The notes under the pieces are model-generated. The model had not been told where the DNA came from. It worked only from the letters and a program-made list of their open reading frames with translations, and made no database searches. Positions 1 through 64,000 of a stretch of DNA of 64,000 nt are shown one piece after another (the first letter of the stretch is position 1; each line of letters begins with the position of its first letter). The DNA comes from Hysterangium stoloniferum. Lineage: Eukaryota > Basidiomycota > Agaricomycetes > Hysterangiales > Hysterangiaceae. The translations under genes were made by a program, and so were the position numbers. The stretch is from assembly GCA_015178975.1 (NCBI GenBank), contig WHVD01000008.1, forward strand, positions 372,001 through 436,000, read 5' to 3'.

Positions 1-335
1 TAGACTGTTTGCGACTCTGATAGACTGTTTGCGACTCTGATAGACTGTTTGCGACTCTGATAGACTGTTTGCGACTCTGATAGACTGTTTGCGACTCTGA
101 TAGACTGTTTGCGACTCTGATAGACTGTTTGCGACTCTGATAGACTGTTTGCGACTCTGATAGACTGTTTGCGACTCTGATAGACTGTTTGCGACTCTGA
201 TAGACTGTTTGCGACTCTGATAGACTGTTTGCGACTCTGATAGACTGTTTGCGACTGACTCTGATAGACTGTTTGCGACTCTGATAGACTGTTTGCGACT
301 CTGATAGACTGTTTGCGACTCTGATAGACTGTTTG
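1..335. repeat. 20-bp tandem minisatellite
   Basis: A near-perfect head-to-tail array of the 20-bp unit TAGACTGTTTGCGACTCTGA (about 16 copies). One 4-bp insertion (gact) near 257 shifts the register, after which the array resumes unchanged. The unit is close to two helical turns. No unique spacers separate the units, so this is not a CRISPR array. The array starts at base 1, so its true left end is unknown. Confidence 0.97.
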
Positions 336-775
336 TGACTCTTTTGGACTCTTTGCGACTCTTTTGGACTTTTTGTGACTCTTTTGGACTCTTTGTGACT
401 CTTTTGGACTTTTTGCGACTCTTTTGGACTCTTTGCGACTCTTTTGGACTTTTGCGACTCTTTTAGACTCTTTGTGACTCTTATAGACTCATTACAACTG
501 TTATAGACTCTTTGCAACTGTTATAGACTCTTTGTGACTCATGTAGACTCTTTGCGACTTTTGTGACTCTTCACGACTCTTTTAGACTCTTTGCGACTTT
601 GTTAGACTCTTTGAGACTTTTTGTGTCTTTGAAAAGTTGCAAAGTCGCACAAAGTCGCACAAAGTCGCAAAGTGTCACATAAAGTTACAAAGTTGCACAA
701 AGTCACAAAGTGTCGCACAAAGTCACAAAGTATCGCAAAAAGTCGTGCTGCAAAAAGTCACAAAAGTGTCACAAA
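336..775. repeat. Degenerate minisatellite with strand switch
   Basis: From about 336 to 620 the array decays into 18-20 bp units built on ctctttgcgactcttttgga. From about 636 to 775 the units are the reverse complement (caaagtcgcacaaagtcgca type), so the array changes strand around 620-640. The two arms could form a long imperfect hairpin. Short ORFs here are products of the repeat. Confidence 0.9.
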
Positions 776-1119
776 TCATAGCACAGTGTCTTCACACAAT
801 CATAATCTATGTAAAAAGCCTCCAAAATTTCTATCATCCTCTTTTCTCTATGACCACAAACAATGATACACTATACACACAGCACATGGACAAAGGGAGG
901 AAAAAAACGCATCACTATCAATTATATAGATAATGTATGTTAAGAAGAAGCCGCAGCAAACCTGATATACAGTAGGAGGTACACATCGCATGTGAATTTG
1001 AAGCTGGGGGATGATGGGATGGAACAAGAAAATGGGGCTTGGGGCAGGCAGTATCCAAGATGGCGGCAGCGGCAGGGGGCAGGCTGGGGTGATGGTGGGT
1101 AGGTACAGGTAGTTGAGTG
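776..1119. other. AT-rich spacer
   Basis: Ordinary AT-rich sequence between the minisatellite and the GC-rich island. On the minus strand the island's open frame runs on into this stretch, but base composition and residue use drop sharply below about 1120. It is more likely intron or 3' flank than coding sequence. No RNA gene or promoter was recognised. Confidence 0.4.
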
Positions 1120-1770
1120 CACGCCTGCCCGCGAGAAATGGCCCGGCCCCACCCGATCCGCCCCCCGCCGCACCGCTTGAGCTGGTCGTGGTGGTGCTTG
1201 GCGAGCCCCCAGGGCCCTGCGGGAAAAACGGCGCCGTCAGCGTCCCAAGCCCCAGCGTGCCACCCCCACCCCCTCCGCCGCTGCCGCCCCTACTCCCGTT
1301 CCCCGCACCACTGCCGCTGCTCCCGCCGAGGCTGCCGTATCTGCTCCCGCCGTTCCCCGCGGCGCCGCTACCAAGCCCAGGCGGGAAGCCCCCAAAGTCC
1401 GCGCTCGAGCCGGTCTCGTCGGACCAGTTCTGCGCGTGGTACGGGGGTGCGCGCCGCCGTGCGCGATCGCGTGCAGCGTGTCGTAGGCCCGTTCCCGTGT
1501 CCATGTCCATCGCCGCCGCCGCCGCCGCCGCCGTGCGGCCCGTGCCCGTGCCCGTGCCCATGTCCCTGTCCATGGTCGTGCGGCCCATACCCGTGTCCTT
1601 GCGGCCCGTGGGGCCGGTGGCCGCCGTGCGTGTGCCCCAGCTTGGGGAAGGCGGGTGCCATGTCGCGGCGGGGGGGAAGTGGTCGTCGGGGTCCGCGTGG
1701 ACGGCGGGTCCGTTCAGCGCGGGCACGGCATCGGCGTAGTGGCTGCTGCTGGAGTAGTAGGCCTTGGGGA
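1120..1770 (-). CDS. GC-rich island, probable exon of a low-complexity Gly/Ser/Pro-rich protein
   Basis: This 650-bp stretch is strikingly GC-rich against AT-rich flanks. On the minus strand one frame stays open across all of it. It gives a Tyr/Ser stretch (AYYSSSSHYADAV), a Thr-Gly and poly-Ala tract, a more complex segment (PYHAQNWSDETGSSADFGGF), and a long Gly/Ser/Asn-rich tail. A second minus frame gives a His-Gly repeat, and plus frames give Pro-rich products; these look like shadows. Such tails are common in fungal transcription regulators, but no domain is visible and no function is assigned. Start, stop and splice sites are not fixed. The edges near 1120 and 1770 are composition boundaries, not proven exon ends. 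It may be a captured or relic gene piece. Confidence 0.4.
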
Positions 1771-2553
1771 AAATTTTGTTGAAATATATAATTATTCAAT
1801 GATTTTATGTATAATTAAATTGTAAACTTCATCATGGTTTTCCCCTTGACAAAACATTAAAAAAACTTTGCCTTGGCTCAAGATTTTTTCAGGCAGAAAA
1901 CCATAGTTTTCACTGAATTCCCTCAGGGGCAAAATTAAGTAGAAATATGTGGTTTTCAATTGATTTCTCTAGGCACATTATTACAGTTTTCATAGGATTT
2001 TGTTAGGGAAAAATCCTAACAAAATACAGGGTTTTCTAAAGGTTTTCTTATTCAGAAAATCCATAAAGAATAGGCTATTTCCAACAATATTTCCTCATAA
2101 TTTCCTGATGCAAATTTTTAGAATTTTCGGCCTCAGAAAAACCTACTAAAACTCAGAATTTTCAAAGAGTTTTTCAATTCACAAAACACTTAGAAAATTT
2201 GGCCAAATAACAAGATTTTCTGAAGGTTTTCCAACTCCAAAAATCTTGGGGTGCCTCCAGTGCATGTTACCTTGAATGTTTTTGTGACAATGTTGTGACT
2301 GTGATGGTTGTGACAAAAAGGTAAATATTACCCCTCTTATTTGCCTCAATGAGAGTGTGGCCAGATACATAGATCAATGATGGTGAACTGCGTTTACTTG
2401 GCATAACATGATAACTGTCCTTGAAGAATTGTGCTGGGTTAAGGAGTTGCACCTTGACTTTGGGGTCCATTTGACATTGGGGATTTTGTCTATGAATTCT
2501 GGCCCAAAATTCATCACTTTAAATTGCAAAGTCCTGATACCCTTGGCATGTGT
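1771..2553. other. AT-rich repeat-like stretch without genes
   Basis: From 1850 to 2250 the sequence repeats loose variants of a short block built on ggttttc and cagaaaa spaced by 40-70 bp, suggesting an old decayed tandem or dispersed repeat. 2260-2553 is unremarkable. The small ORFs at 2179-2470 have no recognisable features and are not called. Confidence 0.4.
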
Positions 2554-2765
2554 TGTTAGATTTTCGGGTAAAGTGAGCAGTTGGAGTCATATACATGTAG
2601 TGACTGGGGTCATTATTGCCCACGTTCATTACCGCTCTTGTTTTGAGTATATAATCCTGTAGTTATGCATGAGACCCCCCCATGCGTTTATAACCAACAA
2701 TATCACTCAGACATATTGTGCTCATCCTCTATAGGTCTGGTCATATTTTCACTGAAAAGTTAACA
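2554..2765 (-). mobile_element. Solo LTR, family H, 212 bp
   Basis: It is the reverse complement of the solo LTR at 25931-26137, with shared blocks around TATA-like and ttaacttttc motifs. In its own orientation it starts TGTTAAC and ends TCTAACA. The flanks carry an imperfect short direct repeat (tgtgt/tatgt, or atgtgt offset by one base). It is a solo LTR; no internal region remains. Confidence 0.8.
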
Positions 2766-2819
2766 TATGTGTCATGAACCTACAAGCTCAAATTCCAATA
2801 ATATTCAATTTGAATTTCC
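2766..2819. repeat. Left edge of repeat R1 ahead of the satellite
   Basis: AT-rich sequence with ttcctttgactttctttgac motifs that leads into the satellite. It resembles the ttccttcaatttccaac segment of repeat R1 at 27,150 and is probably the seed from which the 11-bp array grew. Confidence 0.45.
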
Positions 2820-4120
2820 TTTGACTTTCTTTGACATTCCTTCAATATTCCTTTGACATTCCTTCAACATTCCTTCAACATTCCTTCAACATTCCTTCAA
2901 CATTCCTTTGACATTCCTTCAACATTCCTTCAACATTCCTTCAACATTCCTTGGACATTCCTTCAACATTCCTTCAACATTCCTTCAACATTCCTTCAAC
3001 ATTCCTTCAACATTCCTTCAACATTCCTTCAACATTCCTTCAACATTCCTTCAACATTCCTTCAACATTCCTTCAACATTCCTTGGACATTCCTTCAACA
3101 TTCCTTCAACATTCCTTCAACATTCCTTCAACATTCCTTCAACATTCCTTGGACATTCCTTCAACATTCCTTCAACATTCCTTCAACATTCCTTGGACAT
3201 TCCTTCAACATTCCTTCAACATTCCTTCAACATTCCTTCAACATTCCTTCAACATTCCTTCAACATTCCTTCAACATTCCTTCAACATTCCTTCAACATT
3301 CCTTCAACATTCCTTCAACATTCCTTCAACATTCCTTCAACATTCCTTCAACATTCCTTCAACATTCCTTCAACATTCCTTCAACATTCCTTGGACATTC
3401 CTTCAACATTCCTTCAACATTCCTTCAACATTCCTTCAACATTCCTTCAACATTCCTTGGACATTCCTTCAACATTCCTTCAACATTCCTTCAACATTCC
3501 TTCAACATTCCTTCAACATTCCTTCAACATTCCTTCAACATTCCTTCAACATTCCTTCAACATTCCTTGAACATTCCTTCAACATTCCTTCAACATTCCT
3601 TCAACATTCCTTCAACATTCCTTGGACATTCCTTCAACATTCCTTCAACATTCCTTCAACATTCCTTCAACATTCCTTGGACATTCCTTCAACATTCCTT
3701 CAACATTCCTTGGACATTCCTTCAACATTCCTTCAACATTCCTTCAACATTCCTTCAACATTCCTTCAACATTCCTTCAACATTCCTTCAACATTCCTTC
3801 AACATTCCTTCAACATTCCTTCAACATTCCTTCAACATTCCTTGGACATTCCTTCAACATTCCTTCAACATTCCTTGGACATTCCTTCAACATTCCTTCA
3901 ACATTCCTTCAACATTCCTTTGACATTCCTTCAACATTCCTTCAACATTCCTTCAACATTCCTTCAACATTCCTTTGACATTCCTTCAACATTCCTTCAA
4001 CATTCCTTCGACATTCCTTTGACATTCCTTTGACATTCCTTTGACATTCCTTTGACATTCCTTTGACATTCCTTTGACATTCCTTCCACATTCCTTTGAC
4101 ATTCCTTCAACATTCCTTTG
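2820..4120. repeat. 11-bp satellite array (ATTCCTTCAAC)
   Basis: About 118 head-to-tail copies of the 11-bp unit attccttcaac, with variants attccttggac, attcctttgac and attccttgaac. The ttggac variants at 2951, 3083, 3149, 3193, 3391, 3457, 3622, 3677, 3710, 3842 and 3875 are all separated by exact multiples of 11, so no register slip is visible over 900 bp. Towards the right the ttgac form takes over. Open frames in all three plus frames across this block are repeat artefacts, since three units make eleven stop-free codons. Confidence 0.97.
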
Positions 4121-4137
4121 ACTTTCCAACTTGATTT

Positions 4138-4483
4138 TGTTAGGGCAACACTAACAAGGCTACCAAAACACAAAGAAGGAAAGAGAAATAAGACAAGGAT
4201 AAGTAGAGGGATAGAAGTTCTGATAACTTGAGATCACACTTGTATTTAGTGGAAATCCTAAGAGATTGAAACTGGGGTCTAACTATGTACATCCTAGGGT
4301 ATTTATACTAAAGGAAAAACTAAATAAGGTTTGAGCCTTATATTATTGTCACATGAGTGTCCTGTGACCTTTGTCATGCATACATGTGTGACATGTACAA
4401 ATAACTATATAAAATGAATTAAGAAAAATAAACTAAATAGAAAAATAAAACTAAATGTTAATTTTTTAAATAGTGTCCTGACA
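4138..4483 (-). repeat. 3' LTR of Ty3/gypsy element 1
   Basis: 346 bp, TG..CA ends, matching 11,804-12,132 along its full length with scattered substitutions and small indels. Because the element is read on the minus strand, this left copy is its 3' LTR. The last ~100 bp (aaatagaaaaataaaactaa region) is nearly identical between the two. Confidence 0.93.
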
Positions 4484-5970
4484 TCACCCCCTCCTTAAGG
4501 CACATTGCCCTCAATGTGCTTGCCAGAGGCCCAGGTGGTTCCAGATTGGGCAACAGTCTGAGGTTTATATAAAGTCTGAAGGAAAGTCTGATGAATGTCA
4601 AGGCAGAAATTCTTATGGATGTAAAGGGATGTTGGTTATGGAAGTTATCTACTAATGTTTTAGAACCTTTGAGATTATCAGCAGGTTCCCATGTACTTTC
4701 TTCTTGAGGGTATCCCTTCCATTTTACCAAGTGATGTAAATTTCCCCTTATCAATCTACTGTCCTGATATATTCAACCTGCCATTCAGGGTTTTATCCTT
4801 TAATGAACTGGAGGGGGCCTAACTGGTGCCTGTCTCCCCTCAATGGTATCTTCAAGGAAAGGTCTAAGTTTGGCTACATTGAAGACTGGGTGGATTTTCA
4901 TAGAGGGAGGTAATTTCAATTCATAGGCATTGGGACCAACAACTTTACTGATTTCAAAGGGTCCATATCTTTTGTCCTCCAACTTTCTGGATGGCCTATC
5001 TGTTTGAATGTCCCTGCCTTCTAGCCATACTTTGTCTCCTACCCTGTAAGTTTTCTGCTTCTCTTCTAGATTGGTCATAGTAGTTGGCCATATCATCAGC
5101 AGCTCTGTAGAGTGCAGCTTCTGCTTCCTTCCTTGCTTCCTGCATGTCTTTGACAAACTGCTGTACAGACTTGTTTTTGCTGCTTCTGAAAGGCTCAGTT
5201 TCTAATATAGGGTGTTTGCCACTATTCAGGATAAATGGTGTGCCTGCCTAGTGGATGCTTGAATCCTGTTATTATGACAGAATTCTGCAAGAGACAACCA
5301 TTCTGCTCAATTATCCTGCCTATGGTTGACAAAGAGTCTGAGGTATTGTTCTACTTCTTGATTTACTCTTTCAGTCTGACCATCTGTTTGAGGGTGGTAG
5401 GCTGTAGAGGTTGCCACTTTGATCCCTAAGATTGAGTTCAGCTCTTGTGTGAATTTTGAGACAAACTGGGGTCCTCTATCACTAATGATCCGTAAGGGGA
5501 GACTATAGAGCTTCCACACATTATCTCTATAAAGCCTGGCTATGCCTTCTGAAGTGACCTGGTCTGTAGTGGGTAGCACATGAATCACTTTGCTAAGTCT
5601 GTCCACTACTACCATGATGGCATTGTATCCTTGGCTTTCTGGAAGTCTAGTAATTAGATCAATAGTGATGATTTCCCATATATCTTTAAGGCTCTGGGTT
5701 GGTACAAGCTTTCCTACAGGGCTGGCAGGATATGTCTTGGTCCTATTGCATCTATCACACCCTTTGGTATAGGATGTGATATATCTGGACATTCCTGGCC
5801 ACCAATAGTTCCTGGATACCAACTCTAAGGTTTTCCACCTGCCTGGATGGCCACTGGTAGAGTTCAACAATTTGTCTTCTAAGCTCCATATATTTTGGCA
5901 CATAAACCTTCCCTGTAAAGAGAATAAGACCCTGTTCCTCTTCCCATTCATTCCCTTCAATCCTCTTATT
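4484..5970 (-). mobile_element. Element 1: integrase and chromodomain region (fossil)
   Basis: The minus strand shows a chromodomain (HHLVKWKGYPQEESTWEP) at about 4640-4740. Next to it is an integrase C-terminal segment at 4800-5150 (KRYGPFEISKVVG). The integrase zinc finger and catalytic core lie at about 5310-5960 (CDRCNRTKTY, DLITRLPES, SDRGPQFVS, HPQTDGQTERVNQ). The order and motifs are those of chromoviral Ty3/gypsy polyproteins. The region is broken. Confidence 0.9.
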
Positions 5971-7526
5971 TCCTGACTTCTTCAATTCTTCCACTGCCTT
6001 AACCACAACCTCTTCCATATCATTTGCTTGTCTGATCTTCTTAAGCAGATCTGTCTCTTGAACTATCAAGACAACATGACCCTGCTTAAGAAGCTGGATT
6101 TTGAAGTAGGATGGTTTAAGAAGGACAATATTTTCATTATCCCTGTCTCCCTTCCCATGATCTGGTTTTCTGGATAAGGCATCTGGTTTCAAGGATCTTT
6201 TTCCAGGCCTATCATGTAGGGAAAAGTCTATTAAAAATAGTATGAGTTGACTCTATTGCAATACACAATCTACAAGGGTTTAATAAGCTTGTAATGAAAG
6301 TACTTGTGTCTCAATATCTTGTGTCAGTTAGTGTAGCACCTCCTGACAATATAGGTTTGGTGCTCTGGGAGGTGTATAGTGGTTCTGACACACATTAACC
6401 TCCAAATGCATGGTCCACAATTAGCATCTTCATATGAAAAGTTGCAATAATTGGTGGACTCCCTATAAAAAGGTGTGTCTCATCATCAAATTTAACAAAG
6501 TCAAACCTGGACAAAAACAAAGACCACCTAGCCTGCCTCCTATGAAGTTTTTTGGTGGACATAAAATATTGTAGGTTTTTGTGGTCTGTCCAGATCTGAA
6601 AAGAGTGACTGCTTCCCTCAAGATAGTGTCTCAATTCATCCAGAGCTCTAATAATAGCCAGCATTTCTTTATCATGGATTTCATAATTCCTTTCTACTTC
6701 ACTTAGACTTTTGGAGAGAAAATCCACAGGGTGCCACTTTCCATCTGACCCTTCCTGAGACAAAACAGCACCAGTTGCAAAGTCAGAACTATCTGCTTCT
6801 AGTCTGTAAGGTTTGTTGCCATCAGGAAGATAAGCATTGGGGATGAAGTGACTCTGTCATTCAAGGTTTGAAAAGCAGTTTTCTCTTCCAAAGTCCATTT
6901 TCAGCTTTCTTGTTAAGTTATGAAGGGGTCTGGCAAGGCCTGCAAAGTCCTGGATAAACCTTCTGTAAAAGTTGACAAAGCCAAGGAAAGACTGTGTCTC
7001 TTTTACAGTAGTAGGTTCAGGCCATTTTAGAAACACTCTCTATCTTTACTGGATCCATGAAGATGCAGCCATGTGAAATGATCAGTCCAAGATATTCAAT
7101 CTTTTCCTGCTCAAATTCACATTCTTCAGCCTTTAAGTATAACTTATTTTTCTCCAAAATCTCCAGAACACTTTTGACTGCTTCCCTGTGTTTTTCAAGG
7201 GTCTCCATGAAGATAAGGATATCATCCATGTAGATGAGAACCTGTCTATCGATCAGTTCTATGAACAGGTCATTCATCATGGTCTGAAAGGTAGCAAAAC
7301 TGACTAGTGGTTCAAATAACCCTCTGTTGGTCCTGAATACTGACTTCTACTCATTTTCCTTTTATATCCTGACATTGTTATAACCCCATCTGACATCCAG
7401 TTTGGTAAAGTATTTGGCTTTCTTCAACTTGCTGATAATATCAGATATGAGTGGGAGGGGATAGGAATTTTTGATTGTTATGTCCTTCAGTTTCCTATAA
7501 TCCTGAACCAGTCTCAAGGATCCATC
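5971..7526 (-). mobile_element. Element 1: reverse transcriptase and RNase H region (fossil)
   Basis: Minus-strand similarity covers the RT palm (LIYMDDILIF near 7200, [10 protein letters not shown] near 7390, [17 protein letters not shown] near 7460) and RNase H (IWTDHKNLQYF near 6580; EIHDKEMLAI near 6660). A linker to integrase (KPDALSRKPDHGKG) lies near 6180. The solo LTR at 6229-6497 sits between RNase H and that linker, and the solo LTR at 7527-9423 sits in the RT N-terminal part. Confidence 0.9.
6229..6497 (-). mobile_element. Solo LTR, family F, 269 bp
   Basis: Flanked by a perfect 5-bp duplication, aagtc at 6224-6228 and 6498-6502. In its own orientation it starts TGTTAAAT and ends TTTTTAATA. 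Its 3' half matches 36,114-36,250 (aagcttattaaacccttgta block), where a second copy lies in plus orientation. Inserted in gypsy element 1. Confidence 0.85.
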
Positions 7527-7844
7527 TGTTAAGTTCCGAACAAAGATCCACAGATAGTCCCATGGAGGTTTCTGGTAATTAATTCTGAACACACTTTCTT
7601 CTGGGAATTGTCCCATGGAGTCCCCAGGTAATAAGTCTGGGGAAGTTCTGGGGATTAGTAGTACAAGACAGTGCATCAGAATAATTACCAGAAAGGTATG
7701 GTACGGGCTGAGATGGACTTGGCTTCAGCTTATAGGCTGCGCCCTTGTACACTCATTCAGGTGTCCATATTTCAAGCTGACAGAATGCATACAAGGAGAT
7801 ATAGATTCTGGAGTTCCCATGGGAGTTCCGGGAATTGAGCATGC

Positions 7845-8652
7845 TGTTAGGATACACACACAGGCCGGGTTTCCGGAGAAACCCGTGGGATATCCGGTAG
7901 GACTTGGCTTCAGCTTATAGGCTGTGCCTTCACTAGATCGTGTTGTCCAATTTCAAACGGATGGATGGGGATCCCGGGAGTCTGGGTGGGGTTCGTGGGT
8001 CATAGGTCGTAAGTCGGAGGTCGTGGGTCGTGAGTTGAGATAGTTGAGAGAGATAGATGCACCAGAGCCCGTGGGCTCCAACTAGTGTGAGCGATGTGAA
8101 TTAAGTAAGGTTTTAGAGTGGAAAATGTTATTAGATTACTGGGGGGAATCTAAGCTGATTTTCTGACTGGATTGTATGTACAACATCTGCCAGTTTATAT
8201 AGACCATGGAGTGAATGACATACCAAATTTAGTAATGGCAAAACGAAACTAACAAAACATGAAACGGGAATAGTAAACACCAAATTGGTGTTAGGAACGG
8301 AGTGGAGTCCGAATCGTGACAAAGCATAACCCATAACGGGAAATGGAGCGGGAGCGGAGTCCTAAATTGTGACAGGTCATTTGACTAAAACGGGAACGGG
8401 GCTCAATTAGAGTGGTGACGGGATTCTAAGTGGGGACCAGTGACTGATGTGTGGGACAAAGACGGACATAGACAGAGATGGAGTCTGGGGGAAGTCCGGT
8501 GACTGATATGTGTCGTAATGAGGTCGAACATAACGAGTCTTGACGTAACGGAGTCCGGGCGGGAAATCCTATAAACAGATGATTGGTGCTTGTAGCACAT
8601 GGGGGCGTACAGGTTAGTGCCTGGAGTCCGGCGGGATTGTCCGGTCGTAACA
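7845..8652 (-). mobile_element. Solo LTR, family B, 808 bp
   Basis: Flanked by perfect catgc duplications at 7840-7844 and 8653-8657. Ends are TGTTAGGATACAC and CGGTCGTAACA on the plus strand. It matches 53,648-54,408 and, in the opposite direction, 18,815-~19,570. It contains the core motif near 7900. It sits inside solo LTR A, which sits inside gypsy element 1, which sits inside R1. Confidence 0.93.
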
Positions 8653-9235
8653 CATGCAGACAGATGAGAGGAGCAGAGACTGGATCAGGGGTGTAACTTG
8701 TTTGAGGGTCAAACTTGTTCGAGATTGAAACTGGATTCTAAGTACATAAATGTAGCAGACTTATATAGACTTTGAAATGTAATAATACCAAATCCGGTAT
8801 TAATGAGGGGCAGAACTATTAAACATAAAATGAACCAAGTAAATACTAAACTGGGAATTAGGGACGGAATGGAACGGGAGCGGAGAACGAATCATGACAG
8901 GTCATTAGACCATAACAGGAATGGGGCTCTGTTAGAGGGGTTCTGGGGAGTTCGGTTGGGGTCTGATGACTGGTCCATGAGATATAGAGTGTCGGGTATA
9001 TAGGGTGGAGTTCGGAGTCTGGTGGAGTCCGATGACTAGTACATGAGACACATGACAGACTATTTGACCATAATGAGAGCAGGGTTCTACGCTCTGTTAG
9101 AGGGGTTCCAGGAGTCCGGTCGGAGTCCAGTGACTGGTCCGTGAGATACAGAGAGTCGGGTGTATATAGGGTGGAGTCCGGGTCCCAGCAGGTTGTCTGG
9201 TAGTGGGTATAGAGAGTTGGGTACAGATAGGGTGG

Positions 9236-9312
9236 GGTGCATACAGAGAGTCGGGTGCATACAGAGAGTCGGGTGCATACAGAGAGTCGGGTGCATACAG
9301 AGAGTCGGGCAT
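9236..9312. repeat. 18-bp minisatellite, four copies
   Basis: Four tandem copies of gcatacagagagtcgggt within LTR A, preceded by a half-related copy near 9215. This is an expansion private to this LTR copy; the 13,827 copy does not show it. Confidence 0.9.
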
Positions 9313-9423
9313 AAACAAGTTGACATGTGGGCTCTGGTGGGAACTCCGGTTGTAACTATACAACATAGAGGGTAGGACAGGGTCCAGGGGCCCGGAGGCT
9401 GGCGGGTTTTCCGGTTCCTGACA

Positions 9424-11803
9424 CCATCCTTCTTTTTGACAAAAAATACTGGAGATGCTATAGGAGATTTGGAGGGTTGGATCCTGCCACTTTTGAGATT
9501 CTCCTCTAGAAATGCATCTAACTCCTTTTGGTCATTAGGTGCTAAGGGGTAAAGCTTGGTTCTGAAAGGTTCTGACCTAGGTTTTAATTCAATGGCATGA
9601 TCCCAGGGCTTCCTATCAAGTAAAATCTGTCAAAGGACTCTTTGGAGAATACTTCCTTAAATTGGTGGTAACAGTAGGGATTAAATCCTCAAAGGCTTTC
9701 TTCTGGTCCTTTTTATGAGATTCTTCTGCCAAATTCTGAGATACAGTAGACGTAGCATTGACATGAGCTTGAGGATAGACAGTTGTAGCCCAGCTCCTAT
9801 CAGTGTCTTCAACCTCTGACTGGTCATCTTCCTCCTCATCATCATCTTCAGCTTCAATGGGACTAGGGAGTTTCCTTTTAAATTCTGCTGCCTTTCTCTG
9901 CCTCTTCCTCCTAATTCCCTAACCTCTACTGGACATTGAGATGGACACCTGGTAGAGTGAACTTCTCCTGTCCTCCAATTTATTTCTGGGTTGTGTTGGT
10001 ATAACCAAGTGTGTCCAATGATAGCAGACTTACCCCCTAGGTAACATACAACAAAGGTGGTTTTTTCTATATGGTTTTGGACTATCATTGTTAAGTGTAC
10101 TTCCTCCTGGATAGATCCTCCATTATTCAGTGTTCCATCAACATTGTAGACTGGAACAGCTCTAGGAAGCTTAACACTATTAAGGTTATGATCCCCACAA
10201 ATTTCTTGTCCAGAAAAAGAACTGTGGCTCCAGAATCAAGGAGGGGTGTAACAAAAATTCTGGCTCTTGTGTCTAGTGTTCTGAGGACAACTGGAAGGTG
10301 TGTAAAAGTCTTAGGATGAGTGCTTTTGATAAAACCTTTTTGTGGGGGAATTTCTGAGTGAGATGTTGTTGACATGAGTTTTGCTTCAGTGTTTAGAGAG
10401 TCTGATTGAGATGGGGTAGTATTTGGCAGACTATCTAGCACACTAAATTTGTTGCTCCATTGGAACATGTCTTTCACCAATGGTGCCTTCAAAAATCCTC
10501 CTCAATCCCCTTCCTCTCCTTCTTTATTTCCTCCTTCATATATGCCTTGAGGACATCATAATCCATACTATTAATGTCCATGTTGGACTTGCACTGATTA
10601 GCCTTGTGCCCTGGTTTCCTACATTTGAAACAAATAATAGGTTTAACAGACTTCCAACCTGAATCAACCTCCATGAGTACAACCTCAGATTGTTTGACAT
10701 TCTGAGCTGCTTGACTGGAGGGGTTAGGAGGGTTGTTCTGCTGAGGTGGGACTGGCCTTTGGGGCTTGGAGAGCAGGCCAGAATTTTTCTTGCTAGCTTC
10801 TCTTTGCCTCCATTGCCCATCCAACTTTGTGGCCTAGTCAAACCAATCTTTCAAGGTAGTAGGCATTTCTGGAAGAGCATATATCCTGTCTACCAAGGCA
10901 TAATTGAGGCCCTGCTCAACTTTTCAATGAGAGCAGCATCATTGTACAGAGTATCTTCCTTTAATTGCCTAATATATTCCTCAACACTCTGTGAACCCTG
11001 TTTGAGTTGGTTCAACTTGTGCCTGGCTGTTCTGGCAGGATTAGGATCTCCAAATGTCTGTTTTAACTCCTTTAGGAAATCATCCCAGGTGGAATACTCT
11101 TTTACTTTGAGTCTAGCCCAAGGTTCAGCAGTTCCTCCTTTCATGTAAGATAAGGCAAAGATGATCCTGTCAGAGTCATCCTGCATTCTCTTTCCATGAA
11201 GGTAGAGGAGAGCTGAGTGACAAAGTGTCTGTCTTCTGCTGTGAGCCATCCAAAGTGTCTGGAGTGGCTACTTTGAAGGTTTTGGCTGGTGGGATGGGTG
11301 GTGGTGAGAAACTGTCTAGAAGCTGCTGCATCTGAACGATCTTTTGCTACAATTCTTCAATGGAAGGAGTAGGGTTATCCATGGTATCTGTAACAAAAAG
11401 AAGAGGTGGGGTTCAATAGGGTAGGATGTGTACTGGTCTACTCTCAGGAGTGTGTATGGAGAAGAAGACTAGCTACAAAAGTGTCCTTGGTCTAACTAAT
11501 GTAACTATTGTGAAAAAGACTACTGAACACCCAGTTTTTATCACTTTGATTTATTCCCAGAATCACAGGGATGACTACCTGTATATTTTCTGGAGAACTA
11601 AAGGCTGCCTTGTACAGGGATCAGCCCCAACAGTTGGTGTTCCTATCTACTGAGGTCACACACACTATAAGGGATATTTATTGATAGTACACAGCCTGAG
11701 AGGTTGATAGGATGGAGGAAAGAGGAATTGGATGTGAGGAGTTATTTTGTGTGTGTGTGTGTGTGTGAGTGATGGTAGAGTTGTTAAGAGAGTTTCAATC
11801 TTC
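9424..11803 (-). mobile_element. Element 1: gag, protease and N-terminal RT region (fossil)
   Basis: Read on the minus strand: a gag capsid-like segment (about 10,890-11,250, AEPWARLKVKEYSTWDDFL), a CCHC zinc knuckle (CFKCRKPGHKANQC near 10,620), a retroviral-type protease with LLDSGATVLFL near 10,225, and the start of RT with [11 protein letters not shown]-like residues near 9430-9460. 11,400-11,800 is 5' untranslated sequence with a (GT)n run at 11,751-11,768. Broken. Confidence 0.88.
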
Positions 11804-12132
11804 TGTTAGGGTAACACTAACAAGGCTACCAAAACACAAAGAAAGAGAGATAAGACAAGGTTAAGGAGTAGAGGGATAGAAGTTCTAAGGACTTGAGAAG
11901 ATCACACTTGTATTTAGTTGAAATCCAAGAGATTGATACTTCCTAGGTATTTATACTAAAAGAAAAACTAAAATAAGGCTTGAACCTTATATTGTTGTCG
12001 CATGAGTGTCACATGACCTTCATCATGTATACACATGTGACATGTACAAATAACTATATAAAATGAATTAAGAAAAATAAACTAAATAGAAAAATAAAAC
12101 TAAATGTTAATTTTTTAAATAGTGGCCTGACA
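11804..12132 (-). repeat. 5' LTR of Ty3/gypsy element 1
   Basis: 329 bp, TG..CA, the partner of 4138-4483. It is followed at 12,133 by gtttt, one base off the gattt that precedes the left LTR. Confidence 0.93.
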
Positions 12133-12363
12133 GTTTTCTGACTTGACTATCTTATGAGATCCTTTGACTTATCTTCAACTTGTCTCAGTTTTACATCATT
12201 GATAATTTCATTCTGATATCATATTATCATCATAGGTGGATGATAAATAGTATAAAAGGGCAATGATAGAAGTGAGGGAAGTCAGTCAGAAAACCTGCAT
12301 AATAATCTATATCTTTAATATTGTATTACTAATCCGACCTCTATTCAAGATCTCTTCAACTTA
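12133..12363. repeat. Repeat R1, middle piece
   Basis: Continues the sequence interrupted at 4137. The joined order (ttccaact..ctgactt..ttcaacttgtctcagtt) is seen without interruption at 27,165-27,425, which confirms that gypsy element 1 split an R1 copy. R1 is itself probably an old LTR or non-autonomous element; its class is not settled. Confidence 0.8.
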
Positions 12364-12560
12364 CAGTGACCCAGAAAGTGTCAAAATTGGAAGGAGGAGT
12401 TCCCAGCTCCAGAAATAAAATAGATAAAAATCAGAAAAAATCAGATGTAAGAGGTACATATACATCTGATCTATATGATGACATAAGCATGACATCATAG
12501 CTTTCCTTATCAGGAGAGTAAAAAATGAATCATGGACATGGTGCATCTGACACTTTTTTT
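12364..12560. repeat. Left terminal inverted repeat of the Tc1 element
   Basis: Pairs with 15,803-16,004 in inverted orientation with roughly 85% identity by eye. The outermost nine bases are identical. Confidence 0.9.
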
Positions 12561-12947
12561 TGTTCTGTCAACTGATACATGAAACTCAACTAAGGTTCAT
12601 ATAACTATGGGAATTTCTGGTTAGTTTCAATAAGTTCATGTGACCACATGTTTAAGTAACATATTTATATGAACCTTTGCCTCATTTCACCTTCCCACCA
12701 CATTATGAAAAAGCACTCTGCTGAAACAAGACTCTCAGTCATTTCCCTTCTCCAGGAGAGTTCCTGCAGAACAATTGCTTCTAAACTCCATATTGGGCAC
12801 TCTACAGTATCAGAAATTCACTCCTAACTCCCTGGTCCACTTCCAACACCTTCCAGAGGTTGTCCTCCCAAGCTCTCCCCCAGGGATCATCACCACCTGG
12901 CTTGTTCTATCACCTCTGGACAGGTTGATAATGCCTCCTAGGCCAAG

Positions 12948-13660
12948 TGTTAGGATCCCATCATTTCGGACCCCCACAACTTGTTTCTCACTAGAAAACC
13001 TCATCATCTCATTATCAGAGCCCCCACCCATGTCATTATCCCTCACAGCTTCCCCGATATTTGTTCATAATGAACTAGTGGCCAGTTCCATCTCCACTCC
13101 ATCTGCTTCTCCATTTCCATATCCACATATTTGCCACCTAATATTGTTTCTTAGTACTATACATTACTTTCCATTGCTCCCTGCCTTGTCATAACTTCCC
13201 TCTGATCTGTCTTACACCTTACTTCTCTCTGATTGGCCTCCCACTCATCCATCTTGATGTAGTATAAAGCTCTTTTCACATACATTACAGTTCTTCAGTT
13301 CAAATATTGACTTAGATTAGCCCCTCTTAGTTTTTCACCTTCCCCTCTCATTGCTATATTCTTAAGAGTGGTCTTCAGCAAGCTGTGACCCTCTACCTCC
13401 TGGCTCTTAGTGATTCAGCCCTCCAGTCACTTAAGCTAAGTGTTGACTCTTACTCATTTCATACTATCTGCTCTGTTTGAAATACCAGAGCACCCTGTCA
13501 GTTTGTGTGAGGGTGCAACACATAAGTTGAAGCCAAGCTCTACTACAGTTATAGAGTCAGACCTCCCAACTAGTACAATCTCTATCATCAGCCCCCTGAT
13601 TAACTCAATTCCCCTCATCAGCCCTCTAACATAGATCACTTCCCAGCTTAGATCTTAGCA
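12948..13660 (+). mobile_element. Solo LTR, family C, 713 bp
   Basis: Perfect ccaag duplication at 12,943-12,947 and 13,661-13,665. Ends TGTTAGGATCCC and GATCTTAGCA. Core motif (gtgcaacacataagttgaag) near 13,513. Same family as 16,166-16,856, 53,080-54,981 and 47,558-48,530. It interrupts the Tc1 transposase after its DNA-binding part. Confidence 0.92.
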
Positions 13661-13826
13661 CCAAGTCCCACCTCTCCCTCAATGTCTGCACACAGACAAT
13701 TCACAATGCATTGAAGAAAGAGAATTTGAAGGCTGTGGTGAAGGCCAAAAGACCCCTTCTTGCCTCTCAACATATCAAGGCTTGATATGAGTTTGCTGTC
13801 AAGTACCAGCATTGGACTGAGGAGGA

Positions 13827-15153
13827 TGTTAAGTTCTGGATCTCAGGGCAGAATTTCTGGTGGATATTCTGGATACTTCCTGAAACATGTCCATGGAGTT
13901 TTGGAGAATTAGTCTGGGAGTTTCTGGGGATTAGTTCAGGAGTATTGGAATATTACCAGAGTACAGATGGACTTGGCTTCAGCTTATGTGCTGCACCCTC
14001 ATGCACTCACTCAGATGTCCATATTTCAGAGGGCAGATATATGCTGGAGTGTTTATGGATACTCGGATTTCCAGGAGTCAGGATGTCCAGATTCTGAAGA
14101 TTCTGAAGAGTTCCAGATATCAAGTGTAAAGGGATAAGACACTAAGTTGAGATACAAACTAATTCGAGATTAAAACTAAAGAGTAAGTACATGACTATGG
14201 AAGACTATGTATATAGATGTTCCAATACTTGCACTACAAATCTAGAAGTATAATAAGACCTATTTGGAAATGTTTCCAAACTAATCATACAATAACAACT
14301 CAGATAAATGGGAAAACAAGGATGGGGACAGATCAGGGAGTAAGTACAAGAACAATAAACAAGTGAATGAATAACTGTTAACCTGTCAGTTACCAAATAC
14401 AGAACAAGGATGAGGTTCAGAAATCCAGGAACTAGAAATGTTCCATGGACAGAAGTTGGGTCAGAAAGTTACAGAGAATTGAAGTATCCAGGAATAGGTT
14501 GTAACAGAAGGTTGGGCCACAGATCAAAGTACATATGTATCTAGAACAAACACTGGGAGTCTGACCAGAAGTCTGGGCCGTAAAATGACTAGGGACATAT
14601 GGAGAACTCAACTGTCAAAGGGCAGAGTCCAATGGGTTCTGAGTCAGAACAGGAGGTGTCTAGTTGAGGGCAGAATACCAGAATGGGATTTGGATTGAAG
14701 GGTACTTGAGGGATGAAGGTTGGATTCTGGTGGATTCCGGATCTTGATACTGGTCTGGAAGATGATTCAGAACTGTTAAAATCTGATAACCTGGGGAACC
14801 ACAGTATGAGGACTCTCTACTGTTTGGAGTGTAGCCACTTAAAGTAGAGCAGTATAGATATAAACTGGTGATATAACTAGGCTTTCAGATGAGGAATCTA
14901 TGCCTCATCTGAACTAACTATATACTAGAATACATGGTCTGTGCACTGGTCTGTGCATGACATGTTCATGCATACTATGGAACTAGTGAACGCTAAACTA
15001 AATATAACTATCACATGGTATGAACTGGTCAGATCCATGCAGTCACAAGATGAGATATGAGATTAACTAATCATTCTATTCTCATATTATAACAGGAACC
15101 TCATATTATTTCTGGGAAATACTCCATGGAGTCTCTGGGAATGGAACTTCACA
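13827..15153 (-). mobile_element. Solo LTR, family A (about 1.0 kb without its own insertion)
   Basis: Perfect gagga duplication at 13,822-13,826 and 15,154-15,158. Ends TGTTAAGTTCTGG and GGAACTTCACA. Core motif on the minus strand near 13,974. A short solo LTR (14,774-15,094) is nested inside. Second LTR to land in the Tc1 transposase. Confidence 0.9.
14774..15094. mobile_element. Solo LTR, family E, 321 bp
   Basis: Starts TGTTAAAATCTG and ends CATATTATAACA; flanks agaac/ggaac (one mismatch). The second copy at 48,021-48,340 shares long blocks such as catctgaactaactatatac. Inserted in solo LTR A. Confidence 0.82.
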
Positions 15154-15802
15154 GAGGACTGGTTTAGGGTTATCATCTCAGATGAGACAAAATCAATCAT
15201 TTGGGCTCTGATGGGAGGTTGTGGATGTGGAAAAGACCTGGTTCTGCACTCACTCAGCAGCATATCAATGGAACTATCAAATTTGGAGGGGGGAATCTGA
15301 TGATTTGGGAATGCATGATAGCACATGGTGTGGGGTACATGTGCAAGGTAGATGGGAGGATGGATGGGGAGATGTACAGGCACATATTGGAGGACTATAT
15401 CCTCAAAACAGTGGAGTATAATGGGCTGGACAGGTGAAGGTTTGTCTTCCAGCAGGACAATGACCCTAAACATATTGTACTTGCAAGTTGGTCAAGGATT
15501 GGTTCAAGGACCATCAGGTGGAGGTTTTAGACTGGCCTTCACAGTCTCCAGACCTGAATCTAATAGAACACTTATGGTGGGAGTTGAAGAGAGGGCTTGG
15601 AACATACCCTGAGGCACCCAAGAGCATGTTGGAGCTCTGGGAGAAGGAGGTGGAATGGGAGGGTATTCCAAGAGATAAATGCCTTGAATTGATCAAGAGC
15701 ATGCCTAGAAGGGTTGCTGCAGTGCTAAAGGTCAAGGGGGGATACACTAAATACTGAAACTGGTAAAAACTGGTAGTTATGTAATTACAAGAGCAAGAAG
15801 TG

Positions 15803-16004
15803 TCCAGATGCACCATGTCCATTGTTCATTTTTTACTCCCCTGGAAAGCTATGATGTCATGCTGATGTCATCATATAGGTCAGATGTATACCTCTTACTT
15901 CTGATTTCTTCTGATTTCTATCTATTTTTATCTATTTTATTTCTGGAGCTGTGAATCTCTCTTTCCAATTTCACCAAACATCTGGGTGCTTTTTTGGGTC
16001 ACTG
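15803..16004. repeat. Right terminal inverted repeat of the Tc1 element
   Basis: Reverse complement of the left repeat at 12,364-12,560; ends in GGGTCACTG followed by TA. Confidence 0.9.
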
Positions 16005-16165
16005 TAATTATTTGTGTGCTTCTGTGTCCTATCTTTGCCTCATGCTTTATCAACAGGATGAATTAATACTTCATTGAATGAGGCATCCATACTCAATATT
16101 GTTGAATATTCTTTGATTGTTATTTGACTTTATTGAGTGAAATCCAATTTATGTCAATGTGTATG
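16005..16165. repeat. Repeat R1, right piece
   Basis: Continues R1 after the Tc1 insertion. ggatgaattaatacttcatt and the following ~90 bp match 27,495-27,610 closely. Confidence 0.85.
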
Positions 16166-16856
16166 TGTTAGGATCCCACCATTTTGGGCCCCCACAACTT
16201 ATCTTTCACTAGTAGACCATCATCATCTCATTATTGGGACCCCCACCCCTCACAGTGCTCCTGATACTTGTTTATATTATGCTCAAGCTCCCTAGCACCC
16301 TGTCCCATCCACTCCTCCATTTTCTGTCCATATATACCTTATTTGCCACCTCACACCCTCCTAGTATTGTTCTTTTATTATTATACAGTAGTCCCTATTT
16401 CCCCCACCTTGTCATCACTTCCTTTTGATCCATTTGACACTTCACTTCCATGATCAGCCTTCCAATCATCCATTTCAATGTAGTATAAAAGTTCTTTTTT
16501 CATGTATGCTACAGTTCTTCAGTTCAAAATTGACTCAGATTACCCCCTCTTAGTTTTAGTCCCTCCTCTCATCATTATACCCTTAGAAGGCATCTTTGGC
16601 AAGCCATGACTTCTTATCCTTTGACTCTTAGTGATTCCACCCTCTGGTCAATTGATCTGAGTGTTGATTTATACTTATATCATACTACCCACTCTGTTTG
16701 AAATACCAGTGCACCCTGACAGTTTGTGCAAGGGCACAACACATAAGTTGAAGCCAAGCTCCACTTCAGTTAGAGAGTCAGACTAGTACAATCTTTATCA
16801 TCAGCCCCCCAAATAACTCATTTCCCTTCATCAGCCCTCTGACTTAGATCTTAACA
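16166..16856 (+). mobile_element. Solo LTR, family C, 691 bp
   Basis: Ends TGTTAGGATCCC and GATCTTAACA; flanks gtatg/atatg (one mismatch). Matches 12,948-13,660 throughout, with the core motif near 16,730. Inserted at the right edge of R1. Confidence 0.88.
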
Positions 16857-17461
16857 ATATGCACCATTTACCATCTGTATTTTCTTCAGGGTTCTATATG
16901 CCATAAAATTGTGCAAGTCTTGCATACTTGGCACATAATGTCCTGATGTTGTAGAACCCAGAAAATATCTGTGTTATGCACTCTCCTTACTCAAAGAGAG
17001 TGTAGATTCTATGGTGGTGAACATATCCCTACTTGTGACAGAGGAGGATGACTGATTTCCAGATGAATTGATTCTTCTATTTGGGTGTGGGGTTCTTCTG
17101 ATTGTCACTTTGCTGATTAAATTTCTGTTTTCTTTTAGGGCCCCTTGCCCAATGCAACAAATCCCCACATTCAAAACAACCTGTTTGGGGGTTGCTCCTA
17201 CTGATTGGCATTCCACATGGAATGGCAGCATGATCATGATACATTCCCCTTTGCAGACTCATACCCCTCTGGGCATGGAATGTGGAACCTTCAGTGTAAC
17301 TAGGATGTATTTCTTTTCTAATCTCAACCTGTTGCAGCTTATTGACAACATCTTCAACAATGTCAACACTATAATTGATTGTTGTTGACATAATGTTGAA
17401 ATCTTCAGGTAGGGTGCTCATAAATATGCTAAGATAATCTGCATCTGTAATAACATGGCCT
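16857..17461 (-). mobile_element. Ty1/copia gag relic (fossil)
   Basis: The minus strand shows a gag-like segment (DADYLSIFMSTLPEDFNIM, then VEDVVNKLQQVEIRKEIH) and the start of a zinc knuckle (CFECGDLLHWARGP). This pattern fits the gag of fungal Ty1/copia elements. Only a few hundred bases remain, and the upstream side is cut by the start of gypsy element 2 at 17,462. Broken. Confidence 0.75.
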
Positions 17462-18250
17462 TGTTAGGACCAGAAAACCCGCTGGGCTCCAGACCCCATC
17501 CTACATGCACCTGACTCGCTATACCAAGTTACAGCTGAACTGGAAAACCCGCCAGGACCCAGACATATAGCCTGTCTATGCCCGACCCCCTGTGTCTCAC
17601 ACATCAGTCACTGGACCCCACCGGGACCTACACCCATCAAAGCCTGTCTACTATATGTCCAACCCCATTCCACACACCAGTCACTGGACTCCACCCAGAT
17701 AACCTGACAGCTCTCTAACTGAGCCCCATTCCCATTATGGTCAAATGACCTGTCATGTTTCAGACTCCACCTCCATTCCATTCCATTCCTAATACCTAGT
17801 TTGGTGTTTACTCATCTTGTTTCATGATTACTTGTATAGGATTTCATTATTACTGGATTTGGTATAACATACATTCCACAGTCTATATAGTCTGGGAGAT
17901 GTTGTACATGCAATCCAGTCAGAAAATCAGCTTAGATCCCCCCAGTAATCTCAGTATATTTTCTGCTCTATTCCTCTCTATGAAACACACCACTATTTAC
18001 CTCATTGGAGCCCATGGGCTCTGACCTATCTATCACTCAACCTCCAACCCATCACCACCCAATCTCTTGACCTCTGTGGAATTCCCGCAATCGACCCTCT
18101 GACCTCTCGACCCACCAACTACTCCCGGACTCCCCAGGATTCCCATCCACCTGTCTGAAATTGGACACCATGATCTCATGAGGGTGCAGCCTATAAGCTG
18201 AAGCCAAGTCCTACCAGATTATCTGTGGGTTTCTCTGGAAACCCTCTGCT
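17462..18250 (+). repeat. 5' LTR of gypsy element 2
   Basis: Starts TGTTAGGACCAGAAAACCCGC, related to LTR families A and B. The core motif (gcctataagctgaagccaag) is near 18,189. The right edge is uncertain, between 18,250 and 18,300; the first gag ATG (MPPRRKAP) is at 18,307. Confidence 0.7.
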
Positions 18251-18590
18251 AAGCCCTGCATGTACTTTAACCAGTATTTTCTGACTGAGACTCACAGATT
18301 GTCAATATGCCACCAAGAAGAAAAGCACCCATACAGGAATCACCCTCAACTCTTCATTCCCCACTTACTTTGTATACCAGCCAGACACTCATGAAACAGC
18401 TGGACACCACAGATGAACCCCATATCAAAGAAGTCCCAGAAAACCCAGATGAATCTGACCACAAGGATGAGTCCATGGCCCCCAAAAAGGGCAAAGGTGT
18501 CAAACATTCCCCATCTAATGATCAACCGCTGCTTGCAGATCCCACTTCTGAGTTGTTAGCAATCACTTTAGAAAGATTGATGAATCACAT

Positions 18591-19872
18591 TGTGAAGAGT
18601 TGTGAGAGTTCTAAGCTTTCTATATGTGAAGAATATCGACTGTTTAGGTATGACACGATGAAGTATTGACTATTTAAGTCTAATATGGACAAAGCATGTA
18701 TTGACTGTCTAAGTGAAATACAACTGAAAGGATTAGTTATCTTAAGTACCAAATAGATGGCTAAGACAACTGTGAGAAGAATCGACTCTACAGTATGATT
18801 ATGAGCATCAGCTCTGTTACAACCGGAAATCCCGCTGGACTCTGGGCACTAACTTATATGCACCCATTATCAGTTTACTGGAATTCCCACCGGAACTCCG
18901 TACATCAGACTTGTCTACATTCGTCTTCGTTACATTGTGTTTCAGTCACCGGAAAACCCACCAGACTCCATCTCTGTCTATATCCAACCTCGTCCCACGC
19001 GTCAGTCACTGGACCCCACTCGTAAAACCCATCACCTCTCTAACAGAGCCCCATTCCCATTTTAGTCAAATGACCTGTCACAATTCGGACTCCGCTCCTG
19101 CTCCATTTCCCATTATAGTTTATGATTTGTCACTATTCAGACTCCACTCCATTCCATCCCATTCCTAACACCAAACTTGGTGTTTACTATTCCCGTTTTA
19201 TGTTTTGCTCATTTCATTTCATCATTACTGGATTTGGTATGACATTCACTCCACGGTCTATTTAAACTGGCAGATGTTGTACATACAATCCAGTCATAAA
19301 ATCGGCTTAGATTCCCCCCAGTAATCTAATACATTTTCCGCTCTAAACTCCTACTTGAATCACACCGCTCACACTAGTCGGAGCCTATGGGCTCTGGCAC
19401 ATCTATCTCTCTCACCAATCTCGACTCACAACCCACAACCTCCGACCTACAACCCCTCGACCCACGACCCCTGCCCAGACTCCCCGGGATTCCCATCCGC
19501 CCATCTGAAATTGGACAACACGATCTAGTGAGGGCACAGCCTATAAGCTGAAGCCAAGTCCTACCAGATATGATAGTTGAAGTCTGTCCATGATGGTCGA
19601 GACAATACCCCAATCACAACTTACAGGACACTAAGTGGGTGTCTGGGCAAGTTGTGGTTATGGGGTAAAAAGTGTCTGAGTTCTAACTATAGGCACTAGA
19701 GTACATAGATTTAGTATGTGTGCACCCACAAGAGTCTATGTACCATAGGAATACATAGATTGTCGAACTAATATATGTGTGTGATAAAATAAAAAGAAAA
19801 ATTGAAATAATAATTGAAATATAGTGTGGGTCCATCCAGACTATATTTCAGAATGTATTTTGCAGTACCTCA
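18591..19872 (+). mobile_element. Solo LTR, family G, carrying a nested LTR B
   Basis: Perfect cacat duplication at 18,586-18,590 and 19,873-19,877. Starts TGTGAAGAG and ends near GTACCTCA. It matches 54,451-54,924 at its start and in the block around gtgtctgagttctaa. The nested copy of LTR B occupies 18,815-~19,570. Confidence 0.82.
18815..19570 (+). mobile_element. Solo LTR, family B, right end unclear
   Basis: Starts TGTTACAACCGGAAATCCCG; matches the LTR B copies at 7845-8652 and 53,648-54,408 in inverted orientation. Core motif near 19,535. The last ~50 bp of the family are missing and no target duplication is seen, so the right end was probably lost. Confidence 0.75.
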
Positions 19873-20620
19873 CACATGCTTAGAGAAGGTAAAATGAAGG
19901 ATCTGGAACCTCTGCAGTCAAAAGTCAATGCTCTGGAACCCTTCATGGGTTCCAATCCCAGCAAACTTTCCACCTTCCTTATGCAATGTCACTTTCCGTG
20001 ATCGATCTGTTGCATTCTCCACAGACTCCCAAAAAGTCAATTACACACTCTCATACCTCTCAGGATCTGTGTTGAAATGGTTCAAAGCAGCTTTTAGTGG
20101 TCTTTCCAAGGAAGAGCCGCTCTGGCTTGAAGATTGGAATGCATTTGTTGAAGAGCTAGAAACACACTTTGGCCCATACGACCTGACCAGAGAAGCTGAG
20201 AATAGCCTCACCAATCTTCATATGAAGGATAGCCAGTGTATCACAGACTGTATTGTCCAATTCAATAATCTTGCAGCTCATTGTCAGTGGGGTGATCCCA
20301 CTCTCTGCCACCAGTTCTATGCTGGTACAACAACAACAACAACAAAGGTCAGCAGTCTGGCAAGCAAACTGGAAAACCCAACCTTACAGGCAAGCTCAGA
20401 CCCAATGGCAAACTTACCCCACAGGAAAGACAGTGATGTATGGACAACAGCCTTTGTCTCTTGTGCAGAAAACCCAGTCATCAAGTTCTGGAATGTCCAT
20501 TGGTGAAAGCAAACTCTACAAAAGCTCGTACAGCCAAAATGTCCTCCACAGAATCCCCGTCAAAGGACAAACTGGCTTCCAACCCAAAAAAAGAGTAAGC
20601 AGCCCCATGGACTCCATGTG

Positions 20621-22654
20621 GGTTGGGGGTTGCATTACCTCTCCACACATTCATGTGTTTACTTGTCTTGACGCATCCGCTCTTTTGAACTCTGACTCAT
20701 TTTTTATTAAACTTATGTCTAATATGATCCCAGAATTTGTTTTTTCAGCACTCATAGATTCTGGCTCAACTCATTGTTTTTTAGACACAAAATTCATACA
20801 AAAAAATCTGTTGTCAACCTATCCGATAAATCCAGTCAGACTCCAACTTTTTGATGGCACAATTAATTCAGTTATCACCCAAGCTTGTGACCTATCTATC
20901 TGGTTCCTGTGTGGAACATCTCAGTTGGTCACTTTCTATGTGACCCAGTTAGACTCAAGTTGCTCAGTTGTCCTAGGACATAACTGGCTTACCCAATACA
21001 ATCCATTGATTGACTGGGTATTGAACAGTATAACTTTCCAGACACCCACAGTGCCCGAGATAACTCCACAGCACCCATGGCCTTCCTGGCACCTGTGGCC
21101 TTGGTGGCCCCTGTGATCTCTACAGCACCTATGGCTTCCCCAGAACCCACAGCACCTCTGTCTATTTCTCTCATTAATGCTGCAGTGTTTATTAGGGCTA
21201 CAGAAATGGATGGATCCCAGGCATTCACTATCAATTTGAAAATTGATGAAGCAACCGGTCATTTTTCAACCCTGGCATCAGAGCAAATCACAGATCTAGA
21301 AGGTGTCCCAAGAAATATCATGATTTTCTGGATGTTTTCAGTAAGTGTAAAGCTGATGGCTTCTGCCCCACAGGGATTACAACTTAAAAATTGACCTCAA
21401 AGAAGGTGCCCAGCCACCCCTTGGACATATTTACCCACTGTCCATGGAACTTTCCACAATCCAGGATTTCCTGGACAAACATTTGTCCATAGGTTTTATA
21501 TGACCCTTGAAGTCTCCTTTTGGAGCACCCATTTTGTTTGTTAAAAAAAAGGACAGATCCCTCTGGCTATGTGTTGATTTCAGAGGACTCAATGCTGTTA
21601 CACAGAAGGATAAATATCTGCTCCCACTTATATCTGACCTGCTCGACACTCCATGGAATGCCCAGATTTATACCAAGATAGACCTTAAACATGCCTACCA
21701 CTTGGTCTGGATCTCCATGGGAGACAAGTGGGAAACCACTTTCAGAACCTGTTATGGGGCCTTTGAGTGGTTGGTGATGGTCTTTGGGCTCACCAATGCT
21801 CCATCTATTTTTCAATGTTTTATTAATGATATTTTCTCTGACCTGCTTGATGTATGTGTCATTGTTTACTTGGATGACATTCTTATCTACTCCAAGGACC
21901 CTGTGGTACATGACAAATAGGTCTGTGAAGTTCTCCAGAGACTCAGACAACATGGTCTATTTGCAAATGGTAAAAAATGTACTTTTGACATGGACTCTAT
22001 GGAGTATCTAGGTTTCATAATGGGACCCGACAGACTCCCCATGGATGAAGCCAAAGTACAAGTCATCAAATATTGGCTGGAACCCAGAAAAGTCAAAGAT
22101 ATACAGTCTTTCCTCAGCTTTTCCAACTTTCACCAACAGTTTATCTGCAGATATTCCAAAATCACAGTCCCCCTTACTCATCTTACACATAAGGGTGCTC
22201 TGTGGAATTTTGATGATAAGTGTCAAGAAGCTTTCAATCTTTTAAAAAATTCTTTTTCATCAGCTCCAATCCTTTTGCATTGGAAACTGGACCTTCTGCT
22301 CATTGTTGAGATGGATGCCTCAGACTATGCACTTGGAGCCATTCTGTCTATTCAGGACTCTGACAGAGAAGTCCACTCCATGGCTTTTCTGTCCCAGACT
22401 TTCACTGGACCAGAGCTCAATTATGATGTTCATGACAAGGAACTCCTAGCAATTTTTGCAGCTTTCAAATCATGGTGACACTATTTGGAGGGCTCAGGAA
22501 TTCCGATTGATGTTGTAACCGATCACAAGAACCTGGAATATTTTTCAACTACTAAACTTTTGACCTGATGGCAAGCCCATTGGTCCACATACCTATAGCC
22601 TTAAATATGATTATCTGTTTTCAACCTGGCCACCTTGGTGGCAAACCTGATGTA
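20621..22654 (+). mobile_element. Element 2: protease, RT and RNase H region (fossil)
   Basis: Protease motif ALIDSGSTHCFLDTKFI near 20,740 with LGHNWL near 20,975. RT motifs: [20 protein letters not shown] near 21,510 and [12 protein letters not shown] near 21,865. RNase H shows DASDYALGAIL near 22,315, DVHDKELLAIF near 22,425 and VTDHKNLEYF near 22,515. All are typical of chromoviral pol. Broken. Confidence 0.88.
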
Positions 22655-24689
22655 GAGAGTTCAATCGGAAAGAGACTAATATGGTTATAGTTTCAAGTCA
22701 CATCACAGCACAAATTCTTATATATACTTTGGCACTCAAGACGACTTCTACACAGCCAAATCAGTTTCATCAAACAGACAACCAAAACTCCATCATGTTC
22801 AACACTGCATCGTCCTCCAAAGTAACCCTCAGTTCCTACTCAAAACTGACTCTTCACTCCCAAATAGAACTCCAGCCAATAACATCTCACTTCTCCTCAT
22901 CCTCAGACATCATTTCCAAGCCCCTACCAGCCCACTCATGCTCCTCCAAGAAATACCATCGTTTCCTCTGTCGACAAGGTATTCAACTCCCATATGCTCC
23001 AGATGATCCTGCCCTCATTCGTATAGAACACTATGATGGCTCCTCCGAAATCCTCCACTATCGATTCAATCGAGTGTTCCAGCAGGACTGTTCCCTACTG
23101 TCATCGGGAATCTGTTACATGGCAATGTTCACTCCAATAGGAGATCACAGAGGACCCAAGTTATTTACGACCCCGGTTCCAGAGGGAAGTCAAGTAGAGC
23201 CTCGTCGAGGTCATCATTGATTTGTGTTCCTTGCATGGTTGTGGAGCCTACTCACCACCTGGTTCTAAAATGGTGATTGATTGTGTCCCCTCCTTATACT
23301 GCAAAACTAGGAACACAATACGTCCAATCTCAGTTCATCGATTGGTAATATTGTCAAGATTTTGAAATCAAGCATAGCATTTGAGGGTGACACATTATCA
23401 TGGGATTCTTGAGTGTTTCTGACTCATATCATCAATGTTTCATCAGCCATCACTTCTATTACTCCATCATCCCTATTGTCTGACTCACTTCCCCTATTGT
23501 TCAATTGTGTTTCCCCATTTATCCGTATCACATGTCTGATCTCATCTTTTGTTTGTCATTCTCTTATTGTTCAGCGCAGCCTCCCCCTATTATTGTTCAC
23601 AGCTTTACTAACACTCCTATTGTGATGACTCAGAGATGACTCACACCATAGGAGGATAGTCACAATTCATTGAATACACAAAATGTTATGAAAAACTCCT
23701 CATATTTTTAAGTGAGACTATTTCTCCTGGCTATGACTACATGTTTTAGGGATTTATATTTCATTAACCCAAAATTTCATCTTTAAGACTTGTACACTCC
23801 CTTAAAATATGCACAAATGTCATGGTTATACAAGATTATCTGGGTTGTTACCTAATCTTTGGGATAAAATGCATTCTCTAGTATCTCCATGACTCTTAAA
23901 ATGTCCACAAACATTATAGTTAACCAAAATTACTCAGGTTATGACTTAATCATTTGGATAAGATGGATTCTCTTGTATATTATGCAAACTTTCAAATATA
24001 GTTCATATAATTTAAATTTATTTGATTTAGAAAGTTAACCAGAACTATCTGGCCAACCAATCCATGTTGTGGAATTTATCCCCAAAAGGATAATCTATAT
24101 ATGTTTGTTTGACTAACTTTTGTCAGATACAAGATAAATATTAATATTTCCTTATTCTCCAGAATATTATCTGATAGGCTGAATTTGATTAAATATTAAT
24201 TTTACAACAAACAATATAAATATATATACTTTAGTGGATAAATAACTTTTAAAATTTTCAGTTATCCTCCATATTGCATCGTTATTGTGTCATTGTTTGT
24301 AGATGTTTGATTTGACCTGTGCTCTCTCATGTATATAAGGGCCTCTCTTTTGCCCACTATTGGACAAGCAATTTCATTGTATCTCATTTTGAAGCTCATT
24401 CTTAAGGATAATCTCTTAAGTCTTACTCTCAGTCTCACTCCTACGGCCAGTAAGGGATACTATATTGTCTCTTATTGTTGAAGTTCTACATTCTACGACA
24501 TTGGGCTTATGTCAGCCTTTTGTATCCATCTTTGATTACGTCATCCAAGGTCCAATCTCTAGCCTCTCACTCGGAGTGTGTTTGGTTATAGACTGGTTTC
24601 AAGAACGACTGTGTCAGTGACCATCATAAGGACTTGACCATTGCATGCAGGTTATTAGGTATATTCCTAGTAACAAACTTACACTGACA
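22655..24689 (+). mobile_element. Fragment of another LTR element inserted in element 2 (fossil)
   Basis: The left part (22,655-23,620) holds an open frame at 22,681-23,220 with no recognised domain. The right part (23,621-24,689, 1069 bp) looks like an LTR: it starts TGTGATGACTC, ends ACACTGACA and has a TATA-like tgtatataaggg near 24,331. The LTR recurs in minus orientation at 56,185-57,400. No matching left LTR or clean target duplication is seen, so it is taken as a 5'-truncated copy. It separates the RNase H and integrase parts of element 2. Confidence 0.65.
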
Positions 24690-26545
24690 CTTTGACTAGA
24701 CAATGGGATGTCTATCCAAAAGAGGGGAGCAATGACTATGCCACAGTAAACCTGCACAACTTGAAACCCATTTTCATGAACCAGCAGCTTACTGCATCAG
24801 TCTGTGCAACCTTTCTCATCCACCCCATCATCTGTGGAATTATCATTATAGATATCGAGAAACTACATCAAGATATTCTGTCAGCAATTCTGCTAGATCC
24901 AATAACCAAAGCACACCTTGACAATCCTGTGGACCCCAGTCAACCCCAGTGGTCTCTTGATCAGCATGGTTTCATTAGACTTGACAATCACATATATGTA
25001 CCAGACTCTGATGGCCTCCACCTCAGGATTCTCCAGTACAAACATGACCATCCACTATCAGGATATTTTGGGTTTAACAAGACTCTATCAATGATAAGAA
25101 GAGAATATACTTGGCCTGGACTCCAAGACTTCATTAAGCACTATTGTAAATCTTGCATTACTTGTCCACACTCAAAATCACAGCATTACAAGCTATCTGG
25201 CCTTCTGAAACAACTCCCAGTACTGGAATACATACCCGTGGAATTCCATCTCTATGGATTTCATTGAACACCTACCAGACTCCAAAGGCTTTTCCACCAT
25301 TTTAGTCATTGTTGGCAGATTCTCAAACCAAGGTATTTTCATCCCTTACACATGATACCATCACATCCATGCAGTTAGCAGAACTTTTTATCATCAATGT
25401 ATTTTCTAAGCACAGAGTTCCATCCCACATGACTTCCGATCAAGGATCAGAGTTTTTATCTTTTTTAGATCCTTGGGGAAATGTTTGGACATGAAATTAC
25501 ACTTCACATCTGGATATCATCTGGAAGCCAACAGACAAACTGAATGTGTCAATCAAACATTGGAACAATACCTCTGCGTATATTGCAACTATCAACAGGA
25601 CAATTGGAAATCCCTGTTACCACTTGCAGAATTTGCTTACAACAATGCACCCTTGGCCACTACTGGCATTTCCCCATTCTTTGCAAATAAAGGGTATAAT
25701 CCAAATATTACAGTACACCCCAAAACAGAATCTTGCCTCTGCCCATGCTCAAGAGTTCATCATGGACCTCCATGAGCTCCATGAACTCTGGACTGCAATA
25801 AAATCCACCCAAGAGCAATATCAGCATTCAGCAAACAAAAACTGGATTCCACCACCCAACTTCAAGATTGGTGATCATGTTTTTGTCAAAGCTCAATTCT
25901 TCCAGACTACCCATCCATCAAAGAAACTCATGTTAACTTTTCTACGAAAATATGACCAGACCTATAATGGATGAGCGCAATACTGTCTGAGTTATATTGT
26001 TGGGTATAAACGCATGGGGGGTCACATGCGTAACTACGGGGTTTATATACTAATAACAAGAGCGCTAATTAATGTGAGAATTAGTGCCCCCGGTCACTAT
26101 ACGACTCCGGCTGCTCGCTTTACCCGAAAATCTAACAACTCACTGAAAAATATTTAGGTCCATTTGAATTAATAGCACAAGTTAGGTTCAGTTTCATGGA
26201 CCCTACAGCTTCTGGATAGCATGTGTGCGGTACACCTGGTATTTCATGTTTCTATATGAGAACTGTGTACTGCTAACACTATCCCAGATCACATGCAACC
26301 TCCACCCCCTCTGGTCATTATTGATGGAGAACCTGAGTTTGAAATCTCTCAAATTTTAGACTCAAAAATAGATAACCATCAACGCACTTGTAAACTGCTT
26401 TACTTGGTCAAGTGGGCAGGTTACAAGGGCACTGATGAAGAGACATCATGGATTTTGGCCATGGAACTCAGTAATGCCACAGAGATTGTCACTGACTTTC
26501 ACACAGCTTACCCACTCAAACCTAGACCACTATCCTCTCTCTAGC
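24690..26545 (+). mobile_element. Element 2: integrase and chromodomain region (fossil)
   Basis: Begins TRQWDVYPKEGSNDYA, the usual sequence after RNase H in fungal chromoviruses. The integrase zinc-finger region (HHLX-type, CKSCITCPHSKS) lies near 25,150 and the catalytic part near 25,430-25,560 (PSHMTSDQGSEFLSF, HFTSGYH). QDNWKSLLPLAEFAYNNAP is near 25,600. The chromodomain (LLYLVKWAGYKGTDEETSW) is at about 26,395-26,455. Solo LTR H sits between integrase and chromodomain. Broken. Confidence 0.88.
25931..26137 (+). mobile_element. Solo LTR, family H, 207 bp
   Basis: Perfect actca duplication at 25,926-25,930 and 26,138-26,142. Starts TGTTAACTTTTC and ends AAAATCTAACA. Opposite-strand copy at 2554-2765. 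Confidence 0.9.
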
Positions 26546-27149
26546 CACAATCCATAGACCCCGTGTATATGTTGGATTCACTTCATTTTTCCCTGTTGCC
26601 CTATGTCTCTCTTTGCTTTTACAAGTTTCTGACATGTCTGTCAAGTCCAAGCAGACCCTCTGCAGACTTTTACATTTTTCATGTCTTTATTTTTAAGAAT
26701 TAAAAAAAAATTATATTATTTTCATTCTACATTTATGGGGCTATGCTTCTGCCCACTTTCATTATACTCTTCTCAGGGACCCCATCCTCATCCTCCCCAA
26801 GCTCCTCAGAACTCCCAATCTGGGACTCTGAATGCATGTACCTGCCATACTCTGCCAAGAATGCCCAGAACTCCCCAGAGTCCCTGGAGCATCCCCACCA
26901 CAGTCCTCTGCATCTGGTTGCTCTCTTCAAGCAACTGGTTCTGGGCCTCTATGCCCACAGCTATCCACCCCAAAACCTCCTCCAAGGCCCCAGGCCTTTC
27001 CGCTAGACCACCTGCTTCCCATACCACAGACCCTGTGGGCTCATGAACCAGTGAGCACCTCACTTTGAGGTGTGCACATGGTCAACAGCCCAGTCCCCAC
27101 CCAGACTTTTGGTAGCAATCTGTGTTCCAGTCATTACAACCAGAACACG
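26546..27149. other. 3' flank of element 2
   Basis: Follows the chromodomain stop. Pyrimidine-rich with an A-rich tract near 26,702 and a GC-richer stretch at 26,755-27,040. ORFs on both strands here are short and shadow one another. The piece near 27,127 (ttacaaccagaacac) faintly recalls the LTR start. No host gene is supported. Confidence 0.4.
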
Positions 27150-27625
27150 GCAGGTCATTCTTTGATTCCTTCAATTTCCAACTCAATTTCTGACTCAACT
27201 ATCTTTTGACATTATTTGACTCAATATTCAACTAACCTTCAACTTGTCTCAGTTTGACATCATTATGATTTCATACTTACATATATCATATCATCATCAT
27301 ATGTAAATGATACATAGTATAAAGGGGCAATGAAATGAGTGAGGGAAGTCTGTCAAAAAACCTGTATTATAATTATATCCTTATTTGCTGTATTCCTAAT
27401 CAAGTCACACTCTCTATATATCTTACATAATGTCATAACCTTTGACATAATTATTCATGCACTTCTATGTCCTATATTTGCCTCAAGCTTTGTTGACAGG
27501 ATGAATTAATACTTCATTGAATGAGGCATCTGTACTCAATATTGTTGAATATTCTTTGATCATTATTTGACTTTTATCAAGAGAAATTCAATTTGTGTCA
27601 TGTTCTGTATATTGTTGACCATAAT
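27150..27625 (+). repeat. Repeat R1, uninterrupted reference copy
   Basis: Contains without interruption the blocks found on either side of gypsy element 1 and of the Tc1 element (ttcaacttgtctcagttt; agtataaaggggcaatgaaa; ggatgaattaatacttcatt). A TATA-like agtataaaggg near 27,318 suggests it may be an LTR or a promoter-bearing non-autonomous element. A minus copy is at 55,145-55,450. Confidence 0.75.
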
Positions 27626-27737
27626 AGAGAGTATTTGCAACTAATATATATGTATTAGCAAACTGAATGGTGTTCCTAATACAAATATCAGGAACCAATT
27701 CAGTTTGCTAATATTTCATTAGTTGCAAATACTCTCT
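27626..27737. mobile_element. MITE-like palindrome, 112 bp
   Basis: The ends agagagtatttgcaactaat and attagttgcaaatactctct are perfect 20-bp inverted repeats. The interior (attagcaaactgaat..attcagtttgctaat) continues the palindrome, so nearly the whole unit can fold. This is the structure of a small foldback or MITE element. The flanking duplication is ambiguous. Confidence 0.7.
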
Positions 27738-28190
27738 AATTACACTCTAGGTTCATCCTCAACATGCAACATAATTTCACTATAGGCCCTCTTCTTTCAA
27801 AGTTCCCAGGCCTCCTCAATCTCAGCTCCTCCTTTTTAGGAACCTTCAGATCTGTGTACAGGGTCCACCAGTTCTGTTAGGACCCTCACCCTTTTGGGCC
27901 CCCACAACTTGGTCTTACCTTGATAACCCTTCCAGGTCCCTGACACCAGTGCCTTAGGATATGGAGCCACCACTTGAGACCCTGACACTTGGTTTATGTT
28001 GGGATCCCTGTCTTTCCACCCCCACAACTTTTTCTTACCCTCATAACCCTCTGGCACCCTGAAACCTGTTGTGTTGTAGTTTACCCCTTTAGGTGTTCCA
28101 ATGCTCTCCCTTCATCCATTCTATGTGTAAATGTTATTTGCCACCTCATACCTTTTAGAATACTTTTGTTACATCACATTTAGTTCTTCA
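27738..28190 (+). repeat. Decayed LTR family C fragments
   Basis: Two starts of LTR C type, near 27,876 (tgttaggaccctcacc) and near 27,997 (tgttgggatccctgtc), each followed by the ccacaactt block seen at 12,948 and 16,166. Below them is a decayed part with atttgccacctcata near 28,138. No ends or target duplications are recognised. Confidence 0.6.
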
Positions 28191-28992
28191 AGGCTTGTTT
28201 CCTAATAGGAAGGGTGTTTGGAGGATGGGTTGTAGTAGGGATATAGGAACAGATGGGGTGGAAAGGACAGAAAAAGTGTTGGAGAGATCACATGTGATGT
28301 GATAAGGAAATTCCAATTTGTATTGCATGGGAGGAGAAAGTCAAGGGTATGTCATCAACAGGAGCTTCCTATGCTTAACCATTGGAGTCAGTGGCATAGA
28401 GAGCAGTCCCATGGATGAGTGTTGTTCATTAAAACCCTCACAGAAATTGTACTCATATTTGGAGAAATATGAGGACATCAATATTTGTTTCCAGTCTTCA
28501 TTCTCTGAAATTTCAACCATGACATGTTCATTGGTTCAGCAGTATAGTGTCATTTAATGTGGCCATATGGGTCCTCATGCTAGTCATAATTCTACATATA
28601 CCTGCTGATATATCTACATAAGAATGTAATTTCTAGATGCACCATTATTTGTGTTAGCTTCACATTGATACTGACCATTCCAAACCCAAAACTTCTGTAT
28701 AGTGGAATTTTCAAATTGTGATTGGTTCACTGTATGTATATCTTGCAGTCTTCAGCTGACTTGAACTAATGTGGTTATGTAAAATTTTCCCCAGGACTCA
28801 AGAGTTAAGAGCACAGATATATAATCCAAACCTGGTGATTACTGATTCAAACCTAACTCACATCATTATTTTTCACCTCCCTGCAATTTCCAACAATGTT
28901 TAACATTTGCAAAATTTAATTGTTATTCAATCATTGATAAAACATTCAATTATTTTGTGGTCCAAAAGTGCGGTACCTGCATGCACTTGTTA
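28191..28992. other. Spacer without recognised features
   Basis: Mixed-composition sequence downstream of gene A. A 79-codon frame at 28,318-28,557 shows no domain and no paralogue in the window. No RNA gene, repeat or promoter recognised. Confidence 0.4.
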
Positions 28993-29296
28993 TTTCCTTT
29001 TCTCATTGGAGCTTGTTAAGTATCAGTGTCAACACAACTAGTATTGTATGCCTCAAGATGGTCAGTTTAGATGGAACTAGGCTAATCTCCATGGCTCTTA
29101 ACACACTATCAGTGGATCGATTGACTTCAAATTAAGGTCATGTCTTTCCTTTTCTCATTGGAGCTTGTTAAGTATCAGTGTTAACACAACTAGTATTGTA
29201 TGCCTCAAGATGGTCATTGCAGATGGAACTAGGCTAGTCTCCATGGCTCTTAACACAATATCAGTGGACTGATTGACTTCAAATCAAGGTCATGTC
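28993..29296. repeat. 152-bp tandem duplication at the 3' end of gene A
   Basis: Units 28,993-29,144 and 29,145-29,296 are direct repeats, nearly identical (for example ctcattggagcttgttaagt in both). The right unit includes the last codons and stop of gene A, and the left unit carries a copy of the same codons and stop. The gene's 3' end and 3' untranslated region were therefore duplicated in tandem. Confidence 0.92.
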
Positions 29297-32200
29297 TTCC
29301 ATAATTATTTGTGGCTTCAGCTCAGGGCAGGTTTCAAGTTGAGTTGTCACCTGTTTTAAAAGCTCTTCAACAGCAATTTCCCCTTCATGTGGTGAACCAA
29401 CTGAACTATGATCACTTCTCAGCAATAGTTGGACAATATCAATATAATTTCTATTTACAGCTGCAATGAGTGCTGTTCCATAACATAACGACTGTATATT
29501 AACATTTGCACCCATTCTCAAAAGTAGCTGGACTATATTCTGATGCCCTCCACAAACTGCTGCAATGAGTGCAGTACAAAAGCCATGTGTCTGTGCATTA
29601 ATGTCTACCTGAAGCTGTGAAAGCAGGTGCACCACATATATCTCACCAACAAAGGCTGCTGCAATTAGTGCTGTCCCATAATATTCTGTAGGGTCTGTTT
29701 GTAAATTTACATCTGCACCCCTACTAAGAAGAAGTTGAACTATTTGCAGTTGCCCACTGTTTATTGCAGTTATAAGGGCAGAACCAAAACCACTGGTTTG
29801 TGCATTAATATCTGCACCCATAGTTAAAAGCAATTGGACAACCTCAATGAATCCCTCTTGTGAAGCTGCAATGAGTGCTGTGCCATATTTTCCTGCCTGT
29901 GCATTCACATCAGCACCCAAACTTAGAAGTATCTCAACTGATTCCAGGTACCCCTCATGTGCTGCTGCAATGAGTGCTGTACCAAATTCACCACCTTTTA
30001 CATTGATGTCTGCACCTCTACATGCAAGGAGTCTAATAGTCTCATACTCTCCTCCATGAGCTGCTGCCATGAGTGCTGTCCCATAGTACCCTGCCTGTAA
30101 ATTGATATCTCTAATCAGACTAAGAAACAGCTTAACTGCATCAATGTATCCCTCATGTGCTGCTGCATGGAGTGCTGTCCCATGATACTGTGTCACTGTG
30201 GTTGAATCTGCACCTTCATGAAGAAGTAACTGGATCACACTCATATGACCCTCATCTGCTGCTGCTATGAGTGCTGTGGCATATTCACCCCCCTGTAGAT
30301 TTACATCTGCCTTGTTGTGCAAAAGTAGCTTCACAACTTCCAGGTGCCCTCTGGATGCTGCAGCTATAAGTGCTGTGCCTGATTCACCTGCCTGTGCATT
30401 GATATTGGGATGTGAATACAGGAGTACCTGCACAACCTCAACACACCCTCCATATGATGCTGTGATTAGTGCTGTGCCATAACTACCTGCCACTGCATCA
30501 ACATCTCCACCAAAGTCTAGAAGCAACTTAATGATTCCAATCTCTCTTGTGTGTGCTGCTATCATGAGGGCTGTTCCATGTTCATGTACCTGTGCATTCA
30601 CATCTGCACCCTCACGTAGTAGAAGGTTAACAATATCTATGTGACCCTCATGTGCTGCAATCATAAGTGCTGTGCCAAATTCTTTAGTCTGTACATTGAC
30701 ATCTGCACCTGTGTTAAAAAGCAGTTGAATGACATCTATATGTCCCTCATGTGTTGCTGCTATGAGTGCTGTACCATGATTGTGCACATCAGCATTAACA
30801 TCTGCACCCTTGGCTACAAGTAGCTTAATAACATCAACATGTCCTTCAAGTGCTGCTGCTATGAGTGCTGTACCAAATTCCCCTGTATTTGTATTGACAT
30901 CAACTCCTATGCTCAGGAGAAACTGCACCACATCAACATGGCCTTTGTGTGCTGCAGCAATAAGTGGAGTTTTGAAGTCACCTGCCTGTGTAATCATATC
31001 AGCACCATTTTCCACTAACAACTGGACTATATCCATATGTCCCTGATATGCAGCTGCAATGACTGCAGAGCCATAATGTCCCCTCTGTATATTAATATCT
31101 GCCTTCCTTTCCAGCAAGGTTACTGACACATCATACAGACCATGATATGCAGCTAGATACATTGGGGATTCATCACCATGAGCCTGCCAGGGATATTGAA
31201 AGCTCCTAGGACTCCAAACCATAAACTGGTTACTATTCTCCTCAAACAATTTCATGATGAGGTTGTGATATTTGTCTAGTATCCCATGCTGACTGTGGTT
31301 TGCATGCAGGATCCATCCTGAAGCACTGTATTGAATCAATGGATGGAGTCTCTCCAAGCTTTTTTGGTCCATGGTTTTGGGTGAGAACTGGTCTTGGAAC
31401 TGAAATAAATATGTAAGACACATTTTACTAATCACTCTATGTGCCATTCTCTCTTCAAGATAAAGAGTGGAGTGTGTGGGGTGATTATAGTGATTTGACA
31501 TCAAATATTCCTTTACAGACATATGAGCTAACTTGAAAGTTCCTAAAAAAATATAATAATCAAAACATTGACCCTTCATTTTTTATAAATAATTTAACCT
31601 TCTGTGTGTATGACGAGGCCTGAACAGACACTGAGAATATCCATTGGATCTCGATACACTGATCTTCTGTTGAAGGGCATGCACACATCACCAACATCAT
31701 AATCCATATTTATCCCAGTAATTTCAGCCAACTCATGGACTTTCAAGGGCTCTATTGAAAATGCCAGCCATTGGAAAAATTTCAAGGCATCTGCTTTCCA
31801 TTTTGGGGGTATCCTCAGAACCATTTTCTTGTACAGTTCATCAAGACCTGTTGGTAGCCTCGATAGTTGTTCTTCAAGGTCAGTATCATTGTAGCATGTT
31901 TGAAGCTCTTCAAGTTGTAATGCTACCCATCGGAACCTGACAAAAAAAATAAAAATAAAAGATAATTAGTCATGAAATTGTATGTAATGTGCAAATGACA
32001 CATACATCCCCTCTGCCTTCTCCTTTAGGGTTTTGACAAGGGTATCCTGAGCAGTACTATCAAGTGAGTATAAATGGCCTGTGTCTTGGAGTGTTACATG
32101 GATATAGATGCAGATATCATTATTTTCCGTCACTCTTTCAAGGAATAGAGACTCATGGTTTATTGAATCCAATATTCTTCGAATTGATACTTCTGGACGT

Positions 32201-34099
32201 GCAGTCACTATAATGTGTAGACTTTGATCATGCTGTTTAAGCAAGCCCTTGAGCCATTTTAGTACTTTGAAAGGCTCAGAACATTCGTCAATGGCATCTA
32301 AAACAATATATGCATGATCAAACATCGCTAGCAGACAACTGAATGTAATCTCCAGAGATGCGAGACATGGTTGTTGCATCCCATCTTTGTAGATTTCAAG
32401 TACACCATGTGGAATATCAAAGCATTTTGATATGACCTGTTTCACTAGAGAACATATTAATTTTTGATGTAGCTGAAATCCATCTTGCAAATCTCTAGAG
32501 TCGAAAAAGAAATATAATAATAGATGTGATGGGTGTTTGTCACAGTGGTTTTGCAGGTTGTCAATGATTGAAGAGCTGTAAAGTCATATTTATTTTCGAG
32601 AATCAAGGGATTTTTGTTGAAACACTTCTTACCATAAAACTGTCTTGCCAGAACCTGCTACATAGTCAATTAGGCATAGGTATAGCCCAGGTTGATTACA
32701 AACACATACGAATGCCGTAGATCCAGAGACATTGATTGCATTGTGCCTTCCATCCTGCAAATTGCATTCCATTGATAAACCAATCACCCGTGCCTTTAGT
32801 GCACTTTTCATGTGCTTCATTGAAAATGTTTGACGGGTTGGGTGCCGAAAGCCAGTCGTAGATTGCTTCTCGGAGATGTTGTGTTGCTGAGTCACCCTAT
32901 TGTAAGTTTTCTCAGAGTCTATAATATTCAATGCATTACCTGGATTATTATATAGTTGAAGGTCCCTGTGTAAGGGCACATAATGTTTCTGCCAATTCTT
33001 GTGGATATTTGATGGAGCCTTTTGTGTCATTTGGAATAAAATCTGAGCTAGCACAGCATAGTCATTATCCTTCGCTGAGTGAAATTGTATTAGATCAATG
33101 TGACTCTTGTGGATTGCGATGACCTCTGTATCAATTGCTCCAGGTACGGTGGCAGAGTCCGCAGGGATATGCTACAGGAGGGTAGGTCAATAGTGAACAA
33201 ATAAGAACAGAAGTGAAAATCATCTTAACAGATAAACCGCCTGGTTTTATAGTATGGTACGTCTCGTAGCAGAAGATTGTATGGTACTTCCAACTGATAG
33301 CACTGTATTGTGCAATCTGTTGCTGGAGTGATTCAGAGTGCAGCCCTAAGTGCTTCAGTTGCAGGTCATTAGTCTGGAAGCGAGTTGATAGACCCTGCAG
33401 GAGAGTTTGAGTCCAATGGCGAAGGTTAACACCTTGATGAGGGGTCCCCAAAAAGATAATTCCGTAAGTCGACAATTCAATGGCCTTGTATTTTGGGAGA
33501 TGTGTTGTATTGGCAGCGTTGGCATGTATGAGGGCCTAACATGTGTTACTTTTTGGTGTGCCGAAGGGGATGTCTAAAATACTACTTACATATTTTAATA
33601 AAATGCCACCAAAACTATGCGCCACGAAAATCAGTGGTCGCTTCTGCATTTCCGTGAATTGTCAAGCCGACCCTCATGGAAAAACATGGAAAAACGCACT
33701 TCAGTATTTGTGTGCACCCTAAACGTCGAAAGTTTGGCAATGAGGTCGACAGATAGATCATACAGTGTTTGCTGTGATCTGTTTACGCCTTGAGTACGTG
33801 CATCGTATCCATACGTCAAAACCCTTGCGGTGGGGATGGAAGTTGGCAAAAGATCACGAAGCCAGAGGACACCGTTTGATGCTGTGAATGACCACTCAGG
33901 ATCCCCATCGAGGCCATGGATTGCAACGATACTACCGTTGAAGCTACATCAGCTGGTCGCCCGATTGGAAACTAAAGTGCTGTTATATCACTTACTCGAC
34001 GGTAGGGAACTCTCCCCCAGATGCTAGAATGCTCACTCCAAATCTCGATATCTCATAAGTAGAGGCAGAGAGGAGTGAAGAAAATTGTACAGTTGGCAT
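29279..34099 (-). CDS. Gene A: alpha/beta-hydrolase + NACHT + ankyrin NLR-type protein (1433 aa, 10 exons)
   Basis: Intact by eye. Exons on the minus strand: 34099-33996, 33931-33700, 33643-33590, 33535-33230, 33171-32940, 32886-32710, 32657-32633, 32575-32006, 31936-31599, 31542-29279. All introns are 52-69 nt GT..AG, and the phases close to 1434 codons. The N-terminal part is a SesB-like serine esterase: DIVAIHGLDGD near residue 35, nucleophile elbow VAHSFGG with Ser ~122, GTPHQG ~155. NACHT has P-loop GIPGSGKT (~367-374) and Walker B VLDAIDEC (~468-475), followed by a winged-helix-like region. Residues ~803-1400 hold 18 ankyrin repeats of 33 residues with a near-constant GTALIAAA core. In fungal NLRs such N-domains are thought to act as effectors, NACHT as a switch and repeats as the recognition part. 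That role is inferred here, not shown. No signal peptide or membrane segment is evident, so a cytosolic protein is likely. Confidence 0.92.
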
Positions 34100-34894
34100 G
34101 TTCGAAGTTGTTGTTCAAGAATGTGAGGGGACGCTGTCAGTAAATAGGGCGCAGCCGGGGAGTGCGTGCTATTGCAACAAGAAGATGCGCTAATTTTAGG
34201 TAAAAGTGAGATCATATCGTGAGTTTGCGAAGTACGTTGACACATTGACGGCAGGGTAGTCAGAGAGTCATCCACGATTCATTGTACCAATCATCGGGAT
34301 CAGATGGATTTATCACACAAACATCTGATTAGTGATTGGCAAGGCCCGGCCTCAGGGAGTGGGCCGGCTGAGCCTATTCTCCCTGAATTTCAAACCAAAA
34401 AAGTGTGTAATTGTGGCGGGGGAGCTGATTCTTTGACAGAGGTCCAAATGTTAAATAACAGGAAATAAGAAATTCTGAAGGAATAACCCCATATATATAT
34501 ATGGTGTATACAAAGTATTATATCTTACTTTCTCCCCGTTATGGAGCTATATGGCAATTTGTTTTTGGCAAAGCGGACTTTTTTTATTGATTTTCAAATT
34601 CCGCACTATGTACCCGAAACATCTGTAACATTAGAGTCAAGTGTTGGAATATTGCAAGCCGTTGAGAGTGCTCACAGTCTGACTACACTCGGCTCTTTAG
34701 TACTGTACAGTAGCTTAGTCATCACATGTATTTTGGTAGGGACTTTGTCATCCCCTCACCCACATGAAATCCCATTGCATATTCTTACATCAAGCATCCT
34801 CCAAATTGACAGCCGCTGTAAATAAACTCCCTGAGTTCTAGGCAATTAACATATCCACATTTGTAGTGGTAATTTCCAAATGTCGCACCCCATC
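34100..34894. other. Upstream region of gene A
   Basis: Holds the presumed promoter of gene A (minus strand). A run of at-dinucleotides at 34,491-34,501 is the only notable simple sequence. The ORF at 34,541-34,825 on the plus strand has no recognisable domain. No TATA box can be assigned with confidence. Confidence 0.35.
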
Positions 34895-36250
34895 TGTTAG
34901 TAATAAATACTTTATTGGAAATGCATATTGTGGACCATCCTGAGTGAGGCTGATGCATGATTTTACCAACGTACTATTAGAATGAAAGAAGGGAAGGGGG
35001 ATCGGGGCACAGAATAGTGACCCTAGTGGACGAATAGACCACCACTCATACTCAAACTCAGACTCAGATTGACCGCATGGTGGACAGAACCAAAGCCATG
35101 GATAAGGACTACTATGGATACATGTGGGTACTTAAGGTTCTGAACCACATATTCCAACACTCCCACCTGGTGAGAGAACCAAAAGAACAAAACTCCCACC
35201 AGATTGAATAATCCACCAATAGTCCAAATTAAAATGCTCCCACCAAATCTTGCCAGTAATAACCAAATAAAAGATGACAAGAGAAGTCTCCACATGAAAA
35301 GAAAGTTTTAATAAAGGTTGGGAGTTCCATTGTGAAAGGAAGTGGGGGCAGATGAAAAATAAAACCAAAATACTAGCAAATCCAGATTAAACACATCCAG
35401 GAAATCCAAAATCCATCAAAGGAGACACTGGTAGTGCTCATGGGAGGACCATAAGGGAAAGGAATGTTGTTAGACTTGTTGAATATAATATATTGTGGAG
35501 ATGATGGAAAGAAGATGCCGGAAATGCATGGGATGACGCATTGACAGGACCATGACCAAAAATGATCCAAAAAGGGATTATTTAATTGGTCAGAAAGGTG
35601 GATGGAGATGAAAAGTGGTCATGCTCATCAAAAATTCCATCAGAAACTAGTTGTGGCTCTCTCCACAATGTCTACAAAACTCCGGATGACGACTGTCACA
35701 ATGGTGTGACACAGCGTGACATCAGTGTCACAGGTGTCTGCTGGCGGATGTTGGGGGCTGCACAGAGGCAACAACAGTGCATGGTGATATAAAACATGAA
35801 TGAGTTGTGGATGGATGTTGCAAGATGGTGCTGTGAGCAGAAGAAAGAAATTGGTGAAGTGGATCCCACAGAGATCAAAGAATAATGGAGGATGTTGCCA
35901 GGGCAATGCCGGGGCCCATAACCTATTAGAATGAAAGAAGGGAAGGGGGATCGGGGCACAGAATAGTGACCCTAGTGGACGAATAGACCACCACTCATAC
36001 TCAAACTCAGACTCAGATTGACCGCATGGTGGACAGAACCAAAGCCATGGATAAGGACTACTATGGATACATGTGGGTACTTAAGGTTCTGAACCACATA
36101 TTCCAACACGTACACCTAAACTATCACCAAACCTTTCATGTCAGAAGTTAACTCACTAACTGACACATTAATTGATACAAGTACGTCATTACAAGCTTAT
36201 TAAACCCTTGTAGATTGTGTATTTACAATAAGGCAACTCATGCTAATATA
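34895..36250 (+). mobile_element. Solo LTR, family F, split by a small LTR element
   Basis: The left part (34,895-34,974, starting TGTTAGTAATAAATAC) and the right part (36,114-~36,250, with caagcttattaaacccttgt) match the family F solo LTR at 6229-6497 in opposite orientation. The gap between them is exactly the small element 34,975-36,108 plus its cgtac duplication. The outer end and target duplication are not clear. Confidence 0.7.
34975..36108 (+). mobile_element. Small non-autonomous LTR retrotransposon (TRIM-like), looks whole and young
   Basis: 1134 bp. LTRs 34,975-35,159 and 35,924-36,108 are each 185 bp and identical at every position by eye. Ends are TATTAGAATG and TTCCAACA. Perfect cgtac target duplication at 34,970-34,974 and 36,109-36,113. 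The 764-bp interior has no gag or pol motif; its longest frames are under 90 codons and unrecognised. Identical LTRs mean recent insertion. Relatives are a solo LTR at 46,880-47,050 and a minus-strand piece at ~42,000-42,146. Confidence 0.9.
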
Positions 36251-37645
36251 CTTTGTGATGGGGGATCTTCAGCTGCAAAAATCGGTCAAGCGATCTAACC
36301 TTTATTTTAAGTGTCAACTGTGATCATAACTAATAGCTAATAGTATGTCCTCTAAAAAGGTATATCTATCGCAAGTAAATGAGGGGAGCTAGTTTTTTTA
36401 GTTCAGAGTGTCTGCGCTTTGTGGGACCATAATCCTGACATCTTACGCCTCTTGGTGACCGGAGGGGTTTTGGCAAGTGCGGGCCTCTTCGTCATTGTTA
36501 TTTACGGTTAGTTTGTCTGCGGATTCCCTACCATACACATGTCTCATATGTGGCAAGGACCATTACATTTTCTATTCGTGAGCCAACTACATATGAACTG
36601 CCACATTTCACGGGCTTATATGGAGCATTTTGAACATCGTAGGGCATCTTGGGGTGTCACCTTGGACTAATTCTGCTAGGAAACTTTGTATCGTTGAGAG
36701 CAGACCCAAAATACTCGTACCTAGTTATGCATTGCCAGTGAGGCTCATCGCTCTCCCTCTCAAGCTATTGTTCACGGGACAATAGATACTCTTTGATGTA
36801 TTTCTCCTTACTCTCGCCGTATGGAATGCATTAGATTGTTCTGGTCTCATGAGAACAGCCATAATTAAATAGCTATACCGAGATGGTGTTGAATTCTTTT
36901 TGGTAGGTTCATTAATATTCGAGTGCTGATAATATATTAATGTGGGCTACGGCTTACTTCATGTGAGAAATGATGATGGCTTGTTAGTGTCGACTGGAAT
37001 ACTTAGCGGAAAACGCCAGTGCTTCGTTTATTGAATATCGTGGTTCTGTTAAAATTTGATGTGTGTGGACTCGTACCTCTCCATATTAAACGCTGTTCAC
37101 CAGATTGCTTATGTGCGCTGGCCTTGTAGTATGGGATCTTTATTTCTATGACTGAGAGACTGAGGTGATACTAATTTCGAATAGCTTTTTCTGAGCAATA
37201 ATTGCAATTCTTCTCAATAGGATGATTCTTGAAAGGCTGTTGGTATCAGCCTCACTCAGTCAGCAACAGACAGGACAAAGTTCTCTTTGTTGATCATAGG
37301 GGGAGAACATGATAGCTATCTGGTAGGGGGGTGGAATAACTAACTACCCTCGGAAAGGACTATTGTCAATATAATATACCTGAATTAACAATGGGATGAT
37401 GGAAATAAGGTTTAAGGAATTATAAATAGAACAAAAGGATGATCAAGGCAGAGAGATAAAATAATAGATCTTGATCGGGTCGGAATAATGTAGCCAATGT
37501 GTGGTAAGACAGGCAGGATTACAATTCTCGTCACCGTTATGATGCCGCTGCTACTGACTCCGTTCTCGAGCTCATTGTCCAAATCGGAAGAAGATAGCTG
37601 CTCCACAACCCCTATTTATTATGTAGGGTAATTGCATGATGTAGG
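36251..37645. other. Spacer, no gene recognised
   Basis: About 1.4 kb of unremarkable sequence. Stops are frequent in all frames and no repeat shared with the rest of the window was seen. Confidence 0.4.
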
Positions 37646-37894
37646 TGTTGAAATAAAATATAGAAGCTCCGAATGAACTATAAGAGCAGTATTATATAAA
37701 TTCCGTTTGTGCGTATATCTTGTAGTAGGATTAGGCAAACGAATGAGTAGCTACATGAACACTAGGCTACTTATATATGTCTGCTAAACAATAGGATACT
37801 AAATGGGGCAACAAAAGGGATGGAACAAAGGGAATAAAGAGACAAGAACAAAGGGATATGTGTTACGAGTTTATGTAACGCTCGTATTCCAACA
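37646..37894. mobile_element. Solo LTR, 249 bp, single-copy family
   Basis: Starts TGTTGAAATAAAATATAG, ends CGTATTCCAACA, with a perfect gtagg duplication at 37,641-37,645 and 37,895-37,899. No second copy in the window. Called from ends and target duplication only. Confidence 0.75.
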
Positions 37895-38912
37895 GTAGGG
37901 GCTTCTTTGCTGAAACGGATTACCTTTGCGGTCTGAAAAAATGTGGTATTTTCTCGCCAAGGTTATAAGCAAAGAGACGGTAAACAATGTCATTCGCAAT
38001 TAAATCTCCTTAGTTGACACAATGACTCCCCCTTCCGATACACCCCATTAATACACTCAGGGTTCAGGGAAGCGTTCTACAAGACATTACGGGGTTAGTT
38101 CACTGCTTAAATTGTATTAGAAGTAGACAGTTTGCCAGTTTGAACAGTCTTGGAAAGATGGTCGGTGGTTAATCAACATCAAGGGGAAGAAGGATGGTAG
38201 GTTAACATGGAGTGAAAATAAGATGGAGAAAGAATCATAGCCAGTCTGAAGATAGCAGTGGCATTAACCAATATAGATGAACGGGGCTCATTGTATCATT
38301 GCACAGCCGCTGACCCCATCATGTATAAAACATCAATATAGTTCTACTTTGAAACCTGGCGGGCGCTGATAGTGGTTCTTGAACAGAATTAATAGTTCCG
38401 GTATCAACCGAAAATCAGTCATACTCCTGATATATCAACATGTATCCTCTTGGGGTAGACCATGAGATCTGGCAGAGAAGGCCCACTTGATGAATTTTAC
38501 GGAAGGTTCCAAAGTCATATCATTCAGCGCGATCATTCTTTGTGGTTATTTCCACACATTGCGTGATTTGCAAATTGATAAACGTGACAGACATCACGTG
38601 AGAAGCACTCACTTTCATCACAAGCTCTGAGTCTGGGAATTGCCTGACTGAGGCTTTGAAGGATTATATTTGGAGTGAACATCAGTGACTTTTAGGGCCG
38701 TGTTTGACTTCTCAGGAGCTGCATGATATCGCCTGCTTTCACATTGGAAAAGATGCATGCCCACATTGTTCCAACTTCTTATAGAAACAAGACGCTATCG
38801 TTGTATTATAAGAAAGGCCTGCCCACACCGTAAAAGTGGAATATAATTATTTTGCAGGACGGCTGTTGTGGCCTAACCTACCACCACTTTAAGATTGAAC
38901 TTGTTAACTTCG
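37895..38912. other. Spacer downstream of the transporter gene
   Basis: Includes the presumed 3' untranslated region of the transporter gene (minus strand). No ORF of note and no shared repeat. Confidence 0.4.
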
Positions 38913-40999
38913 TTATGCCAATGCCATCGGCTTGTCGGAAAGGATTCGAAGCCTCATCACCAAGTGGATCCCCGCTGCCACGAACATCATTGACTGAGGA
39001 ACATATTATTCTCGTGTCAAAACAATAAAATGAGAACGCACTCCGGAGAAGGCGACAGCGTGTAACCAATTAAAATCTGATGACAAAAGTGCGCCTTGTA
39101 TTGGAGCCGATCCCAGCACTGCAACGCTAATAAATGCAAGTCCAATACCCATTCGCGCACTAAACGTCATTAATTACCGGACGGCAGGGTCATGGGTTTT
39201 AGACCCAAGAGTCGTGAAAACTCACCCAATTTCCTGTGGACTATTTGCCAGAGTAGACAGCGCTACCATTAATAGTGACAGCCCTACATGATCGAGTAAT
39301 TGTTAGGCATCTCCATCTCCTGCCACTGCTATAAGACTTACAAGCGCCAGATGATATTCCATACAACAACCCAACAACAATCAGAGATGCAGAGTCGGAA
39401 CTGTGACGTATAAGGATAGGCTAGTTCCGTAAGTCAGAATATTACCTACACGCCTAGGACTGCCCAGATCATGGCCCCAGTAACAAACGTCATGGCCAAA
39501 TGAATGTTCCATACTCCATACATATCAGCAAGGTGGTTGGCAACAATACGTCCAAGGACACCAGACCCATTCACAATTGCAACCTAGAGAAGTCATGCAT
39601 GAATTGCGCCTGTGGAAAGTTGAAGCGCCAGGATGACACACAGAATAAAACGCAAGATTCTTCCCCACAGAATGTTGTACCGAATAAAGTTGGATATAAA
39701 CAACTTCATCCATTCATATTAGTCGTTAATTTAGGGACTTTATTGGAATATCACCTGGAAAGAATAACCCTAGGGCAGCGAATGCTGTCCTATCAAAAAC
39801 ATCGTATGCATTTGGTTACCGTAGAAAGAAATTACTCACCCGACGACGAATGCCATATATGGAAGATCCGTGAAAAAGCCTTTTATATCTGGGCGTGCAC
39901 CAGATCGCTGGATCCGGACTGGCCTAATTAGAACGTTACCCAGGACGAGACTGCCTAATGATATATACGCGGTTATGCGGACGGAATCGGCAAATCCAAC
40001 TCGGGGAAGTAAATGGCTATCGGGATATTCATGTTAATTAATAAGAGAAAACCAAGAAGCATTTACTTTAATGCTGGTAATGAATCCGCCGTTAGTGTCA
40101 AAGGCAACCACAAACATATTTTCAGGAACTCAACTGATCGGGAAAACGACAGCACCGATGGAGCTGCCAGACATTGCTGTACCATAGGCCAAGCTCCTTC
40201 TCCGCTTAAAGTGATGACCTACGATGGCGGACGCTGGAGTGAATAGCAGACCGATACCAATACCCATTCCTAATCCTTGACTGAGAAAAACCTAGACATA
40301 TCTCAGTCTGCCACGTTGAAAATTCACATTACGATTTACTGACTTCGTAATAATGGTCAGGCTTTGCCAAAGAAAGCATAAACAACCTGTGACATATTTA
40401 TGATGGGTGATTACCGCAATGAAAAGAGAAATAGTTACGAGAACAAGAAGATAAATGATCCTAATGTCATGGTTAATCGGAGATGGCCCGCATCGAATAG
40501 TTTGCCCGCAACGAGTCCCATTGCAAAAGACAAAGCGAGCTGTGCGCTTCCCATCCATCTACAAAGTAAAGGTATAACATTCGCCAAGAAGTTGGATAGA
40601 AAAAAAATTACGCAATACTACTCGGGCTCTGTGATGTGAGAAAAACGCGAGTGTAGTAATCTGGCATATCGGATGTAAGCGTGCGTGGTCATTTCGTAAA
40701 ACGCGACTATGGACCTTGGTAAACTCCAAAGGAGTACGCGTAGCTGCATACGATTAAGGGCATCATACCCATGCGAAAGACAAGCACGCACCCTAAAGTA
40801 CTAAATAAAACGAGCCAACTTCAAATCAAGCGGTAAGCTTCAAGTTGAATAATACAACTAAAATCGCGCACGAGCCGATTACTGTCATCCAACCATTGAG
40901 ACCGCCATCAACGACATGCTCTCCCGTTTTGATATTTTCCACAGACGTAGCGTGGTTCGTCTGGCTGGAAAGCCTCGAGTCTGGGGTTGGTGATGACAT
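38913..40999 (-). CDS. MFS transporter, monocarboxylate-porter type (437 aa, 15 exons)
   Basis: Intact by eye. Exons: 40999-40872, 40800-40715, 40660-40612, 40558-40439, 40386-40344, 40291-40135, 40073-40067, 40016-39840, 39789-39755, 39703-39642, 39583-39450, 39400-39342, 39283-39226, 39159-39042, 38993-38913. Lengths sum to 1314 nt with every phase closing; exon 7 is only 7 nt. The protein starts MSSPTPDSRLSSQ, with VDGGLNGWMTVIGS before the first membrane segment. Then come SFGVYQDYYTRVFL, GLVAGKLFDAGHLRLT, GMGIGIGLLFTPASAIVGHH, GSGVLGRIVANHLADMYG and SAPIQGALL. These are characteristic of the fungal MCT-like branch of the major facilitator superfamily, with about twelve membrane segments in the plasma membrane or an organelle membrane. 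The substrate is unknown; a monocarboxylate or related small acid would be usual. A decayed sister lies at 42,362-44,197. Confidence 0.9.
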
Positions 41000-42361
41000 A
41001 CCGCAAAAAGGGATAGCGATTAGTTCGCCACGTCGGTTTGAGGAAGTATAAAAGCTGTGCACGGTGGCGTTTGGACCCGGGGCCAGAGGAGTGCTCTAAG
41101 GTCGCGTCCATCATGATGAAGGTGTCAAGAGACGTCTTCTCAGTTGGCAAATTACCGCCAGGGTCAAAAAGCGCTGATAGAACAAGATGAATGTGAAGTC
41201 CTCATAGCGTCGGCCTTTGCAGCACTAACGATGGAGGAGGCGCAGTAAAGATGGCAACATAACAAGTGCCACTCATTGAAGCAATGAAAGCTCATTTGAG
41301 AATATGGAGGCATATGATGCTGTGATTTTCTTGGAGATGGTTGAATAAAGGAGAGATCCTGCATGACCCGGACATGTATGGCTCCATATAGCTGTGCCAG
41401 GCACACCTGGCAGTTTTAACACAGCCTTATCGGCATCCGCTTATTCCTGCCTTCCAGACGTATACACATTAAACACGCAACTGATTAATTAAACCCAGGT
41501 TGCAAATCGATTGCATCCACTGCGAGACATGTCATTGCACCCGGTTTTTGTGCTTTATTGATTTCAAAGTTACCAATTTGAAGAGGACTGGGCGATTGGA
41601 TTAATAATAATGAAATTATGAACTAGGTGTGGTGAGGTCCATCTTGTGTTGGCTATTATCAACTGGTGATAAGGCTTCGATTAGTAACTAAGAGGTTTAC
41701 ATAAAAGGCTGTACATACTCTGTTTTCCTCCATAATATCGTTGCCTTCGTACATGGTCTAATGGATGACTCCCTTCATTCACGCCGAACCTTCAGACTCA
41801 TAACCATAACCATGGCTGCCTTTTTCCGTATCGTCCGTCAAAGGAAATGTCAGTAGCTCAGTGCTAGAAGCTATTTACTGTTCGGACAATTGGGATGAGA
41901 CAAAGCCGAACACATTCTCATTTGGGCTCAGGGTTTAAATTTTCAGGTTCAAGCACAGAAGGTGATGGGACCAGTGGGCAGGGCTGGTCCTTCTGGAAGT
42001 AGATCATGTACCCATTTTGTCCTTTGTCCGCAACCTCCGAGTTCGGTCCCTTCTGGTGATCAATCTGTGTCCGAGTGATGGTCTATCTGTCTACTAGGGT
42101 CACTAGTCTGTGCCCCAATCCCCTTCTATTCTATTATTCTATTAGGCTGAGAGCCTCTGGGAGTCAGCACCTATCCTCTACAGCCAAAAACAGGGACGGG
42201 AGCAAACCGGATCATGGCCGGCAGCTCCAGCGGCTAAACCACTTTACTGATGTTTCCCGGTCATCCCTGCGCCATCAAGATCGTACGCATCAACACTCGG
42301 TAAGCGCCGGCGGCCATCACACTATCATCCATCGACGACAACGCGTACCCATCAACTCCCA
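41000..42361. other. Intergenic region between transporter copies, with a small LTR piece
   Basis: Presumed promoter of the intact transporter gene. About 42,000-42,146 is a minus-strand piece of the small LTR family (compare ctactagggtcactagtctg with the LTR at 34,975). It lacks its 3' end. The rest shows no recognised feature. Confidence 0.5.
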
Positions 42362-44197
42362 TTCGCGCACTAAACGCCATTAGTTATTGGACGCCCAGGA
42401 TCCAAAACATAAAAGGCATGAAAACTCACCCGATTTCGCTTGGGCTACTCGCAAGAGTAGCCAACATTGGAATTATCAGTGCCAGCCCTAGATTATCGAG
42501 TGGTTGTTAGGTATTTGCATCCTACCCAGTATTATGTGACTTACAAGCGCCAGATGATATCCCATACAGCACCGAAACAACAATCAGAGATGCAGAAGAA
42601 GAACTGTCACGTGTAAGGGCAGGTTATTTCCATAGATCGGAATACTACTTACAGGCCTAGGATAGCCCAGATCATGGCCCCGGCAGCAAGCGTCATGGCC
42701 AAATGAATGTCCCATACTCCGTAAATATCAGCAAGGTAATTCATAACAATTTTCTTAGGACACCAGAGCCATTCACTATTGGAACCTAGAGACCTCGTGC
42801 ATGAATCGTGCGTGTGAGAAGTTCAAGCGCAAGGATGACACACAGAGTAAAACGCCAGATTGTTGCTCGAGGAGTGCTGTACCGCATAAAGTTGGACATA
42901 AACAACTTCATCCATTAACATCACACGTTCATTTTGAGACTCAATTTAGAATCGAGCCTGGAAAGAGCGAGCCTAGGGAAGCAATTGTTATCCTATCATA
43001 AAAGTTGTAAGCATTTCGTTATCATGAAAGAAATTACTCACCCGACGACGAATGCCATATATGAAGATCTTTGAAGAAGCCTTTTATATCTTGGCGTGTG
43101 CCGGATCGCGGGATCCGGACAGGCCTAATTAGAATGTTACCCAGGATGAGACCGCCTAATGATATATATGCGGTTATATGGACGGAATTGGCAAAGCCAA
43201 AGCGGGGAAGTATATGGCTATCGTAGTATTCTATTAAGCAATAAAAGGAGACCGGCTAGCACTTACTTTAATACTGGAATGAATCCACCATCAGTGACAA
43301 AGGTAATTACAATCAAATTTTCAGGAACTCAACCAATGGGGAAAAAGATAGCACCGATGGAGCTTCCAGACATTGCTATGCCATAGGCCAGGACCTTTCT
43401 TTTCTTAAAGTGATGGCCTATGATGGCTGACGCTGGAGTGAATATTAACCCCATACCAACACCTATCCCTAATCCTTGACTGAGAAAAACCTAGGCATAA
43501 TTCAGTCTGCAAGATTAAAAACTCTCGCATCACGATATACTACCGACTTGGTAAAAACGGTCAGGTGTTGCCAATGAAAGCATGAACATTCTGTGGCATA
43601 TTTACGATGATTAATTATCACAATTAAGAGAGAAGCCCTTACGAGAACAAGAAGATAAATGATCCCAATGTCATGGTTAATCGGAGATGGCCGGCATCGA
43701 ATAGTTTACCAGCAACAGGTCCAAGTCCAAACGAAAGGGCAATTTGCACGCTTACCGTCCATCTTTAAAGAAACGGTATAGTATTTGCCAAGAAGTTAAT
43801 GGAAAAAATTACGCAATGGTACTCGGGCTATGTGATGTGAGAAAGACGCGAGTGTAGTAGTCTGGCATGCCGCATGTCAGGGTGTGTGGACATTTCGAAA
43901 AGCACAATTATTGACCTTGGAATGCTCCAAAGGAGTACATGTAGCTGTATACAATTAAGAACATCATATTCAAGAAAGAATATCACACACCCTGCCGAAC
44001 TAAATAAAACGAGCCAGCTTAAAGCATTGCTGTTAGCTTCACGTTGAACGACCTAACGAACTATTTACGCACGAGCCGGTAACTGTCATCCAACCATTAC
44101 GACCCCCATCCACAATACGTTCTTTCGGTTTGACACTGTCCAGGGAAATAACAGCACTCGTCTCGCTAGAAAGTTTCAAGTCAGTTGGTGACGACAT
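42362..44197 (-). pseudogene. Decayed copy of the MFS transporter gene
   Basis: Colinear with the intact gene at 38,913-40,999 over most exons, including the 7-nt exon. The ATG is at 44,197 (MSSPTDLKLSSETS). Well-kept parts include GPVAGKLFDAGHLRLTMT near 43,700 and GIGVGMGLIFTPASAIIGHH near 43,440. Lesions seen: one-base losses near 43,945 and 43,068, a deletion and frame change near 42,757, and loss of similarity after the codons for GARMG at about 42,365, which removes the last ~60 residues. It is therefore a pseudogene, probably from a local duplication. Splice sites are mostly conserved, so decay is not very old. Confidence 0.85.
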
Positions 44198-45359
44198 TCC
44201 GCAAACAAGTGAAGCGGTTAGTCGATCACAGGGATTTGCACAAGCATATATATAGTTCAAGCTGGGAAGTGCCCGGTGTGTGATATACCACCAAATAACT
44301 CCGAGATCGATGCTTGAATGAGCCTGGAAGGATAACCCATCGTCGAGTAAAATGTATTTAAGCGCTGGGAAGATGCTGCTGAGCCTCCTAGAATGGCAGG
44401 CTTCCTCCAGGAGCCGGACGGATGAAAAACTAATTTATTGATGTGAGGCACAAATTCTCGATGTCCCAATATCATTGAAGACTTAATCAATGTCTAAATT
44501 CCTAAACACGGGCTGTAAATCTTTTACATTCTAAAGAATTCTCTGTGCATTCGCGAAACCGAGCCACACCCAGGCACTTTCCAAGTGGAACTATATATAT
44601 ACTTCAATTAAACAATGTTCAAGCGTCCTTCCGTAAAGTCTCCTATGCATATTCAAAAATTGAACATTCTCGGGAAAACCTTTTATTTTCTATGAATTTC
44701 CGAAGATATTATCGAGAATTTGAGCCTTAGAACTGTGGTTTCGAGTTCATTCAGGCATAATTTTGGGAACGTCCCCCAAAGAAGTGTTGCCCTCTTCGGC
44801 TCAGCGACCTTTGGAAAGAGAATGAATTGAGAAGATAAATTTTCATCGGGAGATTAAATATATATTTTTCGGCGGAAGACGTTTATGAGAACGAAGTTTG
44901 CAATTCGATATTTTAAGTGTCTTAAAATATATTAACGTATCAATAAATGTCCATAAACAGTGCCCCATTAGTTGGCAAACCATTAATAACCGATCTTAAA
45001 TTTTTGCAGTTCATGACATCTTATATCGTTAGCCACCCTCTGGAGCCGACTTTGCGAGGATCTCCTCTCTGGAAGATGACCAAGAATAGCAGGGTGTTGA
45101 GACAGGTAACGGATAGGGAATGTAAGACTAACACGTGGTCTAGAAAAAGCAATAACATCAATCTGTCAATCTTATTATGTGATATCCCGTAATCATTATA
45201 CTGTCCACAAAATAAGTATTATGCTAACGGAAAGGAATAGTTAACGCATCCACCCCAATATTTTACCTCCCATTGTATTAAAATTTAGGATGTAAAGAGT
45301 AATTCTGCTCCTTTTAAATCACAAGTTGCCCACCATTTCTTAGGTCGAGGAGATTATCC
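44198..45359. other. Spacer, no gene recognised
   Basis: Upstream of the transporter pseudogene. AT-rich, with small unrecognised frames on both strands. No shared repeat seen. Confidence 0.4.
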
Positions 45360-46085
45360 AATCAAGTCGGCCAGCTTCATCCTTGGTTTTCCCAAGCTGT
45401 CTTTTTGTCCAAACCTTCCCGGATCAATGCATTCGTAAATGACCTGCACAAAGTATGCTGTCGTTGCTTCGCAGAAGTCGGGTCAAAGCCACATACCTGC
45501 AAGGTGAACCTGAAGTGCTATCTGCTCTTGCGCCTGGCTAAAAGCAGTTCGAAGTTTGTCGTTAGAATCAGTCCCGGTAGGAAGTGGATAGGATCTGCGA
45601 TGTTAAAATGGACTTCAAACGAGTACATGGCCATACACTCCGAAAAGTTTACCTGAAGCATAGGGCCAAGATTGACTGACTCATCTCGGGCAATTTTCGC
45701 TTCCTGGATCCCCTCCGGGCGCAGGCTATACCCTTCATTGGCGGGGACTCCATAACCCCCTACCCAGCACAAAACTACTCACTAGATCTCTACAACTCCG
45801 CCCATAGTCCTCTACGGACCTCATCCCAGCGTTTTGCTCTACCATCCCTCAACCACCACTTCCAGGCTTATGGCGGCGATCGGCCGTACTCCGTATATCA
45901 CTGCACACGCTGTTCAGGCAACTCTTATAGTAATGATACCTGCCTCCTGGTGTTTGAGTTTGGGCATGGTTGACTTCGAGATGCCTCGTTCCACCTTGAG
46001 TGGATCGTATCGTAGGCGATTAAACTTGAGATGCAGAGAGCGAAAAGGCGTGCCAATGGACTCCGTTGATGCTAGTCGCCTCGTG
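45360..46085 (-). pseudogene. Unrecognised host gene or gene remnant
   Basis: Minus-strand segments read like coding exons with fungal introns. From right to left: KHQEA before a GT at ~45,940; YGVRPIAAISLEVVVEG near 45,880; GYGVPANEGYSLRPEGIQEA and IARDESVNLGPMLQ at ~45,655-45,760, ending at a GT donor; QAQEQIALQVHLAG at ~45,505-45,545, flanked by AG and GT; YFVQVIYECIDPGRFGQK and KPRMKLADLIG with a stop near 45,355. The pieces suggest one gene whose C-terminus is DLIG. The middle (45,770-45,860) could not be read cleanly, so it may be broken. I do not recognise the family. Confidence 0.4.
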
Positions 46086-46879
46086 TTTCGGCAGAACGAT
46101 GCCCATGTGTCATATTCATGTAGTCTTAGGCGTCAAGACAATAAGACGTCCCGTGTTCACTCAGTCCAACACGGGCCAAACACATACTGATGAGGTAGGC
46201 GAGATAGACACTGCCTCCTGACAGTCGTGTAATGTGTCGTTCATGCGCTTGCTACGACTACTGACTTCAAAATGATGACACACGGTCGCAGCTCGTCTAA
46301 AAGCTTCCACAATTCATGCCAACAGTCAATAGCAGTACCATAAGTTGAGGTGCTAGTATGATATTTATGAGGACTGTTCTGTTCTAGCTGTGCGACCTGC
46401 GAAGGACAATTCAGCGCATGGTTTATTATAACATCTTGTGGTCAGCGGTTGGCTTCGGTGTCAACTATAATTCATTTCTTTCCATTTCAAGGCACTGTAA
46501 TACACACATTAAATACAAATAACCGCAATGAGGCATACAACCCTAAATACAGTTTAAGTTTAAGGTGTTAGTCAGAGTGAAAGAGAGTCTGAGTCTTGAG
46601 ACATGATAGTTAAGTCACATGAAGGTAATCTTGTAGGGATGTGGTTGAAAGTAATAAAACAATGCTATAACAGTTTATAATATCATTTGATATAAATCTT
46701 TGAGTAAAAAACAAATGTAAAGGGTACCTATCTAACAACAACTTTCAAGTTTTCATCTGCCCAATTCAGTGAAACAGCATGGGCAGTGGAGTTGCTTGCA
46801 GCACTAAGTATAAACAAATTGAATATCTTGGATAATAAGTATAAGGTTCAGTCCATAGTGCAGAATGGGCACTTGAACA
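46086..46879. other. Spacer, no gene recognised
   Basis: Mixed sequence. The plus-strand frame at 45,834-46,190 overlaps the remnant and is a shadow. AT-rich to the right, with no recognised repeat. Confidence 0.35.
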
Positions 46880-47050
46880 TGTTAGAATGATAAAATAGAG
46901 GAGGGATCAGGGCACAAAATAGTGGATGAATAGACCACCACTCAGAACAGAGACAGACTGGTCACCAGAAGTGACCAAACTCAGACAACCACATAGTGGA
47001 CAGGACCAAAGTGATACATATGGGTACTTGGGGTTCCACATATTCCAACA
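46880..47050 (+). mobile_element. Solo LTR of the small LTR family, 171 bp
   Basis: Starts TGTTAGAATG and ends ATATTCCAACA; perfect gaaca duplication at 46,875-46,879 and 47,051-47,055. Aligns with the 185-bp LTRs at 34,975 and 35,924 but has diverged. Confidence 0.92.
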
Positions 47051-47557
47051 GAACAATTAGGGGAATAATTAGCAAAGGATACATTGTATGAACACAATGC
47101 CAGATTTACAAGTTCTTCGAAATTGGCTGTTGCCTAATGCAGTGAGATCCATGAAACATGTGCAGGTGGTATCATTGAGGCACTGTCAACATTCCCTTGT
47201 CAGGGAATTGGGAAGGTGCACCTAAATGGTCCACAGAATAAAGGAATTTAAGTAGCCTAATATCTTGTAGCTAGAGTTTATACCTTGGGCTAACACCAGA
47301 CAATGTCAGCTAGATATTCTAGCAGTCCTATCTCTGTCACTGTTTGTGACAAATGTGAGATACTCATTGTAGAAATCATCAGGAAAATGGAACACCACAC
47401 CTACATAAATGGTCTCTAGCAATGGGAGAAAGTATCTGGGATAGAGGACTTACATAGATAGAGTACATATATTTGCATAGCTTTAATTACAGCCAGCTAG
47501 AACCCCTAACCACTATACCACTGGGGAATATTGTGACATAATGTGACAAAGGGTTAA
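47051..47557. other. Spacer, no gene recognised
   Basis: AT-rich, frequent stops, no shared repeat recognised. Confidence 0.4.
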
Positions 47558-48530
47558 GATCTAAGCTAAAAGGGAGGAGGGGGGTCTAGTCAGGGTGGCC
47601 AATGATAGTACATAACTAAGTCAATCAGGGGGTTGATGATAGAGATTGTACTAGTCAGGATGTGTCCAACTCTATAAAACATAGTGGAGCTTGGCTTCAA
47701 CTTATGTGTTGCACCCTTGTACAACTGTTAGGGTGCTCCAGTATTTCAAACAGAGCAGATAGTACAATAGAGGAAGAGATCAACACTTAGCTCAATTGAC
47801 CAGAGAGCCAAATTACTGGTAAAGGGTTGCAGCTTGCTGAAGATACCTTCAAGGGTATTGGAATAGGAGTAATAGGACTGAGGACTAGAAGGGGGTAATC
47901 TAAGTCAATTTTTGAACTAAGGAAACTGTAGCATACATCAGAGAACTTTATACTACAGAGAGACAGATGATCAGAGGGCCAATCAGAGAAGTGAGAGTGA
48001 TGATAGGTCAGAAAGAAGTATTGAAGTTCTGCTAGCCTGGGGACCACAGTATGTATGAGGACTCTACAGTGGTACTAGAAGTAGCTTAAGTAGAGCAGTG
48101 AGATATAAACCAGTGATATAACCTGACTTTCAGATGAGGATCTACTCCTCATCTGAACTAACTATATACTAGATTACAGGGTCTGTGCATGGGTCTGTGC
48201 ATTCCAAAGAACACATACAGATCTAGGACACATAATCTATCTAATAATACTATCACAGAAGCTGTGAACCAGATGGATCCTAAACAGTCACAAGACAAGA
48301 TATGACATCATAACTAATTGTATGTTTTCATATTCTAACAAGAAATGGGGGAAGGAAATGGAGATGTAAACAAGACTAATACAATATAGCAAGTATACTG
48401 AAAAGGTGTGAGGTGGCAAATGAGATATATATGTGGAGCAGTGATGGGGGAGTGAGCAGAACAGAGATGGGATGAAAGGCTAAGGTGCTGGGATACAACA
48501 AAACAAGTGTTAGGGGCACTGCAGGCAATG
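47558..48530 (-). mobile_element. LTR family C copy, right end lost, with nested LTR E
   Basis: Begins ttaagatctaagct and follows the reverse complement of family C, with the core motif (cttggcttcaacttatgtgt) near 47,691. Similarity ends near 48,530, before the last ~130 bp of the family. A family E LTR (48,021-48,340) is inserted. Confidence 0.75.
48021..48340. mobile_element. Solo LTR, family E, second copy
   Basis: Matches 14,774-15,094 in the same orientation (catctgaactaactatatac; gtcacaagacaagatatgac). It ends CATATTCTAACA. Flanks agaag/agaaa differ by one base. Inserted in LTR C. Confidence 0.78.
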
Positions 48531-49836
48531 CTACCATGAGCAGACAGCTGAGATAGCTATTATAGACCAACTTGACATTAAAAAAATACCACTAAGTAAA
48601 TAGCTGAGCTTGGACTACTATACTAGCTAGCTAGAGTCTTTACAGATTTCCCAATTTCCTGATGCTGAACAGAGATTCAAAAATCAAGGGTGAAATCGAC
48701 GGAGATGGGCGACGGCGACTGGCATAACTTCCGGAACTATGCTAAACACCACCTGTCCTAACTAAACTTTGACATTAACGGATAGACTGGCTCTGTCGAG
48801 ATGCCAATCTGAGGTCGAGTCAGAGAGGCTTGAAGGGATAGAAGAATAGTAAACGACAGAGATAACTAGAACCTAGAGAGAAGTTGCAACAGAATGCAAG
48901 ACCTAAAAGCACCCATAGATGTGTGGTTTCTGTAGGAACAGCATGTGCGAAGAATCTAGTGAGAGGATATGACACCGTTCAGAAAACAGTTGCCAATTGC
49001 CAAAATAAAGCTTATATAATCAACTCTTTGATATTCAGATGAGTAAGCATCGCGAATGACATAACTTATTAATGCCTAAATTGGACTGTGGCTTTTAAAA
49101 GTTTCCCACAGCATTACTAATTAGGACTTGCACGCACATGATGATTGTTTAGTGTTGAGATTATTTGCGCAGTTCTAAATAATACTCTCAGTGAGTGATA
49201 AACCTTCACTAAGAGGCTACACGATCGGTCTCTATGCTAATATAGTATCCATAAGCGTAATGTAACTATACAGTTACCCTAAAGGTAGCTTACGTAATGC
49301 TAATATTTCAACATTTAGAGCTGGAGATTGTCCGATGCCTCTACGCACCGCTAGAAGTAGTCTGAATGTTGCTCAAACAATGCCCAAATTAAAGGAGTAG
49401 ACGTTAATCTAGGGGTATACCAAGTATGCGTATCTGGAGATATTGGCCCAGGTGAACACCGCTAGAGCGCTTGGCACAGGCGAATACCGGCTCTTGGCAC
49501 GGGCCAGTTCCCACGCGGGCACGCGCTCCACAATTAAGTGGCTATGTCATCCGGAGTACTACCCTTTCTTAAACCAATACGAACGCAGCCACATTCAGCG
49601 TGGACACAAAGCTTTGAATTCATATTGCAATTCCCTTGAGCGATCTCGGTGTGTCTCCATCAATTTGCGGAATGATTGACGACGGCAATATCAAGTGCAG
49701 TGCACAGACTCTTTGTACCTTACCAACCCTCCCTCCTCAACATATCCAAAACACCCCGAAGCCGCGAAAAAATCTGAAACCTCGGTAAACCTTGCCCCAG
49801 CCGCGCCGAGGGCATTATTAAATTGTTAGTCTTCAG
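48531..49836. other. Upstream region of gene B
   Basis: Presumed promoter of gene B. No paralogous sequence in the window. The frame at 49,443-49,679 has no domain. No clear TATA box. Confidence 0.4.
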
Positions 49837-52509
49837 ATGACTACGCCAGATCATAACACAGACCAGGGCATCAAAGTGCTCTCCGAGGGGAAATTTCCAA
49901 CCGTTGAGTACGCATTTTGAGCTATAGTATGATTTTCCGTTTAGTATTGAACTGTGATTTGCTTAGTATTGTAGCAATACACGGTCTGGATGGACATCGC
50001 GAACTGTCTTGGGCTGCCGAAAACGGGAGACTCTGGCTGCGCGATTTCCTGCCCAGCAAGCTCCCTCACGCCAGGATCGTTACTTACGGCTACAATACAG
50101 TTGAGAATCAATCCAACTCGATGGAAATTATTCATAGTCAAGGCCATAATTTCATCTCGCGCCTCGCCTTGTTTAGAGATGCTATGTCTACCAAGGTATG
50201 TTTAAACTCGTACACTTCTAATTTCCTTATTTATCCAAAGGATAGACCCGTCCTATCATTTTCCTCGCACACAGTTTAGGTGGAATTATTCTGAAATCTG
50301 TAAGTCTCTCTGACGCAACTCTATGGCAATTGGAGGTATTGGCTGACTGGCATACTTTCACTGAAGGCTCTAATACATGCCAGTCATTGTCACAAGTCGC
50401 ATCTTAGCCATCATAAACAAATAGTACAAGCAACGTATGGGGTAGTCTTCTTAGCAACCCCCCATCAAGGCACTGCAATTGCTGAGTTGGCCTCTCAACT
50501 GTTGAGAGTTTCATTGCCTCAAAAGAGTACAATGGTGTATTTGTTCAGGGATCTGGCGTCCAATGCCAGCATGTTCGAGATCATGTTGTCTGAGTACAAT
50601 GCCATCAGTGCTAACTTCGTGACAAAGTTCTTCTATGAGGTACACAAAACAACTCTAGTTGATGGTCAGACAGAGTTTGTCAGTACCTTTCCTCTTATAC
50701 ACCCCTTTTCTTCTTTAACTGAAAATGATTTAGCTTTTGCCTAAATTATCTGCTGTCATACCAGGTGCAGTAAATGTAGAGTCAATAGGGCTGCAGAAGA
50801 ACCACAATGGCATGGCTAAGTTTGCCTATAATGAGGATGATGATTTCATCACTTTAGCACGGGTTCTTCATAATATGGCATGCCTGGCTATTCAAATGAC
50901 ATACAGCACATATGTCAACCAGCTTGGATATGTAGGGGAGAAACCTATCCTAGACCTAAACAAATCGATACTGGGACGCCATGCAGTATCTCTGAATCGT
51001 TTACCCTCTTTGGCTGAAGAAGTAACGTTGCCACACCAATATCTTCCATCTCCCACGGATGATGACACAGTCGCAATCAAGGCTGTTCAGTCCAAAACTG
51101 CATCAATAAAACGGAGATTCCTCTCGATGTTTTCTTTGAGGCGGCATGCCACACATCCCCCGGGGGTCGACCTTCACGTGTCAGTATTGCCAATGCTGGA
51201 AGTGTATCCCAGGCAACTTTATTTTGATAAAACATCCCATTATAATGAATTAATTACACCACCCTATACTCCTATTTCTCGAGATAATAGCTCTTACTTC
51301 ATAGGTTCACCCTTTGGGCAAATAAAGAATGCCCAAATAGCTGGTGTCATAGGACCAAAAGTGGGTAATGGCCCCCATGTGGCATCTAGCTCTACACCAT
51401 CCCTGTTGGAGGTATTCTCGAAGCACAGCACAGATTGCCTTGACGGTCGTATTAATCATCGTAGTGAGCATGCTGTCACCGGTGGGGGGTATGCAGATAT
51501 ATGGACTGGGGAATTAGAGCAGCAGAAAGTTGCTCTCAAGACTATCAGAGGTTTCGGTAGTATGGGTGTACCCCTCCTAAGAGAGAAGCTATTAAAGGTA
51601 GATAATCATTGTAAGGTTCGAACTGGAGCGTTATTCACGATATTGAATAATATTAGCGGCTGTGGCGAGAGTATCTGGTGTGGTCTCAACTGAAGCATCC
51701 CAACATCCTCCAATGTCTGGGATTTTCATATGATACAACCCCAAGCTCACCATTTAAGTTGCCCGCCTTGGTATCACCGTGGATGTCCAATGGTACGGCG
51801 GTGTCATACATAAGGTCAAAGCCGGATGTAGACCGATTGTCATTGGTGTGTTTTTCCAAACACCCTGACCATCTTATACTTACCGGTACCTGTTATAGAT
51901 TATGGGGATTATTACAGGCCTAGTATTTTTACATGAGCGCGAGGTAGTTCATGGTGATATCCGTGCCGTATGTACAACTGTCATTTCAGTAGTACTATGA
52001 GACTAATTCACGTACAGGGTAACATACTAGTTTCAGCAGAAGGGATTCCTCATTTGACCGACTTCGGATTGTCCAGGATTCTGGATGGTACAGTTGGGGT
52101 GACTACATCCTCCAATGTAGCTGGTTCTCTGCGGTGGATGTCTCATGAATTGATCAATAACCAAAAGGCTGATAAAAAGAGTGATGTCTGGGCATTTGGA
52201 ATGACAGTGCTGGTACTTGAATTATCGAAATTCTATGTGGCTTTCACTCAAACAACGGTGTCCTCTGATGATACTTTATAGGAGATACTTACTGGAGAAC
52301 AACCATACGCTGAAATTAAACTCGATCCAGCCGTTTTAATGTTGATCATCAAAGGCATTTTCCCTTCCCGCCCCAAAGCATCGTTCGCGCCTGCTTTGAC
52401 GGATGAGATGTGGAAGATCTGCTGCCTATGCTGGAGGCTAGATCCAAAAAAGCGGCCTCACATCCATGAAATACATAAAAAGTCAAAACACATTTTTGAG
52501 AAATACTAG
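49837..52509 (+). CDS. Gene B: alpha/beta-hydrolase + protein kinase fusion (736 aa, 9 exons)
   Basis: Intact by eye. Exons: 49837-49907, 49967-50195, 50246-50299, 50367-50678, 50734-51597, 51657-51845, 51899-51967, 52018-52212, 52282-52509. Introns are 50-69 nt GT..AG; lengths sum to 2211 nt in phase. The N-terminal module is shared with genes A and C: DIVAIHGLDGHRE, elbow FLAHSLGG with Ser ~110, ATPHQG. A ~200-residue linker follows. Residues ~465-730 are a protein kinase: glycine loop TGGGYADIW, VALK with Lys ~491, HGDIRAGNIL with catalytic Asp ~593, LTDFGLSR with Asp ~611, SDVWAFGMTVLEILTGEQPY. All key residues are present. The HGD form is common in the large fungal tyrosine-kinase-like group. 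No NACHT, repeat, signal peptide or membrane segment is seen. The role is inferred as a signalling or defence-type protein by analogy with NLR modules; substrates are unknown. Confidence 0.92.
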
Positions 52510-53079
52510 TTACTTCACCTCTTTGAATAGATGGTGGCTTGAGGCGAGTGAAATTCCCTTCATTGTAGTAGCCTTTGTCGTGAGCTTTTCGAAATCTCAA
52601 CCCTTTCCCCTTATCTCTATAGTTGTATTTGTTCCCAATTGCGGCGTAGGAAACAGAATTATCTTGGGGTAGAATAGTCCCTTTATTAACTATGTTCTTA
52701 AACAATATAACTCAGTCTTGTATATGCTATAATGGACTCATATCTTAAGCTAACCAATGTGATATCAGTAAAATTGCAGGGAAATCACTACAGGGTTCTG
52801 ACTCACCACAGTCTTGTATATGCTATAACAGACTGGTAATACAGCTACGTGACGAATTATCAGACATAGTTCAGAACCTGAGATAATTTCCTGATTGTTT
52901 ATTGTCTTGCTTTTCACTTAAATTAGAACTTCTGTCTTGTTATGTCCCATGTTTGCCTTGTTGTATGTTTGGATTAGTACTACAGTAACTTCTAAACTTA
53001 TATAGATTAGGCAGCTCTGTATTTACAATATAATCCACTTCAGCCCATCTACTATTTGTCTCCCAGCTTCTACTAATCC
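52510..53079. other. Spacer with a short duplicated block
   Basis: Downstream of gene B. The block cagtcttgtatatgctata occurs at ~52,712 and ~52,809, 97 bp apart, with weaker similarity between, suggesting a decayed local duplication. No gene recognised. Confidence 0.5.
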
Positions 53080-53647
53080 TGTTAAGATCTAAGCTGGGAA
53101 GAGGGGGAATACTCTAGTTGGAGGGCTGATGATGGGAATGAGTTAATTGGGGGGCCAACAATAGAGATTGTACTAGTTGGGAGGTGTGACTCAATAACTG
53201 TAGTGGAGCTTGGCTTCAACTTATGTGTTGTGCCCTCACACAAACTGTCAGGGTGCTCCAGTATTTCAAATTACTAAGAGTTGAGATATAGAGGGTTGCA
53301 GCTTGCTAAAGACCACTCTTGAGGAGTATAGTGGTGAGGGAAAAAGGTGAAAAACTAAGAGAGGCTAATCTAAGTTGATATTTTAACTGAAGAACTGTAG
53401 TGTACATGAAAAGAGCTTTATACTACATCAAGACAGGTGATCAGAAGGCTGATCAAAGAAGTGAAGTGCAAGACAAATCACAGGGAAGTGATGATGAGGT
53501 GGGGAGATATAGAAAGTAATGTATGAAACAATACTGGGTAGCAAATAAGAGTATACATAGAGATGGAAATGGAGGAACAGGTGGAGCAGAGATGGAACAG
53601 GGTGGGAATATACTATAAACAAGTATTGGGGGTGCTGTGAGGGGTAA

Positions 53648-54408
53648 TGTTAGTGCATACACGGAGGATTTCCGGAGAAACCTGTGGGAAATCTGGTAGG
53701 ACTTGGCTTCAGCTTATTGGCTGTGCCCTCATGAGATTGTGTTGTCCAATTTTAAACAGGTGGACGGGAAACCCGGGGAGTCCAGGCAGAGTTCATGGGT
53801 TGAGGGGTTGTAGGTCGGAGGTCATGGGTTGAGAGGTTGGGGAGTCGAGATAAATAAGTCGGAGGTTAAGAGATAGATGCATTGGAGCCTGTGGGCTCCA
53901 ACTAGCGAGAGCAGTGTAATTCAGAGAGGAGTTTAGAGCAGAAAATGTACTAGATTACTGGGGAGAATCTAAGCTGATTTTCTGACTGGATTGTATGTAC
54001 AACATCTGCCAGACTATATAGACTGTGGAATGAATAACATACCAAATCCAGTAATAATGAAACAAAACTAGCAAAACATAAAATGGGATAAGTAAACACC
54101 AAATTTGGTGTTAGGAACAGGATGGAACAGAGCAGAGTCTGAATTGTGACAAATCATAAACCATAACAGGAAATGGAGCGGGAGCAGAGTCTGAATCGTG
54201 ACAGGTCATTTGACTAAAATGGGAATGGGGCTCAGTTAGAGGAATGACAGGTTTTCCAAGTGGGGTCTGGTGACTGATGCGTGGGACGAGGTCGGACATA
54301 GACAGGGACGGAGTTCAGTGGGTATTCCAGTGACTGATACACAATGTAATGAAGTCAAATGTGGACAAGTCTGACATATGGAGTCCAGTGGGAATTCCAG
54401 TCATAACA
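53648..54408 (-). mobile_element. Solo LTR, family B, 761 bp
   Basis: Perfect ggtaa duplication at 53,643-53,647 and 54,409-54,413. Ends TGTTAGTGCATAC and CCAGTCATAACA. Core motif near 53,701. Matches 7845-8652. Confidence 0.93.
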
Positions 54409-54450
54409 GGTAATGATATGGGTGGAAGCTCCAATAATGAGATGACAAAG

Positions 54451-54924
54451 TGTGAAGAGTGGTGGAAGTTCTGACCGTTCTATATATGAAGAAATGAGTA
54501 GAAAGGAAGAATATTGACCTATTTGGTGCAATATAAGAGAAAGTGAGAGAAAGAGCACGAGATGATGAAGGAGTCAATGAGTGCGATGGTTCGAGTGGAG
54601 GCCTCGACTGTTATAGTTCGAGGCCAGAAGTGTTCAGTAGTTCAGATAATGCTACCTATATGGTAGCTGACACATTACCCTGATCACCGCTCGTAGTAGA
54701 CCTAGTTTATGTCTTACGAGTGGTGGTTCTTGGGTTAAAGTGTGTCTGAGTTCTAATTGGTGCTGAGTACACCCACAAGTATACACAATGCTTCGAACTA
54801 ATGAAATATGCAATATTCGAAGAATATGAAAGATAGAAAAATATGAATAGAATATGTAAAATATAAATAAAATAAAAGGAGTGTTTTACCACAATGAAAC
54901 TGTGGTAAAAGCATACTCCTCACA
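54451..54924 (+). mobile_element. Solo LTR, family G, 474 bp
   Basis: Perfect caaag duplication at 54,446-54,450 and 54,925-54,929. Starts TGTGAAGAG and ends ACTCCTCACA. Partner of the copy at 18,591-19,872. Confidence 0.9.
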
Positions 54925-54981
54925 CAAAGGTTGTCTAGTAAGAAACAAGTTGCAGGGATCCAAAATGATGGGATCCTAACA

Positions 54982-55144
54982 AATCCAACTAATAATGTTT
55001 TGGAACAGTTTTTGGTTCTGAAAGAAAAATGCAAGTCCCTACTCATTTGAAATAAAGGACAACTGCATGGTTTTCAGGGGCACAGCAAATAAGCTAAACC
55101 CCAAGTTCTACCTGTTATTGGAAAAACCTGACATAGATCAAATT
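54982..55144. other. Short spacer with a degenerate core motif
   Basis: Near 55,076 (gcacagcaaataagctaaac) a weak version of the LTR core motif suggests an old LTR scrap. Nothing else recognised. Confidence 0.35.
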
Positions 55145-55450
55145 TTCTCAACAAATATTGAATACAAAATTGCCTCTTTCAATGAAGTATTAATTCATCC
55201 TGCAGATGAAGTGAGAGGCTAGCTAGGACACAGAGGGCTCATGAATTGATATATCAAGTATAATCTCGAAGGGTTACAATAATGAGTAGGAAATAGATGA
55301 CAATTAGTAATACACTGAATAAGAAATGGCCTGTGGTACAAATTTTCTGACTGCCTTCCTTTGCTCCTTTTGTTGTGCCTTTATGCTTTTGTCAAAGGAT
55401 AGTCAAGTCAAAGAGTCAAAAGGTTGTTGGGAGTTTTGTTGGAACTGGTC
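55145..55450 (-). repeat. Repeat R1, minus copy
   Basis: Reverse complement of the 27,200-27,560 part of R1 (gaagtattaattcatcctgc; ctgccttcctttgctcc; aggatagtcaagtcaaagag), with many substitutions. Confidence 0.7.
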
Positions 55451-55965
55451 TTGTAACAGTTGTGACAACACCAGCACCCAATAGATCCAATTAAGTGTAG
55501 ACTGCTGGACCTTAACAGGACCACAGCACCATTGTGCCACCATCACCTTTATAGTAAAAGAGCTTGGTGGGTCCATGGGCATTTTTAGATGCCATTAAGG
55601 TACTGTTTTTAGCACCATCTTAATAAGCACCTTTCCCACACTGGTGCATTTGTGCCATTGTGGAAGCATTTTTGAAATTGTGGGATCAAATCATTGCAAG
55701 GCAGGAGCATTTTTGCCAGCATCAGAGCATTCCACTTTTCCCCATACTCAAAGGAAATCTAGAAGCCTACTAAGTCTAAGGTACCAAACATTGAAGGGTT
55801 TTTTGAGGCACTGTATTTCTGAGGATTAACCAATGACATGTAAGATGGGGCTTCAGCTTAGTGTTGTGCTCTCACAAATTGTTCAGTTGTTAACATATTC
55901 TCAGGTCCAACCATAGTCTGGAGGCTATAGATTAAGTCAATGTTAAAAGTGTAGAAAATGAATGG
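55451..55965. other. Spacer, repeat-like
   Basis: No gene recognised. gggcttcagcttagtgttgt near 55,848 is another weak form of the LTR core motif, so part of this stretch is probably old LTR. Confidence 0.4.
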
Positions 55966-56045
55966 CCAGACTGTGAATTGAACCCAGGGCTTGTGCATAT
56001 TGTATATAGCAAGGATGTTACCAATTACACCTCCTGACCCTGGGG
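55966..56045 (-). ncRNA. tRNA-like sequence (SINE or tRNA relic)
   Basis: On the minus strand: an A-box-like gtgtaattggtaacat, then a B box GGTTCAATTC within ctgggttcaattcacag, a T-arm-like hairpin. Outer segments ggtcagg and tctggcc can partly pair. The anticodon arm does not close with a normal 7-base loop. It is therefore read as a tRNA-derived SINE or a tRNA pseudogene rather than a working tRNA. Confidence 0.45.
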
Positions 56046-56184
56046 AAACGTACTAGCATTACATGATCTAACAGTTAAGAGGTTTCAGTCAAGTATCTGA
56101 GGCTAAAAAAGGTCTTGATAGGGGAGATGGAAGGTTAGAGTTGTCTTCTAGTGCACCATCCAAAATGAATCTGGCTAATGAGGA
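56046..56184. other. Short spacer
   Basis: No feature recognised. Confidence 0.4.
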
Positions 56185-57400
56185 TTCAATCAAAAGAGGG
56201 TTATGGAGGATAACCCAAAACTTTTAAAAGTTATTTATCCACTAAAGTATATATATTTATATTGTTTGTTGTAAAATTAATATTTAATCAAATTCAGTCT
56301 ATCAGATGACATTCTGGAGAATAAGGAAATATTAATATTAATCTTGTATCTGACAAAGTTAGTCAAACAAACATATATAGATTATCCTTTTGGGGATAAA
56401 TTCCACAATATGGATTGGTTGGCCAGATAGTTCTGGTTAACTTTCTAAACCAAATAAATTTAAATTATACAAACTACATTTGAAAGTTTGCATAATATAC
56501 TAGAGAATGCATCTCATCCCAAAGATTAAGTCATAACCCAAATAATTTTGGTTAACCATGACATTTGTGCATATTTTAAAAGAGTATACAAGTTTTAAAG
56601 ATGAAATTTTGAGGTAATGAAATATAAACTCCTAAAACATATAGTCATAGCCAAAGGAAATACATAGTTGTTAAGAACAGAAAACTGACTGATGTCAGTA
56701 GACCGACAGGGACTGAGTGGAAGGACTTGGCTTCAGCTTATATGCTGCACCCTCGCAAATTGCTGTCAGGTGTCCTTAAACTTCAGGCAGACAAAAAACT
56801 AATCCTGTTGAATAATTCTCTCAGTAAGTCACTGATCAGAAGCCAAAGGATAAGACGGGTTGGGTCGAAGATCAGTAACCGAGGGTGAGCGAGCACAAGC
56901 TGAGGTGGAGAGTGGAATACTTAGAGTGAGACTATGAGAGTTGTTTAGGAGTGTTCTGAGTCGATATTCTGATTGTCCTGATACTACAATACATGAGCGG
57001 CTTATATATGGGAATCCAGCACTTATCTGAACGAGAACAGAACAAAGGAAAGTACTAATGGAGAAGGCAGAACTACATATAGTGACACGAAAATGGAGAG
57101 TGATAGATGGAACATTACAAATCTGGACATAGACTACTATGGGGGCAGAAAAGGCATAAACTGGTTGTATAGGATAAGGGGCAGATGGAAATACCAATCG
57201 GGAACAATAAAGGTGCTTAATGGGGTTAGTTGGGGTACCAACAGGTTTGCAAGTGATTGGAGTTTTTGCATGAAGTCCAATCAGGTCTGACGGTGTGCTG
57301 AGCACATGGGTCATAACAATAGTCTCACTTAAAATATGAGGACTTTTCCATAAAATTTTGTATATTTAATGAAGTGTGACTATCCTCCTATATATGTATT
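56185..57400 (-). mobile_element. LTR piece related to 23,621-24,260, split by a solo LTR
   Basis: Segments 56,185-56,663 and 57,319-57,400 are the reverse complement of about 23,630-24,260 (gggataaattccacaatatgg; caagttttaaagatgaaatt; gtgactatcctcctatatat). The gap is the solo LTR at 56,669-57,318. The part corresponding to the 3' 400 bp of the LTR is missing. Confidence 0.8.
56669..57318 (-). mobile_element. Solo LTR, 650 bp
   Basis: Perfect atagt duplication at 56,664-56,668 and 57,319-57,323. Starts TGTTAAGAACAG, ends GGGTCATAACA. Core motif near 56,730. Related to but distinct from families A and B. Confidence 0.92.
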
Positions 57401-58170
57401 TCTAATCCATCATGGTCAGGATATTCTCCCAACCAGTAGTCTCCCCCAGGGCAGAAGAACCACCCTCCAAAGCAGTTTTTTCCTCTCATTGATGACTCTT
57501 CCAGATATTTTATGCAGAACATCTACAATGTGTTTGAGTAATACAATGAGACGATACATATAGCAAGCAGGATCCAAAAAAAATGTAGGGCTTCAAAAAT
57601 ACATAATATGCTTACACCAGCATTTGTAATATATGCACTTAGTTTTTGACACTCCCACTTGAGTGTGACCTGAGTCCCTGTCCACAAATGTCTTGTGCTT
57701 GTCATAAGAGGGGGGGGGGTGGGTATGTCTGCTACTACATATGAAGGCCATTTGGGTATGAAATTGTGGATCTTTTAACAAGATTATTGCTGCTTAATTG
57801 TCACATAGGATTTCAGTGGATAATTTCTGTCTGTGGCCTATTTCCTTGAAGAAGCTATGCAAGTAGGTTTGTCTCTTGGTGCTCCATCTGATTGTCCCTC
57901 TATTACTAATGAAGGTGAAGCCTGATGTGGAGTGAAATGTTTCCAAGTTGCACCAATCTGCATCTGAGTATCTGTGAAAATTTATCGTCATGCCCACATC
58001 CAGTCCATCACATCTTAAAACCATTTCTGCCTTCAAATAATGGAGCACTCCTCCCAATGGCACTTCTTGGGGTTTGAACTGTAATGTCCAAGCACTCCCA
58101 CTGTTGCTGCCAACAACAGGTCATCAACATATACAACAAGAAAACAAATGAGCTTGTTTTCTCAGTACAC
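57401..58170 (-). mobile_element. Ty1/copia pol relic, RT end and RNase H (fossil)
   Basis: Minus-strand motifs: YVDDLLLAA near 58,120 (RT), YSDADWCNLETFHSTSGFTF near 57,930 and an EILCDN motif near 57,800 (RNase H). A decayed 3' part runs to ~57,530. These are characteristic of the C-terminal pol of Ty1/copia. Broken; no LTRs recognised. Confidence 0.8.
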
Positions 58171-58900
58171 ATAAAGACCTGTATTTATCTTTTGAATTAA
58201 ATATAAATACCAAAGTGTCAAAAAAATTGAGTTATTTGTAGTTACAATGGACAGTACATATGTGGATGGTTCAGTATGGTATAGGCTGTATACAACTTTG
58301 ATGCTTCACACAATGAGACAGACAGTATAGTTGGCTGTCGGGAAGACATGCAGGACTTGTTACAGTAAATATTGCCTGGGTGTGAAAGAGCGGAACTCTG
58401 CTAACTTTTAGTGTTAAGGCAGAGGGTGAGCGGAGAGGCAAATACAGGGGGTAGAGGTGAAGGTGGAGACTCTGGATGCGAAGGCGGAGACAAGGGAAAT
58501 ACACAAATGATGGGACACAGAAGTAGAGGTCAGGAAAGGCCCACTTCTGTAAGTAAATTTTGGTATTGGATTGATATTGGTGTTTTACCTGAACCGATCC
58601 AGCCCCAAAGCCCCAGCTTTGGCCTGGCTTGTCGGAGTTCCGGTCCACTCAAATCGTGCCAGCTCGGGCCCCGGCTTTTAGCATGATAAATACATGAATA
58701 CATAAATGCATAAATAAAACTTTATTCTTGTGATATCTAATCTCTGAGTCATTTTCTTTGTGAATTCAACATTCATCCTAACCTTCATCTGCATCAATCA
58801 AAAATTCCGAAGTTCCTGGGTTTGATTTTCCATTTTAATGTAATAGATCAATAATTAAATTTAAATCAATTCTCAATAAACTGGGATAATCCTAAAGATA
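58171..58900. other. Spacer, no gene recognised
   Basis: A purine-rich stretch at 58,420-58,500 and a GC-richer stretch at 58,580-58,680 stand out. Overlapping frames on the two strands shadow one another and show no domain. Confidence 0.35.
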
Positions 58901-61060
58901 TAAATAAAGAAAAACATATGAGACGTTGAGAACATAGCAACGGCAGCATACACAAGCGGGATGGATAACAGCATAGAAACAGATCCTGTAATAGGCACCA
59001 CCATGGGGTGAGTCACAGACACTAAGCAGAGCAGTCTCGTCGCTAGGTTTTATCCCAACCCCCAATACTGGCAAGCATATGATAGACGCCATAAAGTCAT
59101 TGTCGCGAGTCCCCACATTTTGAATCGCGAGAGCAAGGGGGTGGCCAGCCGTCACGCCACATTAGCACACAGGCCATTTTCTTTCTAGTGCCGTGGTTGA
59201 CACCTAAGCCACCTAAGATAAACAGCACCTCTCCTTCGCATGCTACCCCGATGCGAAGTACATCTGAAATTGAAGGCAGACCCAACACTGCGACTGCGAG
59301 TAGGGCTGTGCGCACTCAGGCGGGGCCCCAGTTATCAAATACGAAATAGTCTGCATATGGGTATGGAGGCTCAAACGTGGCGGATAGTGTAGGATGGCGG
59401 TGATGATATATCTTGACTTTTGACGAGGAATGGAATATTTGACAGTAAGGCGTAAGTGCTTGATGAATTGATGAAAGCCAACTGGTACTATTGGTAGGGG
59501 TTGTCTGAGACAACAGGTTGCGCGTGATGAGGGAAGAACGATTGGGTTATATGTCCGACGACTGATTCTAATAGATTCCAAGTCGACCGAGTAGTTTACA
59601 GCTATATGAAGAGTGAGATGCTCTCCACGATGAGCGGCGAGCCTCGAAGATGCATTCGCCGATGTTTTTCCGAGGCACTAGACGACTCTGCCAGCGGATG
59701 GATCGCGTAATTGATCATAAAGGTACGAGCGCCGTGAAGAGGATTCGAATACAGATATACAGATATCATGGGTAAGGCTTGTAGCGCTAGGACGAATAAA
59801 AGATCAGTGTTCTGGGCGAGTAGATAAGCGAACACGACGTAGCGTAAGTATGTCAACGTCGATTTCCAGCTGCAGACGACGGAATTCGTCCATCCCTGCA
59901 CAAGGAACGTGAACTTCAAGCGCCGTTCCCGGTCTTATAGTACTCTCGAACTATCTGACCGATGAATGTAACGTTGCGGCCTCAGATCACTCCTCTCTCA
60001 TGCTACCCTGAAGTAGCACCGGCGCCTACTAAATGGGACACGAACAAGAAGTTGAACCTCAGGCAGTTGGGAAACTAAAACTTGACATCCATGCATCGTT
60101 GTGTGACGACGACTGAACATGTGGAAGAGGTGAGATAAGCTTGGATAGTTGGGAGTAAAGCGATAGGTAGATAAGAATGCTGTAGCGCCGACAGGAATAT
60201 CCTCGTATACCAGTTTGTTCACCAGTCAACGGTAGGGAAGGGTACACGATGAATGGATGACGCAGAAGATTGGCGTCACCAGGTGATGCAGGAGAATATG
60301 GCGACAACGATGTTGGGAATGGAATGGGGGGATGGAGCCAAGAGGAGATCTCTCCAAACGAGCAACTATGTCGAACCAATACGCACTCGTTGCGCTTGAA
60401 ACCATTCACGACACGTGAACATCCAAAGAGACATCCTCTGGTTTGGTGACTCATTCGGATGCAATGCGTGGCAGGTAATGACCCGCGGTTATTGTGCTGC
60501 AGGGCGGAGACGCGGTATGAGGTTATGTAGACAGACACTAGTGTTACGTCACACGTAAACGAATGAAGCCGTGCATCCATGGGTCGAATCGAATGAAGCG
60601 TTGCATAAGGAGCACATAGGACCAGTGCAATCCTCGCCCTCGATGTGCAAATTAAGACTTTGCGGCAGTGACGGGGTGGAGCACGGTGGATGATACGTTT
60701 GTAAAATGGAGATGATGGAATAAAGACAGAGGTAACGTAGAATACCTCAGAACGAGAATGCGCGTACCACCCCTATCCAACATTGTGTCCGTACGACTGC
60801 CTGAGGACTGACCCAGCCACCGAGGCATGTCAACGCCATAATAGTGCCCAGGCACAATGGATATGGCAACTTGAACGCTATACAGGGTAGTATTTGAACC
60901 CAAAAAGATCCCGACATTGGTATAACGGCCGCTCGGAGTCGATGTGGATAAAATAGTCCAACAATTCTGCTTGAGGTGCAGGTCAGCGTAAATAGTAGTA
61001 CTATGGATATAGTCACACATGCCATATGCACTCATCTTTCATGATCGGCCGGGCTTCTTA
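58901..61060 (-). other. Possible unrecognised gene region, minus strand
   Basis: GC is higher than in the flanking repeats and there are no copies elsewhere in the window. Minus-strand frames are frequent. One at 60,747-61,031 gives hydrophobic stretches (TISIVLLFTLTC; PYPLCLGTIMALTCL), and one at 59,602-59,919 gives YLRYVVFAYLLAQN and LLFVLALQALPM. This could be a multi-pass membrane protein gene with several introns, or a decayed one. I could not build a consistent exon chain and recognise no domain. Confidence 0.3.
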
Positions 61061-61272
61061 CTGTCACGAACATATAAGACGTGGATGGATGAGCGCTCGT
61101 CTACGCGTGGGAACAGCGTTTCGCACAGGTTAAAAACTACAGAACCAGATTATCAATCTATGCAATAATGATCTTGATTTGCAAAGGCGCGATCAACCCC
61201 CTATGTGTAACCGTATGATATGCGAGAAGTCTAATCTGTTTCCCACACAGCCCTTTGATCATAACTCCGACC
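61061..61272. promoter_or_regulatory. Presumed promoter region of gene C
   Basis: About 210 bp between the unrecognised region and the gene C start. No clear TATA or other motif; called by position only. Confidence 0.3.
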
Positions 61273-64000
61273 ATGTCTACACCCACACAGTACGGGGTGA
61301 AGGAGCTTGCGTCTGGAGGGAAGTCGCCTACAGTTGAGTAAGTAATGCCTCGTTTGTACCCAAGGACTACAACACTTATATGCACAGTATTGTTGCCATT
61401 CATGGCCTTAATGGTCATCGAGAGAAAACATTTACTGCGACGAATGGTGTTCTTTGGCTTCAGGATCTTTTACCAAAGATCCTTCCAAAAGCGAGAGTTC
61501 TAAGCTACGGATATGATGGACGTACACATGGCGTCAATAGGTCCCAACAGAATCTTAACGATTTCTCCTTAGACCTAGTTGCAAAGTTGGCTACCTTTCG
61601 ATGCTACACAAAAACTGAGGTACTCCTTGACGCTTTTAGACCCGCTGACGCATGCAATGTGGACCTTCTTTTTTCAGAAGCGCCCGTTGATTTTCATCCC
61701 TTATGGCTATGGTGGAATAATCCTGAAAAACGTAAGTCAAATATGTATACCCGTATCTACTATATATCAACCCTCTTCAGGCCCTTATCCATGCAAGTTT
61801 AGCAAACTCACGACACCTTATGCCTCATAAGGCTATTGACGTCTCGACATATGGCATTGTATTTTTTGGAACCCCTCACCAAGGCCTTGATCCTGCGACG
61901 TGGCCACAGGCACCCATTGATGACATATCTAGCGGTACCCACTGTAATGAACCTATTCCTCCAGAACTTGTGTTACAATCTCCTGCGCTGCAGCAGCAGT
62001 TATCCCAGTATACCTCCATAAGCTCTAATTACCGCACAATATTCTGTTATCCAGTTTATCCCACCTGTGAATCAACAAATGCATGTAGTTTCATCTATGT
62101 CACTCTTCATTCTAATTGAAATTTAACAGAAAAATCCTGCCTTTGTGGCAAGTGTGCCAGGTTTCATTAATGCAGAGGCTTTTGCTATTCATAAGAACCA
62201 TGCGACGATGGCACAGTTTAATTCACAGGAAGATGGGGAATTTGAATGTCTGACCCAGCTCCTATTACAAATGGTGGAAGAATCACTGTTCCATGTCGAT
62301 GAGAAGTGGAGTTCAGCCTTGCGGGGCTTGTTCATAAGCACTACTCGTCACAATCCAGGTGGTGTAAATAGTGTATGTAGTAATTATGAAGAACTAATGT
62401 CCAACCCCGACCCTATAGATATAACAGAAACTCGTATGCAGATAGAAAATTGGCTTTCTGCTTCAGATCAATCCACGAACCTGCAATTGGCACAGGATAT
62501 CAAAACCGAAGGTACAGGAACTTGGTTTATTCAAGGCTTGCAGTTCACGAAATGGAAGGAGAATTCTGGTGAATGCCTCTGGGTTTATGGGAGTTGTATG
62601 TTTGTTATGTGTGGAACATTTATATCATCTCACCACATTTTTGCCTATAGCTGGTTGCGGAAAAACCATTCTATGGTGAGAAGATCTCAAGGATCCTTAC
62701 ATATTAGAATATTACCTAAAGTTCAATTAAAATTCAACAGTTCCTCAATCATTGAAGATATTGAAAAGCATTGTGTTAAGCATACGTCGCATGCATTGAC
62801 CTACTTTTTCTTCACCGCCAATAATGCACATGGACCTCAGTCATGTCAGGAATTGATCAAGTCCCTTATTAAACAGCTCACTTCAAGCTGCTATAACATT
62901 CCCCCTCGACTTCTTCAACTCTGCAGAGACAGCAGTCGACCACCAACTTGGAAGTCCCTCAAAGTCATATTTGATGATTTACTCGATATGTTCAATCATG
63001 TGTATATCATTTTAGATGCTCTGGATGAATGTTCTGAAATTCCACAGTTACTTGTATGGCTTAAACATCTGGTTGGACACAAGCTTGCAATGCTGCACAT
63101 TCTGGTGACTACACAGCCACAGAGACCTATTCAAAGGCAGCTAGACTCACTGAGCTCAGAACACATTTTCCTGAACAATGCATCCGACAATAATGATATT
63201 ATGGTACATATCAACACCACCTTACAAGAGGAGTGTTACTATTCAATACATAGCAATCTTCGGAGCCAAATATCAGAGACCTTGAATGATCGTGCTCATG
63301 GAATGTATGTTAGCCCCAAAAACCATTAGAGTGCAGTTCATTGATATTGTTAATAGGTTTAGATGGGTATCATTGAAACTAGATTCCCTGAAAAACTGCC
63401 AAAGTCCCAACGAACTCTGGGAACAATTGAATAGTCACCCAATTGATCTATATGACATATACACCAAAATGCTCAGTCAAATCCCTGTAATGTGGAAAGT
63501 AGAGGCTTTGGATTTCTTCCGGTGGCTAGCATTTTCTAAGAAATATTTGGAAGCAAAAGAGCTGGCTCAGATCACTGGAATTAAAATTGGTTATGACATA
63601 CATGATGCACAGCCACCTTTTGACCCACATGCTGTGTACTTTGATCCTCTGGACATCATCACTGTATGCACCAGTCTTGTTATTCATGTAGAAGGTAGGA
63701 TGATATATTTTTACTATCTACCCATCAATTCATTTTCAGCCTATAGGAAAGCTCAAGTTGATCCATGAATCAGTAGCAGAGTACCTCAAATCAGAACTCT
63801 GTGCCTTGGTTGGTGTCAAGGAAAATATGGCACAAGAAGTTATCACAAGGATGTCTCTCATCTACTTGCTCCAGTTTCAACCACAATTCTCTGTTACAAT
63901 TCAGGATTCTACCCAGCTTGAGGAGATTCACCCTTTACTCCATTACTCTGCTTCCCAGTGGATTTCTCATGCAAGGGATGGTGGGGAGGAGGTGTTACAG
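61273..64000 (+). CDS. Gene C: alpha/beta-hydrolase-like + NACHT protein, 3' end outside the window
   Basis: Partial, cut by the window edge. Exons: 61273-61337, 61388-61619, 61678-61731, 61781-62080, 62130-62595, 62651-62675, 62741-63304, 63357-63694, 63747->64000. The intron at 62,081-62,129 needs a GC donor; the others are GT..AG, 49-65 nt. Exons of 232, 54, 25 and 338 nt have the same size and phase as in gene A. Starts MSTPTQYGVKELASGG, then DIVAIHGLNGH and GTPHQG. Where A and B have the nucleophile elbow (AHSxGG), C has IPYGYGG near residues 106-112, so the catalytic Ser is absent. NACHT: P-loop GSSGCGKT (~371-378), Walker B IILDALDEC. The last visible part (LIHESVAEYLKSE, then LHYSASQWISHA) matches the region before the ankyrin repeats in A. 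Probably the same architecture as A with an inactive hydrolase domain. Confidence 0.9.

What the first reader, a model, noticed from the sequence alone, without database searches (positions are those of the whole stretch)
29279..64000. One hydrolase module paired with three different downstream parts in a 35-kb cluster
Genes A (29,279-34,099), B (49,837-52,509) and C (61,273-end) share the N-terminal alpha/beta-hydrolase module with matching exon sizes and phases (232/229/232 and 54/54/54 nt). A and C then go to NACHT, with ankyrin repeats in A, while B goes to a protein kinase. SesB-like hydrolases as N-domains of fungal NLRs are established. The side-by-side kinase version suggests that whole NLR backbones are exchanged behind one effector, or that B is a signalling partner of A and C.
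Basis: partly seen in the sequence, partly recalled or inferred. Interest (0 to 1): 0.9.

Follow-up and report, generated by a model that had tools for sequence, protein, structure and literature searches.

The report
Immune hydrolase head fused to kinases
In the genome of the truffle-like fungus Hysterangium stoloniferum, the enzyme head that usually sits on immune-receptor-like proteins has been joined to protein kinases at several places, one of them the gene flagged here, which may show fungi wiring a cell-death-type enzyme to a kinase switch instead of a receptor.

Summary
A and C are hydrolase-NACHT genes; B is a real hydrolase-kinase fusion, with the hydrolase end and kinase N-lobe in one 864-nt exon. 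The assembly matches Hysterangium stoloniferum. In a tree of 75 hydrolase modules B branches with NB-ARC/TPR-type receptors (100/99), not with A and C; a clade of A+B+C is rejected (AU p 2e-168). C looks degenerate: Gly for the catalytic Ser, no ankyrin repeats.

A genome scan gave 159 hydrolase loci: 78 near NB-ARC, 29 near NACHT, 3 near a kinase (one of them also NB-ARC), 50 with no partner found. The three are B, C515 (hydrolase-C2-kinase) and C535 (hydrolase-NB-ARC-TPR-kinase, stop in the hydrolase), on separate hydrolase branches. In C515, receptor-derived DNA (81-82% identical, introns included) ends 7-9 residues before similarity to a Clathrus kinase begins. C535's match to a kinase-less duplicate (89%) ends about 160 bases before the kinase part.

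Best reading: a SesB-type effector cassette repeatedly joined to kinases. Kinase control of the hydrolase is inferred.

The parts
29279..34099 (-). Gene A: SesB/DUF676-type hydrolase - NACHT - ankyrin repeats (15 Pfam Ank stretches); 10 exons, 1,433 aa
   Evidence: P-loop GIPGSGKT and hydrolase AHSFGG read
49837..52509 (+). Gene B: hydrolase - linker - TKL-type protein kinase; 9 exons, 736 aa
49837..50880 (+). B, hydrolase module (exons 1-4 and start of exon 5, residues 1 to about 271); Ser110 and His246 conserved
50734..51597 (+). B exon 5: a single exon holding the hydrolase end, the linker and the kinase N-lobe, i.e. the fusion itself
   Evidence: open frame of 319 aa
51361..52509 (+). B, kinase part: similarity to the closer kinase relatives begins at about residue 432; VALK lysine, HGD and DFG motifs present
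61273..64000 (+). Gene C (5' part; ends about 160 bases beyond the window): hydrolase with Gly for the catalytic Ser - NACHT, no ankyrin repeats found

Best explanation
B is a genuine chimeric gene. It carries the SesB-type hydrolase head of an NB-ARC-TPR NLR lineage, its first exons acting as a cassette, placed in front of an Agaricomycete TKL-type kinase. The same genome made such joins at least three times in hydrolase-tree terms: B; C515 (hydrolase-C2-kinase); and C535 (kinase added behind hydrolase-NB-ARC-TPR). Shown here: the gene structures, the separate places of the three hydrolases in the tree, two kinase lineages, and DNA-level ends of homology for C515 and C535. Inferred: in B and C515 the hydrolase is the effector (a lipase/esterase acting on membranes, as proposed for SesB-like domains), and the kinase replaces the nucleotide-binding switch, triggering it by phosphorylation or kinase-driven clustering, in the manner of the HELL-kinase and protease-kinase fusions described in fungi.
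For: One-exon bridge in B. Separate hydrolase origins: tree; AU tests reject A+B+C (2e-168), the three kinase-joined modules together (1.5e-8), and B with the C535 pair (0.0045). C515: 883-aa model, 9 introns, no stops; hydrolase 80.5% identical to NLR P0014 over residues 1-307; 81-82% DNA identity including introns to C112:628k, ending at residue ~305; similarity to the Clathrus kinase P0242 from residue 314, whose own N-terminus does not match the hydrolase. C535: 89.35% DNA identity over 3,540 columns to a copy without kinase, ending about 160 bases before the kinase part. Of 159 hydrolase clusters against 76 kinase positions, 3 co-locations within 9 kb, all downstream on the same strand, 0 in each of the other three orientations, 0.49 expected per class. 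Catalytic motifs kept in B and C515. dN/dS 0.22 for C515 hydrolase against C112:628k. Analogues: PMC12881547 (passages).
Against: No transcript or protein evidence. The control step (kinase drives hydrolase) is inference only. C535's hydrolase has an in-frame stop. A clade of the B and C535 kinases is not rejected (p 0.073), so those two kinases may share an origin. B is a long branch (0.51) at the base of its clade, so its direction of change (NLR to kinase) rests on the surrounding NB-ARC/TPR rows. dN/dS is pairwise, so constraint may predate the fusion. Widened to 20 kb, the co-location control also shows 1 upstream same-strand and 1 upstream opposite-strand pair (1.09 expected per class).
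Confidence: 0.6

Rival explanations
1. The kinase is an integrated decoy or sensor: a copy of a kinase that invaders attack, carried so that tampering with it is sensed and the hydrolase is released.
For: Kinases at the C-terminus of NLRs: C535 here, Gymnopus P0187 NACHT(part)-WHD-ankyrin-kinase, and 9 of 12 kinase-bearing Sordariales NLRs, for which a decoy role was proposed (PMC12258605, section 20). The kinase is C-terminal in all three joins.
Against: B and C515 lack a nucleotide-binding switch; their kinase motifs look intact, which a pure bait need not keep; no kinase target is known.
Confidence: 0.25
2. B and the other joins are by-products of birth-and-death evolution in a large gene family, without a function of their own.
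For: C lost its Ser and has no ankyrin repeats; C535 has a stop in its hydrolase; 50 of 159 hydrolase clusters have no partner found; no expression data.
Against: B and C515 are open through 2.2 and 2.65 kb of coding sequence with GT-AG splice sites and the hydrolase and kinase motifs in place; B is 60% identical to the nearest NLR hydrolase seen, so probably old, yet intact.
Confidence: 0.25
3. B exchanged its backbone with, or signals to, its neighbours A and C.
For: Physical linkage within 35 kb and shared exon pattern.
Against: A+B+C as a clade is rejected; B groups with NB-ARC/TPR-type hydrolases. The exon pattern is not special to A-C: C515 has it too. C looks degenerate.
Confidence: 0.07
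4. B is an assembly or gene-model artefact joining two neighbouring genes.
For: None found; no transcript was available.
Against: Exon 5 is one 864-nt open exon holding both parts; two further joins of the same kind in the same genome.
Confidence: 0.03

Closest known systems
SesB-like (DUF676) hydrolase NLRs of fungi
   Same: N-terminal alpha/beta-hydrolase head; A and C (NACHT) and the C112/C464-type loci (NB-ARC-TPR) are of this kind; in Sordariales the sesB-like head is also seen with T-NACHT, NB-ARC and N-NACHT (PMC12258605, passage)
   Different: B and C515 have no nucleotide-binding domain and no repeats by Pfam. SesB-like heads were reported as almost missing from basidiomycete NLRs (PMC9815663, passage), while this basidiomycete has 107 of 159 hydrolase clusters next to an NB-ARC or NACHT hit
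Fungal effector-kinase fusions (HELL-kinase; protease-kinase)
   Same: A cell-death-type effector domain directly on a kinase, without an NLR body (PMC12881547, passages)
   Different: The effector here is a SesB-type hydrolase, visibly taken from an NLR gene in C515
NLRs with a C-terminal kinase (Sordariales; Gymnopus P0187)
   Same: Kinase behind the repeats, as in C535 (PMC12258605 section 20)
   Different: The Sordariales kinases resemble CHK2/PRD-4; here the kinase is TKL-ccin-like and sits on an NB-ARC-TPR NLR
Agaricomycete TKL expansions (TKL-ccin; FslK)
   Same: B's kinase hits are largely Agaricomycete kinases, some named TKL/TKL-ccin; related kinases are reported as expanded in mushroom-forming fungi (PMC3937382 passages; PMC2838846 passages)
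   Different: No PF05057 (DUF676) in the Pfam labels shown for the 120 listed of 881 hits, one label list being cut; such labels also miss weak hydrolase heads
N-terminal domain swapping in fungal NLRs
   Same: Effector domains change partners recurrently (PMC4986451 passages); kinase and C2 are themselves among the N-terminal NLR domains listed there
   Different: There the head changes on a near-constant NOD; here the head is constant and the NOD body is replaced by a kinase

Membership tests
SesB-like / DUF676 alpha/beta-hydrolase (gene B) | Profile match above curated cut-off | tested here: met
   DUF676 34.7 bits, cut-off 20.3. A 20.7 (met narrowly); C not detected; C515 16.8 (below cut-off), though 80.5% identical to NLR hydrolase P0014
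SesB-like / DUF676 alpha/beta-hydrolase (gene B) | GxSxG-type nucleophile Ser and C-terminal His | tested here: met
   B Ser110, His246; Ser in 66 of 75 rows, His in 72 of 75; C has Gly. The catalytic role of the residues is recalled, not measured
Fungal NLR (gene A) | Effector head, nucleotide-binding domain with P-loop, C-terminal repeats | tested here: met
Fungal NLR (gene B) | Nucleotide-binding domain and repeats | tested here: not met
   No NACHT, NB-ARC or repeat profile at E 0.1
Fungal NLR (gene C) | C-terminal repeats | tested here: not met
   Frame closes where A's ankyrin repeats begin; no A-type ankyrin match in the next 6 kb
TKL-type protein kinase (gene B) | Catalytic motifs and profile | tested here: met
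   PK_Tyr_Ser-Thr 141.2 bits; VALK, HGDIRAGN, DFG read from sequence; some relatives are labelled TKL/TKL-ccin
FslK lineage | Position in the published FslK tree | not tested
   The paper's sequences were not aligned here
Effector-kinase fusion acting in cell death | Kinase-dependent killing or lipase activity | not testable with these tools
   needs expression and assay

The most novel reading that the evidence does not exclude
Basidiomycetes have a receptor class parallel to NLRs in which a kinase, not a nucleotide-binding domain, is the switch for a lipase-type effector. In Hysterangium it arises again and again by moving the NLR hydrolase cassette in front of kinases (B, C515), with hydrolase-NB-ARC-TPR-kinase (C535) showing the other way to bring the two together. 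B would be an old, intact member of this class.
Probability: 0.33. Interest if true: 0.8.

Novelty: new variant of a known kind. Interest (0 to 1): 0.62.

Why it matters
It shows, with ends of homology readable in DNA, how an immune-type effector head leaves its receptor and is rewired to a kinase, more than once in one genome. That gives a direct test of whether kinases can replace NLR switches in fungi, as kinases act upstream of the executioner in animal necroptosis, and of what controls SesB-type hydrolases, whose activity in NLRs is still mostly inferred. It also points to a basidiomycete with a very large SesB-headed NLR repertoire, where such heads had been reported as almost missing.

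Tried and rejected
Rejected: B as a swap with A/C (tree, AU tests). B as a simple internal deletion of the C535-type gene: an early idea of mine (note), dropped because B's hydrolase does not group with the C535 pair (p 0.0045). Chance neighbours: not likely. Capture of a promoter with the cassette in C515: blastn similarity to C112:628k reaches only about 24 bases upstream of the ATG, with weaker similarity by eye to about -100, so not shown.
Led nowhere: Pfam on 20 other window ORFs gave only retroelement pieces and a compositional hit; the solved-structure search showed only kinases among the 60 listed of 2,386. Structure prediction was not used, because I read its stated rule as excluding spliced proteins.
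The 50 loci without a partner were not read. Of the 120 proteins listed the hydrolase tree used 59 of the first 60 (P0031 dropped for short coverage); P0061-P0120 were left out for size. The co-location test used 76 kinase positions picked by hand from the listed rows (175 matches in all), a few loci being represented twice.
Full report
WHAT IS THERE. The window is G000:C533:372001-436000 of a 111-Mb assembly in 554 contigs. Contig lengths of G000 (C533 1,606,866; C535 393,772; C112 2,014,536; C526 430,793; C509 538,458; C464 574,038; C525 435,134; C521 443,480) equal those given for database proteins named Hysterangium stoloniferum, so I take the organism to be that fungus. Genes A, B and C were rebuilt with GT-AG introns. 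A is hydrolase-NACHT-ankyrin, B hydrolase-kinase, C hydrolase-NACHT. A and C have the same phases at all nine introns; B has the same first four.

IS B REAL. Exon 5 of B (50,734-51,597) is one open frame with the end of the hydrolase at its start and the kinase N-lobe at its end. Both domains pass Pfam cut-offs. Ser110 and His246 are present, as are the kinase VALK, HGD and DFG motifs (read). C, by contrast, has Gly at the Ser column. Ser is kept in 66 of 75 modules; of the other 9, three have Asp, two Gly, one Asn, one Cys and two a gap. C's frame also ends where A's ankyrin repeats start.

WHERE THE HYDROLASE OF B COMES FROM. B is 40% identical to A and to C, but 60% to P0001, a hydrolase-NB-ARC-TPR protein of the same genome. 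A maximum-likelihood tree of 75 modules (A, B, C, 13 genomic loci, 59 of the first 60 database hits) puts A and C with P0027 (NACHT-ankyrin) and P0023 (body not labelled) at 99/99, and B as the first branch of a 16-row clade at 100/99. Of the 10 other genomic loci in that clade, 8 have an NB-ARC hit downstream; C125 and C235:747k have no partner found. The five database rows are labelled NB-ARC/TPR (P0001), TPR (P0005), NB-ARC (P0006), or only 'P-loop containing' (P0002, P0004). AU tests reject A+B+C (p 2.4e-168) and A+B+C with the two other rows of their clade (p 7e-4). B is a long row (0.51), so its exact place is unsure.

HOW COMMON ARE SUCH JOINS. Hit positions were clustered into 159 hydrolase loci (lower bound) and compared with NB-ARC, NACHT and kinase positions. 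Of 159, 77 have an NB-ARC hit within 3 kb downstream, 29 a NACHT hit within 4 kb, 1 NB-ARC plus a kinase, 2 a kinase alone (within 9 kb), and 50 none. With 76 kinase positions, all three co-locations within 9 kb are downstream on the same strand, none in the three other orientations, 0.49 expected per class; within 20 kb the counts are 3 downstream same-strand, 1 upstream same-strand, 0 downstream opposite and 1 upstream opposite, with 1.09 expected per class.

SECOND JOIN, C515. Gene model: 10 exons, 883 aa, no stops, with exon 3 again 54 nt. Pfam: kinase 109 bits, C2 24.0 (cut-off 22), DUF676 16.8 (below its cut-off of 20.3). The hydrolase rests on homology: residues 1-307 are 80.5% identical to P0014, an NB-ARC-TPR protein. 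In the tree C515 sits inside a clade of Hysterangium rows (99/94), next to P0014, P0017 and P0020 (91/69). At the DNA level an 81-82% match to the NLR locus C112:628k runs through four introns and ends at about residue 305. Similarity to the kinase protein P0242 of Clathrus columnatus (52%) starts at residue 314, and to the C2-kinase P0241 (metagenome, 54%) at 343; their N-termini match neither C515, B nor A at E 0.01. So an NLR 5' part was joined to a pre-existing C2-kinase type of gene by a DNA-level event. The hydrolase has dN/dS 0.22 against C112:628k over 305 codons. This is pairwise, so it does not date the constraint.

THIRD JOIN, C535. On the minus strand of C535, part of the NB-ARC, the TPR and the kinase N-lobe lie in one 900-aa open frame downstream of hydrolase exons (TPR by Pfam; NB-ARC recognised through its 88%-identical copy C535:25k = P0012). 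That copy, roughly 60 kb away on the same contig, is hydrolase-NB-ARC-TPR, and no kinase match was found in the 2.4 kb after it. The two are 89.35% identical over 3,540 aligned columns; the match ends at the end of the TPR part, about 160 bases before the kinase part. dN/dS over NB-ARC-TPR is 0.29 (665 codons). As 77 of 78 NB-ARC-linked hydrolase loci show no kinase hit within 9 kb, gain is likelier than loss. The hydrolase of the kinase-bearing copy has an in-frame stop in exon 4; an intact sister copy exists.

INDEPENDENCE. One clade of the three kinase-joined hydrolases is rejected (p 1.5e-8), and so is B with the C535 pair (p 0.0045). C515's kinase is of another lineage: 35-37% identical to B's in the three longer matched pieces, 52% in a short one, and the longest branch (about 1.6) of the 24-row kinase tree. 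In that tree the C535 kinase groups with C496/C526/C178 kinases (92/90) and B stands apart, but a clade of the B and C535 kinases is not rejected (p 0.073), so these two kinases may have a common source. The safest count is three joins by hydrolase history, two kinase lineages.

THE KINASES. B's kinase has 881 database relatives at E 0.001; among the 120 listed, names include TKL/TKL-ccin, and no DUF676 appears in the precomputed labels shown. In this genome related kinases follow TPR arrays (C509, C537), long low-complexity stretches, or other sequences. P0187 of Gymnopus androsaceus is NACHT(part, NPHP3_N just under cut-off)-WHD-ankyrin-kinase, an NLR-like protein with a C-terminal kinase in another mushroom.

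HOW IT MAY WORK. From papers (passages seen): SesB-like heads are predicted lipases/esterases and a class of direct effectors (PMC4986451); effector domains fused to kinases occur in fungal cell-death systems (HELL-kinase, protease-kinase-like; PMC12881547); kinases at the C-terminus of Sordariales NLRs were proposed as decoys (PMC12258605, section 20). Inferred: in B and C515 the kinase is the controlling part of a hydrolase effector. The decoy reading fits C535 best. A by-product reading cannot be excluded without expression data.

WHAT IS NEW. I found no description of a SesB/DUF676-kinase fusion in the library: searches (listings), and passages of PMC12258605, PMC9815663, PMC4986451, PMC12881547, PMC10197012, PMC3937382 and PMC2838846. 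Only open-licence papers are held and supplements were not read. Effector swapping in NLRs and effector-kinase fusions are known kinds; this is a new variant joining the two, in a basidiomycete rich in SesB-headed NLRs.

Noticed in passing
G000 C533 as a whole (window contig): 21 of 159 hydrolase clusters lie on this contig, which is 1.4% of the assembly; several (522-553 kb, 605-617 kb) show no NB-ARC or NACHT hit nearby.
   Followed up: partly
P0003 (Hysterangium, contig of 1,606,866 bases) and P0008 (metagenome): Two hydrolase modules in one protein.
   Followed up: partly
L021 (C496, about 32-34 kb): A 491-aa open frame with sequence that resembles a P-type ATPase by eye (recalled, not searched) runs into the kinase N-lobe.
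   Followed up: no
C509: 25-90 kb and 185 kb (L027-L032): Array of TPR-kinase genes and pieces; the NB-ARC query lists no match on C509.
   Followed up: partly
P0187 (Gymnopus androsaceus): NACHT(part)-WHD-ankyrin-kinase: an NLR-like protein with a C-terminal kinase in another mushroom.
   Followed up: partly
P0008, P0051, P0054 (75-row alignment) and P0068: Asp in place of the hydrolase catalytic Ser in three Serendipita modules and one metagenome module.
   Followed up: no
window:5307-5981 (-), window:20226-25267 (+): Retroelement pieces: integrase, aspartic protease, RNase H.
   Followed up: no
window:39323-40981 and 42526-44182: A stretch of about 1.7 kb repeated 3.2 kb further on at 73-86% identity, between A and B; also a 195-base repeat (98%) at 34,974 and 35,923.
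   Followed up: no
window:2912-4033 (+): Open frame of skewed composition (GC skew -0.52 in 2-4 kb); its Pfam hit to a viral nucleoprotein model has no stretch passing on its own and looks compositional.
   Followed up: no
G000 C57:489k and the two C218 loci: Three hydrolase loci with identical scores, each with an NB-ARC hit nearby; perhaps recent duplicates or haplotype copies.
   Followed up: no
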